Positions 1 to 64,000 of a stretch of DNA of 64,000 nucleotides are shown piece by piece. Under the pieces are notes generated by a model. The model was not told where the DNA came from and did no database searches. It worked only from the letters and a program-made list of their open reading frames with translations. Position numbers and translations under genes: made by a program. This stretch comes from Tubiluchus corallicola. Lineage: Eukaryota; Priapulida; Priapulimorpha; Priapulimorphida; Tubiluchidae. The stretch lies in assembly GCA_030141605.1 (NCBI GenBank), contig JAQGDQ010000520.1, positions 92,130-156,129 on the forward strand, given 5' to 3'. The number at the start of each line of letters is the position of its first letter. Within the stretch, counting starts at the first letter, position 1.

Positions 1-549
1 TTCACCATTCACTGCAAAGATTTTCAGTTGTGACATAGTGCCCACATTCAAGAGCTCATGCGTGATCACAGAGGTAAACTTGAATATTGAATTTTAAACA
101 TGAAATTTGCCGCGTTTTTGTGTGTCACGCTGAATCTTGTACAGTGGTACTTTCGCAGACACATGAAGAATATTCATGGATTGTTTGTGTTGTTGAATAT
201 TGTGTTCAGTTGTATTGTCATAAATAGTTAGGCTTGCTGCCGTTTATTAAGTTTTAATCTATTATTTAATTACCAGAAATGCTTTGACATCATTGTAAGT
301 GTTGAAATGTATACTTTTACCATACTCCAAAATGGGTTAGGATATTAAAAATTATCCTGATTTCATTTAAAATTATTATTTTTAAATGTGATTCTTAAGT
401 GAGAGACTGATCATACCTTGCAAAATGTAGCATTGAAAACGTTGTCGCATTCCAGATTGTTATTTTCTGTGATGTGCCAAATGGACTATTATTTCTAAGC
501 TTTGACAGTTTTTCATGTAATAAATGTTACATACATTCATGTTTTATAG

Positions 550-1489
550 TTCACATATTCAAATGGATGAGAGCTCTGAGTTTATATCTGTACATCGTGT
601 TACTGATTATCCGTTATTAGGTAAGTTTAGTAGTCATAGTTGCCAAGAATGTTTGCCAGTTTGGTTGCCCAGATTTCAATGATTTTGATCGAATGGCTTT
701 TTTACAGTTTAAATTTTTCTTAACTAATTTATTTTCAAGTGCATTTTATATCTGACTTCTTTGTGCTTTGTATCTGATCGTTATATATTCTATCAATTAG
801 TTGTTACTTTAATGTTTTTTTACTTGCACAGTGGTTTTACTCAATGGTTTTCTTACAATTTATTCTTTTTATGGTCAATTTATTTCTAAATGTGTTTTAT
901 ATCTGATTTTTTGTGTTTTGTATCTTTTTATACATTTTATCTTTTTTTGAATATTCACTGATTTTCCTGTTCACTTCACTAGTATGGGCCAGCAGGCAGC
1001 TTGCTGTTTGGGGATAATGCTGGCCCTGGCACTCTAATAAAGGGTTAATATCAATACTGCATAATTAATTGTTTTCTGCTGCTTTTGCGATTTCTTTTTC
1101 ATTTTTGTAATCAAAGATTTTCCCAGAATTTTAATAAACAATGGCTGCAAAGCAAACACCAAGCAATGAATTTTAGCAGGGAGAAATCAAAGCCTAAAAA
1201 ATACGCATTTTACTGAGAAAGTACGAGCAGTTACATGAGAATTGTTTAAGCACGTGGTGACAGAACATTGTGTGTAATTGCTAGTTTGAAATCGCACTTC
1301 ATTTAATTTATTTGTTAGAGCATTAGAGCATATTTATGGCAGTACTTCTACACCCCCGTGTTAACTGTAATATTGGCTACATTTTTCTGAGGAACATCTT
1401 GCTAGTTTCAGACATGTTGCTTGCATTTTCTGTTCAGTCTGCTGGTTTTCACGTAGGTCGGGATCTAAGTAATACTCTGTTAATAATAA

Positions 1490-1531
<42 letters not shown>

Positions 1532-2727
1532 TTGTCTTCTTTTACACATGCAGTTACGTCAGCAATTTTTACTAGTTATTTCTTTGTACATACTGCATAT
1601 TTATAATAGTATTTAAAACATACATCATCACGAAAGAAAATAATTCTATACAAGTCTCAATTTTATCTCCAGGTAATAGTAGCAAAATTACCGCCAGATT
1701 TAATCATTTTATTACGAACATTTCTTACTAGTTTATGTTTGTAAAACAATGCAGTATAAAAGCATACAACTAGTCCACCAAATGCAGATTTGACTTTGCA
1801 TAATATGTGTTTTCTTTTGTTTACATGTAGCAGTGTAGTGCTTGCTAAAGTTAAATAATTGACTGCTTAAAATTTTAGTGAAACATGTGACTTTTATGTT
1901 TATAGAGAAAGGTATGATTCAAATTGAGCTTTTATTGTCTTTTACTTTCCAAAGGTTCCTATTAACATCATTTATTTTTGGACACGCATGTACAATTAAG
2001 TTATATAAGTGGTTTAGTTAGAAGAAATTAGTAGAACTAGTAGCAAAACATTGAAACACTGACAAACAACCAACAAGCACTGAGATTATTTGCTTACAAG
2101 AAGACAAAACAATTAATTTAAAAAGGCAACACATATTTTAACATTTCTCTCAATTAATACTTATTAATTGATAAAAAATTAAAATTTCTATGCAACTTAT
2201 ACAGTATTTTGCTAAGTTTACTATCGCTAGTTAAATCACTTTTTGTAATGCTAATAAAAGCATAGTTTTACTCTTGTTTGTTTTATAAAGAAGGGTTACC
2301 ATTATTGGATTTTCTTAACTTCACTACTGCAAGTTATAGAATTATACAATGAGAACGAAATAGACAAAATTTAGGGAAGTTGGATTAAACTGCAATTACC
2401 TTTTGTAGGTTCACTGTAACATTCAAAATGTGCAAAACACCACAAGATGAAAAAACTTGTTTAAACATAGGCCAAAGTAGCAATAACTCATGAAAGCAAA
2501 AAATAATAATAAAAGCACGTTAATGTTTTATTTAAGACTAGAACAAAGTAATTTTTGTCTTTCACAGGTAGAGAACAAGAACTTGAAATGGTTTCACAGC
2601 GACTGGACAAGATTACAAGTTTTTCACTTAAAGATGATAATGTTTTTTTGCTCGAAGGTACTACTGGTCAAGGCTCATCTCGTTTGATGAGTGCCTGTCG
2701 TGAGATAGCCATCGAAAAAGGAATTAA
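550..2727 (+). CDS. ADCY10-like exons 1-2 in window: start of ATPase region, degenerate P-loop
   Basis: Exon 550-620 reads SHIQMDESSEFISVHRVTDY and leads by a phase-1 junction into exon 2568-2727, giving PLL-GREQELEMV, the usual entry to the ATPase module of ADCY10 proteins. The P-loop follows about 30 residues later as LLEGTTGQGSSRLM: glycines are kept, but the lysine expected before Ser/Thr is Ser. The exon ends in phase 2 after EKGI. The 1.9-kb intron 621-2567 holds an AAT/TAA microsatellite at 1481-1531 and nothing else I recognise. Bases 1-549 are intron. Confidence 0.75.
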
Positions 2728-5700
2728 GTAAGCAGCTAAAATTATTGCATTTTTGGGGTACTTGCGAAGTGACTCCAAAAAACTTTCGTCACGATGCAGG
2801 TTTTGTTGTTGTTCATGTAACAAGCTTTAAGAAAATTCTTAAATTGCGACACAAGAATAGAGTTACTCCATATTCTAAATTTTTTATGAGGAACTGATTC
2901 CATGGCAACGATAAATGGCATTCTAAATTACGTATTCACGAAAAACGGATTCATGACAACAGTAAAGGGTGTTTTAAATGACATAACTTGTCAGAGAAAG
3001 CTCAAATAGCGAGTAACCTAAAGCTTCAAATTCCCGCCTACTTCGACAAATGTAATTGTAACCGAAATTATTTTGTGCATGTCATAGTAATAGGTGGAAA
3101 TAAAGAGCATTCTGTTTCCTTTCTTCATACTTTGGTCCAGCTACATTACAACTCAAAGACCACCATGTCCTTACAACTTGCTCTTGTTTCATGGAGTGAA
3201 AGAATGGTCATTGGATGATGGTCCTTGGCCACGGGCCAGGTTACACCTGTAAAATTTCTTTAGTTTGTGTTTACTTTGAGAGCTTTTAAGTGTGAGGTCT
3301 AACTTCACATACTCTGTGATTATGGTGTATATAGAGACAGATATATGTACGCTCACAAAAACTTTGTACAAGGGACTACAAATCAAAAATGCATTACAAA
3401 AGATGTGTGTTAACAGACTCTTGCAAAAAAGTCTGTTAGAGAGATGGTTGGCTGAGATGTGCAAAATGGAAAAGCTGTTAACACATTACATGCCCGGTGA
3501 CCTTTCTTCAGCACTGTATATGTAATGATAAAAATTTCATTTTTTATAATAGAGTTATGGATTTTCCACTCAGCAGTGCTGATGCGGGCTCTCAGTTCTA
3601 CACATTGCAGAGTTTGATCATGCGAATGGTAATGGGCACAGAAGACGTTTGCAGATCCCGCTTAGAAACCGAAAATGCATTTCTAAAGTTAGTTAGAGAT
3701 AAACCGGATGTTGTGGATTGTATTAGTTTGCTTAACGAGATTCTCTTCTTAAGGGTATGCTTGCTATAATGAATTAAATTTGCTAAATAAATCGTTACCA
3801 TACATTTTATTTTATTGCAGGGTTACCTTATGCTGCTGCTAATGTTTGCTCTTTTCTCAGCACATTGTAAGCCAGCATCCGTCACTCAACGATGAAGCTT
3901 ATTTATTCTGTTGATTGAGCTAAAATTGGAATCAGGCGAATTTAAGAATAATTCTCTAAAATGAAACACTGAGTGACAGAGGTTATTTAGCCCATATGAG
4001 CATTGGGGACGGGACGAGTCTTCGCTGCTCCAAAGCTTCAGTTAATTGATCTGAATTGGAGCATTGATTCGCAGATCCACCCCCGTTTTACTTTAAATGC
4101 TTCAGATCCAATTCGGGTTCGGTAAAAAGATGCGAAGTAGTCTTCACAGTTCACCCAGCATAAGGGAAAAATCCTCTGCAACTATTGCTGTAAAATTCTT
4201 ACCAGTTTATTCTCTAATAAAACTTAAATTTTGTGATAAGCATTTTACCATGTTAATCGTTACATTTAATCTGATCGCGAAGTTTCGTAAAAGTTATGCA
4301 TTGTATAAGTTATTTGTTTGACATCAATTTAATGTCCAACTGATGCTAAATATGTTTATTGAGTGAGGACGATCGTTTCAGCTTTTATAGCCATTGTCAG
4401 TACTGTAAATCTAGCTTTTGTAGCATTGAAAATGGATTTAATAGCCAAAACAATCGTCTATGCTCAATAAATATGTTGATTCCTAGAGGCTGGCTCTTTC
4501 ATGTGTTTGGCACTAAATATTGTCAACAGCAATACAACGTGCGCACAAAATTTTGACTATTGTGCTCTTAAACACAAATGATATTTTGGCAACCATTGTG
4601 TTTAAATTATTTTATTTCTGAACCTTATTAATTTAGTTCCACATAAGAAGGTGCACTCGTGAAATATGTTAAAATTTCTCTGAATTTTTTGTACATAGCA
4701 CCACTCTCATTTTGTACAGTAATAGCATTATTTTCTATATAGATTGTAATAAATGAAGATTAAAACAAGCTGAACGTAGGCAAAAACTAAATCCGAACTA
4801 TGGAACTTTACTGTGTTTGGCAAGACCATTGCAACTAACAGCACACTGTTCCTAAGATGGAAAATCTAATTGGAGCTAAGTTACAAGATTCAGATTCCCC
4901 TGGTATTGAAAGTTATGAATGAATTAAAGGTCCGGATTCAGTTCGGTTTCTGAAACTGCAAAGATGTGAGATTCAGATTCGATTCGATTTCTGAAATGAA
5001 ACAAAATCAGCTTTGATTCGATTCTGTTTTGGAAATTTAAGCTTTGTCCTATTCTTAATGAGTATACCCTTAACTTGTTGAAATACTAAATTGGTTAAGT
5101 GTCACAAATGAAGCATAAGCTCTATAGCCATGTTGCACATCAAAATAATCAAATTCTTTGTGGAACCGAAATGAAAAAATTATTTAGTGTACCTAAGAAA
5201 CAAATGCCTACTACAAGAGCCAAAAAGTATATCCAGAATGCTGAATAAACCATTCTTGATCAATAGGGTCTAGTACCAAGTAGAAAAGCAAAAAGCTTGA
5301 ACTGTAGCCATAGCTGCAGCTGTAGCTAAAGTAATTGCAACCATATGTCACAACCATATGAACCACTGACTTGTTACTTCCGTTTTGACATTAGGTAGAG
5401 GAGAACCTGACAATGGAGAACACTCTAATAATACATCATTGATTCTGTAACAATTACGATGCATCATCATATCATAGAGTTCATGCAGGTAATGATTTGT
5501 TTCAGTTTCCAGGTGACGCTATCATGAAGATGGATGCCAAAACAAAACTGAACAAAATTCATGAAATAATTTCAACTCTAGTAGAAATAGTAAGTTTTTA
5601 TTGAGTAATCTGATAGAGGAGGTTGTTATTTGGCTTGTGGTGAAAGTTCTGTTCTGTTTACATTTGGGCGTTCGTTGATTTTTTTTTCATGCCAATGCAA

Positions 5701-8700
5701 TATCAAGCCAGTAATCCATTATAGGTCTTGCTGTTGTTAACATACACCTGACTTTATATAAAAAACAATGCTAGACATCATAAAGAAGTTCTCTTATGGA
5801 ATGTTTGAAATTATTTTATCAATGACACAATAATACAATACAAATTTGAATAAGCTTACAATTAAAATTTAAGCTTTAGTTTGTTTTGGGGAAATGTTCT
5901 GTGTTCTTTTTTATTTCTAGATGGAATTACTCATAAAAAGCAGTGTAATGTCCATACCCGAGTTTGCAATGTTATAACTAGTTTTATTTTATGACCAAGA
6001 GATTATTTACAAGAGTTCTAAATGAAATTGGTGTCAGCATGTTTTCTCATTCAAACATGTTCCATCTTCAGCATGTGAACATCAGCTGACTGGTTGGTTA
6101 TTTTTTCATGTTTCATACTAGCATAAACAATTCATATACCATGCGATATAAAACTATATGTTTTTGTCTCCAGTTGTGTAACTGAAAAAAATTCAACTGC
6201 ACTAGTGATTGTATGACCAATATAAGGGTTAGTTTCAAGAACACAAAAGCAAATTTTATTGATAGCTAGCTGCTACTTTTTGGTGGTCTTTGTTACTCTT
6301 TTTTTTGTCATAAATTCAGCAGTAAGTGAGTGTTTAATATTTAGGTAATCTTTGTTAAATAAATGATAATTACTTGCGTTTCATGCTTACATCTTAGTGA
6401 CCATTAGCTAATTTTTGTCTCTTGCCGGTACGACTCATTCTCCAAACATTTGAACAAATTCTAAATAAACTCCCCAGAATTGGCTCTTGATTACATTAAA
6501 CAGTAGTTAATTGTTTAATAGTCTTCTTATATTACTACCTTACTACTGCCCTTTTAGTGCAGTGCACAAGAAGAGGGGATACTATTCACAGTGGATGATG
6601 CTCATTTTATGGATAGTGGTTCCTGGGAATACATCTCAGATCTTGGAAGTCAACCATCAACTCTTGTATTGATTTCATCGCGAGTCTTTTTCGGCCACGA
6701 GTTTGACTCTCCACCGGAGTCTGCCATGAGGGTCTACAATGAGGGAACTACTTTGCGGTGGCGTTTGCAGGGCCTCAAACCGGAGTTCATGCACGATTTA
6801 GCCTGCCAGATTTTGGATGTGAAAAATGTTCCAGACGAGCTTGTCAAGTAAGTTAATGTTTGAGACATCAGAATGTAAAAAACTGGAATTCTGTAAATTA
6901 CAATGGTAACTTACTTAGGCAAAAAATGATTAGCTTACTTGCAAAATATGGTAATTTTCTTACCTGGTACTTAATGCTGAGTTAATGAAGAAAATTAGAA
7001 TTTTTCTTATTACCGGTAACTTTCTTGCTATACCAACTCCGCTAAATTTACCTCTCATGCTTTGTCCAATACAAACATAACAACATTAACTACTTTTGGT
7101 GATGATGTCACATGGCCTAGATTGTCTGGTGCTGCCTGCTTCCTGTATTAGCTACAATACACATACAGATGCAGTTGTATTCTACCAGGTGTAATGGTTT
7201 TGTTCTGATTAAAATGAACATTTTTTTTGTCTGCTGCATTGGCTACAGCACTGATGCTGTTGTATTCTATCAGGCATGATGGTTTTGTTCTGATAAGAAT
7301 GGACGCTTTTTGTCTAATGCATTGGCCATAGCACGATGATGCTGTTGTTGTGTTCTACCAGGTGTACTGGTTTTGTTATGATTAAAATGGACACTTTCTC
7401 TGCTGCATTGCCCATAGCACTGATGCTGCTGTATTCTATCAGGTGTAGTGGTTTTAGTCTGATTAAAATGGACACTTTTTCATTTTCATCAGTTTCATAA
7501 ACATGCTTAAGTGAAAAATTTGGAGGTAAGGTGCCTGGTTGCTCTGTATCTGGATGTTCACAACAAAGTGGAAATGGAATTTCCTTGTGTGCATTCCCCT
7601 AAGACGAAAAGCTAGGATAAGTAAGTATAAGAGAGAAATTAAAAATGGATGCCTAACAAAATAACACAATAACGTATAGATTTTGTTAGAACCACGATGT
7701 TTGCGGTGAAAACAAAAGGAACCTATTTCGAAAGTGTTACAAATGATAGATGTAAATAGCTCTGAGATTAGTATAAACGGAGTGACAAGGCATTGGATCT
7801 TTGCTGTGGAGCAGCTTATCAATGAATATGCACAAAATAACTAGTTTGGGCTTTTTAGTCGCTTAAAAACTCACCTTTTCAGGCACATCTACCATATACT
7901 AATTTAAAAAAAATTCGGATTGACTATCACTTATCATTTGCAACTATTGCGAGGATTTTTTTCATTGTAATGTTGTACAATATTGTATACAGTGTTCCCT
8001 CGCTACTTCGCGGTTTGTTTAGTGCGGACTCGCTGTTTTGCGAGTTTTTGCGGTACTTCATGTAAAGTATTTTTGCACATGCAGTGTACGTATTGTACTG
8101 TAATGTATAGATTTGATGAATTTTGAAAGGGTACATGTACAGTATGGGAAAAGTTATTAAGGGAATGGGAAAGGGTTATGTGTAAGATTGTGGGGAGGGT
8201 TATAAAAACTTAAAATAATGTATAACTACTAAGATAAGTATAGCATCCCTACTTCTCAGAAATTCATTTATTGTGGGTGGGCCTGGAACGGAACACACGC
8301 GATAAGTGAGGGAACACTGTAATTCATTGTATAGAGTATTGTAGTAGTGTTTATTGTGTAATGCTATGTAAAAAATAATTATTATTTTCAAGAATTTTGG
8401 AACAGAAGAGCCACGGCATTCCTGGTTGGTGTGACAAGTTACTGAAAGACATGCAGGCCAATAACATGTTAGAAATAAAAAGTGTGAAACTTTCGGATGA
8501 AGTTACCCCCATTTCCTCCAGTTCTTCACGTAAAGCAAGTGCATTGGCAGATACCACTTCCAGAAAGTCACGAGCTTTATCAAATGCGGTAATTTTAGTA
8601 TTTAGTATTTAGTATTCATTAACATTTCATCAAAAATAAATATACAGATAATAAAATATTTACACTGTTTTGAAGTAGAACAAAACTTTTATTTTGAAAT

Positions 8701-11700
8701 TAACATTACAGAAAAAGCAAAAAACGTGGCAATTTCTGTGCTTTCAAAAGGTGGGCTAAAAACGTGCTTAATTGTGATTGGCTGACCTACTAAATGCATA
8801 TAACGAAGCAAAGTTTTACAGGCAAATCTAAATAAGTATAACGTTAGATTAGATGGCGAGTAGAGAGAAATCTTCTCAACATACATAAAACTGAAAAGAT
8901 TTACAGGAGTTGCCAAGCATACAGCCTTATTGTGCTCTGTGCAATAGTTGTAAAACTAAATATTTTATAAGCACATTTAACCCTTTCACTACGGAAGGTG
9001 GCACACTGCCGCCTATGTTTTTCTTGTAAGGGACAGAAGACGGCAGAGTGCCGCCCTGGCTCAGCACTAAGCACATTTACCCAGGTCTGTTTATTTCGCT
9101 GCTACGGTCATGCAAAAACATTGTAGAAAAGTTTGAAGCCGTGGGGTAGCGCTTGCATGGCAACAAGTAACGTTAACCAGCCAATCAGCATCTGAAGCCA
9201 GATGCATTCCATAATACTGTACTGTATAATACATTTTCATGTGAAATTGGTTGTTGATAGTTGGTGAAATGTGTTTAGTCACTTGTTCTGCATACTTATA
9301 AAATAATTGCGTATTATGGAGTACTAATACGGACTTTTGTGTAAATTGGCTTGTAAATATAAGTATGTGCTTATTTTTGTGGGTGCACATGTGCGTGCAT
9401 GCATGAGGGCATATGTGTGTGCACGGATGTGTGTGCATGTGTGTAAATGAAAATAATATCCAATATTAGTGTTTAATAGCAAATGGTTATGTGTTTATTT
9501 ACAATATTCTGTTTTAGTAACACACCACAAGAAGTTATTGTTAAATGTGCAAAAGCGAATGCGGCCCTGTTAAAAAGCAACTACGTAGTGATAAGGTTAA
9601 TATGTAGAAGTGGTTTATAACATACGCCTAAACCAAGAGTAAACTTAGCAATTATTGATACCAGATTAGGTAATGAACGATGACAACTGTTCTTCTTTTG
9701 ACCCTTGCTTTTATCATTGCTGTTAAAAATTGAGGATGTGTTTCATCGACTACCACAAAAGGAATCGAGCAGCACTGCAAATTTTTTCACCTTATTTCAT
9801 CATACAAATAATACACTTCATTTGATTTCACATAAGATTTCTTGTTGGCAGCATCATAGAATGGCAACTTTGTATGACGGCCACAACGAGAATTCTCTTG
9901 ATAACGTGCAATTGCTATCTAATTTCGAAATAAAATTTGTTTTCATTTGAAAGTGTCACGTGCCAACTGTTGGAACAATGTTGTACCATCTAAGAGACTT
10001 TTGGAAGATGCCATTTATCAGGAGACACAGTTGTTTACTTACTGTAAATTTTCCTATTTTAGTTTAAATGTTTTTGTTTTATTTGTATAGCCTTTGCTTC
10101 ATGTTGAAGCTGCTGAAAGACCTCCTGAACCCATTTGCATCATAACTCCCGGAACTGACCTGTCAGTTGTAGAAATGCCAGATTCAATGAAAGGTATCAC
10201 TGCACTAAATTGAAGTTTCATGTGAAATGTTTGAATACAGAAGCCCAGTTTTCTTTATTGAAAATCGTAATGTGGTTTAGGAAATAATAAAAAAATTAAG
10301 TGTCTTGGTTTTTGTCTCTTTGTATACAAAAAGCATCAAATTTTGTTAGATAAATGTTCATGTTCCATATCTTCCACATGTAGTTTCGACTATGTCAGTG
10401 CTTTCACATCCTCACGAGCAACATTGAATGAATCTCAATGACTTTTTGTTTCTTTTGATGCTACGTTTACACCTACTATTAGCAATAGTATAAACTGCAT
10501 GGTCTGACATCAGTTTGCACCTAACTGATAAAACATTAGATTTACATACAAACACAGCAAAAAGGAACTTCAGGAAAAAATTTTCAGTCTTAATAACAAT
10601 CCTGCAGTTATACACATGTGAAAACTTATAATATAAGACTATTTCACTATATATTTGTCATTTTATCATGGTTTTTGCTAGGCATGATGTTGGCTAGTAT
10701 TGATCGGCTCACCCCACACCAGCAGATGCTCGTAAAATGTGGCTCTGTGATTGGACTGCAGTTTACTCGAAGCACGCTTGAAGCTATAATGCCACAGGGC
10801 TACACCCAGAAAATCGGCTCTTCTCTCAGTGGTTTAATGGAGGTTGGAATATTGGAATGTGTAGCTTTAGCACAGTCAAAAGCAAAGCGATCAAAACACG
10901 TGTACTGCATATGCAGTTTAGGACGCAAAAGTGGCTGCGACTGCACATTCATACAATTTAAAAATGTAGTCATGCAGGAAGTAGCTTATGAATCTCTGGT
11001 GCTGACTCAAAGACAGGACTTACATGTGCAGACTGCAAAGCTTTTGGAAATGCCACAAAGTCTTCTATGCGTTCAATGTGGTGGACGAGATTTTCAACCG
11101 CCGATGAAACTGCGTGGTCAGGAAATGAAAACCAGGCGAGTAAATAGCACAATGGCTGTGTTCAATGCTCGACGGCGACTTCGTTTTAAGCAGTGTGTAG
11201 AACAGGGGTTGTCACATTGTAATCTGGATCAAAGCAGCTCCGAAGAATTTTCTAGAGTAGCGTTTGCTTCGAGTGTTGATCAGGAGTGCATAAATGGTAT
11301 CATATTGTCAACTATTTCAAATTAATCCCCTTACAGTATTACTTTTAGATTATCCATCAGTGCAATTTTTTTACATTTTAAGCTGAAAAAACCTTATCTC
11401 AATATTTACCATCCATCAGTTTTTTACCTGTTTTGTGATCAGTTTCTAGATACTTTTTAAATTGCAGGTCATTGTTTAAATGAATTCAAATATTATGTGT
11501 TGTTCAGGACTACTTTTGTCCTTAAAAACAATTGGAAGCGAAATGTGGAAGTTATTGAGTTTGTGAGTTGTTATCTATTGAGTAAAAAAGTGTTCTCTGA
11601 TTTTGTGAGAATTAAAAAAAAATAAAGTGCATATTTTTGAAGTTTGATTTAAGCCTAGTTAGAATTTTTTTTTTATAATGTATCTATTTACTTTAAAGCC

Positions 11701-14700
11701 TGTTCGGGCATTAATTTCCTATTACATTAACCTGAAAAATTTCACTTTTACTTAACTAAACTTTAAAAACATTTTGACAATTTTGAAATTTGTGAGAACT
11801 TTTTTACATGTACTTTTTAAAGTTTTGTTGAGCTTTCAATTACTTTATTTAGTGAAATTTACCGATTGTTGTATGGAAGTGTTGTTCTTCTTAATAATTC
11901 AGTCATTTCATTTAGTAGAGTATAGCAGCATTAATAGGGTGGTGTAGATTAGTGATTGTGCCCAGTGCACTAGACTTTTTATGTTGATTCCTTCTTCACA
12001 TTATCATTATTTCTGACATTTTGCAGTACCTGATAAACTTCCGTCTTCTACTTTGTGGAACATGTTGGTTACTTTGCTTCGGCCAGCTCCTCAACATGTT
12101 ACAGCCATTACTAGTGAAGCGACAGCATTTCCAGATGAGGAGGATGAGGAAAATCAAAGGAAGCAGTCACTGGGTGATTTACTAGCGTAGGATATTAATT
12201 TTTATAAACTATAAAGTGTTTATCTGCTTTTTAGTGGCTCCTTATTTGTTTGAAGTGGTTTGTTTTATTGCTAACTGCTTATTTTTAGCCTTCATTCTAA
12301 TATTCAAATTCAAATTCTAATTATCTTTTCTTCAAATTGTTTGTTGGATCATATAGCTGGTTTTTTTTTCAAAGCTCAAGCTCAAGCAAGCACACTGCAA
12401 GCTCAAAGCCCAGTATCTCGTATCATTGCTCGTGGTTAGGCTGAAACTTATCTCACAGCTACGAAATCAACGTGCAGCCATATCGAACCATGCAGGCAGA
12501 GACAAGGCATTCAAGTGAAGCATGTTCATATGACCACTTGACTCTGAATCCCACTCACTTGAAAAATAATTCTAATAATTTATCATTTACTTTTTTTAAT
12601 TTTGTAAATTTATTTAAAAGAAAGTTGCCACTTGTGCTGAGGAACTGTAATTAAATTCCCAAACATGCTGAACTATATGTGGATATAATCATTCATGAAT
12701 GTAAATTGCTTTAATGAAGTGAACATATTTACTACTTACTATTTACTTCACCGGCTGAAATACATTTTATATTAATGATAAACATTAATTCTTGTAAATT
12801 AGTGCAGTGTGGTAGATCTTGAGTTTAGATCTAATTCACCTTCTGTTTGTGAGAACTAAATGCTTTATTTGTGCAAGTGATGCAATGTTTGTTTGATTCA
12901 TGTTTTAGGACACTAATGGCAGCACTTGAAGAAAAAGACATGGATGTCAAGAAATGCGAATGTGTTTATATCCGCCAGTTCATCTACCCACAATTGGTAA
13001 AGCACTGGCGAGCAGTTGGCAATCGTAGTAAAACTATTCAATATCTAGTTGATGCTGGTACGGCTGATATAGCACTTGGCAGTTATGCACAGGTTTGCAT
13101 TGTTTTATTACTCGTCTTAGTAACTGTAAGCAAATTATAATATACCTACTGCACGTCAAATTAGAGTCCAACAAAGTTTACTATAATTAAGTTCTTGTGA
13201 AATAGGTAGAGTGAGTTTAATACTTTGCTCATTTCAGCCTTAATACAGCTAAATAATGCATACTAATCCTGTTTTTCATTTTATCAGGCAATAATCCGTC
13301 TGGAAGATGCTCAAAATGAAATTATTAAGTACAAGGAGGAAAGGGCAAAAGAAGAAGAAGAAGCAGAACAGTCGAAACTCAAAGAGGGACTGGCAGGGGA
13401 CGACGAAGAGCATGCAGCATTGAGTAAAGAAGAAGTACCAATTAAAAGAATTCTCGAGGGGCGTATACATAATCTCATTGGACAAGTGAGTGATTATCTT
13501 TAGGAAAAAATGAGACACCTGTGCATTATTGGAAACAATGTGCGCGAAACAAATACTAAATTAGAAAGTTTGAAAAACTTTTGCATCTTCACTGGGATTT
13601 GAACCCAAGCTTTCTGCTTTTTTGGCAGCTATGCTAGCTACTATGCCACAGAGGCACAGTGACTTTTCAGACTTAGGAATTTACTCTGTAAGCTACTAAA
13701 GGTTTTTTAATGGGGAGTCACAGTTCATACTGCTTCAAGACACAGTACAAGATCAATCTCATAAATGCACAGAAGCAGTACTAAATTAGAAAGTTTGAAA
13801 TCATTTTTCACCTTTACTGGGACTCGAACTTAGGTCTTTAGCTTTCCGGACAGCTTTCCGGACTTAGCTGTTACACCACATAGGTACACTGACAAAGAGA
13901 TGAAAAGAATTTTAGCTATGCTTAGGTAGCACTAGTTGAATTAAATATGATTTGAATATTTTTGTTTAGAATGAATTGATAATTTGTGATAGTTGGTTTT
14001 CCCCTTAAACTGAAGGCAGTTCTTATGATCTCAAACACAGTATTAATGCTAGAGCATCAAACTGAAGCATGTGTTATAGCTATTGTTATCTACGAATGAT
14101 AAATTGTAGATACAAATAATTTTGCAAAGTTAATTAATATGCAGTTAAACTAGCTATAGTGTAATAAACTTACCAATTATTCAAACATTATGCCTTTGCT
14201 GCTGTTGCTTATTAGGCTCGACTAGAAACTGGGAATTTGATGTCAGCAGAAAAGCACTTGCGTGAAGCATTGAAGATTTTAGGACGCAAACAACCGGACA
14301 CAGTACTTGCTGAGCTGAAACTCAGCACCTTAGAAAGACTGCGTCAGTTATTTCATCGGACTGCTCCAGAAAAATTCATGTCTACTAATAGGTGATTTTC
14401 AGAGAAATTAAATATTTTTTGCATCTGACACAAATAATGTTTATTATTGACTGACTTGTATATTTTGTGTCAGATATTCTTATTATCCAAATAGTCAAAG
14501 AAAGAGGATATGTATTGAAATGATACTTATGGAATGCCATATGGAATGTCACACTCAAGTTCATAACTGCATTACTTTTCACTTTTACAATATCTTCAAG
14601 ATGTGTTTTAGATTATCATTATAAATTTCTGAGAAAATGAGTTTTACTAAATAAAACTTAAATTAGATCTAAAAATAATGGATGTGAGCTTTGGTGTTAA

Positions 14701-17700
14701 TTTGTCCATCATAACTAATGTTAAAATTGTATTCATAACTAAAAATGATCCATTTTTTACCTTTTTTATTAAGCCCTGACTTTACGTGTACAAAGCTGTG
14801 CGCTGTTTAACATATTAATAGTACTGATTGAATTGATTGATTGAAAACTTTTATTTCGGAACAAAATTCCTATTACAGCACAAAACCAATCATAACTAAC
14901 AATCAAACATCATACATATAAATCAGTATAGCAATTGTTGGTTAGTAGTATCTACCGTTAATGAATTTTTTACAATATTTACAATTTGGCTTTATTGGGT
15001 TACAGTATATAGGCATTTTACTCCAATGCTTATACAATCTAGATGTAATTAAACAGTGATTGTGAAATACATTACTTATCAATTTATTGTAAGTGTTAAT
15101 AACTCTAATTATTAATGAGAAGATAGATCTTTCAATAATAAAATGAAGATATGGCAAATTTAGTTCAATGCACATTCGTCTAGCCGAGCAATCGTAGGAT
15201 AGATTAAACAAAGTTCTGATACCTTTATTATATGCGACTTTTAAATTCCACAGACTATAGTCATAAAGACAATAAACTATAGTAATATATAAGTTATAGT
15301 TTTTTTTAGGTCAGCTGTGTCAGAATATCTTCTTGAGCAAGCTCGATGCCTTTTGCAGCTGTGGACGACCCTTAATATGCAAGGCAAATATAAACAATGT
15401 TTCCTGATTGCTCTGCAAGCTGTGAATTCTGCTGAAGAAGCTAAGAATAACATCCACGAGGTAAGTTAATGTTTGGCAAGAAGAGTGTAATGGACATGCG
15501 AACACCATGCAGTACTGGAGATGTTTCATGTTGCCAACATTTTTTGAAGCATATAGAGATTCTAGATTTTTTGTGACCACAGCACATCTAAAATCACTAT
15601 TTACTTCTAAAAAAGAACATTTGTGATATCATAGTTTTGAATCTAAAATAAAACACTATTACATGCACTTAATTTGATGATTTCTGATTGGTCAGTCATT
15701 TGGTCAGTTAGTATTATACTAGGAATGGATCGATATTCAGTGTCGTTCAGTATGTAGAAATTAGTAAAAGTCAGTTTTTATCATTTATCAGCAAACTGAA
15801 GTAATATAATGTCTTATCATTCCGTAAAGTTAGTATTGGCACTGTTATATTTGCCCCTTCAAATGAAAATGATTCAGGACATTGAGTGAACAATGAAAAA
15901 TTTTAATATTAATAATTGTTTGCAATAACGACATTTCAATATTTCGGGTCTTGTTTTAGTAGGAATTGGATTCATTGTCTTAAGAAGTTTGCATTATGAA
16001 TTAGGTAATGTGATAAATGTATTCATTTTGCTTTATATTCCACGTGCAAAATTCTTGTAAAACTAACCTTCTAGTTACATACAATCCCTGCTTTTTCGCT
16101 ACAAGAATTCTAACATGACTACAGATATATTTTTTTAATGACCCAAACCAATCGGTAATTTAACAAAAAATGTGACAGATGATCAGTTATGCTTTGTGAA
16201 TTTTATTTCAGATATTATATGGGCTATGGTTTCCCAAATATATAGTCACACTTTCCTGAAAAGGGAAGATCTGTGTAATTTGTTAGCATACGTAGCTGTA
16301 GCATAACTCTTTCTTGAATTTTATATGTACAGAATGTATAAATTACCACAATTACTGTGTTTTTTTAGTACTAATTATCCATATTTACGTATATTTGTTG
16401 CACTTGTATATATCTTCAATAATTTTTTATATATTTAATTTAGTGTATGTCTGTTATTTTTTCACATCTGTGCATGTCTTTATACTAACTTTATACTGTA
16501 CTGTCTCTTTTATTGCATTGTCTCTGAAAAAATGTACTGCATGTGCAAAATTAATGGTATATATTAGTGATGCATACAGTACTTAATTCACTTCGTTATT
16601 TACTCAAGGTAATCCTAGCTTACACAAATATGATTAGATCATGTAATTCATGTCGCAAGTTCAGTAGTTTGGACATTTATGAGGAACTCGCATTTGAGAA
16701 GTGAGTATCTGTTAAATACATTTTTTATAGTTTTATATTGTATTCACATTATACTTGACAGTTTTATATCTACATTGTACTTTTTATGGTGAATTATTTT
16801 TAATTTTTTAATGTCTTTCAAATTTTTTTATCTTATAAATTTTATTGTTCAGCATGCTAAGATTTTAAATGATGTAGTGCACCATATAAATAAATTTTAC
16901 ATTACATTACACATTATGATAATTTATGGCTACATTTGCAGAAGAAGAGATTATGAACTGAATGAAACTGAGAAAAAGAACATTTTTTGTCTTCTTAACT
17001 TTATTTAAAATTAAACCTTAGCCCCATTTAAAACCCAACACAAATTTTACTTTGAATTCCGTCTGTGTGTAGAACATGTAGTAGTTGGTTTTTGGAAAGT
17101 CTCTTTATTGATAGACATTTTTTTATTAAGAATGATAAGTTCTTTAGTTTAGATTATATCGTGCTTGAACTATAAATTCGTGGTTGCAGTTTTACAACTC
17201 ATTATGTACAGGAACTTTGAAAGTGGAATAAATTTTGTAATATAACATAATATAATATAATTGTAATATTTAACTCTTGTAAATACCATTTGTTAATATT
17301 ATTATAATTATTGCATAGTGTGACGATTATACCCCACGTGCGGTGTTCTAACTGTGTAGTTTTTTGCATTGTATTTGTAATGTATTCTAATGAATTGTAA
17401 ACTGTACTTGCTGAATCATCAATAAATTATTATCTACCATAAGAGCTTGCGGTAAATTTGTTTATGAAACTTTTCGGTTTTATCAGTTTAACAAGATAAG
17501 TGCTAATGAAATCATGCTGCGCTACATTTGTCTCATTTTCTGTTTATTCGTAGGTGCATATATCTTCAGAGTTCATTTCAACAGGGGGAGTTTATTACTG
17601 TTGCTCACTTGTTTAAAGAAGCCATGGAGATTCGGTTAATACACGGTAAACTAGAGGCAGCTATTCGTTCAGGTACATTATTAAAGAAATGGTTCAACAA

Positions 17701-20700
17701 AAAAATCCAGTTAATACTTTAAATGAATTTTGTGCAGCAGTTTGATATTAATTTAAATATTGTGGAACATCCATAGTGTGAGTTGCGAAGAACATTGATC
17801 ACTCAGTAATCTGGACAAGAACAATTACAATATGTAGCACATCAGAAAGCAAATTTTAAAATCTACAAATGTACAAATAAATTTAGTGCATTCAAGACCG
17901 GATTTACTTACTTGTGTGCCCTAGGCCAAACTCATCAGTTGGCCTCCAAATTTGGGCCTACGCGAACAGCACAGGGTCCTTATGGTTTTGAATACATTAT
18001 ATAACAAAATACCTGGTGTGCACTTGAAACAAGGTTATGCACTAGCAAGCTGTGTGACAGATTAGTTTCAGTGGGTTCCCAGATACCCTAGTTCAATGGC
18101 CTATGTACTATGCCTATTGGTAAATCCAGTCCTGAATGCATAATATATCATTTATCTAGTCAGACTCTAGTGCATATTATATAACTTTTGATTGAGATTT
18201 AATATGCTTTATCAAAGACCTTGAAATTTTTGGAATATGATATTGTTTTGCTATTTAATTTTTAATGCGAAAGCGTTGACTGCCATCCAGTAGTGGTAGT
18301 AACGCGTCTAACTTAATTGTTGCTATATAGGTAAACGAGCACAAATGCTAACTGAAAAAATGCAAGAAAACGAGATGTTATTCAAGGTTATCCCTCGATT
18401 GGCACAAGCATATTTGTTTATTGGCAGGTACGGATGAAAAATCACAAATAGCCAAATAATATTTATGGGAATTATCTTAAAAGTATTAGATCGGTATTTA
18501 GTATTGTTAAAAGGCCTATGCTATGTAACATTAAATGAAGCATTTTCTTACAGTAATAATTAAAGCAGTCCTGAAGTATATAGACAATTTTCCACATGTA
18601 TTAGTTGCTGATAGAAAAACAAAAAGATTTAGTATAATATCTAATGTTACAAATTTATACAAAAGCATGTCTGAAAAAGCTAACGTTATATCATAATGGA
18701 GGTAATACGAATTTAATTAATTTTGCTTGAAATTGTGGCTGTGTAGATGAAATTTATTGTGTGTTACATTTAGACCACATGAGGGCGTGGACTTACTGAG
18801 GAATCTACAGTTTTTGTCACACTATTTAGACGATGTCAGCGCTCTGAGTTGGTTCTACGCATGTGTATTTGATGCAGGTTTAGAAGCAGGTAATTTTACT
18901 CATGTTTATGGTCACAGAGTTCTTTTACTTCATTTTGCTTTTGCTGATTTAATAATGGTAAACCTATAAATGCATAAAAGCAATACTAAATCAGAAAATC
19001 TGAAAAATTTTGCATGTTTACTGGGACTTAAACCTAAGACCTTTTATGTTCCGGGTAGCTATACCGGGTAATAAAAATCGAGTTTGCTGTTATTGTTTTT
19101 GTCATGAACATTTTTGCTTTTCCAGCCATACTTGAATTAGCTTCTTTGTAAACTAATATCAGCTAGATGTGAATTTATTGAAACTATTGTCTTTGTATTG
19201 CTTGACTCACATGCAGTATTTTTGCTAATCTAAAACCTGACTTCTTCCTATTAACATGAATATGAATTTACTATTAAGGTTTGCGTACCATTATTTAATT
19301 GCTAAAATCAATTTTTTTGTAATAATTTATCGCTGTCTCATACTATATCAGATCAACAATGTTGTTTTGTTCAAATCAGTCTGATTGTTTTCTCTTTAGT
19401 GAACAGTGGTGTGTTTAATTAAAGCAAATGTGTGTAAACTAATAAGTAGGTGTGATAAATTTGTTTTACTCTTCCTTATTTCATTTGCAAATTAAAGCTT
19501 TAAGTACTAAAAATATAAACAAAATTTGGTTGATAGAGACCCAAACAGTCATTTGTGTGTGTGGGAACTTAGTTTAATATTTCAAACTGTTTAATGTAAA
19601 CTGCACATTGTAAGTGGTGTTCTGTTTTGGTTTTGCTTCGCTACTTCTTAATTCTGTCATACAAATTTTATCATAATAGAAGTTTTACTACACTAACTGG
19701 TTATAACCATAGAGCATATTGAATTTACAATTTTCATTTTAACATTTCTCTTTTCAGGTTTACAGTTAGAGAAGTATGCAAATTGCATTGAGTATGTGAA
19801 GAAAAACATAGTAGATGATTTAAGCACTACACTCGATGGCGTAGTGAAGTTTTATCTCATTGCCAGTGTTGCCCTGTGGTAAGTTTTATTGTATGTAAAA
19901 AATGATCAGGAAAACCACTTATCTAAAGTATTTTGCCTGCAATTTGTTGCTGCATTAACTTGTATTTTGATCATTTGTGTTGTGTTTACAACTGACATAC
20001 TCCCCTGCATAGTCTATTTACATTATTTTATTTAATATATCCGAATTTAGTTATTTCAGAATTCGGAGATGTATATTCTTTTTGTTTTTAGTTCAAATCA
20101 AATAATCGATTTGGATGAAATTTAGACACTTAGTAAAGGTGTTTTATCAATCAGATTTTTAATTATGTAGGCAAAAGTGGATATATTATGTCAGCTCAAC
20201 AGAAGTTAACTATTTATTTTCATATTGTTTTTGTTTACAATACTGTTTACTACATCATTCAGTAACTTGAGAAATCTTATTAAGACTTGGCTTAACATAG
20301 TTAATTTTTGTTAACCTTTTCTTGGAACAATGTTATTTTAGAATCCATCCACTATAGTTGCTATAAATCTGATTTATTTGGCTGCAAGTTTGTTAATTTC
20401 ATAACCAACTAGGCAATGGCACAAATTGGTCGCAAAAGAGATCATAATCACCAGGCAAAAGCCTGAGCAAATGCTAGAAATCTACAAAATTTGTCAAGCA
20501 AATATCCTTATAAGTTATTATATTAACCTACATAACAGAATGAGACACCATGTAAAACTCATTGTTTCTGTAACACAATAGTGCCTGTCTTTTGACAACA
20601 CTGTAAAAAGGATGTAGATGTAGAAAGGAATATAGTTTGGCATCCATTACCTGAAGATAACCATTAGTATGCAGCCAAAATATTGCATTTTGAATAATAA

Positions 20701-23324
20701 GCACTTTTGCTTGTAGGATCTTTGGTATCAAAATTTTATTTGTAAAACTGAGATGCTAAATAGTAACACATCTATTACTTTTATTCTTTTGCTTGAAAAA
20801 ATTTTATTGAAAATTTAGTTTTGAGGCACCTTCTGTTTTTTTTATTTTGGTTTTGTTTGATTGTATTCTTCCACAACTAGGTGTTAACTTCAAGTAATGT
20901 TTGGTTACTTGCAAAGTCAATAATTACAGGTACTGCCGAAGAATGCAGCTTGATGATGCTGATGACTGGGTTGCTTTAATGATGGACACGGAGCCAAAAT
21001 ATTTGAGCAAGTTCTTATCTGTACGTGCATTTGTGAAGCTTGTTGAAGTACATTTGCTGAGTCTGTGCTATTCAATTCAGTGTAATGTGAACATCAAAGC
21101 AGCACGGGCAATAGCAAAACAGGTACATATTATTAATTAGGTTTAAAGTTCATAAAGCTCAGTAAGAACTAATATTAAAGAATTGGACTTAAGTTTTCCA
21201 TTGTGTTCTTATGAGTGTATTTTGATGCATGTTCTTATGAGTGCATATTGATGTATGTTCTGACAAGTACATTTTGAAATGTGTTTTTACGAGTGCATCT
21301 TGACGTACGTTCTTATGAGTGCATCTTGACGTATGATCTTATAAGTGCATCTTGATGTCTTATGAGCGCATCTTGACATATATTCTTATGACTGTGTTGA
21401 TGACTAGTAACTGCACTTCTTCTTGTACACGAATTGATTTCATCACATATGTTTATCTTTTCTTTTGAGAATTCATAGCCATATATATTAATTCATCTAC
21501 TCCACTTTATAGGTATTGTAAAGGCATTTATAGAATTGCTTTGTCCGCACATGTAAAGAAATTCGAAAGCGTAAAAGAGCCCAGCGATTGCCCTACTTAA
21601 ATTTTCTACTTTTGGTTACAAACCCAACGTGCTACTAAACTGTGAAAGCTGAATCCTTTCTATTATTGATACAAAAACAAAATGCAGCACAGTTTTATTG
21701 TCTAGTAAGTTTTATGTTAATCACCATCATCATTTTCATCATTATGAAATTTATGACCGTGATTGGGATTATCATTACCAACCACATAACATTATCAACA
21801 TCAGCAATAACAATTTAAATTTACATGCACTTGTTAAATTCCCACTGATTAAAACTAATATTGCAGCTTTTACACAGGTTGAGAACTTTATTGATACTAC
21901 GCTTATGGATACTTTCCTTAGGCACAAAGAAAGCTTGGCAAAGCTGTAAAAAGATTTCCCATTATGGCGCACCGGTACCGACATTTGAAAGCCTACATGC
22001 ACATGCTATCACACAAACAAGATAAAGCACGAAAACTTCTCGAGAGGAGCATAGTCTTGTGCCACAACAGTGACTATGTTTTGGAGGAAAATTGGATGAA
22101 ACATTCTAGAGATATTTGGTTCAATGACAGTTGGAGTGAGGACGAAGATACTATCAACTTTTGGGTAGCACATCATACATTCGACGACGAGGTTTGTACG
22201 TGTCTTTATCGTGTAGGAATGATTCACAGAGGATAACCTGTTGTCAAATGTGTAATAGTCAGATCTTTAAAAATAAAGATGTTTCTAAAAAAATAAAGAT
22301 GCTTCTATTTGTCACCTTTCTCCTCTTTTAGGATATTTTTGCTAGTGGTAATCTGTATTTGAACAGAACAATATATGAAAACAGTTGACTGTGTGGTGAC
22401 TGGGTATTTTTGCAACAAATACAATAGCTATGTCCTAAACGTAATAAGTTTTTTTTAGAAGTAACCACAATAATAATTGTTTTATTTTCCTTGGGTTCTT
22501 TTCAACCTGCTGCATGTGAAAAAGGGTTCGACATTTTCAGGTATTTTAAAGAAACTTTTGGACATTAGGAGTCCGATATTAACTGGGTCTATAGAAATGC
22601 CATTTTCAGAATAAATGTCAACATCAATGAGGCGATGTGTTCTTCATCACTAAATACATTTATTTGAATCATTTCCTGAATTTGAAAACAATGTTTTGTC
22701 AGCTGCCTCTTGACAATGGTAGAAGATGTTGACAAAATGTTGTGTTCAAATTCTGGAAACAAATACATTTGTGGTGAAGTTGTTGTTTATTCTGAGACTT
22801 GCCATTTGCTATGCTAACAATGTATATTAAAACAGTCTGTAAAACAAACAGTATTGGGCCAGTATTATGGTATACAAACTTAGACAATTGCTAATGTATT
22901 TTTGAAAGTGGTGTTGTCATACCAGTGTTAATCTCATAATCAGAATTTCATTGTACAGGTTATAGACTGGAGAGAAACAATGGATAAAAGTGCAAGTGAC
23001 ATTTTGTATTCACTGCCCTTGCCATATGAAACACCATGCGAACGTAAACTGAAGCAGAAGCTAGAAGATATAAGTAGTAGACCCACTGTTTGTGAAGATC
23101 TGACATTACCCGGTTCGTCGTCTAGTCGTACTGGAATGCTACTTAAACCACCTTCGATCATAGAAAGTCTCGTAGATGTGGATGCGCTGCCTCCGAGTGA
23201 AAACTCGTCAAGGCACATGGAACTGAGAATTCTTTATTCTGCTGAACCACCAACAGAATCAGACTTGCGAGAAGAAGATGAAGATGAGAAAAGCAGTGAT
23301 CGTGAAGACAGACATAGCTTTTGA
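550..23324 (+). CDS. ADCY10-like: Soluble adenylyl cyclase (ADCY10-type), 3' part, 21 exons
   Basis: Partial gene: cyclase domains are not in the window. Exons joined by GT..AG and consistent phase: 550-620, 2568-2727, 3553-3754, 5506-5589, 6558-6847, 8393-8588, 10091-10193, 10682-11296, 12027-12186, 12909-13092, 13288-13485, 14216-14391, 15310-15460, 16609-16700, 17554-17672, 18331-18427, 18774-18889, 19758-19878, 20930-21122, 21922-22191, 22959-23324 (TGA stop). This gives about 1,320 residues, close to the length of the non-catalytic C-terminal part in known ADCY10 proteins. Visible: an YPLLGREQELEMV start of the ATPase region, a degenerate P-loop, Walker B-like LFTVDDAHFMD, a Cys-rich segment, then helical TPR-like sequence and an acidic tail. 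Family members are bicarbonate/calcium-responsive enzymes that make cAMP inside the cell; that role is inferred from the family. An alternative is another STAND-type ATPase with helical repeats, but the order of motifs favours ADCY10. Confidence 0.77.
1481..1531. repeat. (AAT/TAA)n microsatellite
   Basis: About 50 bases of TAA/AAT triplets with one AAAT interruption, inside an intron of the cyclase gene. Confidence 0.9.
3553..5589 (+). CDS. ADCY10-like exons 3-4: helical part of ATPase region
   Basis: Exon 3553-3754 (acceptor ataatag, donor AGG|gtatgc) encodes a helical stretch including SSADAGSQFYTLQSLIMRMV and ends ..LLNEILFLR. Exon 5506-5589 (84 nt, phase 0 at both ends) continues FPGDAIMKMDAKTKLNKIHE. 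In the family this lies between P-loop and Walker B. The intron 3755-5505 contains a short imperfect foldback near 4345-4478 and no gene. Confidence 0.68.
4345..4478. repeat. Imperfect foldback (hairpin) element
   Basis: The left arm contains TTTATTGAGTGAGGACGATC and the right arm CAATCGTCTATGCTCAATAA, which are imperfect reverse complements; inner parts (TATAGCCATT / ATTTAATAGCC) also pair. About 130 bp in the intron 3755-5505. Probably a MITE-like relic. Confidence 0.5.
6558..6847 (+). CDS. ADCY10-like exon 5: Walker B-like motif
   Basis: A 290-nt exon (acceptor cttttag, donor AA|gtaagt, phase 0 in, phase 2 out). It begins CSAQEEGILFTVDDAHFMDS: a hydrophobic strand followed by two aspartates, as expected for Walker B and unlike the degenerate P-loop of exon 2. 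A sensor-1-like strand STLVLISSRVFF follows. The rest is helical, ending DVKNVPDELVK. Confidence 0.75.
7174..7483. repeat. Minisatellite, about 85-bp unit, 3-4 copies
   Basis: Copies begin at about 7174, 7259, 7348 and 7429, each starting like TTGTATTCTACCAGGTGTA and containing TGGTTTTGTTCTGATTAAAA and a GCATTGGCCATAGCACTGAT-like segment. Intronic. Confidence 0.8.
7990..8319. mobile_element. 330-bp MITE, pogo/Tc1-mariner type
   Basis: Ends are inverted repeats: the left end starts CAGTGTTCCCTCGCTACTTC and the right end, reverse-complemented, starts CAGTGTTCCCTCACTTATCG. TA dinucleotides flank both sides (7988-7989 and 8320-8321). No transposase frame, so non-autonomous. CAGT-type ends with TA duplication are typical of pogo-like elements. 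Confidence 0.8.
8393..10193 (+). CDS. ADCY10-like exons 6-7: winged-helix entry and Ser-rich linker
   Basis: Exon 8393-8588 starts ILEQKSHGIPGWCDKLLKDM, the motif that in this ATPase class precedes the DNA-binding-like helical subdomain. It is followed by a Ser-rich linker containing SSSSSRKASALADTTSRKS. Exon 10091-10193 gives PLLHVEAAERPPEPICIITP and ends in phase 1. RKAS resembles a basophilic (PKA-type) phosphorylation site; that is only a sequence match. A 330-bp MITE (7990-8319) sits 73 bp upstream of exon 6. Confidence 0.68.
9375..9445. repeat. GT-rich low-complexity tract
   Basis: Alternating GTGTG/GCATG sequence. It produces a His/Thr/Cys-rich antisense frame that is not a gene. Confidence 0.75.
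10682..11296 (+). CDS. ADCY10-like exon 8: largest exon, Cys-rich segment
   Basis: A 615-nt exon encoding MMLASIDRLTPHQQMLVKCG, a typical helical start after the ATPase core in ADCY10, then two Cys-rich clusters: YCICSLGRKSGCDC and LLCVQCGGRDF. A matching Cys-x2-Cys-containing stretch followed by GGxF is present in vertebrate ADCY10, which supports the family call. Acceptor is tttgctag (G at 10681); donor is AATG|gtatca in phase 1. Confidence 0.75.
12027..14391 (+). CDS. ADCY10-like exons 9-12: helical solenoid
   Basis: Exons 12027-12186, 12909-13092, 13288-13485 and 14216-14391. Exon 9 has an acidic run (FPDEEDEENQRKQ) and ends GCG-split at GC|gtagga; the other nearby GT would put a stop in the next exon, so this donor is preferred. 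Exon 10 reads TLMAALEEKDMDVKKCECVY and HWRAVGNRSKTIQYLVDAG. Exon 11 is highly charged (KEERAKEEEEAEQ). Exon 12 is TPR-like (ARLETGNLMSAEKHLREALK). These correspond to the long helical C-terminal half of the family. Confidence 0.7.
13552..13664 (-). mobile_element. tRNA-derived SINE, copy 1
   Basis: Read on the minus strand it contains GTGGCATAGTAGCTAGCATA (A-box-like) and, about 30 bases on, GGGTTCAAATCCCAG (B box). It is followed by a tail ending in TTTCTAATTTAGTATT that is shared with two other copies. Confidence 0.65.
13761..13893 (-). mobile_element. tRNA-derived SINE, copy 2
   Basis: Same orientation and layout as the copy 110 bases to the left. The minus strand shows the B box AGTTCGAGTCCC and the shared TTTCTAATTTAGTACTGC tail. 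An internal stretch (GCTTTCCGGACAG) is partly duplicated. Confidence 0.65.
14826..15240 (-). pseudogene. Probable LINE 3' end, antisense
   Basis: The minus-strand frame 15211-14942 (MFNLSYDCSARRMCIELNLP..., 89 codons) resembles the far C-terminus found in some animal LINE ORF2 proteins. It is followed by an A/T-rich trailer and a (CAAT)n-like tail at 14826-14845, as expected for a LINE 3' end. No reverse-transcriptase core is present. The family call is tentative. Confidence 0.35.
15310..19878 (+). CDS. ADCY10-like exons 13-18: TPR-like helical repeats
   Basis: Exons 15310-15460, 16609-16700, 17554-17672, 18331-18427, 18774-18889 and 19758-19878, with consistent phases 0, 2, 1, 2, 1, 2 at their ends. 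The sequence is helical and repetitive, e.g. SEYLLEQARCLLQLWTTLNM, FITVAHLFKEAMEIRLIHGK, VIPRLAQAYLFIGRPHEGVD and EKYANCIEYVKKNI. No catalytic motif is visible. The pattern fits the solenoid end of ADCY10; repeat limits are not clear by eye. Confidence 0.68.
18965..19065 (-). mobile_element. tRNA-derived SINE, copy 3 (truncated)
   Basis: Shares the ATACTAAATCAGAAAATCTG tail and a decayed B box (minus strand GGTTTAAGTCCCAG) with the copies at 13.6-13.9 kb; the A-box end is largely missing. Confidence 0.55.
20930..23324 (+). CDS. ADCY10-like exons 19-21: C-terminus and stop
   Basis: Exon 20930-21122 (YCRRMQLDDADDWVALMMDT), exon 21922-22191 (AQRKLGKAVKRFPIMAHRYR, then DKARKLLERSIVLC) and terminal exon 22959-23324. 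For exon 20 the acceptor is ccttag at 21921; the ATG-initiated reading just downstream is a fragment of the same exon. The last exon carries a Ser/Pro-rich stretch (LPGSSSSRTGMLLKPPSIIE) and a strongly acidic tail (DLREEDEDEKSSDREDRHSF) before TGA at 23322-23324. The intron between exons 19 and 20 has a 26-bp minisatellite. Confidence 0.72.
21205..21400. repeat. 26-bp minisatellite, about 7.5 copies
   Basis: Tandem units such as GTTCTTATGAGTGCATCTTG followed by ACGTAT, starting at 21205 with a regular 26-base spacing that shortens near the end. Intronic, between cyclase exons 19 and 20. Confidence 0.85.
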
Positions 23325-23550
23325 AAGCTTAAAATGAAAAACATATTAAATTGATGCCAAGTAATCTACCTCCTGATCTTTTAAATTTAGCAAAGCACTC
23401 ATGTAGGAATTTTTTTATCTTTTCAAAATTTTATTTTTATACATGTCGAGGAGAAATAAGATAACATTGTTTTTACTAACCATTCTTACTTTGTTTTGTC
23501 ACTTTGGTGATATATGTTGCTCAAGTCTAATTATGAGAAGCAGTTTCAGA

Positions 23551-23647
23551 AATAAAAAAAAAGTTTTTGCCAATAATATCTACTTTTTTCTTTTTTTCTG
23601 TTTGTTGTACTTTGTGTGTACTGCTGGGACTGTCACGAAAAAATAAA
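23551..23647 (+). promoter_or_regulatory. Candidate polyadenylation signals for the ADCY10-like gene
   Basis: AATAAA occurs at 23551-23556 and again at about 23642-23647, 230-320 bases after the stop codon, followed by T-rich sequence. These are plausible 3'-end signals, but the hexamer is common by chance in DNA this AT-rich. Confidence 0.35.
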
Positions 23648-24499
23648 ACATCGCCTGTCGGATAATTTTTAATTAGTTCATCTATCTCAGTGCAGAATTG
23701 TTTGTAGTGTGTACAATGGTAAGTGCAGCTGAAAATTAGAGAAAGTTACTAAATATAGCAGCCATGAGGTAGCTGAAGGCTATCTCATTTACTGCATTTT
23801 GAGTCATTTTTTCTGTTCCTATTTCTTCTAGACAAATTTTTCATTTGTTCAAAACTAATTATAATATTTTACAATAGTATAATAATATACATTATAATAG
23901 TATACAATCAATTCACAGCTTTTTATAATGTCTGCTGTTTGCCGGTTTGCATTATGTAAATTTCCAATACTTACAGAGATAGAAATGACTATAAGATAAG
24001 TGCACAGATCAATCTTATTGTCTGCTGACAATACACCCTATGTATTTGTAACAATTAATATATTTAAAAGAGGCTGATAATTGACCAGATCATCTAGGGC
24101 ATTAAATCAGATATACACAGAAACATATAGGTGCGACCATAGTAATCACGCGGGATAAGTAGTATAATTATGATTATGCATATAGCAGAATCTTATTGGA
24201 ATTCAACTGTTTATTTCTTTATTAATTGTTTCTCTGCCACGGCAGTGAATAACTCCAAAACGATGGTACCTGGAGTCAACAATCTAGGTGGGTAGACACC
24301 CGAGGTTAGGGGACAGGCAACGATATTGTGACCGGAGACCCCGGGTCAAGGACACTGAACATTGGTAATTTTCGATTATTACTCAACTCCCCCATATCTT
24401 TGACTTGGATTCATTTTTTCACAGGTATTCAAGCCTTGTGGGGTAGATGTACACCTGGGGTTTTAAAAATCTGGGATTTTTTAAGGATCAGAGATAGGA

Positions 24500-24965
24500 G
24501 CCGAAATGCGAAAATTAGGGCAAACGGCTTTACATGACAAGCAAATTTGTTATTTAGCTCCTCTTACAGTATTGGACCAGTAGTCACTGTTTATCCATGT
24601 CTGGACAAATGGGCAAGAATATATGTACGTTAAGTATTTTTCGAAAAGTGGGCATGGTCAGGTCACATGACATAGGCAAAAGTGCTAAAATGGGGTCTGG
24701 CCAACAACTCTAAGTATAAGAGCTAGAATCACGAAACTTGCAGAGTAAACAGAAAACGGTTTAAGAATGATGAACTCTGGGTCAAAGGTCATGGAGGCAG
24801 AACCCAAAATGTGAAAATTAGGGCGAATGACTTTGTCACTCAATACTACTTACCGTATTGGTCTAGAAATCTATGTAAATTGCACGTATGGGTAGAAAAG
24901 TGGGCGTGTCCAAGTCACGTGGCACAGGCGAAAGTGTTAAAATGGGATTGCAATAAAATGGATTT
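24500..24965. repeat. Diverged direct repeat, two copies
   Basis: GAAAATTAGGGCRAAYGRCT recurs at about 24510 and 24813. A second block GTCACRTGRCAYAGGCRAAA, followed by AAAATGGG, recurs at about 24661 and 24914. The copies differ by indels. Related wording (ATCACGAAACTTGCAG, TAGACACC) appears at 24730, 24295 and again at 34,195-34,520 inside filamin intron 1. Confidence 0.65.
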
Positions 24966-26407
24966 CCTAGGTAATCAAGCACGGAGAATTCAGCAAAGAT
25001 TTTTCAAAGTCAGCATTTGCAATTTTGGTCATAATGCAGAATCTTAAGTTTATGACTTTGTCATGAATACGGTCTAGTTATTATCAGAAATTCTCTAGAA
25101 GATAAGTTATTATCAAGAAGTATTTATCGGTACGATCCAACAGCTGATTGACAGGTGCTGCCCCTCACGGCACGCGGGAAAAACTATGAGCGTAATTCAG
25201 CAATCCACATGTTGTTGCGAGTTTTGGAATGTCGGTACGTGAAAAGTAGCGTGGCATGGAGGTTTGGTGCTTGAACTTGTAAAACCAGTTTCACAGTTTA
25301 ATAGAAGTGTAAAAGATGAATTGTTGGTGTGTCTGGTAGCTGCGTTGGGCTTAAAGGAGGTATGAGTATTTAAATGCAATACGTAAGTTGGTGCAGTTTA
25401 TGTTATCAATGAAGTTTTGTAGGTCTTTTAGTTTTACAATAAGATCATTGTAAGGCAGCATTTCTGCATAATTTAAGTGCTCCCTACTTTATCTAATCCA
25501 ACAATTACAATTCACATTTGTGTAAATTTGCAATGTGTTCGAACTTCGAAGTCGCTAGAATGTTTAAAAGCGTTTCAGTGTCATTCCTATAGCGCTGCAT
25601 TACGTTATACTTTAAAGAACAGAGACCTGATAAAGTAAGTGAATTTAAACGCCTGCGTTGGAATAAATGTCCAAACCAATTAATCTTTATCACAACGTAC
25701 AAATTAGCTAATTTAAACTGTGTTCAACAGTATTTGATCAGAATTTGGATAATCTGTTTTGTAAGGCTATGTAAATGATGTAAAGTGCAGGAAGCTCATA
25801 GAACCATTCAACATAATTTAGTTTCCTGGATATATTAATTTAATTCCTACACCTTGTAGCAATTCAAATAGAATTATCTTGTTAGTTTGCAAAATATTAA
25901 ATTAATTGGAGCTTAAATAAAGACAATATAAGATTTGTGATTTGTGTGCATGTGCCCTTAGGTTATTATCACAACAAATTGAATAATCTAAATATGCTTT
26001 ATAAATATACCATATTTTATCGCTGCGCCCCTATCTTTCTCTCTGCGTCCTTTTGTTAGTTTGAATTAGTTATTTACCCTGAAAGTTTGTGACTGAATCA
26101 CCCTTTGAAGGTCGCTGACTATCTAACCAAAAAATTTGTGTTATATGCTATTCTTAAGTATGCCTTGTATGCTTTTTGGATTTTTTATATTTATTGGATA
26201 CATAAGCATTAAGAATAAGTAAACCTCAAAACATTAAGTTTTAAAATTTAAATGCATGTTGCATATGTATATATTTTTTTTCCTTTGGAAAAACGCAAAT
26301 GAATGTTTAAGATAAATCACTAGGTTAATGAGTGCCTTTTTCATGAGTGTGACATTTAAAGTTTCTAGTATTTTTTAAAACCTGTAGTATTATGTATGTA
26401 TGTATGC

Positions 26408-26769
26408 ATATATATATATATATACACATTATAAATTATATTATATACATTATATATGTGCATGTACATTTATGTATATTCATTTATTAAGTAATATATA
26501 CAAAAATGTAATACATGCATATGAATAATAAACGAATGTATTAAATCTTTATATACACAGATATATATATATATATATACACATTATAAATTATATTATA
26601 TACATTATATATGTGCATGCGTACATTTATGTATATTCATTTTATTAAGTAATATTTTGTGGTAAGTAGGGAAATCATTTCTAAGCTTCTAAAAATGTTC
26701 TTGTTGGCAAACTACAAAAATGTAATACATGCAGTATGAATAATAGCCAACGAATGTATTAAATCTTTT
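26408..26769. repeat. AT-rich tandem duplication
   Basis: The block at 26408-26552, starting with (AT)n and ACACATTATAAATTATATTA and ending CGAATGTATTAAATCTTT, is repeated at 26562-26769. The second copy has about 55 extra bases (26656-26712). Confidence 0.8.
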
Positions 26770-27187
26770 GCTTGACACTGACATGTGTGTTGTGTTTGTT
26801 GGAAAAGAAAATTCCGACCTAGTCTTACAAGATTGAACAAAAACGTCCCTGTGGTATGTCATGTTTGTGTTAGGTGTGAAAACTACTTTCAAGGTTTGAA
26901 GTGCTTTGTAAACGCATGCCAATTTCGTTTTGTATGCAGGTAGGTAGTGTGACTAAGGTACTTCTGCATTTAATTTTAAAGACAACCTGATCATATCATA
27001 AGTCATCAGGCCACATCAAACGCAAATCATAAATTGTAAGTCGTGAAAAGAAAAAGCTATGAGAAGTTCTAAGAAGACTTTTTGGACTGGTCTTCCATAA
27101 AAAGGAATTTTACATTCAACAAATAGTTACAACAACAAATTGCTAACCAGCTGCTAAAACTAATCAGTTACAAGTGCCCCACTATCT

Positions 27188-27193
<6 letters not shown>

Positions 27194-27278
<85 letters not shown>

Positions 27279-27317
27279 TCTACCTCCCTCCCTCCCTCTC
27301 CCTCTCTCGCTCGCTCG
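27194..27317. repeat. (CT)n microsatellite and pyrimidine tract
   Basis: About 40 uninterrupted CT dinucleotides (27194-27274), then CCTC and CTCG variants up to 27317: about 120 bases of almost pure pyrimidine on the + strand, 2.8 kb upstream of the filamin start. Confidence 0.95.
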
Positions 27318-28826
27318 ACTAGGACTAGTAAACTATTTTTAAATGTTACATATTGTTACGTAAAAACTTTCAGCTTTTCAACATTGCTTTTTTTATTTTT
27401 CACTGAATTTCGCACAAATTCAAATGGATGATGCTGTACAATGGGCATTCACCTTTCTCTTTACATCACTTATTTGAGAAGCAAAAACAAAACATTTTAA
27501 ATTGTATCATTTGAAAAAGTTCTTATTATATTATATTACACACGCCTACTAAAAATTGCTTTATTATAATTCACTATTATGTTAGGTTTAGCGCTAGTCA
27601 TCCAGTTATTTATTTTTTACTGCACATGTCATCTGTTTGTACACATTTTTGGACAAAAATGAATCCATCGTTTCGGTGACGCTGAACTAAATTATTTTGA
27701 TGCATTGTCCAGTCCAGTTTTGTTTCCGGCTTGTTGACCTGTGCAGCGGGCCGGCTCACACCCTCCAAATAATGGACTTGCTTTACTGTCCCGCAACAAT
27801 ATCACAAGAATGTCAGAAATGTACAGTTCGTACACGAGTTGTATGAAGAATTGATTAGAGGGCCATAATAATAACGGCACCTCTGCTACTCCAAGCATAA
27901 TATCGAACTGTACTTATTATCTCTTGCTGAACTGTATCTGTACGGTACTTTCAATGTTTGTGAAATTAAATTTTTCTGTATTGTGCCTAGAATTTTGCTT
28001 TAACTGTGCAATGCAAAGCTTAAAAGTTTGGTATTTCAAAATTATTATCAGATATCATTCATCGTTCTCATCTCGAGGGTTGACGAACTTGTTAGGTCTT
28101 CGAAAATAATAAAGCAGGAGGGGCGTTACTCGTAGCGGTCACTTTTTCCAACATACAAATAATATTATTTATCCCTTGTAAAATTATTTTATATTGAAGA
28201 GTAAATGCTCTTACCGCGGTAGTATCCGACTATCCATGAGCTATCACTTTTGGATTCTCGCTTATTCGTGTAAGCCTTATACGCCTCAGCACCCACCCCT
28301 ACTCTATAATATAACTCCTCCCGTGAGTAATAATAATTTCACTTTCGTTATTACAGGTACAGCTACCTGAACGCTAAAAATCAGTAGTAAAGTTTGGGGT
28401 TGTAGAATCACATTCTGTAGTCACTAAAATTTATTCGTGTGGTAAATTAAAATTATACACAGTTTTCTTGTTTACCAAATCACAATCGTTCAGAGCTCAC
28501 TGCCATTCATAATCAATATTAGATTATATCTATAGGTCTATAATAGACATGGTCAATTTTTTGAGAGGAAGGACTACTTGTCCCACTAGAATGAATCACC
28601 CTACCGGAGCCCAAAAACAGTCTTGTTCCGCGTTCCAAAGTTATTCTTGGAGGAGGCCCTGACTGTGAGCAATAGTTCATGAATCACTGAATTTTGGTTT
28701 TTTCTTTTCTTCTTCACCTTAGGCTCATCCTAAGGTCAAATGTTTAATTTGTTCAATCATCTCTGTCTGGGCGTTCATTGAATGATACGGAGCGTAATAA
28801 ATTAGGTTCTTGTAAGTTTAATTTAC

Positions 28827-29198
28827 AGATAAATTTGGTCCTGGCAATTTTGGTACCAGGAAAATTTGCTACTAGGAATTTATGGTACAGGGATTTTTAC
28901 CACTGGAAAAAGTTGGTACAGGGGAAATGTCGTTCTGATAAATAGAGTACTGGCGGACGTTTGTTAAGCATTTTTTTGTACATCTAGTAGACTGGTACAA
29001 GGTAAAAATTGAGTACGGAGCAGGATTGTACAATGGTACAATGTTTTCTTTCTACCAACCATTCCTTGTAATAGATTTTCCTACTACTGAAAATTCCTTG
29101 TACCTAGTAAAGATCATACTACCAAATAATTTTGCCAGTACCAAACTTTCCTCGTACCAAACTTCCCAGTAACAAACTTACTTGCACCAAACCTTCCT
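28827..29198. repeat. Inverted array of short GGTAC-type repeats
   Basis: The left part repeats motifs like TTTTGGTACCAGGAAAATTT; the right part repeats the opposite sense, CCAGTACCAAACTTTCCTCG. The two halves could fold back over about 370 bp, with many mismatches. Confidence 0.55.
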
Positions 29199-30077
29199 AC
29201 ATTCAGATGATACATATGTGATCCTGCTATTTCTTCAGCGCAGTACGCGTTAACGGTATCGTGCATTACCAATATTACACATTTCTATTCACCACTGCTC
29301 GATCTTCTGTCGAAACCTGCTTGTAGTGTATTAGGTTTGTCTGTTTTCCAAATTATTTTTATTGTAACTTAGCGAGGCGATGACGCATATCTTTCGTATG
29401 TAGGCGTGAGAAATGGAACGCATTTATCTTGAATGTTGTATTTGCTTGTGAAGTAACTTCAAGTGGTGGCTGGGTTTTTAAAACTGGCACCACTTGAAAG
29501 TTCACTGTGTTGTGTGTATGCCGTCCGCTTCTGCATTTCGAATCTCCTAACAAATGTTTCACCCTATTTATAGTGTATCCTTTTGTACCTCGTTTTTTCT
29601 AAAGGAATTTGCCAATTTCACCGGATTTACCTGCTGCGTTACACAATTTTTAGTGAAAATGTATTAGCGGTCCTAAATTTTGGCAAAATTTTAAAAAAAG
29701 CTGTGTGCCAATGCTAACTCAGACATTCCATTGCGTTTCTGTCAACATGTCCTTATTTTTTTCAAGACCTAAAAATTACATTGAGTTTATCTGTTATAAT
29801 TAAAGGTAAGGGCCTACGGATAATAGAACCTTAATTATAATTATTAATTTTTGTATTATGTTAATTTTAATACAAATTAATCATGTGACTATCTCGAGTC
29901 TCAAAGAATCATTACTTTAATAGGAAGGATGCTTAATAACCAAGCTTGACAAGTTGTACATTTTTTATGTTTAGATGGAGTGATTAGCCGAGTGGTCATA
30001 ATGGGTGCTTTGTGACAAATACTGAGGCTAGATACAGCAAGCTATTACACAGTCGAATTTTTTCTTGCAGAAATACC

Positions 30078-31726
30078 ATGAGTCAGTCACATCTGGGAAC
30101 TTACTCTCTTGCTAGCCAACAGGCGGCCCTGTTGGCGCGTACGAAGGAGGGCCATGCTGCTATGGGACTGTCTCTGGGAGGCGACGACCATGTGTGGATT
30201 CAGATACAAAAGAAGACATTTACAAACTGGGTAAATGAACAGTTACGGGAAACCGGACGGTCGATTAATGATCTGGAAACTGGATTCTGCAATGGGCTGA
30301 ACTTGATAGCCCTTGTGGAGGTTTTGCAGCAAAAGAATCTCTCAAGGGGCGTGGCCAAACGACCTTCAAACGACCATCAAAAACTAGGAAATATCAGTGT
30401 GGCATTAAATGCTTTAACAGATGATGGTGTGAAGTTGGTTAATATCGGTAAGTTGGAGTTAATATTAAAATATTCCCTTCTGGGCAAGACCACGCTTCCA
30501 ACAAACTGCTACAATAATGAATAGTGTAGTATGATGTACTATTTGCCAGAAAACAATGTGTTGAAAAATGAGCAAAACAAGTTATTAATTTTGCAGCAAA
30601 AGCATTAGTTAGTAAGCCTTCAAGTAAGTGTGCATCAGAATTAAAGTATTTGCCAGATTCACAGGAGCTGTGTCAGAGATGTATTGTTTGACATACAATT
30701 TAGGCATATAATTCCTTTTCACCATGTTGGGAGAGTGCCGTATACCTACTTGGAAATAATTGTGCACAGATTGTCTGGGAGTTTTGAGTTTGGGATATCC
30801 TTTCCCCAAAGCATTTATCATCTGGATACAAATTCAAAGTGTCGCCCGCTGTTTTGTACCAAGTTTCTTTGAAGAATTTTGCAAGGTTCCAAAGATTTAC
30901 CTGCAAAGACCTCCCGTACCCTAATCATCATCGTTCATTCAAAAAATTCTTCAGGCTTCTTTGGATGGTCTTCACTGTTCCACTTTGTGCTACTAAAAAT
31001 TTTTACTAGAACCAATCTGCGTGTGTAGACGTACATGTTTATATTAAAGCTCCACAAGTACTTGGGCCAACCAGCATGTGGTAAAAATGAAACAAAAAAT
31101 GGTGTTTTTCACTATAATTGTTTGCCTTTAGACTGTACTAATTTCTCATTGTTTGTCTGCTTTCTACAAAATTCATAATGAGCTTTCTTGATGCTATCTT
31201 TTTGATAGACATACAATTTATCTAATTTATGAGAAAGGAAAAACTACAGCTATGATAAAAACAGGTAAGAGCACCCAGTGGGTTGAGCTAGTTTATTATG
31301 TCCCTGTAGGGTAAAGGGCTAGACTCCTCGGTAAATTACTGTGGCTCTTTACAAATGATTTGAGGTTATGCCAATAACCTGTAGGGCGCTACAGCGTTAA
31401 ACGAAATAATTGATTTGTGTCGTATTGTAAACTGTTGTAGTAGGATTTAATTTTACAGAGCTAACAGTGGCACGCCCAGTAAGCGCTTGAAGTCAAGGTG
31501 AGATCCATTTTCTGCATGTTTACCTGAGCTAACAGTAGTTCGTTTGAGCGTGTAACCAAACGGCGTCTTTTTACGACGTACCAAATATGTACGCATCCAT
31601 AGACTGCAGCGGAGTGTGTTAGATCTAGGAAAATAAAAACTAGATCTGGATATAGTCGTTGAGAATTTTTTGATATTATAATGCACATTATCATGTGCCT
31701 ATAAATGTTTTATATATTATTGTTAT

Positions 31727-31790
<64 letters not shown>

Positions 31791-34700
31791 ACTATTATTA
31801 GAACGAATGATTTTGAAATGGGTTATTGCCTTATTAGTACAATAAGTAGGTTGGCTGAGATAGTACTGTTCTTTTCAGATTCTATTCTTTTTGGTATTTG
31901 AGTTTGATAAAGGTGATTAAAAAACTGGGCATGTATATATATATATATATCATCCTCACAAAGATTTAGAGTTAAAATCGGACTAGTCTACCTTTACCTC
32001 GTGAAGATAGGATTTGTACATGCAATAACTCCATGCAAGATGAACAACATGTTATAACTGCTTATGAATTGATTAGGTATATTCGCCGGAAGCATTAATT
32101 TAAATTTCACTAATACTGAAGAACTTTTCTCAATTTACTTTGTGGCAACTTTTTAGCGGACGCTTGAGATCTGTTTACGTAACTGTAAATACTTACATTA
32201 ATTATTTCTTGGCGAAATAGTTGTTGTTGTTGTAAGCTCTCAGGTAATTGCTAAAGTGAATATTGCTGTGCTGTTTACGTTGTACGATGAGATTTTCTTG
32301 GTCAGCTTTTTGACAAATCATTCTGCTGTAATTTATGCATGTTATAAGAACTTAACCCTTTGGGACCCTGTATGTTACAAGTGCGCTGACTTACGCAGCA
32401 GAAACTTGGTTAACGTCAGGCTTTGGAGCACTCGAGGCGCTACTGGGAGTAAAATATTCCTCACCAAACGAGTTGTGTTACATAGAAGCAGATATGCCTC
32501 TTTTAAAAAAATAATTTTGAAAAGGCGGAGATAACTGCTATAGAGAAGATGCCCAATATCAGTGAAGACGAGTCCCTATCGATTGCCTGGAATCTGATTA
32601 GTTTAACAAATTTAAACTCCTGTCGTTACAGAGCATTTATGTCTTACTCTAATTATATCCCAAATGATTTACGCGAGGTGATTAGAAGGAAGAGTTTAAC
32701 AAAAACACGTTTTCAAACTTATGTATCTCTCAATCCATTACTTAAACAGCACCAGGTATATACTACTAATATGGCTGATTCGCTGCATATCAATTTTAGC
32801 CGGTTTGTTTTATCTGCACATCACTTGAAAGTTGAAACAGGGAGATGGGTAAGACCCCCGGTAGCGCACTATAGAAGATCGTGTAACATTTGCGAAGATG
32901 AAGTACAAGATGAACAACACGTAGTAACAAGATGTAGAGTAACGAAAGGAATGCAAACAAAATACAATATGACTTTTAATAGTACACACGATCTGTTTAA
33001 TTTAGAGCCGGAAAGTAATTACAGATATACTAAATTTATTCCCATGACAATCTCGCTAGAATACTATTGTATAGTGTAAACGTAAGGATGTATGTAGAGT
33101 GAATATTTATTGTTATTATCATTATTTGTTGTGAAGTGTTTGCTGGACTAATGTCGATGATGGTGAAAATGAAGTTTAGATTTACATGATCAATCAGCTG
33201 AGTGACTGCAAAAATGAGTATGGCAGTATGGATATATAAGTCTTGTAGCATGTCATTTTAGTGGCAAATATACACGACATTTAATACCTATTATTAGGAT
33301 AATTAGCTCATTATTTCGAGACATATGCAATATTAACGTTGAGAATATAAAACTATATTGCACTAGGGTTTGTACGACGACATCGTTTTCCAGAAGACAT
33401 GTCCTTGTTTTGCCCTTAGGAATTATTTTTGCAGCTTGTTAGTTGCAGTAATCAAGGTCGCTGACTAAATGAAACTAAACCGTAAACCTGTAGGCCAAGA
33501 TCGCACTCAAGGTCCGCCAAACTCAGCTTTTATATTCAAACTATAGATGATGTATGACTTTGGCACGGCCCTCCAAAAGATGACGAACACGTACATATAC
33601 AAAAGCGTTAAATTATACATTCATTTATGTTATGCCACTAAAACAACCACATGCTGTAGTTTCCTATAATGTAGATGTTTAGTTGTTTCTATACATTTGT
33701 TTGGCAGGCTTTTGTTCAAAGAATAATCAAATACAGAAAGTTCTCGAGAGGCAGGCTTTAAATAACAGAAAACTGTAATACACATTTATTACATTCTAAT
33801 GCATTCTGCATGGAGAGGAAATACTTTTTCCTCCTTTATTGATCTTTTTTGATTAAACACGGATGCAGCAATTTATTTTTGTTGTGAAGACGAGGCTTCT
33901 TTTGGGCATTTTAGTCAACTTTTGTAAAAAGATTGTTTCATTTCTTCACTAAGAATTTTAAAAATTACGTAACAGTTTTGCACAAGTGACCGATGCCCAG
34001 ACATTATAGTTCTGTTTATCTTCGTACTTGTTAGTGCTTAACCAAACAGAATTTGTCATTTTATATCATTTTCAGTGTTATAGTTTGGGCCCATTCTGTG
34101 AATGAGGCCTAAGTAATCATTCCTGTGATGTGTTGTTGTTGTCGTGAACACAATCAAAAATTTGTGTTAACTCACAAACATGGAAGGACTAGAGTCACGA
34201 AACTTGCAGGATAGACACCTTGATTGCTGACTGCGATGTAGTGAATGATGGCCCCAGCCTTGTACCAAGCAAAACCTGTACAGTCAAAAACCGAAAGAGT
34301 CAAGAACACAGGATACAGACAATTAAGGCCATAACTAGAAAACTATATTAGGTACAGTCAGGAAACTCGGCAGGTTAGACATCCGAAATACTGGCTGAGA
34401 TAATGGCAAAAAACTGTAATTGTTTAAAGGCAGATAGGAACCAAATGGTTTTGAGGACTTCAATAATTCTAAAAGTATGGTATCTTAAGTCACAAAAAAT
34501 GCAGTATAGACACCAGAGGTAGGGCTTCAATGGTACTTTTAAAAAGCTGGGAATGTTTTATAGTGGATGGCCCAGGTGGGAATGTTTTATAGTGGAAGTT
34601 ATTAGTTCCCATCGCCCTGCTCATTACTTTTTCATTCATTATCAAACTGTGGTTGACCAGGCATACTAGCTTGATATACATTCACATGCTTCCAAGAATA

Positions 34701-35025
34701 TGGCCCAAGTGATCAGTTCTTTCAGGGATTGTCACTCGTGTTGCACATGAATGGGTCCAGACTATGTACAGTAGTCTTGTTTAGTCTTTGCAAAAATTAA
34801 AGATTTTTATGACATTTAATCTTCTTCAGGAAATACTGACATATTGGAAGGAAATCTCAAATTGATATTGGGTCTAGTATGGACGCTCATTCTCACATAC
34901 CAGATAGGCAAGTCAAAGAGCATGTTCCCACCAAAGAAATTGATGATGACTTGGATGCAAGAGGTGATCAAGGAGTGTCAAGTGACAAATTTCACCTCTG
35001 ACTGGAATGATGGAGTAGCATTGAG
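30078..35025 (+). CDS. Filamin exons 1-2: N-terminus, CH1, start of CH2
   Basis: Exon 1 (30078-30447) begins MSQSHLGTYSLASQQAALLA and enters CH1 with DDHVWIQIQKKTFTNWVNEQ, close to the first actin-binding stretch of filamin CH1. Its end, DDGVKLVNIG, joins exon 2 (34830-35025) in phase 1 to give NTDILEGNLKLILGLVWTLI, the diagnostic last helices of CH1. Exon 2 then starts CH2 (PPKKLMMTWMQEVIKE, NFTSDWNDGVAL). The 4.4-kb intron between them holds LINE remnants, a (TAC)n microsatellite and diverged repeats. Confidence 0.92.
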
Positions 35026-38000
35026 GTGAAATTTCAATAGCTTTTTCAGCTGCATTCAAATACCTTTTAAGGAAACAATTTTTATTTAGATTTGAGCATA
35101 ATGGTTTTGTGTATAGTGTTTTCTAAAGATGGTGGTGTCAGTTCGAAAACCTCTGACTTGTGTGCATGAAAGCTTGGTGTGAGTCTGACATAACCCATGT
35201 AAAATAATTATATATGTATGTATATATCTGTTATCATTACGAAAAAGAGTTTATAGTTCTTGCAATGGATGATAGATGCCATTTGTGAAGCTTGATCTCA
35301 TCTATTTATATAATAGAAATGCTGCTGATGGTGAAGTAACAGCAAGATGTTTGAATGACTGCATTGTAAATGTTGAAAAAATTGTATTTTATTGCAGAGA
35401 TATACAAAATTAAACAAAAAACTTAGTTATTCTCTTAGCTTTCCTAACTGTCTTTATGTTTATTATAATTTTCTTTGCTTTTCAGTGCTCTTGCAGATTA
35501 CTGCCGACCGGGTTTGTTTCCAAACTGGCGTCATCTCAACCGCAGCAATCGTTTGGCCAACTGCCAGAAGGCCATGCACACTTCCAAGGTGGAATTCAAC
35601 ATACCCATGGTCATCTCACCAGAAGACTTCTCCAGTGATTACCTGGACGAGCTGTCCAGCATGACATACCTGTCATATTTCATGAAGGAAGGCTCACCTG
35701 GTTACCAAGCAACTCTAAATTTTGCACGTGAGAAGATCCTCGACGTGCCAGTCAACAATTTTACGGTGATTCTTTTATGCCTGTTGTTATTTATTTTTTA
35801 TGGCAGAAAGAATTTATGATTCTTATACTAATGGATGTTAGAATGTTGCTTAAATTTATCCGTCGCAGAAATGCTGTTGGTGCTGATGTAACAGGAAGAG
35901 ATGTGGGTGGCTAAATTGTGAATGTAGTTAAGGGAATTATAGTTATTGCACCAATGAACATCGAAATTAAACCAAGAACTTGTCTGCTTAGCTTTACTAA
36001 TTTCAGTATGATTATTTCCTATTTCCTTTTCCTTGTTCTTCTTTGATAGGCTCCAAACAGTTTATATTCATATTCCATTGTGAGCATCATTTATGTACGT
36101 TCTTATTTGGTCAGTACTGTTTTGGCCAGACCGATTGGTTAGATTTTTAAATAAATCTATGCATGTATATCTATATTTTATTTCTTTCTGTATATCTGAA
36201 GAAACAAAGTATCCCTTGATTGGGTACGTATACATTTATAATATCTTGCAAAAGTGTGTCATCTTTTAGATGCGGGATCCAGTTGCCAACTCTTTATCCT
36301 GCTTTATCCTCCACAAGTGGTGTGTTTAGCTGGTAGCTTCAAAACAATTAAATTATTAAAAGTGTCCACTAAATTTTAAATGCAAAAACCTATTTGAGAA
36401 GTCCTGCCTGTGTAAGACCTTTTCCGCAACTCAAACCTAATGAAACAACATCAGATAAGACAGGCTGCCAATAGATCAGTAGCATCTGGACATCTCTTTC
36501 TACAACACACACATTGCTATGTGTCAGTGAATTGCAGTTATTCTTACCTAGAGAAAGTGTTGCTCATGGTTATCGTTCTACATACACAGCTTATTAGTTG
36601 CACAGTTTATGTAATAAATTGTGTTTTTAATGCAAATTTGCATGTTTGTCAGTGCTTTTTATGGCCCATTTAATTGTTTTTCAGACTGATTGGAATGATG
36701 GTAGGGCCCTATGTTCACTTGTCACAGCTCTCGGTGGGCAAGTGCCTGGCTATCTGAACCTCAATCGAATGGAAGGACAGTACAACAATCAGCTGGGCAT
36801 TGATGCTGGACGTCAGTTGGGTGTGGAACCAGTGATTTCAGCTAAGGCAATGGCTGACCCGGAAGTTGAACATCTTGGCATCATGGCTTATGTTGCTAAG
36901 TTTCAGAACACAAAGCCTCGCATGTCTGCTGCCGAAAGAGTTAGCATCTCCGGTGATGGTTTGAAAATTGCGCATGTTGGAAAAACAGTAAGTGGTGCTT
37001 TGCCTTGTCTATCTTCTTGTGTGATTATGATCTTTTATATTGTTTCGACATCCAGGATACAGGGAAAACAAACTGACCAGGGAAACAACTAAACAAACCC
37101 CTGGTGGCGAGGACCAGCATATATTCACAGATACTACTGAAATTGGGTTTCTTGTAAATAATGTTGCTATTCTATTTGTCGCATTAAATGTTATACAGGA
37201 TGCACCAGACGTCTGCAGTCATATGTAAATTTATTTCCAGAGTTGTAAAAGAAATTAAAATGCTAATAAATCTCAAAAAATTCTTTATTTTCTTCTTTTT
37301 TTCTTTAGAACCTTTCATCCTCTCGGGCTTCATCAGCTGATATCAATTAGATATAGCTAAGCTGTTTTAATTGATGTCAGCTGATGAGGTCCAAGAGGAC
37401 AACAGCTTCTGTAGAAAAAATAAAGAATTTTTTGAGATTTATGGGCATTTTAACTTCTTTTACAGTTATGGCCATGGCAAATCTCAAAAGAGCACTACCT
37501 TATTTTCAAGCCTGTTTCCAGAGTTATTAACATCTTGTAATAACATTTAATAGTCACTTTTATTTCAAGATGCCCAAAATGATCTGATCATTTTTCGCAA
37601 CAAACAGGTTCAATCGATGCTGGAGTCTTGTCACCGCATGGATAAGTCCAGACATTGATTCTGACTCAAATGCTCTATGCATCCCAACGCCGAGTGTTGT
37701 GAATAGTAATATGACTTCACCTTCCTGACACACCCTGTGCAGAAAACTGCATCTGTATTAAAATGAACCAAAATTTTTGGACGTTAAGACGATTAGAGAG
37801 CAAGAAACAAGAAATTTATCTGCAAATTAAAGTTCTTTAATAAACTAATCAAGCTAATCATTAATATTACTAATGGTACAATGATATTGTGGTAGGCTCA
37901 CTTTTACCTGGAATTTAAAGAAAAGAACGTTAAAGAGAATCAAATTCGAGCACAGGTCATAGGGCCAAATCAACCCATTCGTGTAAACTTAAGCTTAACC

Positions 38001-41000
38001 AGTCATGGAGGAAGTGCTACTTACATACCCATGGAAGCAGGCTATCACAAGGTAATTTTTAATAATTATTAATACATTTTTTTCTTAAAAAGATGCTGGA
38101 TGAAGTATTGATACTTTAGCGTAATAGCAAGAAAATGTGTTTGTGATAATAGGACCCAGAATGGCACTGAGAACCAAGTTCTACTGACCTAATTTTTTTC
38201 GTTTACGGGAAAATAAGGAATTTCTAATATGTACCTTTCTAATATTTTTTAACCATTAAATGCCTTAGAAATGATATTTTAAAACTGTGATAATATTACT
38301 TTAATCCATACCTCGCGCATCCATTAGCCTTGTTTAGAGCGATTTTTGTGTTGGAAAATGAGTGTTTGTGTTTTCGTAACGGTTTGCTGAAAAGAGAAGT
38401 GATAACAAATATATGCAGTGCACAATGATGTAGTTACACTTTTATTATACTGTTATTAAGTAGGTGTATAAAATATAAGCAGTGCACAATGATGTAGTTA
38501 CACTTTTATTATACTTTTATTAAGTAAGTGTACTATTATCAACATGTTCTGCTTGTTCTTTGCAGATTATTGTTTACTGCGATGATCAGATCATCAGTGA
38601 TTGCCCAGTTGACGTTAGAGTCCTTGCCGATGTGAACAAAGTCACTTGTATGGGTGCGGACAAGTGTGCTGTTGGAGCAACTGCCGAATTTGTGGTAAAA
38701 ATTAAAATTGGATGAATGTTTAAGTTTGGAATAACGTCAATTTTTGTGCTTTTAACAAAGCACATAATTTTAATCTGTGTTATAAGAATAGAGAAATAGT
38801 GAATGAAATAATATCGTTTTGTGACAAAAAACTAAAGTAAACTAAACTAAACCAATATCCTGTTGCCCCTGGGTTCATCGACTTCACGAACTAGGACCAG
38901 ACAACCATTGCTGCCTTAGTGTGGTCTACAAAACCCTTAAAGTTACAGGATCAGTCATATAAAAAAAACACAAACACATAAGATAAATTGATATGGGGGT
39001 GGACAGTATAGTGTGTAAATGAATAATTTTTATGTAAATGTAGTTTTTCACAAAATAGCACAACTAACTTACCTTGCTAGAAGATTGTCGAGTCCTGGGC
39101 ATATTATTTATAGGTTCATGAAAATGGTGCCGGTCAGGGCGAAGTGACCGTCGAAGCTCAATCACCGCTTGGATTTTTAATTCCTTGCCAAGTTACACCA
39201 CGTGGTCACAATACTTGGATTGCAAATTTTTCTCCTACCGAACCAGGTATAATTTAATTATTTCTAATCTTCATTTCAAAATTGCTATTAATGACAGTGG
39301 AATTCACAATTATTAAATTGTAATTAATTTAACCAAGTATAATATACGTGTTAATTATTTGTTTGTTATATTTATTGCAAGTATGTCATTTAATGGTAGG
39401 ACATCACAATTATTGTTTTGATTTTTTGCAATCAAACTGCAATGAAAGGAAGAAAATTGAACTCGGGGCCTTTGGATTACAAGTCATATTGCATGACTGC
39501 TAAGGAACTATCCCCCTTGTGACCAAAGCAGCTGTGATAGCTACTCGTGTATTTAGGCCATCTATGGTCTAATTTACTTACAAAAATTGAAATGTTGGAT
39601 TGATTCATAAGCTATTAACTGTGATTGAATTAAGGTCTGCTTTGATCACTAAGTGTGTGTATTGTTTGGCAGCATTATACTGTGTGATACAAAGATCTTG
39701 GTTGTAATTCAGGTTCACTTCTGGTTCTTTCATGAGGTTCTTTCAGTCATGTCTAGTTAAAAGACTTGTTAGTAATTAACCACCATTAGTAATGTTGAAT
39801 CATTAATAATCATTTAAATAATTTATGCCATAAATAAATAAAAAAATTTAAGTAGTTAGAAATTACTCTAGCGCGAGTATAGTATCACTTGGAAAATGTA
39901 GGATTGATTGATGAGATACTAAGTATTAATTAAGACCTACCATAATCGAAATGTTCCTTGTTCTGACTTTTTAGAATTTCCTTCTTTAGAACAAAATTTG
40001 ATGTGAAAAATTTAATAATTGTGTGTTTATTCTATTATTGCGCAATCATTTATACGGATAACAGTTAATCTTCTTTGAATGCGTGCAAAACAATAAAATT
40101 AAAGCGAGCACTTGTAGGCTTGCAAATATTTTTATCAATAAGAGGTGGAATAAATAAGTGAATATGGATAACCCGTCTCGTGGTAATGGTTTTACGTTTT
40201 TAGGTGAATGGAAGATTGCTGTGAAGTTCGATGGTCAAGAAGTTCGTGGAAGTCCTTTTCCATGTGATGCTTTTGATGCTTCCGGTGTTGTAATCAGTGG
40301 ACTTACAAGTAAGAATGTTTTTATTATTGTTTGGCATAAATTTTGTTCTTGATGTATCAGCCTGGTAATAAATTGCTCAGTTATCGTGAAGGTCTTTCTG
40401 GTTACTTTTTCGGGCAAAGTATTGCATTGTTTGCTGAAGAAAATTGATTGCAGATGCAAATTTTAGGTGGCATAGCTGGCACTCCAATGACTTTGGTTGC
40501 TGACACCTCATCGGCTGGTAAAGGAGAAATATCCTGCCAGGTATCTTACCAAGGTCGCAATATACCGGTACGGATTGAAACTAGGGGACCACACCACTAT
40601 GGACTTGTTTTTACTCCGCAAGGTGGAGGCCGGCACAAAGTCACAGTCTTTTATAATGGAAAAGAAATCATTGGTAAGAACAGCTACATTCATTATATAT
40701 TAAGACAAATTAAAAAGAAATGTTTTTGCTAACCAGTATTCATTAGCATCTAGTGACTGTTCTGTCAACTCAGATCAAGTCAATCGCGAGTACGTTCATT
40801 ATTTTTATCAGTAAAAAAGTACTTGTAGTTCATTTTTGATTTGTCTTAATAATCTTTTGGTATAATGTTCAAGTACTTGGATGTGCAAGTCTTTAATGAA
40901 ATTTGTGAAGAAACAATGTATCTAAATTGTTGGTTAGTGTATTCGTGAACACCATCCTATCTGCGTTCTGCATCTGACAGAGAGTATAGTTGTAAAAAAA

Positions 41001-44000
41001 TCCTGTATTTATTAATAATACAATTAATTATTATATGCATAAATTTATTTTATAATCGGTGATGACTTTCTGTTCCAGGTTCTCCATATTACATCGAGGC
41101 AACAGACACTTCAACTGCGAAGGTATCAGGAGATGGCTTGAAAATGGCTGCTGTTGGTCGTGTATCTACATTCTTAGTTGACACACCACATATTAATAAA
41201 AATGATTTAGCTGTTACTGTAGCAGGTGCAATATATTTTTTAAATAATCCCCTTTTTCATACTTTATTGCTGTATTTACATGTCTTGTTAAATTTTTATA
41301 AACAGTATAGTGAGTTGAAAAATGATTTGTAATGTTGGTTGTTGTTATTACATGAATTTTTTTGTGATTCGATGGTCCAAAACTTTTGCTATATCATTTA
41401 AATGCACGGCAATTGCTCTTCAGTAAAGCGTATTGCAGCTCGCGTCAGATCAGTTGCCAGTTTCTGCTTCATATCGAGGTCTACATCATTTTTTATGCAG
41501 TATGAATGTCTTCCTTAAAATATTTAAAAGGTTTTAGATTTTATCAGATATTTTCGTTTCCTTCAGATCCTTTTGGAAGGCAGTTACCTGTGAAGTTGCT
41601 TGACAGAGGTGGTGGTACTTATGAAGCGGAATATACAGCCCGTGAGACAGGTACTTCCTACTTTGATTGTATAATTACTAATGAATATGAAAATGTTTTA
41701 TTTTAAATCATATCTGCTTATTATCTAATTAGTGGGCAAGAGAAACCTAGATAAATTTTCGGTTTGTCTACACAAATTAACATACAACAGGTTAATTTAT
41801 GCAGAGCTTGTAAAATTTTTGTTTATATTGTATTTGAACGATTATAACAGTATATTCATTTCGTGTATAATTGTAGGTGAACACACTGTAGAGGTGAAGT
41901 TGCACAATCGCAATGTAACAAACAGTCCGTGGAGGTGCCAGGCATACGATGCTAGCAAGATTGTTGTTTCTAACATTCCAACTCACACTAAGGAAAAATC
42001 TGTTACATTCAACAGTAAGTGTATAACAATAATCATAATACCAGTAAATGAAAACTATTGCCATTTCACTACCGCCTTGAACTGTGTGAACTGCAAAAGT
42101 GGTTTGTATCTTCCACCTGATAAATAGTTAAAAAGAAAGACAAATTTTCGTGTTTTATAAACCAATGAGGTTGTTGTTTAGCATATATTTGCTGCAAATC
42201 TGATATTACTTGTTTCAGTCTATGCTGTATTTCATTGTTGTTGGACTGTTTATATCACGGAATTGTATTATATCAGGAACTACATAGGCTCATGAGGTTA
42301 TGCGTTTATGCAATTAAACCAAGCTTAGATCGACTTGCGACACAATCCAACTAACCTCAACTGACACGCTCAGGTTGACTACGACTGATTTCCAGCAACT
42401 GCCTGCAACTAGCAAAATACGAGTTCCGGCGAGTTGCAACACTGCTCAAGTCGACTACGACTGAGCACATAAGCAAATGAAAAAAATCTCTAACCAGATC
42501 ATGTGATCAAACCACAATCATTAGCTTGAAAATAATATAGTGATCTCCTGAGACTTGACATGGTCATAATCATAAAAAAGACAAAATGCCTTTTAAATTT
42601 CAAAAACTTTTTTTCCAGAAGCTTTCATCCTTCATAGACTTCATCAGCTGTAGGGCAGAGATACATTAATAAAAATCATAAAAATTACAGATAAAACTAC
42701 ATGTAAAGTACATTCAAATAAGGGTTACAAAATTCATTATGAAGCTGTATAATAAAACCTAAAGTAGAAGAAACTTTGCAATTACTATTCAAGGAAAAAC
42801 AAAATCAAAATGAAACTGCTGACAAATGCACCTGAAATCTGTGTTTTTGAGATTTAAAGGGCATTTTGTCTTTATGATTAAATTCACAATCATCATGAAA
42901 TAATGCTCAGGTCAAAAGTGGGTGGATACCGTTTGCCGCGAGTCAAACCTAAGCAAGTCGCTAGAACTGAGTTGCGTTGTGTTGCTTCGTAAGCTTGTTT
43001 ATGTTGACTGGATATACTCGGAATTAGTGGCTCCTGTTGCAGCTAATTGCCTAATCTTCTTCAGTTGCATTGCATGGCAAGGACGATCTAAACCTGCTCA
43101 CAATCTAGTGCCAGTTTTCAATAAATTTTAGTTAATGAAATTATATTACTAATGTTCATTGAATATTGGCATTTGGTCAGTACTTGCATTTAAAATTTTC
43201 CTCTAGTTGATGCATCTAGGGCTGGTTCAGGCAGCTTGGAAATCATGGTCAATGATGGTATGGAGGAATGCTTGGTGCAGAATGTCGGAAATCAGAAGTT
43301 TCTTGCTACATTTGAAACAAAACCTGCAAAAACGTACACAATTGACATGAAATTTAATCATGATGTGGTATCAGGTATGATTGTTATATCCGCATTGTGC
43401 GCGTTGTAGTGTACTGAGACTTGAGTCTTTGATGAATATTTAAATAGTTTAACTTTTCAACAATTTTGGAATTGGTGTGATAATAAAGAAAGTGACTAGT
43501 ATGTGTTTCCAGAAATTGTTAATTCAGATTTTGTGCACAAAAAAAATTTATATTGTATGCGTAACAATAAGCTTCACAACTAATAGATAATCTTTTGTGC
43601 AGCTATTTATTTAATAATTACGTTACATCATTATTTAATTAAATCATCATGGCAGTGTGAAATTGTCAAACTGATAACTTAAAGAAATCTAGATCTAATA
43701 TCTCTGAAAGTTCATCTTGGCCACTATGTATTTGAATGAAATTTTGTTCATCTAATTCAAGATGTTTAACCAAATTACAGGCAGTCCATGGAAAGTGAAT
43801 ACAATGGACCATAACAGAGTGAGAGTGGAAGACTTTGAACAGAGAGTGTACGGCGTAAATGAACCAGCTACATTTAAAGTGAACACTGCTGATGCAGGCG
43901 AAGGAGATTTAACGGCAAACTTGAAAGGTCTGTCCCTGGAAAGTAATGACACAGGAGTAATGCTAGAAGTAGTATTCTAGGGTGCCATACGTACACTTCT

Positions 44001-47000
44001 AAATAAATTTAACATTTGATTATTGTTAATGCGTAAAAAAGCTAATGGTAAGTTCTTATGTTTTAGCTCCCTCTGGCGTCAGTAGGCCATGTCATGTGTA
44101 CGAGACCAAGCCTGGACAACACAACGTAGAATTCACTGCTGTTGAACCAGGTAAAACAATACTGATAGATTTTGATAATGCCTTATTAATGTGTAACTGT
44201 AACTATATAAAGTAGAAAACTGAGTTTTATGTATCTTTTTGTAGCAGACGCACTGAATCACTTTATGAATTCTCCATTTGCATTTTTTCTACGATTTCTC
44301 GTGTTCAAAAATATGCAGCTTACAGACCTCTATAATTTAATTGGTTGTATAAACAGGTATGCATTCTTTGGATGTACTGTTTGGCGGTCATCACATTCCA
44401 GGATCTCCATATAGTCTGAAAGCATACGACCCTTCCGAGATCCATGTTTCTGGACTCCAGCATGGTGGAATTGGTGGCACGGTAAATACTCCAAAAGTTT
44501 TCACTGGTACGTTGCCTCTATATGTCAAACAGATAATTTAATTTAATTAAATTACTTCATATAACGTACTGTTTCCCTTAATTTTGCAACTTTGAAAGCT
44601 ATATAATAAATCTCAGTTTGGTGAGGATCTGTTCATCTTAGGTGCATCCGTTATGCAACATAGTACCACTCATAATTTGATGCCATGTTCCTTGATCTGC
44701 TGCCACATGCTAAGTATTCATGTTGTTTAAGTCAAGTGCAATATTTAATGTTTTTCTTCAGTACATCCAAATATGTGGCCAGCTGTCCTTCTCTTGATTT
44801 CTTCCCAGGTATTAGTGCTTGATGTAATGCTGTAGTAAGTTGAGAATCCTGTAGGGATCTAATGACATGTCCAACCCATCTAAACCGCCGCTACTGTGTG
44901 ACCTCGCTCCATTCCTTCTTTGTTAAATCATATAAATCCTGATTTGAGAGTTTCTTTGGCCAATTTATACCCAACATTTTTCTGTACAGACGTCTTTAGA
45001 AAGCATGCATTCTTCTAGGTAGCTTTGGTTCCTCTGGATCTGTTGCAGTATTATGGATGTGCAGTTGTTTCAGTATTTACAGCAGATATTATTATTTATT
45101 CCATTGTGACTCATCAACATTTTTCTCTCCTCATACTATTCTTGTATGCCCTTGCTTAATACATGGTCTGCTCTTGCTTGTCTTTGAGTGAACCAAACTT
45201 TTTCATTGACGAATACTTGTGAATCCAGTAAGTCCTCACTTAGTGACGCAAATACCTTTCATGAAAAATGCAACGTTAATCGAAACATTATTAAACGAAA
45301 CCAAGATGTCTATACAAAGTAATGTAAAAGAATTGAGATACTTTCCAGAGGCAAAATTCAATGCTAGTTAAGTCATGTAAATTAAATGTGTTATTATTCA
45401 TACTTTTAATAATTAATTTCTTTTTGCTTTCTTGAAAATACCTACCTTTCTTACCAATATCTAACTAGTATTAACGCTGAAGCCTAGCTATGCAGTTAGC
45501 AGTTGAACACTGCACCGCAAAAGCCAAGTTCTCTGAGGCCTTGAGACAATTTGTTCTATGCTATTGTACCAACAGGCCGCAGGCAAAATTCCTTGCATAA
45601 AGTTTGCTCTCGGTTGCCCACAAATAGATCTCGCTTTATACAAGTGGCTAGCAGTTAGTTGGGAAGCGAAAATATAAATAATAATTGTACTGCTTTATGT
45701 TACTGGTGTGTTTTTAGAACAGAATAAAGCAGTATGTACTATTTTAATGCTTGAAATTGGGTAAAAATTTTGTTGATAAAATAAAAAATGGCTTAAGCAA
45801 AGTAGAAAATTGGAGTTAAAATGAAACATGCGTTGTTATGTGAGAAAAAGGTGTTGGATGTCTGCTAAACAGGGAGTCGTTGAGCGAGGTCTTACTGTAA
45901 TTACTGTAATTCTTCTCTTTTCGTTGTAGTTGATGCCTCACAAGCTGGACATGGCAACTTGGAGATCATGGTCAATAATGGCTACGTTGAGTGCCAAGCT
46001 CAATCCATTGGACATCAGAAATTTCGGGCATCATTTGTGCCTAAACAAGCGAAACAACACACTGTTGATATAAAGTTTAATGGCAAGCTTGTACACGGTA
46101 TGTACTGCTCTCAACTATTTTTTCTATTTTAAAAATATCAGCTTTGCTAAATAGCTGTCATTGCTGTTACATTAGTTGGATTTGGTAATAATAAAACTAA
46201 GCATCTCTTCAATAACATTCTGCAGGTAGTCCTTGGAGTTTCGATGTAATAGATCCATCTGTGATTACTGTATCTGGGGATGGTATTCGTAGTGTTATGC
46301 TGAACAAACCAACCTGGTTTGACGTAAATCACGGCACCCTGAGCCCTGATAACCTTGAAGTCAAGATGACAAGTACGTTTCTAATAATATTATTGCTGTA
46401 ATTATATAATTTTTATGAAAGTTCATTTACCTTAATCATAATAATAAAAAGTAATATGATATATGTGTTTAATAAATATAATTAGAAACAACAGAGTTAA
46501 TTGGTATAAAGCAATATTACTTAAGGCATTTTAAATGAATTTGAGAAATAAACATTCAGGGTAGCAAACTGAGTATCCCTGAATATGTTATAGACAAAGT
46601 TTTGTTCATTTTATTTGATATATTGTTTTTCTGTATAGCTCCTTCAGGATTGGAAAAGAGTCTTCCATTTAGAGAAGTCAAGCACGGTGTAAGTAGAGTC
46701 GACTACACAATGACAGAACCTGGTACGTTTGTTTTTTAATTTTAATCTGTTAATCAATTTCGCTCTCTGCATTCATTGGTTGCAACTTGTTTTTTTAATA
46801 TTTTCTAGGTAAAAAAGTTTTGTTGAAAATGTTTTTTTATTTAAAATCGATTGATTACTAGGTTATCACACATTGGAAGTAAGCTATGCTGGTGAACATG
46901 CAATGGGCAGCCCATTTAGCATTCGTCCATTTAATCCAGCGGACATTAAAGTCACCGACATGCCCAGAAGTTGTAACTTGGGGGATGCTGTCACTTTTAC

Positions 47001-50000
47001 AGGTAAACATATAATTTTTTATGACTACTTTGCTTTTTTCAGCATTTAGGACGGTGTGTCCTAATGGCACTTTGTTGTAAAGTCTAGTGCAGCCAGTTTT
47101 ACACAATAGAAACAGATTTGTGAGTAATCATAATATCAGTGTAAAAATGTACAAGCTTGGAAGTACACATGTAGCATTATTTTGCTTGCAAGATTATATT
47201 TCGGTTTTGTAAACCAGCCGACAGATTTTTAGAATTTTTTTGTTTTTTTTTAATTTTTACCTGTATTTTTCAGCATCATAAGAAGTAACAGCTTGTAATA
47301 ATTTTCAATGAGGTAATTTTTTTTAAATTGATAAGTTCTGACCCTGAACAGTCTTGTCGACATGGATTTTCATCCTGCTGTTACTTTTAGTGGATGCATC
47401 AAAGGCCGGATCTGGTAATTTGGAGATAATGGTCAACGGTGGTCAAGTTGATTGTGAAGTACAGGATTTGGGGCATCAGCGATTCCGTGCTCGATTTCTG
47501 CCCGAGGAAGCTATACCTCATACTGTAGACATGACTTTCAACACGTACAATGTACCAGGTATCTTTTTTACTATTTTTAACAGTTATTTATTAAATCTTT
47601 GTTGTTTTAATTTCCTTATTTCAGACTTGCATTTTAGATGTTTGTACTCGTAAATCATTTTAATCTTTCTTTCTGATAGGAAGTCCCTGGGAAATTTCTG
47701 TAGAGGAAAAAGACTTAAGTGGTATCAAGGCATTTGGCGAGGGTCTTCACTCAGCGCAAATAAATCGGTTACAGTCATTTAGTGTGGACACTGGAAGACT
47801 AAAGGCTTCAAATATTACTGCACAACTAAGAGGTACTAAGGTCATATAAGTTAAATCCTTTGGTTTCTTTTTGCAGTATTTCTAATTCAAAGTTAATGTT
47901 TAAATGAGCTATTGCTGCATTAGATTATTTTTTGCAGCTCCTAGTGGTCGAATTGATGAAGCGGATGTTGTAGAAACAGGACCAAGTCGATACCAGGTTG
48001 AATATACCTGCAGAGAACCAGGTACGGCATGTAGACGTAGTGTTTTAACAAATCACTTTCTGATGTTACAACACACATCACTATTTTTCGTTTTTCTTTG
48101 CGATTTCTCGTGGTATTGAACAGATAATAATTATGTTAAATAATTTGTCTCAGTCTTCCTTCTTTTTTTAGTCAGGAAATCCAGAAAAAATAGGAGACAA
48201 ATTAACTATTGATTCCTGTTGTGCAACAACTTTTGAAAGCATAAACCCGCTTAATATTTTATGTATGTATTTCTGCGACAGGTACTCATTATCTGGATGT
48301 GAAATATGGAGGTATCCACATCAATGGCAGTCCGTTCATGATCAAAGTGGCTGATCCAGGATTAATTCGCGTCGATTTACCCGAGAAGTTGACTGGATTC
48401 GTTGACAAACCTATATTTTTTAGCGGTTTGTTAACATTATGTATTCCCACACTTTACTCTTTCAACAGTCTTTCTTTACTAGCAACACTTTGTATGCATT
48501 CAGCTATTTCATGAGGTTTAAGATGCTGTTCTTTAACAGCTTCGTTATTTTTTAATTTACTAAAACTTCAAGTTACTGTCTATTTTAGTTGATGCCTCTC
48601 AAGCTGGATCTGGAAATCTAGAGATCATGGTTAACAGGGGCCAGGTATACTGTGAAACTCAGAACCTTGGCAACCAGAGATTCAGAGCGTCATTTGTACC
48701 TCGTGAGCCAATAGTACACACACTAGAGATGAAATTTGATGGACAACCATTAAAAGGTTTTTATGTTTTGTTGTAAATTCTTCGTATCATTTGAATAATC
48801 ACTCATTTCAATAATGGCTTTTTATTTATCATTACTTTCAATGACATCTTTGTTTTTAAATACTTTGTTTTCTTGAAATTTTCTTTGCTTGTAATGATCA
48901 CGTGGTTTTTTCGATTCTGTAACAGTGAAAGAAAACGTCATTTCTTTGCAGTTTTTTGCAAAAAAATACTGTAAACTATAAAATGAATGCATTTCGGAAG
49001 TATTTGCGAATATTGCAATAAAAGTGTGATGCGATAAATTCGTGGCTCATAAATTGCACTTGCGATGTTTTGCCACTGGGTCCTTATAGCAATATGTCAG
49101 CTTCATTGGATGGTGCGTATTCAGTTTATAAAACCATAGGACACAAGGTAATGCTAGTAGTTAGTTTTGCTCGCAGCTGTTAGTGATCACCAAATGAATG
49201 GTACCACCCAACCATGTCACTTGCTATATGGTAAGTATCTATCAGGCAATGGTTTGTTGATGAAATACTGAGATTAATACTTGTAAATGCAAATGCTGAA
49301 AGCAAATTGTCATCATTTGGCTTAGAGACAGTGTTGTTTTCATCCATGCCATTAGTTTTGTTTACAATTACATAATTTCATTGCCTAGCCAATAATTATT
49401 TATGTAAGGCAATGTCTATTTCATTTGGAATGGTCCGTTATAAAAATATCTATTTTAAATAAGGCTTTGAAGCCCAGTTTGAAAAAAAATTACCTCAGGT
49501 GTATTTTATGTTGTTAATGTATACTTCAAAGTAAATGTATTTTACAATTTGACCTGCAGGCAGTCCATGGTCGTTTGAGATAGCCGATCCTAAACAGATG
49601 AGAGCATATGGAGAAGGGCTACAGAAGGCATCGTTAACAAAGATGTCTGAGTTTGAAATTGATACGCATGGAGTAGGAATAGGAAATTTAACAGCTGAGT
49701 TGTTGTGTACGTTTAAAATATTTTTGTATTTTCATTTTAACTTACATTGTAATTGTATCTTAACACCGAAGTAATCGCACACCTAGAGAAGCGAATGGTT
49801 TGGACTTGTCATTCTGCAGTATGTCTATATTCATTCTAAATATATTTTGATCTGCAGGAAGTTTAAAAAAATTTTGTATCTTCATTTTAACTTGCATTAT
49901 AATTGTAACATAACTGCATATTTAGAGAAGTGAATGTTCTGGACTTAGTACAGCATGTCTGTATTCATTTTAAATACATTTTGATCATTTATTAACAAAC

Positions 50001-53000
50001 TAGAAGAAACAGAGTTAACAATGTAGATTAGTAGCGTTACTAAATTGATTACTTCCTAATCTGCCTCAGCTATTTAGTAACTGTTTATGTTTTCTTAGCT
50101 CCAACAGGTGAACGGCAACCAATTCGCCTGACAGAGACGCCTAGGAAAGGTGTTTACAAAGCTGAATATGCAAGCAGACAACCAGGTATTACTGTTCGCA
50201 AAAAATTAAGAAACAAATCCTTTCTCTTTTTCTTCACTGTGTAGTTTCAGTAGCTGCACAAGTACTTCTGTTGATCCTTTGTTGTTTTTAATGATTTAAT
50301 GCTTGCAATATCTATTTAAAGCAAGATTTTAACTTTGTGTACGAGTTATAATGTCGTGTTTTTTTATTAGGCTGCAATGGCTTTCTGAAGTTGTTATATT
50401 TTCAGGTCTTTACACAATTGATTTGAGATACGCTGGTCAGTCAATTAGTAATAGCCCATATACCGTGAAAGCTTATGATCCAGGTTCTATTAGTGTTGAT
50501 ATGCCACCTGGTATCGGACTGGTGAATGTGCCTATTAAGTTTACTGGTATGTATAGTTCTTGTTCTGCTAATACTAAACATGTTAGTTGTTGTTTCATTT
50601 TTTAGAATAGATTTTCTAGTTATAGTCTGCATTGTTAGCTTTTTCATTCATTCTTATTTGGTGGATACTGTGTTAATTATTATCAGTCTTTTATCACTAT
50701 TTTTACTTGCTAAAAGGCTAATTACAATTAATTTTGATTCAATTTCTGCATATTGTAATGTTAATATTTCTGCAATGTGCTGTCAGATTTTATTATTTTA
50801 TTTATTAATCTGTCACAGATTCCAAGCTTAATGATACTTCTTGTGAATAAATCAAACGTTGTATACGTATTTGCTTTCAGTTGATGCTTCACAAGCTGGA
50901 TCAGGAAATCTGGAGATCATGGTTAATGGCGGTCAGGTTTACTGTGACGTACAAAATCTTGGCAGTCAACGATTCCGGGCTTCTTTCATTCCAGAGAAAG
51001 CCATAACTCACACTGTCGACATGAGATTTGATGGACAACCATTACGGGGTGAGATTTAAAAAAAACAAAAGCAAATAACTCCAAGTTTTGTTTATGAGAA
51101 CTGTTAGAGTGCACATTTGCCGATATTTTGTATTTTTGTACAGTAATTGCCGCTTAATAAAAACCACTGATAACAAAACCAGCCACATTGTTAGAACCAC
51201 ATTCAGGTATGGTCCAGAATTACCCACGTAGAAACTATTAAGAAAATTCGGTTAATAAAGCCAGTGCGCTGTTTAATAAGACCTCGTTTTTCAGTAATAG
51301 GTGAGAAAAATAGCAGTTAAAGTACATTTTGGTAGTTTACCTATTTTTAAGATATGCAGTTACAATTTAAATTCCCTAGATTCACCTCTTCTTAGTGTAA
51401 GTCACTCAGAAAGTTAACGTCGATTGTTTTGCTCTGCTTGCATATCTGATAGACTTTTGACTGTTGACTCAACTTGAATCACTGTTGTAAAATTGAATGC
51501 GAGTGAGCTGACTACACCATCTTTAATTGTACGAAATACCTTAAATTATGTCAGCCAACAGAAGTGCATGAGCAAATGTACAGGTTTTGCCAAAATGAAT
51601 TATAAAACTAACTACATGTAGGTAAAATTGACAGCTAATTAACAATATGATTTTACAGAACAGATTTAAAAAATAAAGGTGGGGAAGTGAACAGCTTTCG
51701 CATATGTGTGTTGTATGTACTGTATTAACTAAGATGAAGTGTTTACTTGTACTTTACCAAGTACGTGCGCTTGCAACAGGCGGCCCGCGTAGTAAAACCG
51801 CTGTTTATTAAGACCACCAATTGCTGGTCTTGTGATGGTGTCATGAAGTGGTACCTACTATATTTTTGGTTAGAATTGCGTGGTTTAATATGTGTAATTT
51901 AAATTTCATTTTATTACTCTGCATTCATAATGCAGTTTTTTACTTTAATTTTTTTTATTATTTATAATGTAATAGTCTTAGTGTTTATTTGTTTTCATGT
52001 ATGGTAAATGTAGGTGTGCATTTTTAATTTTCTTCTTTTTGTAACTTTGATTGCAGCCTAGCAGGTTGCAGAAAGTGTTCGAAAAAGTTTTTTCATGTTA
52101 AATTCATCTCTTTCCAGTAAATTATATGATTGTTTGCTTTAGTGGCATTTTTGTTTGATAGTACTACAGTTCTACTGTTTCAGTTATTTATTTTTTGTAT
52201 ATTCTACTCATTTTTGTTAGAAGCCATTGACTTTTAGTTTGACTACTCATAAGGTAAAATCTATTGTAGGAAGCCCATGGTCATTCAGAATCACTGATCC
52301 AAGACAAATCCGTGCTTATGGTGAAGGTTTACAAAAAGCTGCACTCGGTAAACCATGTGAGTTCAGCATTGATATGCATGGACTTGATACGGAAAATTTA
52401 AAAGCTGAATTACTTGGTAAGTTTTCTTTAATTTATTACAACTATCTTTGAAATTTTTTTGCTTTAAAAATATGTTGTAGTTTATATGTAACAATCTTTC
52501 TTGCTTTTTTGCATAAAATGAAACAGGCGCATATGTTCTAACTGCTGTTCATTTTGTACCTATAAGGAATGAGGCTGGACCAGATATGGATACGCTAATC
52601 TGACAATTTTTTGCGTCAATTTAACGGTGAATGTCAGTATACCAAGGAAATTCTTTTTCCCTAGAAATTCCTTAGTATTTTCACTTTGGAGCCGTAAGAG
52701 AACAATATCGAGAATTCAAATGTGATCTAGAATTGTGCTTCCAAATCCAGACGCATTGAAAGTTGATTCAATACATGCATCCTAACTATACATTTTTATC
52801 CTTAGCTAAGACTGCTTTCTAGATCCAAACAACTTGCACCTGTTTGTAATAGTGTACTGTGCTTAGAAGCATTACTTTCCTTAGCTTTTTCAGAATTAAG
52901 AGTAAAAACTGAAAATTAATTTTTAGTAAGTGTCAGATCAGATTAGATTACATGTAATTGTATGGTTAAACCAATTTTAATTTAATAATAATTTAAAATA

Positions 53001-56000
53001 AGGTGTTGCATTTTGTAATAATTAAAGCTGTAATAAGGTTTCAATAGGAAAACTGGTAAATCATTTTGCACTTTAAGTATAATTGTAGTTCCATAAAATT
53101 AACACTTGATATAATTCTTAAAAAAATTTTCAATTTTAGCTCCAAGTGGTGAAAGGTTACCTATACGATTAGTAGAAACACATAAAGGAGTAGTTCAAGC
53201 TGAATATTATTGCAGGAAGCCAGGTATGCACTAAATGCTTCTTGAAATTTGTGAAACAGGGCAAAAATCTATTTTATATTGGTTGATGTAGTTTGCTAGT
53301 ACGTTTTAGTAAACTGTTTTGATGTTTTGTTTGTTTTCCGAGCTATAAGATAACCGAACATAATAATTAATTTAAACTACTTATAAACAATCCATATGTT
53401 ATTTGGCTCATGTGAATTTGTGTTCACCTCCGTTGTCATCGTTATTGTCATAAAACGCCCATTATGGTTCTTGTAGCTTCCAAAATAAATCTGCCTCAAG
53501 ACAGTTAAATACAAAACGCACCACTTCCACTTAAATTTGTATTCGTAAGGCTTACCCCAGTGTCTTCTAATGCTGATAGAAGAATTTATCTGAGAACTAG
53601 TAGAATTTATCTGAGAACTAGTAAAAGTGTCTTACCCATAATTATTCTGACGTACAGTATACATACATCTCCAACAACAGAAATAACTGATATGGTAAGG
53701 CAGATGAAATTGCGCGGGTGAATTTACTAACATTCAGCCTTTCATTTGCTGACCAGGTTCTGCATTTTTTAACTTTATAGCTGAACACTCATACTGTGAC
53801 TACCCCCTATTTCCATTTGCCCAAGTTGCACCATTACTGTTCAAGTTTAAAATAAGTACTACACAAAAGTGATTACTAGTTATAATAAACATATGAATAA
53901 TTTGGCATGTAACAGTGCCCATTTAGCTAAGGTTTAGTTTGAACTTAGTTTTGTTGATAACAGAGATTACAATATGGCTTAAACAGCCAGTTTTATGACT
54001 GATAGACGTTCTTGCCAATGGAACGTAACACTTAGAAGACTGCAAGCAATAAACGAACAGTAGAAGCATTACAGTACGACTTCTATCAGTATAGATACAC
54101 AGTAGTAGTAGTAGTAATTTATTGGCAAAGATTATCTTGTTACACGGAGTGAGACATATTGATAGTAAAATAACAACATCCAACTTATATCCAGAAAAAA
54201 CAAGTCGTTTAACATTACCATAGAACAAAAACAAAACTTAGCATAGCATACATACGTAGCATAATGTTGAGATGACATTAATATTACTATATAAACAATG
54301 TAAACAAATACACTGCATGTTTATACTGTTGCATTGCCAAAACTTTTTATGTAGTTAAGATGTGTTTAGATGTTTGGTGTTTTAATTTAGTAAACAATTT
54401 TTTTATTTTTAGGCCTGTACACCATTGATCTGAGATATAGTGGGCAGCCAATAAGTGATAGCCCATACACTGTTAAGGTACAAGATCCTGGATCTATCCT
54501 AGTGGACATGCCTCCGGGGGAAGCATTTGTTGGAAACCCTGTCACTTTTACTGGTATATTTGAACATGGCTAAATTGGTTTTGTTTTTTAAAAAATATTG
54601 TGCATTAAAATTGAAATATTGGCTGTTTGTAAAATTGTGTTTCGTCAGTCACTAGCTGTTACCTTTCAGTTGATGCGTCAAAGACTGGTTCAGGAAACTT
54701 GGAAATTATGGTCAATGACGGTCAAGTGTTCTGTGACGTTCAAGACATTGGAGGACAGCGTTTCCGTGCTTCCTTTGTTCCCGAGGAAGCCATACCACAC
54801 AGCGTCAAAATGAAATTTGACAATGAACCTTTAAGAGGTATGAATAAATTTTTATGAATATGAAAAAGCCTGTTAACTCTTTGAAATAAGATACTACCAG
54901 AATACAGTAGACACTCCAGCAAAGTACTAATCATTCAGTTGTGAATTGTTAACTATTAAGATGAATATCAATTTTTAGACTGGTTTCACAAAGCAGATAT
55001 ATGCTATGCTTGTTGTTTGGTACACAGAAGAACAGAATTGTATGTTTGCTTGAGTAATTGTTATCACATTTTAACTATCTTTTTATTTTTGCAGAAGTTT
55101 ATTTAGCTAAAAATGATAAAGGATGCATAATAAACTGAATTATTATTGTACAACTTGTGCAAAGAAAAGACAAATCGTGAACTTCCAGACTTAATGTAGG
55201 ATGTCTAATTTTTAGGAAGTCCATGGCATTTCACAGTGATTGATCCGTCTCGTATACGGGCATATGGAGAAGGACTACAAAAAGCTAAACTGAACCAAGC
55301 TTCATTATTTGAAATTGATACATGTGGAGCTGGAGATAAACATTTGACGACAGAGCTCTTGGGTAAAAATTTGTTTTCTTCATAGCAGTTTGATAAAGCA
55401 ATGATATAGTTTAAATGATATAAGCAGACAGCTGAAATGAAAACAAGATATTGAGTCTGAGAATGCTGTGCAAAGTTACTGCTGTTCTTGATTGCTGGCA
55501 GTGCTACTTTGTAACTTCTCACTGCTTGATTGGCTTCCATGTTTTTTATACTGTTGTAGTGAATATTAAACTATCAGTTTCGACAGAAGTGACTCAACAA
55601 ACTCCACCAAATGTCTTATACTGGAATTATACCCTAGTACAACTTTTTTCAGAAATGTCAGACGGTGTAGGCAACTCATTATTATGTTTGTGATTTTCTC
55701 TAATAATTTTGCCTCTCTCGTTCTGTTTTGTCCGACTGCAGTTTTGAGCCCACATTCTCCGACACGGAAAACACAAGTAACTGACAGAGCTATTTTTGAT
55801 GGTCTGATAATATCTCCGAGGAATAATAGAGGAAAGATAATGGACCATGTATTGTTAATTCATGACAATGATTTAACACTTAGGTTTTAGGCGATTCATG
55901 AAGATAATTCATGATGTGCACACTTAGTAATATATGTCATAATTTCTTTGTAACATTCGAAATAAATTGTAATCTTACCATTTGCTTTACTTTGATTTTC

Positions 56001-59000
56001 AGCACCAAATGGAGAGAGAACTCCTATCAGACTCACCGAAACTCACAATAAAGGTGTTTACAAAGCTGAATATTTCTGTAGGCAGCCAGGTAAGTTCCCA
56101 CTATCAACCAATAATAATGCTAATTTAAGCCATTTTGTAGTTGTCTTTTTGTAAGTACAGTGGCCGCCGCTTATTGTGGACACGTCGGGCCAGCAGTGTA
56201 TGTCCATATTAAGCGGCTGTCCATATTAAGCGAAGTGACCCATGAAGACCCTTCCCCTTCATTAAAAAAGGCAAAAAACTGTCTGTATCAACTCGTCTCC
56301 TGTTTTATTGAAAAAAAGAAGTCAGACGAGTTTGTTTGGCAGGAAACTTTTCTCTCAACCTTGAACGGAAGGAAGTTATCTCAGTTTCGAAGCTCTCAAG
56401 GCCACGGCAAACGGCGAACTGACTGATGCAATGACTCACACAGGCAGCAGAGCGGGAAGCTCTTTTCAATCACGCGCGCAGGCCGTGGTTGGCACGGCTG
56501 GTCACGTGCCAAGAATGTTCGCTGTCCATATTAAGCGGCGGTTGTCCATATTAACCGGCGGATTTTATTAGGGGAAAATTCCGTCCCTCGCGAGTTGTCC
56601 ACAATAACCGGCTGTCCACAATAACCGTGTCCATAATAAGCGGCGGCCACTGTAATTGTGATGTTTTGTATTTAGGGTCGTATGTTTTGGATCTGAGGTA
56701 TGCTGGAAAGCCTATTAGTAGCAGCCCTTACACTGTAAAAGCATTTGATGCAAATCTCATCTCCGTGGACATGCCTCCATCACCAGCACTCATAGGAATA
56801 CCAGTCAATTTTACAGGTACACAAAATGACACTTAGTTTAATATACTAGTTTATTGTAATTTTTATGAATATTATGAGAAAGACTTTTCTTTCTCAGCTG
56901 AATGAGATCATGTTCCAAGATTCACATCTTGGATGACTCACGTACTTATTTTTACCTTAAGAATGTAATTAAGTATATAAAATGATACTGTAAATGAGAA
57001 TATAAAGTGGTATTCTTGCGATACATTTTTGCCACAATATTAAATACAACGAAAAACTATAAAATGCTTTTGTGAGATTTAATATGTAATATACTTCGAT
57101 TTATTATACCGTCAAAAATTAAGATTCTTATATTGTTTATTATCAGAGCTTGGTTCAAGCATTAGACTTTTTTTGTATGTGGCAACTCAAGTGATCTTGA
57201 TAACAGTAACAAACAAGTATTTTTTATCGTGTCTTGTGACTTAGCATCTTTTTGTTATTTATTTTATTTTAAATTTATTTTATACACAAAAGTGTGCATT
57301 ATACTTTTACTTGTTGATACTTGTTGATTGTCTGTACTTACTGATTTTGATTTTTTAACTTTGGTTGACTTCTTGCAGTGATTTTCGTTGCTTCCTTGTT
57401 TTTTGAATAGTCAGTAAGAATTTATTAATTGTTTTATTGTACAGTTGATGCCTCGGAAGCCGGATCTGGCAATCTTGAAATCATGGTTAATGGTGGTCAT
57501 GTTCACTGTGGTGTACAAAAGGTTGGAAACCAGAGGTTCAAAGGTAGCTTTGTACCGGAGAACACAGCTCCTCATACAGTCGAGATGAGATTCAATGAGT
57601 TGCCTGTTCAAGGTCTGTCTTAATATTGTATCTCATTAGATTATATCATTGGTGTGTCAGTAAAGCCAAGTTTAGGTCAACCAGCAGTGCGACCCAACCC
57701 ACCTCAACTGACAGAAAGCAGTCGTAGGCACATACTCATGTCGACTGCGACAGATTTCCAGCAACTAGGAAGATACAAGTTCCTGCGAGTTGCAACACTG
57801 CTCAGGTTGACGATGCATGAACGTACTCGAATAACAAAGTCTCTGGCCAGACTATGTGACCAGACCACAATCATGCTCAGGTTAAAACTGCATGGCTGGT
57901 ACGTGCTGTGAGTAGGACATGAGCAATTCACTGGAACAGAGTTGCGTTGTAAGCTTGCTTATGTCAACTAGATATACTTGGAACTAGTGTCGTACTGGTG
58001 CGCCAGTTGCTGAGTCTTCAGTTCCTCTCAGTTGTGTTGCTTCGCAAGGTCGACCTAAACCTGCCTTTAAAGTCTAAGCAGCATTCCCTTATTGACAAAA
58101 ATTTACTCATTGATACTCAACCAAAAAGCCAATTGCAGTCTTTTATGCTCTTAAAGTATTTTACCCGTACAAAGGACAAAATTTAAATAGTTATCTGTGT
58201 TTCTAATATAGTTTAATGTTATCTTGTTTGACGAAAAATTCAAATTACTATAATAGTTTTACTCAAAGGACAAACTCAGAAGTTTATGAACTTTGATGGG
58301 GTTGATGTTGTTGTAGCTAAACATCATGTGTATGATAAAAATAAAAAAGAGTTTGGCACTTTTATATGAAAATCTTTGTATTGGTTTTAGTCATGCGTTT
58401 AGAGTTGATGTTAAACAACTTTATATTTCATACTTGTTTTTTCTTTGTTTTTTAGTTCTCATGAAAATTCGTGCTATCCTTTTGATCATTTAATTTAACT
58501 GACTCTAAGCATTAGTGAAATATTTTGCAGGTAGCCCTTGGAGATACGATGTGTTTGATGTAGGTAGAATAAAAGCTCATGGCGACGGTTTGAAATCTGC
58601 TACTCTCAACAAACCGACGTCATTTGAAATTGATACAGGTGGCCAACCAACTGAACATCTTCAAGTAAAAGTTAAAGGTGTGTTTTATCTGCCTCAGTAT
58701 GTATCTTTGTCTTTCTGTAGAGATGCAAAAGTTGCACGAGGAAGTTAAACCATTGTAAAGTTTTTAAGATTAAGATTTATGTTAAGATTTTTGTTAGTAA
58801 CCCTTATTCATTTTGATTGCTTTCACAGTAGAAGGAACAAATAAAAACAAAGCACCACAACAGCTGAGTACAGTTGCACAATTTAGTAACAAAATCAACT
58901 GTATTGGTGACTGGCTTTGTTTTCGCACCTACTTCCATTAAGAATTTAATAAGCAACAAGAACATATGACTTCACGTATAACCTCATAATCATAATGATC

Positions 59001-62000
59001 TGCATATTTGTGGTTTTCTCCTTTTAGCACCAGATGGCAAGGTACTTCCATCAAGAATTACTGAGACACAGCAGGGCCTTAGCAAAGCTGAGTACACAAT
59101 GACTGAAATGGGTTAGTAGTTAAAAAGACTTGTATTTCTGATTTGAATTGACTGCCCAAAAGACCAAAGACCAACAATAATCGGCACCAGGGGTTTATAA
59201 ACTTTATACCCTGTTTACTGCAAGATCATTATTATCCTTTTGTTTTCCGCATATAGAAGTCTGTATTTTGTTTAGCAAATATTAATGGTATCTACTAACA
59301 TACTTACATACCATATGCAACTCTTTCTAGCTTGTATTTTATAACTTTCCAAAATAGTCTTTTTGTTTGATGCACTTGGGAAGTTGATGTATATACGAAT
59401 ATTTTTTGAAAACTGTGACGGTTAAAAATATTCTTGTTATTTGACTATTGCAAAGATTTTTGTGTATTTACAAAACATGTTTAACTGAATGGTGTGTACC
59501 CTCTACTAACTAATAGATAGATAGATAGATATTTTATTTCTGAAAATCACATTTCCAACACAAAAATTACAAATTACACCCGATGGTTTTATCAGCGGGC
59601 AGAGCTCAGGTAATGATTTCCAGATCGTACTAACAATTTTACTCAACATAGCTGCACAGGTATACATATAGGTATACAAATTTAGTTGTAAGCTCCATAA
59701 AGCGAAAAATAAAACTATTTACTAAGCATTTGTACACATGTATTAAACAAATATTTTACCTATATGATGATCTCCGTGATGCGGTTATATATCCGCTAAC
59801 AAAGCTATACTATTTAATTCACAAATCTTGCATACAGTCGTAAATGAAACTACCTATTGACGTTAATTCTCCATCAAATAAATTTGCAATATTACTATAA
59901 TTTAATGCGTACAGTGATCTATAAAGTGCATTTTCATGGCACTCGCACAAAAAATGCTCTTCTGTCTGAATTTCTCCACAAAGACACAGCCTGCGCTCAC
60001 GAGGTACATTTGCCCAACGACCTGTTTCTATAGCTAGATTGTGTGATGAGACCCTTATTCTTGTGATGAGTATACGTTTGTGCTCAGGTAACTCTGTCTT
60101 CCCATACATTGGATACACGGTCAAATTGGGATTTATTTCCAAATAAATCTTGCATTTTGTACGATTAGAAACTCGGACATGAGTCTTTCGTCTCTCTACA
60201 TCTGTCTGTACATGATCCGTTGTAGACATAACACTGTCTAAATATTTGTATCCCTTTGTTCGCGTATCTTTACATAAATTCCATACCAGCATAAACGGGT
60301 CATCCGTCATAGCGTGACGCTGGCTTACCAACTTCGAGACGAACTTCTTTTGCACGTTTTTTACCCATTTTTTTTGTTTCATATTTTAGCTCTGCCTTTT
60401 TACCTATTTGATTCACTGAACTGATATTTTCGTCACCACCTTGTTGATTTCACTTTTTTAAATCGTCTTACGGTGCATTTTTCTATTAGGTAAACACAGC
60501 ATTGATGTTAGATATGCAGGGCATAGTATAGCTGGTAGCCCATATACTGTGAAAGCTTCAGACGCTCGCCGTATTAAAGTCTATGAATTGCAGGACTCTA
60601 ACCAAGGTTACACTGGAACACCTATCAGCTTTGTAGGTTAGTTATTTTTACATGCTCTGATTAGCAAATGGTTGCATATATCGTGCAGGCCTAAAGCTAC
60701 TTTTTGATAGGATGCATTGTGTGCAAGTTCTGATACATTGCCTTTTCCCATAGTTGATGCAAACAGTGCCGGATCCGGTAACTTAGAAATCATGGTTAAC
60801 AAAGGCAAAGTAGCCGTTGATGTTCAAAATTTGGGACAGCAAAAATTCCGAGCCAGCTTCACGCCGAAAAAAGCAGACACTCACATACTGGAATTGAAGT
60901 TCAATGGTCAGCATGTACCAGGTATGAATGCGACTTGCTTACGTACAAACACGCATGCAGGCACGTGCGCGCATACACACGCTCACACACACACTGAGTA
61001 CTTTCGTGGGAAGGAATAATTAATTTCCACTTACTGCAATAAAGTTACCATTGGCAAAAGGGTTATGTTTTCATTGCTTTTTTTTCTGTTAGTCAGCAGG
61101 ATTATGCACAAAACTTTGGGTGGGAAGGGTTGGTCATAGGCAAGGGTGAATAGAAGATTTTTATACTAATCTGACTCTACCAGAGCCTACAAGAAACTTC
61201 CTAGTTCTTTTTATGCGATTTTTCACTGAAAAACCATACGCCGCAAACCAATTAATGAGACACGTGCCCATAACTCTTGCTTATAAATTGCCTTTCAGTG
61301 TGTAATGTATTGACCAGATTAGTTAATTATTATGTTATAAGCATGGGGCAAAATAGTAAACAAATACTATGTAATATGTAAAATGTTTGTGCATTATTAA
61401 TTGTAATCTTGTTTAGCCTTTCTTTTAAATTAACTTGAGTATTATCTACTACAGTGGCCGCCGCTTATTATGGACACGGTTATTGTGGACAGCCGGTTAT
61501 TGTGGACAACTCGCGAGGGACGGAATTTTCCCCTAATAAAATCCGCCGGTTAATATGGACAACCGCCGCTTAATATGGACAGCGAACATTCTTGGCACGT
61601 GACCAGCCGTGCCAACCACGGCCTGCGCGCGTGATTGAAAAGAGCTTCCCGCTCTGCTGCCTGTGTGAGTCATTGCATCAGTCAGTTCGCCGTTTGCCGT
61701 GGCCTTGAGAGCTTCGAAACTGTGATAACTTCCTTCCGTTCAAGCTTGAGAGAAAAGTTTCCTGCCAAACAAACTCGTCTGACTTCTTTTTTTCAATAAA
61801 ACAGGAGACGAGTTGATACAGACAGTTTTTTGCCTTTTTTAATGAAGGGGAAGGGTCTTCATGGGTCACTTCGCTTAATATGGACAGCCGCTTAATATGG
61901 ACATACACTGCTGGCCTGAGGTGTCCACAATAAGCGGCGGCCACTGTATTAACAATCAACCTATTACCATTAATAAAGGAGCAAAAATAGTAGATGAACA

Positions 62001-63505
62001 CCATGTAAAATGTTTATGCAGCCCCGGGGGAAGGTTTGTGCTTTACTGGTGTCACACTAATGTTTGTATGACATTATTTTATATTGTCATTTGTTTGTTT
62101 ACGTGGATTTTGTGGATCAATCCTTTTGTATTTTGCGGCTTATTAACTTTGATTTAATAAAATGATAGAAATTGTGATTCTAAAAGCTTAATTGTAATCT
62201 AGGGTTTCCCCGTTCTTTCAACATTGTCGATCCCGCTTCCTCTGCCCGACTGTATGGAGGCGATTTACATGGTGGGAATATCCATACACCGCTTGCTGTG
62301 CAAATGAATACAGCTGGTGCTGGTGTACATGTTGTACCGGAGGCAAATCTTATAGGTACGATTGCCATTGATTGTTTATATCATGATACGTATGCATACA
62401 TTAAAAATAATATATCTGTTGATAGAATTATCCATATTTGGCAAATAAATGTAATCACAGTAGCTTTTTTGTTGAGAGACTTTAATATAGGTTCTTCTGA
62501 ACCTGTTAACCAATCCTTTTAACTTTCTATTTATCTTCTCTTCAGATGTATGTATGTTGCATATCAGATTTGTTTGTTAATAAAATACTGTTTAAACTAA
62601 ATGTGACTTCATCAAAATGAATTTACTGCTGACCGGTTTCGAACAAAACTATTCGGTATCAAGGCATCTAAAGGAAAGAAATTTACCAGAATTTAGAAAT
62701 AACATCGACATACAATTCAGTAGTTAATAACCAGATGTATGATATATATTATATAGATAATATTACAGACTACATCTTTATTTGTATGAAACTATTTAAC
62801 ACTCCACAAACAAACAAACCATTATGTTAGTAGTAACAGCATTGTCAATTTTAGGGAGCTGCCATTTTGTTACTAAATTCCACAAGCCACAATGCACTGC
62901 TGATAGTGTTTTTTATATTAAGAATAAACTAGCAGATGTCAAATGATTATTGTTTTAGGACCCAGTGGGAAAAGGACACCATGCCGCACTGTGGAAGTTG
63001 ATAGAGACATGTATAAAATTGAATACATATTGACTGAGAAAGGTACAGCATCACTGTTTTAAGTAATTTACTTCAATATTTTAGTAAATGTGGCATCCCT
63101 TTTCAACATTTGTATCAGGAGTGCTAGAAGAAGTTATTAAACAATTCGTTTCCAAAATGTCTTCATTGAATTTTGCAAGTTACACCAGCTAGACTTCACG
63201 ACATATGCCACTAGTGAAAAATGTAAACTGGTCAGCTTATCTGTATAACTTCATTAGCTTTTTGACACACACTTGCTCTTAAAAGTAACTAAATGTAAAT
63301 ATGAGATTTTTACCCTTCATATTAACACATATTAACACATTTTGCAACTTGTTATTTTCAGGCACAAGCAATTTGGAAGTAAAACTCAGTGGTCATCATA
63401 TCGTGGGAAGCCCATTCCCAGTTCGCGCATACGATCCAGATTCAGTTAGGATGTTGAATCTTCCAACAGGACCAACTAAAGTTAATGAGCCTATCACATT
63501 TATGG
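30078..63505 (+). CDS. FLN-like (jbug-type): Filamin with three CH domains (jitterbug-type), 44 exons, 3' end outside window
   Basis: An actin cross-linking scaffold protein by family. Exons: 30078-30447, 34830-35025, 35486-35765, 36685-36987, 37896-38051, 38566-38694, 39114-39246, 40204-40308, then nine four-exon cassettes listed separately. All junctions are GT..AG and in phase; 2,202 residues are in the window. Order: short N-terminus, CH1 (about 36-149), CH2 (about 157-255), CH3 (about 262-365), then filamin Ig-like repeats, 20 complete plus the start of a 21st. Vertebrate filamins have two CH domains and 24 repeats; insect jitterbug has three CH domains, so this is the closer type. The start ATG (30078) follows a splice acceptor (ttcttgcag, ending 30070), so a 5'-UTR exon upstream is likely; an in-frame ATG at 30012 would lie in the intron. 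The stop codon is not in the window. Confidence 0.9.
31723..31800. repeat. (TAC)n microsatellite
   Basis: About 70 bases of TAC triplets with an internal run of CGACTA variants, in filamin intron 1. It could be the tail of an older LINE insertion. Confidence 0.9.
31945..32100 (+). pseudogene. Decayed LINE ORF2 tail fragment
   Basis: The frame LPLPREDRICTCNNSMQDEQ-HVI matches the Cys/His-containing tail of the two larger LINE remnants in this window (PRERRLCLCGEIQTEEH at 60 kb, CNICEDEVQDEQH at 32.9 kb). Upstream bases look like the same family with frameshifts. Confidence 0.55.
32360..33079 (+). pseudogene. LINE ORF2 C-terminal remnant, frameshifted
   Basis: A first segment in one frame reads TYAAETWLTSGFGALEALLG, then PNELCYIEADMPLLKK and breaks at an A-run (32505-32511). 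A second frame, 32549-33079 (176 codons), contains FVLSAHHLKVETGRW and CNICEDEVQDEQHVVTRC, a Cys-Cys-His-Cys pattern as in the zinc-binding tail that follows the RT of several LINE clades. The RT catalytic core is missing. It lies in filamin intron 1, sense orientation. Non-functional as it stands. Confidence 0.7.
34180..34560. repeat. Diverged interspersed repeat
   Basis: Contains three loose copies of a module with (A)GTCAC-GAAACTTGCAGG-(A)TAGACA (about 34195, 34350 and 34490). This wording is shared with the 24-25 kb region. Confidence 0.45.
35486..36987 (+). CDS. Filamin exons 3-4: rest of CH2 and a third CH domain
   Basis: Exon 3 (35486-35765) completes CH2 (SALADYCRPGLFPNWRHLNR; MVISPEDFSSDYLDELSSMT) and starts a further CH domain (GYQATLNFAREKILDVPVNN). 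Exon 4 (36685-36987, phase 0) continues TDWNDGRALCSLVTALGGQV and ends that CH domain at LGIMAYVAKFQ, then begins the first Ig-like repeat (VSISGDGLKIAHVGKT). CH3 repeats the NFTxDWNDG(V/R)AL core seen in CH2, so it is a genuine third copy and not an assembly artefact within one exon. Confidence 0.9.
37243..37467. mobile_element. 225-bp foldback MITE
   Basis: Nearly palindromic: the left arm TAAATCTCAAAAAATTCTTT pairs with right-arm AAAGAATTTTTTGAGATTTA. Outer ends GTAAAAGAAATTAAAATG and CATTTTAACTTCTTTTAC and inner GCTTCATCAGCTGA / TCAGCTGATGAGG also pair. It lies in the intron between filamin exons 4 and 5. Confidence 0.8.
37896..40308 (+). CDS. Filamin exons 5-8: Ig-like repeats 1-2
   Basis: Exons 37896-38051 (AHFYLEFKEKNVKENQIRAQ), 38566-38694, 39114-39246 (ENGAGQGEVTVEAQSP) and 40204-40308 (GEWKIAVKFDGQEVRGSPFP). 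They encode filamin repeats 1 and 2 and the first residues of repeat 3. Unlike the cassettes downstream, the first three junctions here are phase 0 and exon lengths are 156, 129, 133 and 105 nt. This part therefore predates or escaped the cassette duplication. From the junction after exon 7 onward, every intron is phase 1. Confidence 0.87.
38411..38532. repeat. 62-bp tandem duplication
   Basis: GCAGTGCACAATGATGTAGT and the following TACACTTTTATTATACT..TTATTAAGTA are repeated once, 62 bases apart, 34 bases before filamin exon 6. Confidence 0.9.
39451..39520 (-). mobile_element. tRNA-like (Thr-type anticodon loop) SINE head
   Basis: The minus strand reads CCTTAGCAGTCATGCAATAT, then GACTTGTAATCCAAAGGCC and GAGTTCAATTTTC. 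This order resembles the A box, CTTGTAAT anticodon loop and B box of a tRNA-Thr-like sequence. Stems are too decayed for a working tRNA gene. Confidence 0.45.
40467..42014 (+). CDS. Filamin cassette 1 (exons 9-12), repeats 3-5
   Basis: Exons 40467-40673 (207 nt), 41079-41225 (147), 41567-41650 (84) and 41877-42014 (138), residues about 558-749. The acceptor of exon 9 is tttag at 40466; using the earlier cag at 40453 would break the frame. Exon 9 is longer than its counterparts because it includes GIAGTPMTL, which in later cassettes lies on the preceding exon. It then reads VADTSSAGKGEISCQVSYQG. Exon 12 carries GEHTVEVKLHNRNVTNSPWR. This is the least typical cassette. Confidence 0.87.
42316..43105. 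mobile_element. Dispersed MITE split by a second insertion
   Basis: Segments 42316-42521 and 42894-43105 together match the element at 57663-58075 (shared ATTTCCAGCAACT, CGAGTTGCAACACTGCTCA, TTGCGTTGT..AAGCTTG). Ends are imperfect inverted repeats (AAGCTTAGATCGACTTGCGA against reverse-complemented GTTTAGATCGTCCTTGCCAT). The middle is a younger insertion. Confidence 0.65.
42522..42884. mobile_element. Inserted MITE nested inside the dispersed repeat
   Basis: About 363 bases absent from the related copy at 57.8 kb. CACAATCAT occurs on both sides (42513-42521 and 42885-42893), a possible target-site duplication. Near both ends are inverted repeats ATCATAAAAAAGACAAAATG and CATTTTGTCTTTATGAT. It shares GCTTTCATCCTT..GACTTCATCAGCTG with the foldback element at 37.3 kb. 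Confidence 0.6.
43207..44506 (+). CDS. Filamin cassette 2 (exons 13-16), repeats 5-7
   Basis: Exons 43207-43374 (168 nt; IDASRAGSGSLEIMVNDG), 43781-43927 (147; GSPWKVNTMDHNRV), 44067-44150 (84; APSGVSRPCHVYETKPG) and 44357-44506 (150; GMHSLDVLFGGHHIPGSPYS). Residues about 750-932. This is the first cassette with the intron placed just before the (I/V)DAS motif, the position kept in all later cassettes. Confidence 0.88.
44760..45010 (-). pseudogene. LINE ORF2 fragment, antisense, with stop
   Basis: The minus strand reads MLGINWPKKLSNQDLYDLTK, then KEWSEVTQ, an in-frame stop (44893-44891), then RRFRWVGHVIRSLQ and GKKSREGQLATYLD. The RRxRWxGHVxR motif is a hallmark of the region after the RT in RTE/CR1-like LINEs. 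A dead fragment in the filamin intron 44507-45929. Confidence 0.7.
45226..45897. mobile_element. Degraded 672-bp pogo-like MITE
   Basis: The left end CAGTAAGTCCTCACTTAGTG pairs with the reverse-complemented right end CAGTAAGACCTCGCTCAACG. TA follows on the right; the left flank has lost it. No coding frame. It ends 32 bases before filamin exon 17. Confidence 0.6.
45930..47002 (+). CDS. Filamin cassette 3 (exons 17-20), repeats 7-9
   Basis: Exons 45930-46097 (168 nt; VDASQAGHGNLEIMVNNG), 46226-46372 (147; GSPWSFDVIDPSVITVSGDG), 46639-46722 (84; TPSGLEKSLPFREVKHG) and 46862-47002 (141; GYHTLEVSYAGEHAMGSPFS). Residues about 933-1112. The preceding intron (44507-45929) holds an antisense LINE fragment and a degraded 672-bp pogo-like element. 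Confidence 0.88.
47391..48425 (+). CDS. Filamin cassette 4 (exons 21-24), repeats 9-11
   Basis: Exons 47391-47558 (168 nt; VDASKAGSGNLEIMVNGGQV), 47680-47832 (153; GSPWEISVEEKDLSGIKAFG), 47938-48021 (84; APSGRIDEADVVETGPSR) and 48282-48425 (144; GTHYLDVKYGGIHINGSPFM). Residues about 1113-1295. The most compact cassette: its introns are all 105-260 bp and free of recognisable insertions. Confidence 0.88.
48589..50546 (+). CDS. Filamin cassette 5 (exons 25-28), repeats 11-13
   Basis: Exons 48589-48756 (168 nt; VDASQAGSGNLEIMVNRGQV), 49560-49706 (147; RAYGEGLQKASLTKM), 50099-50185 (87; SPTGERQPIRLTETPRKG) and 50406-50546 (141; GLYTIDLRYAGQSISNSPYT). Residues about 1296-1476. Very close to cassettes 6 and 7 in wording and exon length. 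Confidence 0.88.
49711..49998. repeat. Intronic tandem duplication, about 145-bp unit
   Basis: Copy 1 (49711-49858) and copy 2 (49859-49998) share TCATTTTAACTTRCATTRTA, TAGAGAAGYGAATG, GGACTT and TATTCATTYTAAATAYATTT. They fill most of the intron 49707-50098. Confidence 0.85.
50881..54553 (+). CDS. Filamin cassette 6 (exons 29-32), repeats 13-15
   Basis: Exons 50881-51048 (168 nt; VDASQAGSGNLEIMVNGGQV), 52270-52416 (147; RAYGEGLQKAALGKP), 53140-53223 (84; APSGERLPIRLVETHKG) and 54413-54553 (141; GLYTIDLRYSGQPISDSPYT). Residues about 1477-1656. Introns are large here (1.2, 0.7 and 1.2 kb): the first holds a degraded 720-bp pogo-like element, the third a short LINE 3' end. Confidence 0.88.
51141..51860. 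mobile_element. Degraded 720-bp pogo-like element
   Basis: Starts after TA with CAGTAATTGCCGCTTAATAA; the right end reverse-complements to TAGTAGGTACCACTTCATGA, an imperfect match. Subterminal TTAATAARACC motifs recur at both ends. No transposase frame. In the intron 51049-52269. Confidence 0.5.
54101..54240 (-). pseudogene. Probable LINE 3' UTR end with (TAC)n tail
   Basis: The minus strand runs through TTGCCAATAAATTACTACTA, ending in a TAC-triplet tail at 54101-54117: a LINE-like 3' trailer plus microsatellite. No coding segment recognised. Confidence 0.35.
54670..56816 (+). CDS. Filamin cassette 7 (exons 33-36), repeats 15-17
   Basis: Exons 54670-54837 (168 nt; VDASKTGSGNLEIMVNDGQV), 55216-55362 (147; RAYGEGLQKAKLNQA), 56003-56089 (87; APNGERTPIRLTETHNKG) and 56676-56816 (141; GSYVLDLRYAGKPISSSPYT). 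Residues about 1657-1837. The last intron (56090-56675) is almost entirely a 495-bp MITE, ending only 23 bases before the exon-36 acceptor junction. Confidence 0.88.
56158..56652 (+). mobile_element. 495-bp MITE (pogo/Tc1-mariner type), copy A
   Basis: TA target duplication (56156-56157, 56653-56654). Left end CAGTGGCCGCCGCTTATTGT; the right end reverse-complements to CAGTGGCCGCCGCTTATTAT. Subterminal motifs TCCATATTAAGCGG / TCCACAATAACCGG recur several times, as expected for transposase-binding sites. An 88-codon frame runs through the terminal repeat and is not a transposase. It nearly fills the intron between filamin exons 35 and 36. Confidence 0.9.
57445..60636 (+). CDS. Filamin cassette 8 (exons 37-40), repeats 17-19
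   Basis: Exons 57445-57612 (168 nt; VDASEAGSGNLEIMVNGGHV), 58531-58677 (147; GSPWRYDVFDVGRIKAHGDG), 59028-59111 (84; APDGKVLPSRITETQQG) and 60490-60636 (147; GKHSIDVRYAGHSIAGSPYT). Residues about 1838-2019. The first intron holds a dispersed MITE (57663-58075); the third holds an antisense LINE 3' end with a 187-codon open frame. Confidence 0.88.
57663..58075. mobile_element. Dispersed MITE, uninterrupted copy
   Basis: Matches the split copy at 42.3-43.1 kb. Termini are imperfect inverted repeats: AAGTTTAGGTCAACC on the left, and GGTTTAGGTCGACCTTGCGA when the right end is reverse-complemented. No convincing coding frame. Confidence 0.6.
59513..60385 (-). pseudogene. LINE ORF2 C-terminal remnant with (TATC)n tail
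   Basis: The minus-strand frame 60382-59819 (187 codons) has DDPFMLVWNLCKDTRTKG, RVSSHNLAIETGRWANVPRE and CLCGEIQTEEHFLCEC, the same Cys/His tail type as the 32-33 kb remnant. About 300 bases of trailer follow, ending in ATC-TATC repeats at 59513-59530, i.e. an intact LINE 3' end. The 5' side, including the RT core, is missing (5' truncation). Inserted antisense in the filamin intron 59112-60489. Confidence 0.75.
60754..63505 (+). CDS. Filamin cassette 9 (exons 41-44), repeats 19-21 start
   Basis: Exons 60754-60921 (168 nt; VDANSAGSGNLEIMVNKGKV), 62203-62355 (153; GFPRSFNIVDPASSARLYGG), 62959-63042 (84; GPSGKRTPCRTVEVDRD) and 63362-63505 (144; GTSNLEVKLSGHHIVGSPFP). Residues about 2020-2202. 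Exon 44 ends in phase 1 with donor ATGG|gtaatt, so at least one more exon must lie to the right; 63506-64000 is intron with nothing recognised. The cassette's first intron contains the second 495-bp MITE. Confidence 0.87.
60945..60998. repeat. CA-rich low-complexity tract
   Basis: An ACACACG/CACACAC-rich stretch just after filamin exon 41; it creates a spurious His/Thr-rich extension if the donor at 60922 is ignored. Confidence 0.7.
61452..61946 (-). mobile_element. 495-bp MITE (pogo/Tc1-mariner type), copy B, inverted
   Basis: Same length and almost the same sequence as the copy at 56.2 kb but in opposite orientation. TA duplications at 61450-61451 and 61947-61948. By eye only a handful of differences, so both are recent copies of one family. 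It lies in the intron between filamin exons 41 and 42. Confidence 0.9.
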
Positions 63506-64000
63506 GTAATTAAATGCCTTATGATTACTTAGTAAACAAGTGACACAAAATCTAAATTTTGCATTTAGACATTGGCATGAGTTGTTAACTGGGTATGTGG
63601 CAAAGACCTCATATAGAAAAAACTCAATATCAGACATGCTCTTGCAAGATATTGCGCAGCAAACACTTTGTCTGTTAGGAGTATGCTAGATTTCGTGATT
63701 TGGTTACAAAGAAATTCGGTACATCTGAATATTAACAACATACATACCCTTTGCATGTTTTGTTTGTTGATCTATTCTCAGATGTAATTATAAGCTATGC
63801 CAGAGAAAGAGAAAGAACGCTAGGTAAAAGACTGGTTTACAACAAACGTTTTTCTTATTATTTTTTATTATCAAAGGCAGATTTTCATATTGAATGTAAT
63901 TCTGATTATTGTAGAATTCTAATTCCAAGTATAACGGTGTTGCATTTTATAGAACTATGTCACTTGCTTAAAGTATGTTACGAGGTCCACTAAACATTTT

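Follow-up and report, generated by a model that had tools for sequence, protein, structure and literature searches.

A probable jitterbug/FLN-2-type filamin gene of Tubiluchus corallicola with 17 two-Ig exon cassettes

Introduction

How does a giant repeat protein grow, domain by domain or in larger blocks, and where does such a block begin and end? Growth by the copying of one block is a known route for proteins of this kind, and two domains are said to be the commonest unit of repeat expansion in general (PMC1553488). The locus described here, from the priapulid Tubiluchus corallicola, shows this route with unusual clarity and in more copies than were first seen. The stretch of DNA analysed (the window; 64,000 nucleotides, G000:C1292:92130-156129) reaches to the end of contig C1292. 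An earlier note, made from these letters, had read it as a filamin built from nine tandem four-exon cassettes of two Ig-like repeats each. Our reading, to which we assign a probability of about 0.8, is that the gene encodes a filamin of the jitterbug/FLN-2 type with three CH domains and 40 Ig repeats, including 17 A-B cassettes derived from old duplications of whole blocks with their introns in place. The gene illustrates clearly how a giant repeat protein grows, the unit comprising two domains and four exons and its edge probably lying inside a domain. A second filamin of the same genome, which is without such blocks, provides a control.

Gene model

All 36 exons between 40467 and 63505 have the lengths given in the earlier note, with AG before, GT after, an open frame and phase 1 on both sides, and the sums agree with its cassettes of 540-576 nt. 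The scan for AG, open frame and GT was restricted to those same lengths and to phase 1, and it returned many chance candidates too, from which the 36 were selected by order and filamin homology; it is therefore a check, not an independent prediction. The splice scores quoted below come from a matrix trained on the very same exons. Spliced together, cassettes 1-9 contain no stop and give 18 Pfam Filamin stretches (E 6e-273).

Eight upstream exons (30078-40308), coding for three CH domains plus two Ig repeats, join the array in frame, which agrees with the previous placement of the start of the array at exon 9. Pfam finds three CH stretches within the first 557 aa (E 1.6e-48) and two Filamin stretches in this upstream part, which, with those of the array, bears out the identification as a filamin. 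The claim that all introns are of phase 1 holds for the 36 exons and fails for the gene, since introns near the 5′ end include phases 2 and 0 and cassette 14 carries a phase-2 intron.

The exons of the window are as follows, cassette exons being given in order with their lengths in nucleotides.

30078..30447, + strand: exon n1, begins with ATG, CH1, first exon of the coding model (open frame, donor score 8.5, Pfam CH)
34830..35025, + strand: exon n2, CH1/CH2 (AG/GT, in frame with n1 and n3, Pfam CH)
35486..35765, + strand: exon n3, CH2/CH3 (AG/GT, frame, weak donor of 3.3, Pfam CH)
36685..36987, + strand: exon n4, CH3 and start of Ig N1 (AG/GT, frame, weak donor of 3.7, Pfam CH)
37896..38051, + strand: exon n5, Ig N1 (AG/GT, frame, Pfam Filamin)
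38566..38694, + strand: exon n6, Ig N1/N2 (AG/GT, frame, Pfam Filamin)
39114..39246, + strand: exon n7, Ig N2 (AG/GT, frame, Pfam Filamin)
40204..40308, + strand: exon n8, 105 nt, end of Ig N2 and start of Ig c1A (splice scores, frame, alignment of repeats)
40467..42014, + strand: cassette 1, 40467-40673, 41079-41225, 41567-41650, 41877-42014 (207-147-84-138; AG/GT, phase 1, open frame, Pfam Filamin)
43207..44506, + strand: cassette 2, 43207-43374, 43781-43927, 44067-44150, 44357-44506 (168-147-84-150; exon scan, Pfam Filamin)
45930..47002, + strand: cassette 3, 45930-46097, 46226-46372, 46639-46722, 46862-47002 (168-147-84-141; exon scan, Pfam Filamin)
47391..48425, + strand: cassette 4, 47391-47558, 47680-47832, 47938-48021, 48282-48425 (168-153-84-144; exon scan, Pfam Filamin)
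48589..50546, + strand: cassette 5, 48589-48756, 49560-49706, 50099-50185, 50406-50546 (168-147-87-141; exon scan, Pfam Filamin; weak-looking donor, GTTTTT, after 48756)
50881..54553, + strand: cassette 6, 50881-51048, 52270-52416, 53140-53223, 54413-54553 (168-147-84-141; exon scan, Pfam Filamin)
54670..56816, + strand: cassette 7, 54670-54837, 55216-55362, 56003-56089, 56676-56816 (168-147-87-141; exon scan, Pfam Filamin)
57445..60636, + strand: cassette 8, 57445-57612, 58531-58677, 59028-59111, 60490-60636 (168-147-84-147; exon scan, Pfam Filamin)
60754..63505, + strand: cassette 9, 60754-60921, 62203-62355, 62959-63042, 63362-63505 (168-153-84-144; exon scan, Pfam Filamin)

The window holds 20 of the 40 Ig repeats of the gene model, approximately the first (5′) half of the gene. 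The gene does not end at 63505: it is cut by the end of the contig, and a second contig, C1820, carries it to its stop.

63012..64000, + strand: 989-base overlap with C1820:1-989, identical at 988/989 positions; the gene carries on through the overlap

Exon E4 of cassette 9 falls within this overlap, and the exon that follows on C1820 is a VDAS exon with matching frame and phase. The overlap rules out C1820 as a separate paralogue: the two contigs bear the same gene. With a type A exon as query, 11 of 12 matches fell on C1292 and C1820, the twelfth having an E value of 0.36. C1820 contributes cassettes 10-17, four trailing Ig repeats and, after the last Ig, a stop codon at about C1820:37655. 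The count of nine cassettes is thus correct for the window, and the whole gene has 17, eight more lying on C1820. The complete rod consists of two leading Ig repeats, 17 two-Ig cassettes and four trailing repeats, and the 40 repeats that we cut equal in number the Pfam Filamin stretches summed by model piece (2 + 18 + 5 + 15). The model comprises 81 exon pieces and approximately 4040 aa, both figures leaving aside a Ser/Gln-rich insert in cassette 12, and the spliced pieces show no stop in 2628 aa and none in 1414 aa. In cassette 12, the A repeat is separated from the B repeat by C1820:15021-19349, where Ser/Gln-rich coding-like stretches probably represent a large disordered insert spread over several exons.

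Cassette structure and the unit of duplication

When the 40 repeats are aligned with 22 repeats from the second filamin, those of the array fall into two alternating types. Type A is marked by an intron, alpha, before VDAS in 16/17 cases (it is shifted in c1A) and by another, beta, before the last strand in 17/17, an alignment gap displacing one of these by a column. In type B, gamma lies before the C strand (17/17) and delta before the F strand (12/17). All four are of phase 1. A script count placed the 65 array introns on seven combinations of column and phase, 62 of them on just four.

The four-exon form is not kept in seven of the cassettes: 11, 13, 15, 16 and 17 have three exons, 12 has the insert and 14 has an extra phase-2 intron in its A repeat. 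In addition, c17B has a beta intron. Cassette 1 is irregular: the intron at its start is placed 39 nt upstream of the usual position, so that the exon measures 207 rather than 168 nt and no intron directly precedes VDAS. The five three-exon cassettes are those missing delta, probably through intron loss; delta is present in cassettes 10, 12 and 14, and this alternation within cassettes 10-17 might be the mark of a duplication of cassette pairs. The beta place also occurs outside the array, in F16 and T3, as does the delta place, in N2, T1, T2, F11 and F21, so that both introns may have existed before the array did.

The repeats themselves carry the same period of two. Mean BLOSUM62 scores per column at lags of 2, 4, 6, 8, 10 and 12 repeats were 1.80, 1.70, 1.60, 1.53, 1.47 and 1.38, versus 0.72-0.81 at the odd lags from 1 to 11. 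Pairs of the same type averaged 1.58 and A-B pairs 0.77, a gap reached in none of 2000 label shuffles; 32 of the 34 array repeats find their best match in their own type, the exceptions being c1A and c17A. Moreover, the A and B repeats of one cassette have diverged together (Mantel r 0.566, 0/5000 permutations), and r was 0.494 in a partial test after removing distance along the array. The correlation was 0.598 in cassettes 1-9 (4/5000) and 0.463 in cassettes 9-17 (153/5000), and in cassettes 2-17 it reached 0.596 with the A-B pairing used here versus 0.30 (55/5000) with the alternative pairing. The unit of duplication was the four-exon, two-Ig block. The proposal to this effect in the earlier note is upheld by the contrast of even and odd lags, by the joint divergence of A and B and by the recurrence of one exon pattern per domain block, seen in all 36 window exons and in the four shared intron places.

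Age of the duplications

Among the 16 cassettes compared (all but cassette 12), identity ranges from 15 to 72%, and 115 of the 120 pairs do not exceed 50%. The closest are 5-6 (72%), 5-7 (66%) and 6-7 (65%), and similarity between repeats declines with distance along the array. At fourfold sites, identity over all cassette pairs was 0.317 versus 0.292 expected from composition, and even the closest cassettes matched at 19/54 (5-6), 22/52 (6-7) and 13/50 (5-7) of them. For exons E1 to E4 of cassettes 2-9 the values were 0.333, 0.275, 0.316 and 0.364 versus 0.301, 0.296, 0.335 and 0.301 at random, E4 lying somewhat above its random value. Comparison of equivalent introns of the cassettes by blastn gave no match at E 1e-4. 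With fourfold sites close to random and no match between equivalent introns, the duplications are old and recent duplication is rejected; a recent or variable repeat would consist of copies nearly identical in introns and silent sites, and the maximum here is 72% identity at the amino acid level. The earlier suggestion that cassettes are gained or lost at present, or vary in number between individuals, is not supported, on the same two observations, and present-day variation would not be expected from the sequence.

Each cassette may be ancient and shared one-to-one with the jitterbug/FLN-2 genes of other phyla, the two-repeat duplication having taken place in an early animal and no part of the array being peculiar to this species; we give this somewhat less than an even chance, and it would refine rather than exclude the explanation preferred here. 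It accords with the near-random fourfold sites, the unmatched introns and the low identity (15-50%) of 115 of the 120 pairs, and some insect jitterbug repeats presumably resemble repeats of cassettes 11 and 12. Against it, cassettes 5, 6 and 7 are 65-72% identical, about as similar as repeat 19 of the second filamin is to repeat 19 of human FLNA (59/90 residues; 41/84 for repeat 20), and similarity drops along the array. Both observations fit a later, local duplication that gave rise to these three cassettes at least; they would be the youngest of the array and could have arisen after the major animal groups had parted. Orthologues from related species would date each block and show whether selection set the length of the rod.

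Relationship to other filamins and repeat proteins

The N-terminal CH region followed by 40 Filamin/ABP280 Ig repeats places the protein in the filamin family. FLN-2 of C. elegans and jitterbug of Drosophila possess three CH domains in an unusual actin-binding region (PMC3143143), and the three CH domains found here by Pfam indicate a filamin of that kind; an ordinary filamin would have two, with a 24-repeat layout. The repeats of FLN-2 and jitterbug are interrupted by long stretches of low homology (PMC3143143); the present protein has one Ser/Gln-rich insert. FLN-2A comprises 3747 aa with about 23 repeats (PMC3143143), whereas the present model, its insert left aside, reaches about 4040 aa and has 40 repeats, of which 34 belong to cassettes. 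The passages of PMC3143143 dealing with FLN-2 and jitterbug describe no exon cassettes.

The second filamin (G000:C1711:155721-196870) looks ordinary. Twenty-two repeats were modelled, numbered 3-24 by order and by the human layout, only 19 and 20 being matched to human repeats, and the model has gaps. One open frame contains a long Pro/Ala/Gln/Gly-rich repetitive stretch between repeats 9 and 10 and another after 10. Like human FLNA, FLNB and FLNC, this protein has Ig repeats of about 90 residues and a bias toward phase 1 (20 of the 29 introns placed; eight are of phase 0 and one of phase 2). Its introns are nevertheless scattered over 23 places and form no exon cassette, whereas in the cassette gene 62 of 65 lie on four. 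Thus, phase 1 is common in filamins and the repeated intron pattern is particular to the cassette gene.

The same principle is known from nebulin, in which a four-exon block corresponds to the repeated domain block with exon borders inside domains, although that block holds seven domains (PMC1553488) and the present one two Ig domains. Among filamins, expansion is reported to have occurred by tandem duplications in Trichoplax and mainly by single ones in Hirudo (PMC8275333, citing Light et al. 2012), likewise internal repeat duplications in particular lineages; that account, as far as its relevant sections go, is at the protein level (5-36 repeats per protein in 18 proteins) and describes no exon blocks. 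The titles and opening lines of abstracts among the papers listed for filamin evolution, jitterbug, intron phase and exon blocks describe no filamin exon cassette. Block duplication in repeat proteins, three-CH filamins and lineage-specific filamin expansions were therefore already known, and the present case is an unusually regular and long array. The peptide of one exon gave 159 pattern matches in bacterial/archaeal contigs and 19 in viral contigs, none of which was confirmed.

Ordinary filamins suggest another origin for the alternation, namely that A and B perpetuate the odd/even pairing of rod 2. Multi-domain structures of FLNA 16-17, 18-19 and 19-21 are named in PMC3143143, and the profiles of A and of B both match the FLNA 19-21 chain best. 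However, these profiles (15/17 repeats each) share their three best chains without an odd/even split, F18, F20 and F22 of the second filamin form a group of their own (94/97) apart from A and B, and the intron places differ. Neither the tree nor the searches with A and B profiles revealed a correspondence of A and B to ordinary odd and even repeats, and we consider this origin quite unlikely.

Duplication of single repeats, with the regular introns gained in parallel or spread later, is more improbable still. Hirudo filamin reportedly grew mainly in this manner (PMC8275333), and the sequence tree by itself is weak for the B repeats. That tree (62 rows, 92 columns) is poorly resolved, with 5 of 59 inner branches starred. 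An unstarred branch (support 89/78) splits off 16 of 17 type A repeats, with c17A apart from them and T1 beside them, and in the free tree the B repeats are scattered on weak branches rather than forming one group (6 changes). Constraining all 17 A or all 17 B repeats together was not rejected (p-AU 0.573 and 0.571) and was 3.4 log units better than the free tree. Independent copying of single repeats is contradicted by the even/odd alternation at each lag tested, by A and B intron types that stay unmixed among the 34 array repeats save for the beta intron in c17B, and by the introns of the second filamin, which do not gather on few places. In addition, 32 of 34 repeats best match their own type, and the two exceptions, c1A and c17A, best match c16B and c2B and not the B repeat of their own cassette. 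As far as the data go, growth by single repeats is refuted. Least probable of all is an artefactual join of C1292 and C1820, with the gene ending or continuing otherwise past the window: the overlap does sit at contig ends that the assembler left unjoined, but its 988/989 identity, the frame and phase carried across it and the type A exon matches on both contigs speak against this.

The cassette edge and a proposed mode of growth

Any of the four introns could be the break between blocks. Identity matrices were computed per exon and correlated across each exon junction. In cassettes 2-9 the junctions E1-E2, E2-E3 and E3-E4 gave 0.77, 0.74 and 0.77, versus 0.23 between E4 and the next E1 (800 of 4000 permutations as high); in cassettes 1-16 the corresponding values were 0.50, 0.57 and 0.49, versus 0.27 (73/4000), the last junction still correlating. 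Alpha was the cut with the highest mean correlation in each of the four ranges analysed and in eight of nine leave-one-out runs. The signal hangs on the close group of cassettes 5-7: leaving out cassette 6 brings every rotation down to 0.13 or less, and leaving out cassette 7 makes delta the best cut. An edge at alpha, inside an Ig domain just before VDAS, is thus favoured, not proven. The earlier note had set it there, and this is the best-fitting cut, drawing mainly on cassettes 5-7.

We propose that blocks of two Ig repeats, their introns already in place, were duplicated whole again and again to build the array, most likely through unequal exchange between phase-1 introns, and that the break usually fell at alpha, a point for which the junction data give moderate support. 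Addition of a block would keep the frame because all four introns share one phase, and presumably only multiples of a whole cassette would leave both Ig folds intact. The duplications would have taken place long ago and the copies then diverged, cassettes 5-7 being the latest.

Not all parts of the cassette have diverged equally. The first exon of type A (E1) shows 59% identity in cassettes 2-9, versus 34-40% for the other three exons; in cassettes 10-16 it is no better kept (37%) than E4 (38%). Gene conversion as the cause of its conservation is not supported by the fourfold sites of E1 (0.333 versus 0.301 random), and conservation of the residues while these sites are near random points to selection on a surface. 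E1 of cassettes 2-9 may therefore form a surface that recurs at each second domain.

From its family, the protein would most likely be a long, actin-linked elastic scaffold. Jitterbug is required for the mechanical response of tendon cells, and mutants have seizures (PMC3143143); its products appear to be without dimerization domains like that of mammalian filamin (PMC13225219). One could go further and suppose that alpha served repeatedly as the cut point for the addition of two-domain blocks in the animal's own lineage, for cassettes 2-9 at least. An old filamin of the jitterbug type would thereby have become a 40-repeat rod that presents a selected A face at each second domain, like a ruler or a multi-site clamp, its length set by cassette number; we regard this as doubtful.

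Probable mobile DNA in the introns

Some matches between introns of the array were considered as copies of cassette sequence and rejected, as they look like mobile DNA (opposite orientations, many genome copies, non-equivalent places). The first intron of the gene contains a 189-aa open frame with a Cys-rich end (window 32507-33073), for which FERM_F2, below its cut-off (E 0.0023), was the only match; our impression is that it looks like a retroelement remnant. The introns of cassettes 1 and 8 (window 42369-43097 and 57735-58064) have in common two stretches 70-75% identical; these do not occupy equivalent intron places and probably stem from an older mobile element. The introns of cassettes 7 and 9 harbour, in opposite orientations, an element of 506 bases bounded by terminal inverted repeats some 30 bases long (window 56149-56654, + strand, and 61450-61955, - strand), the two copies being 98.8% alike. 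It has at least 40 full-length or nearly full-length copies in the genome with 98-100% identity (40 of 116 candidates scored), and is a MITE-like element that probably moved recently.
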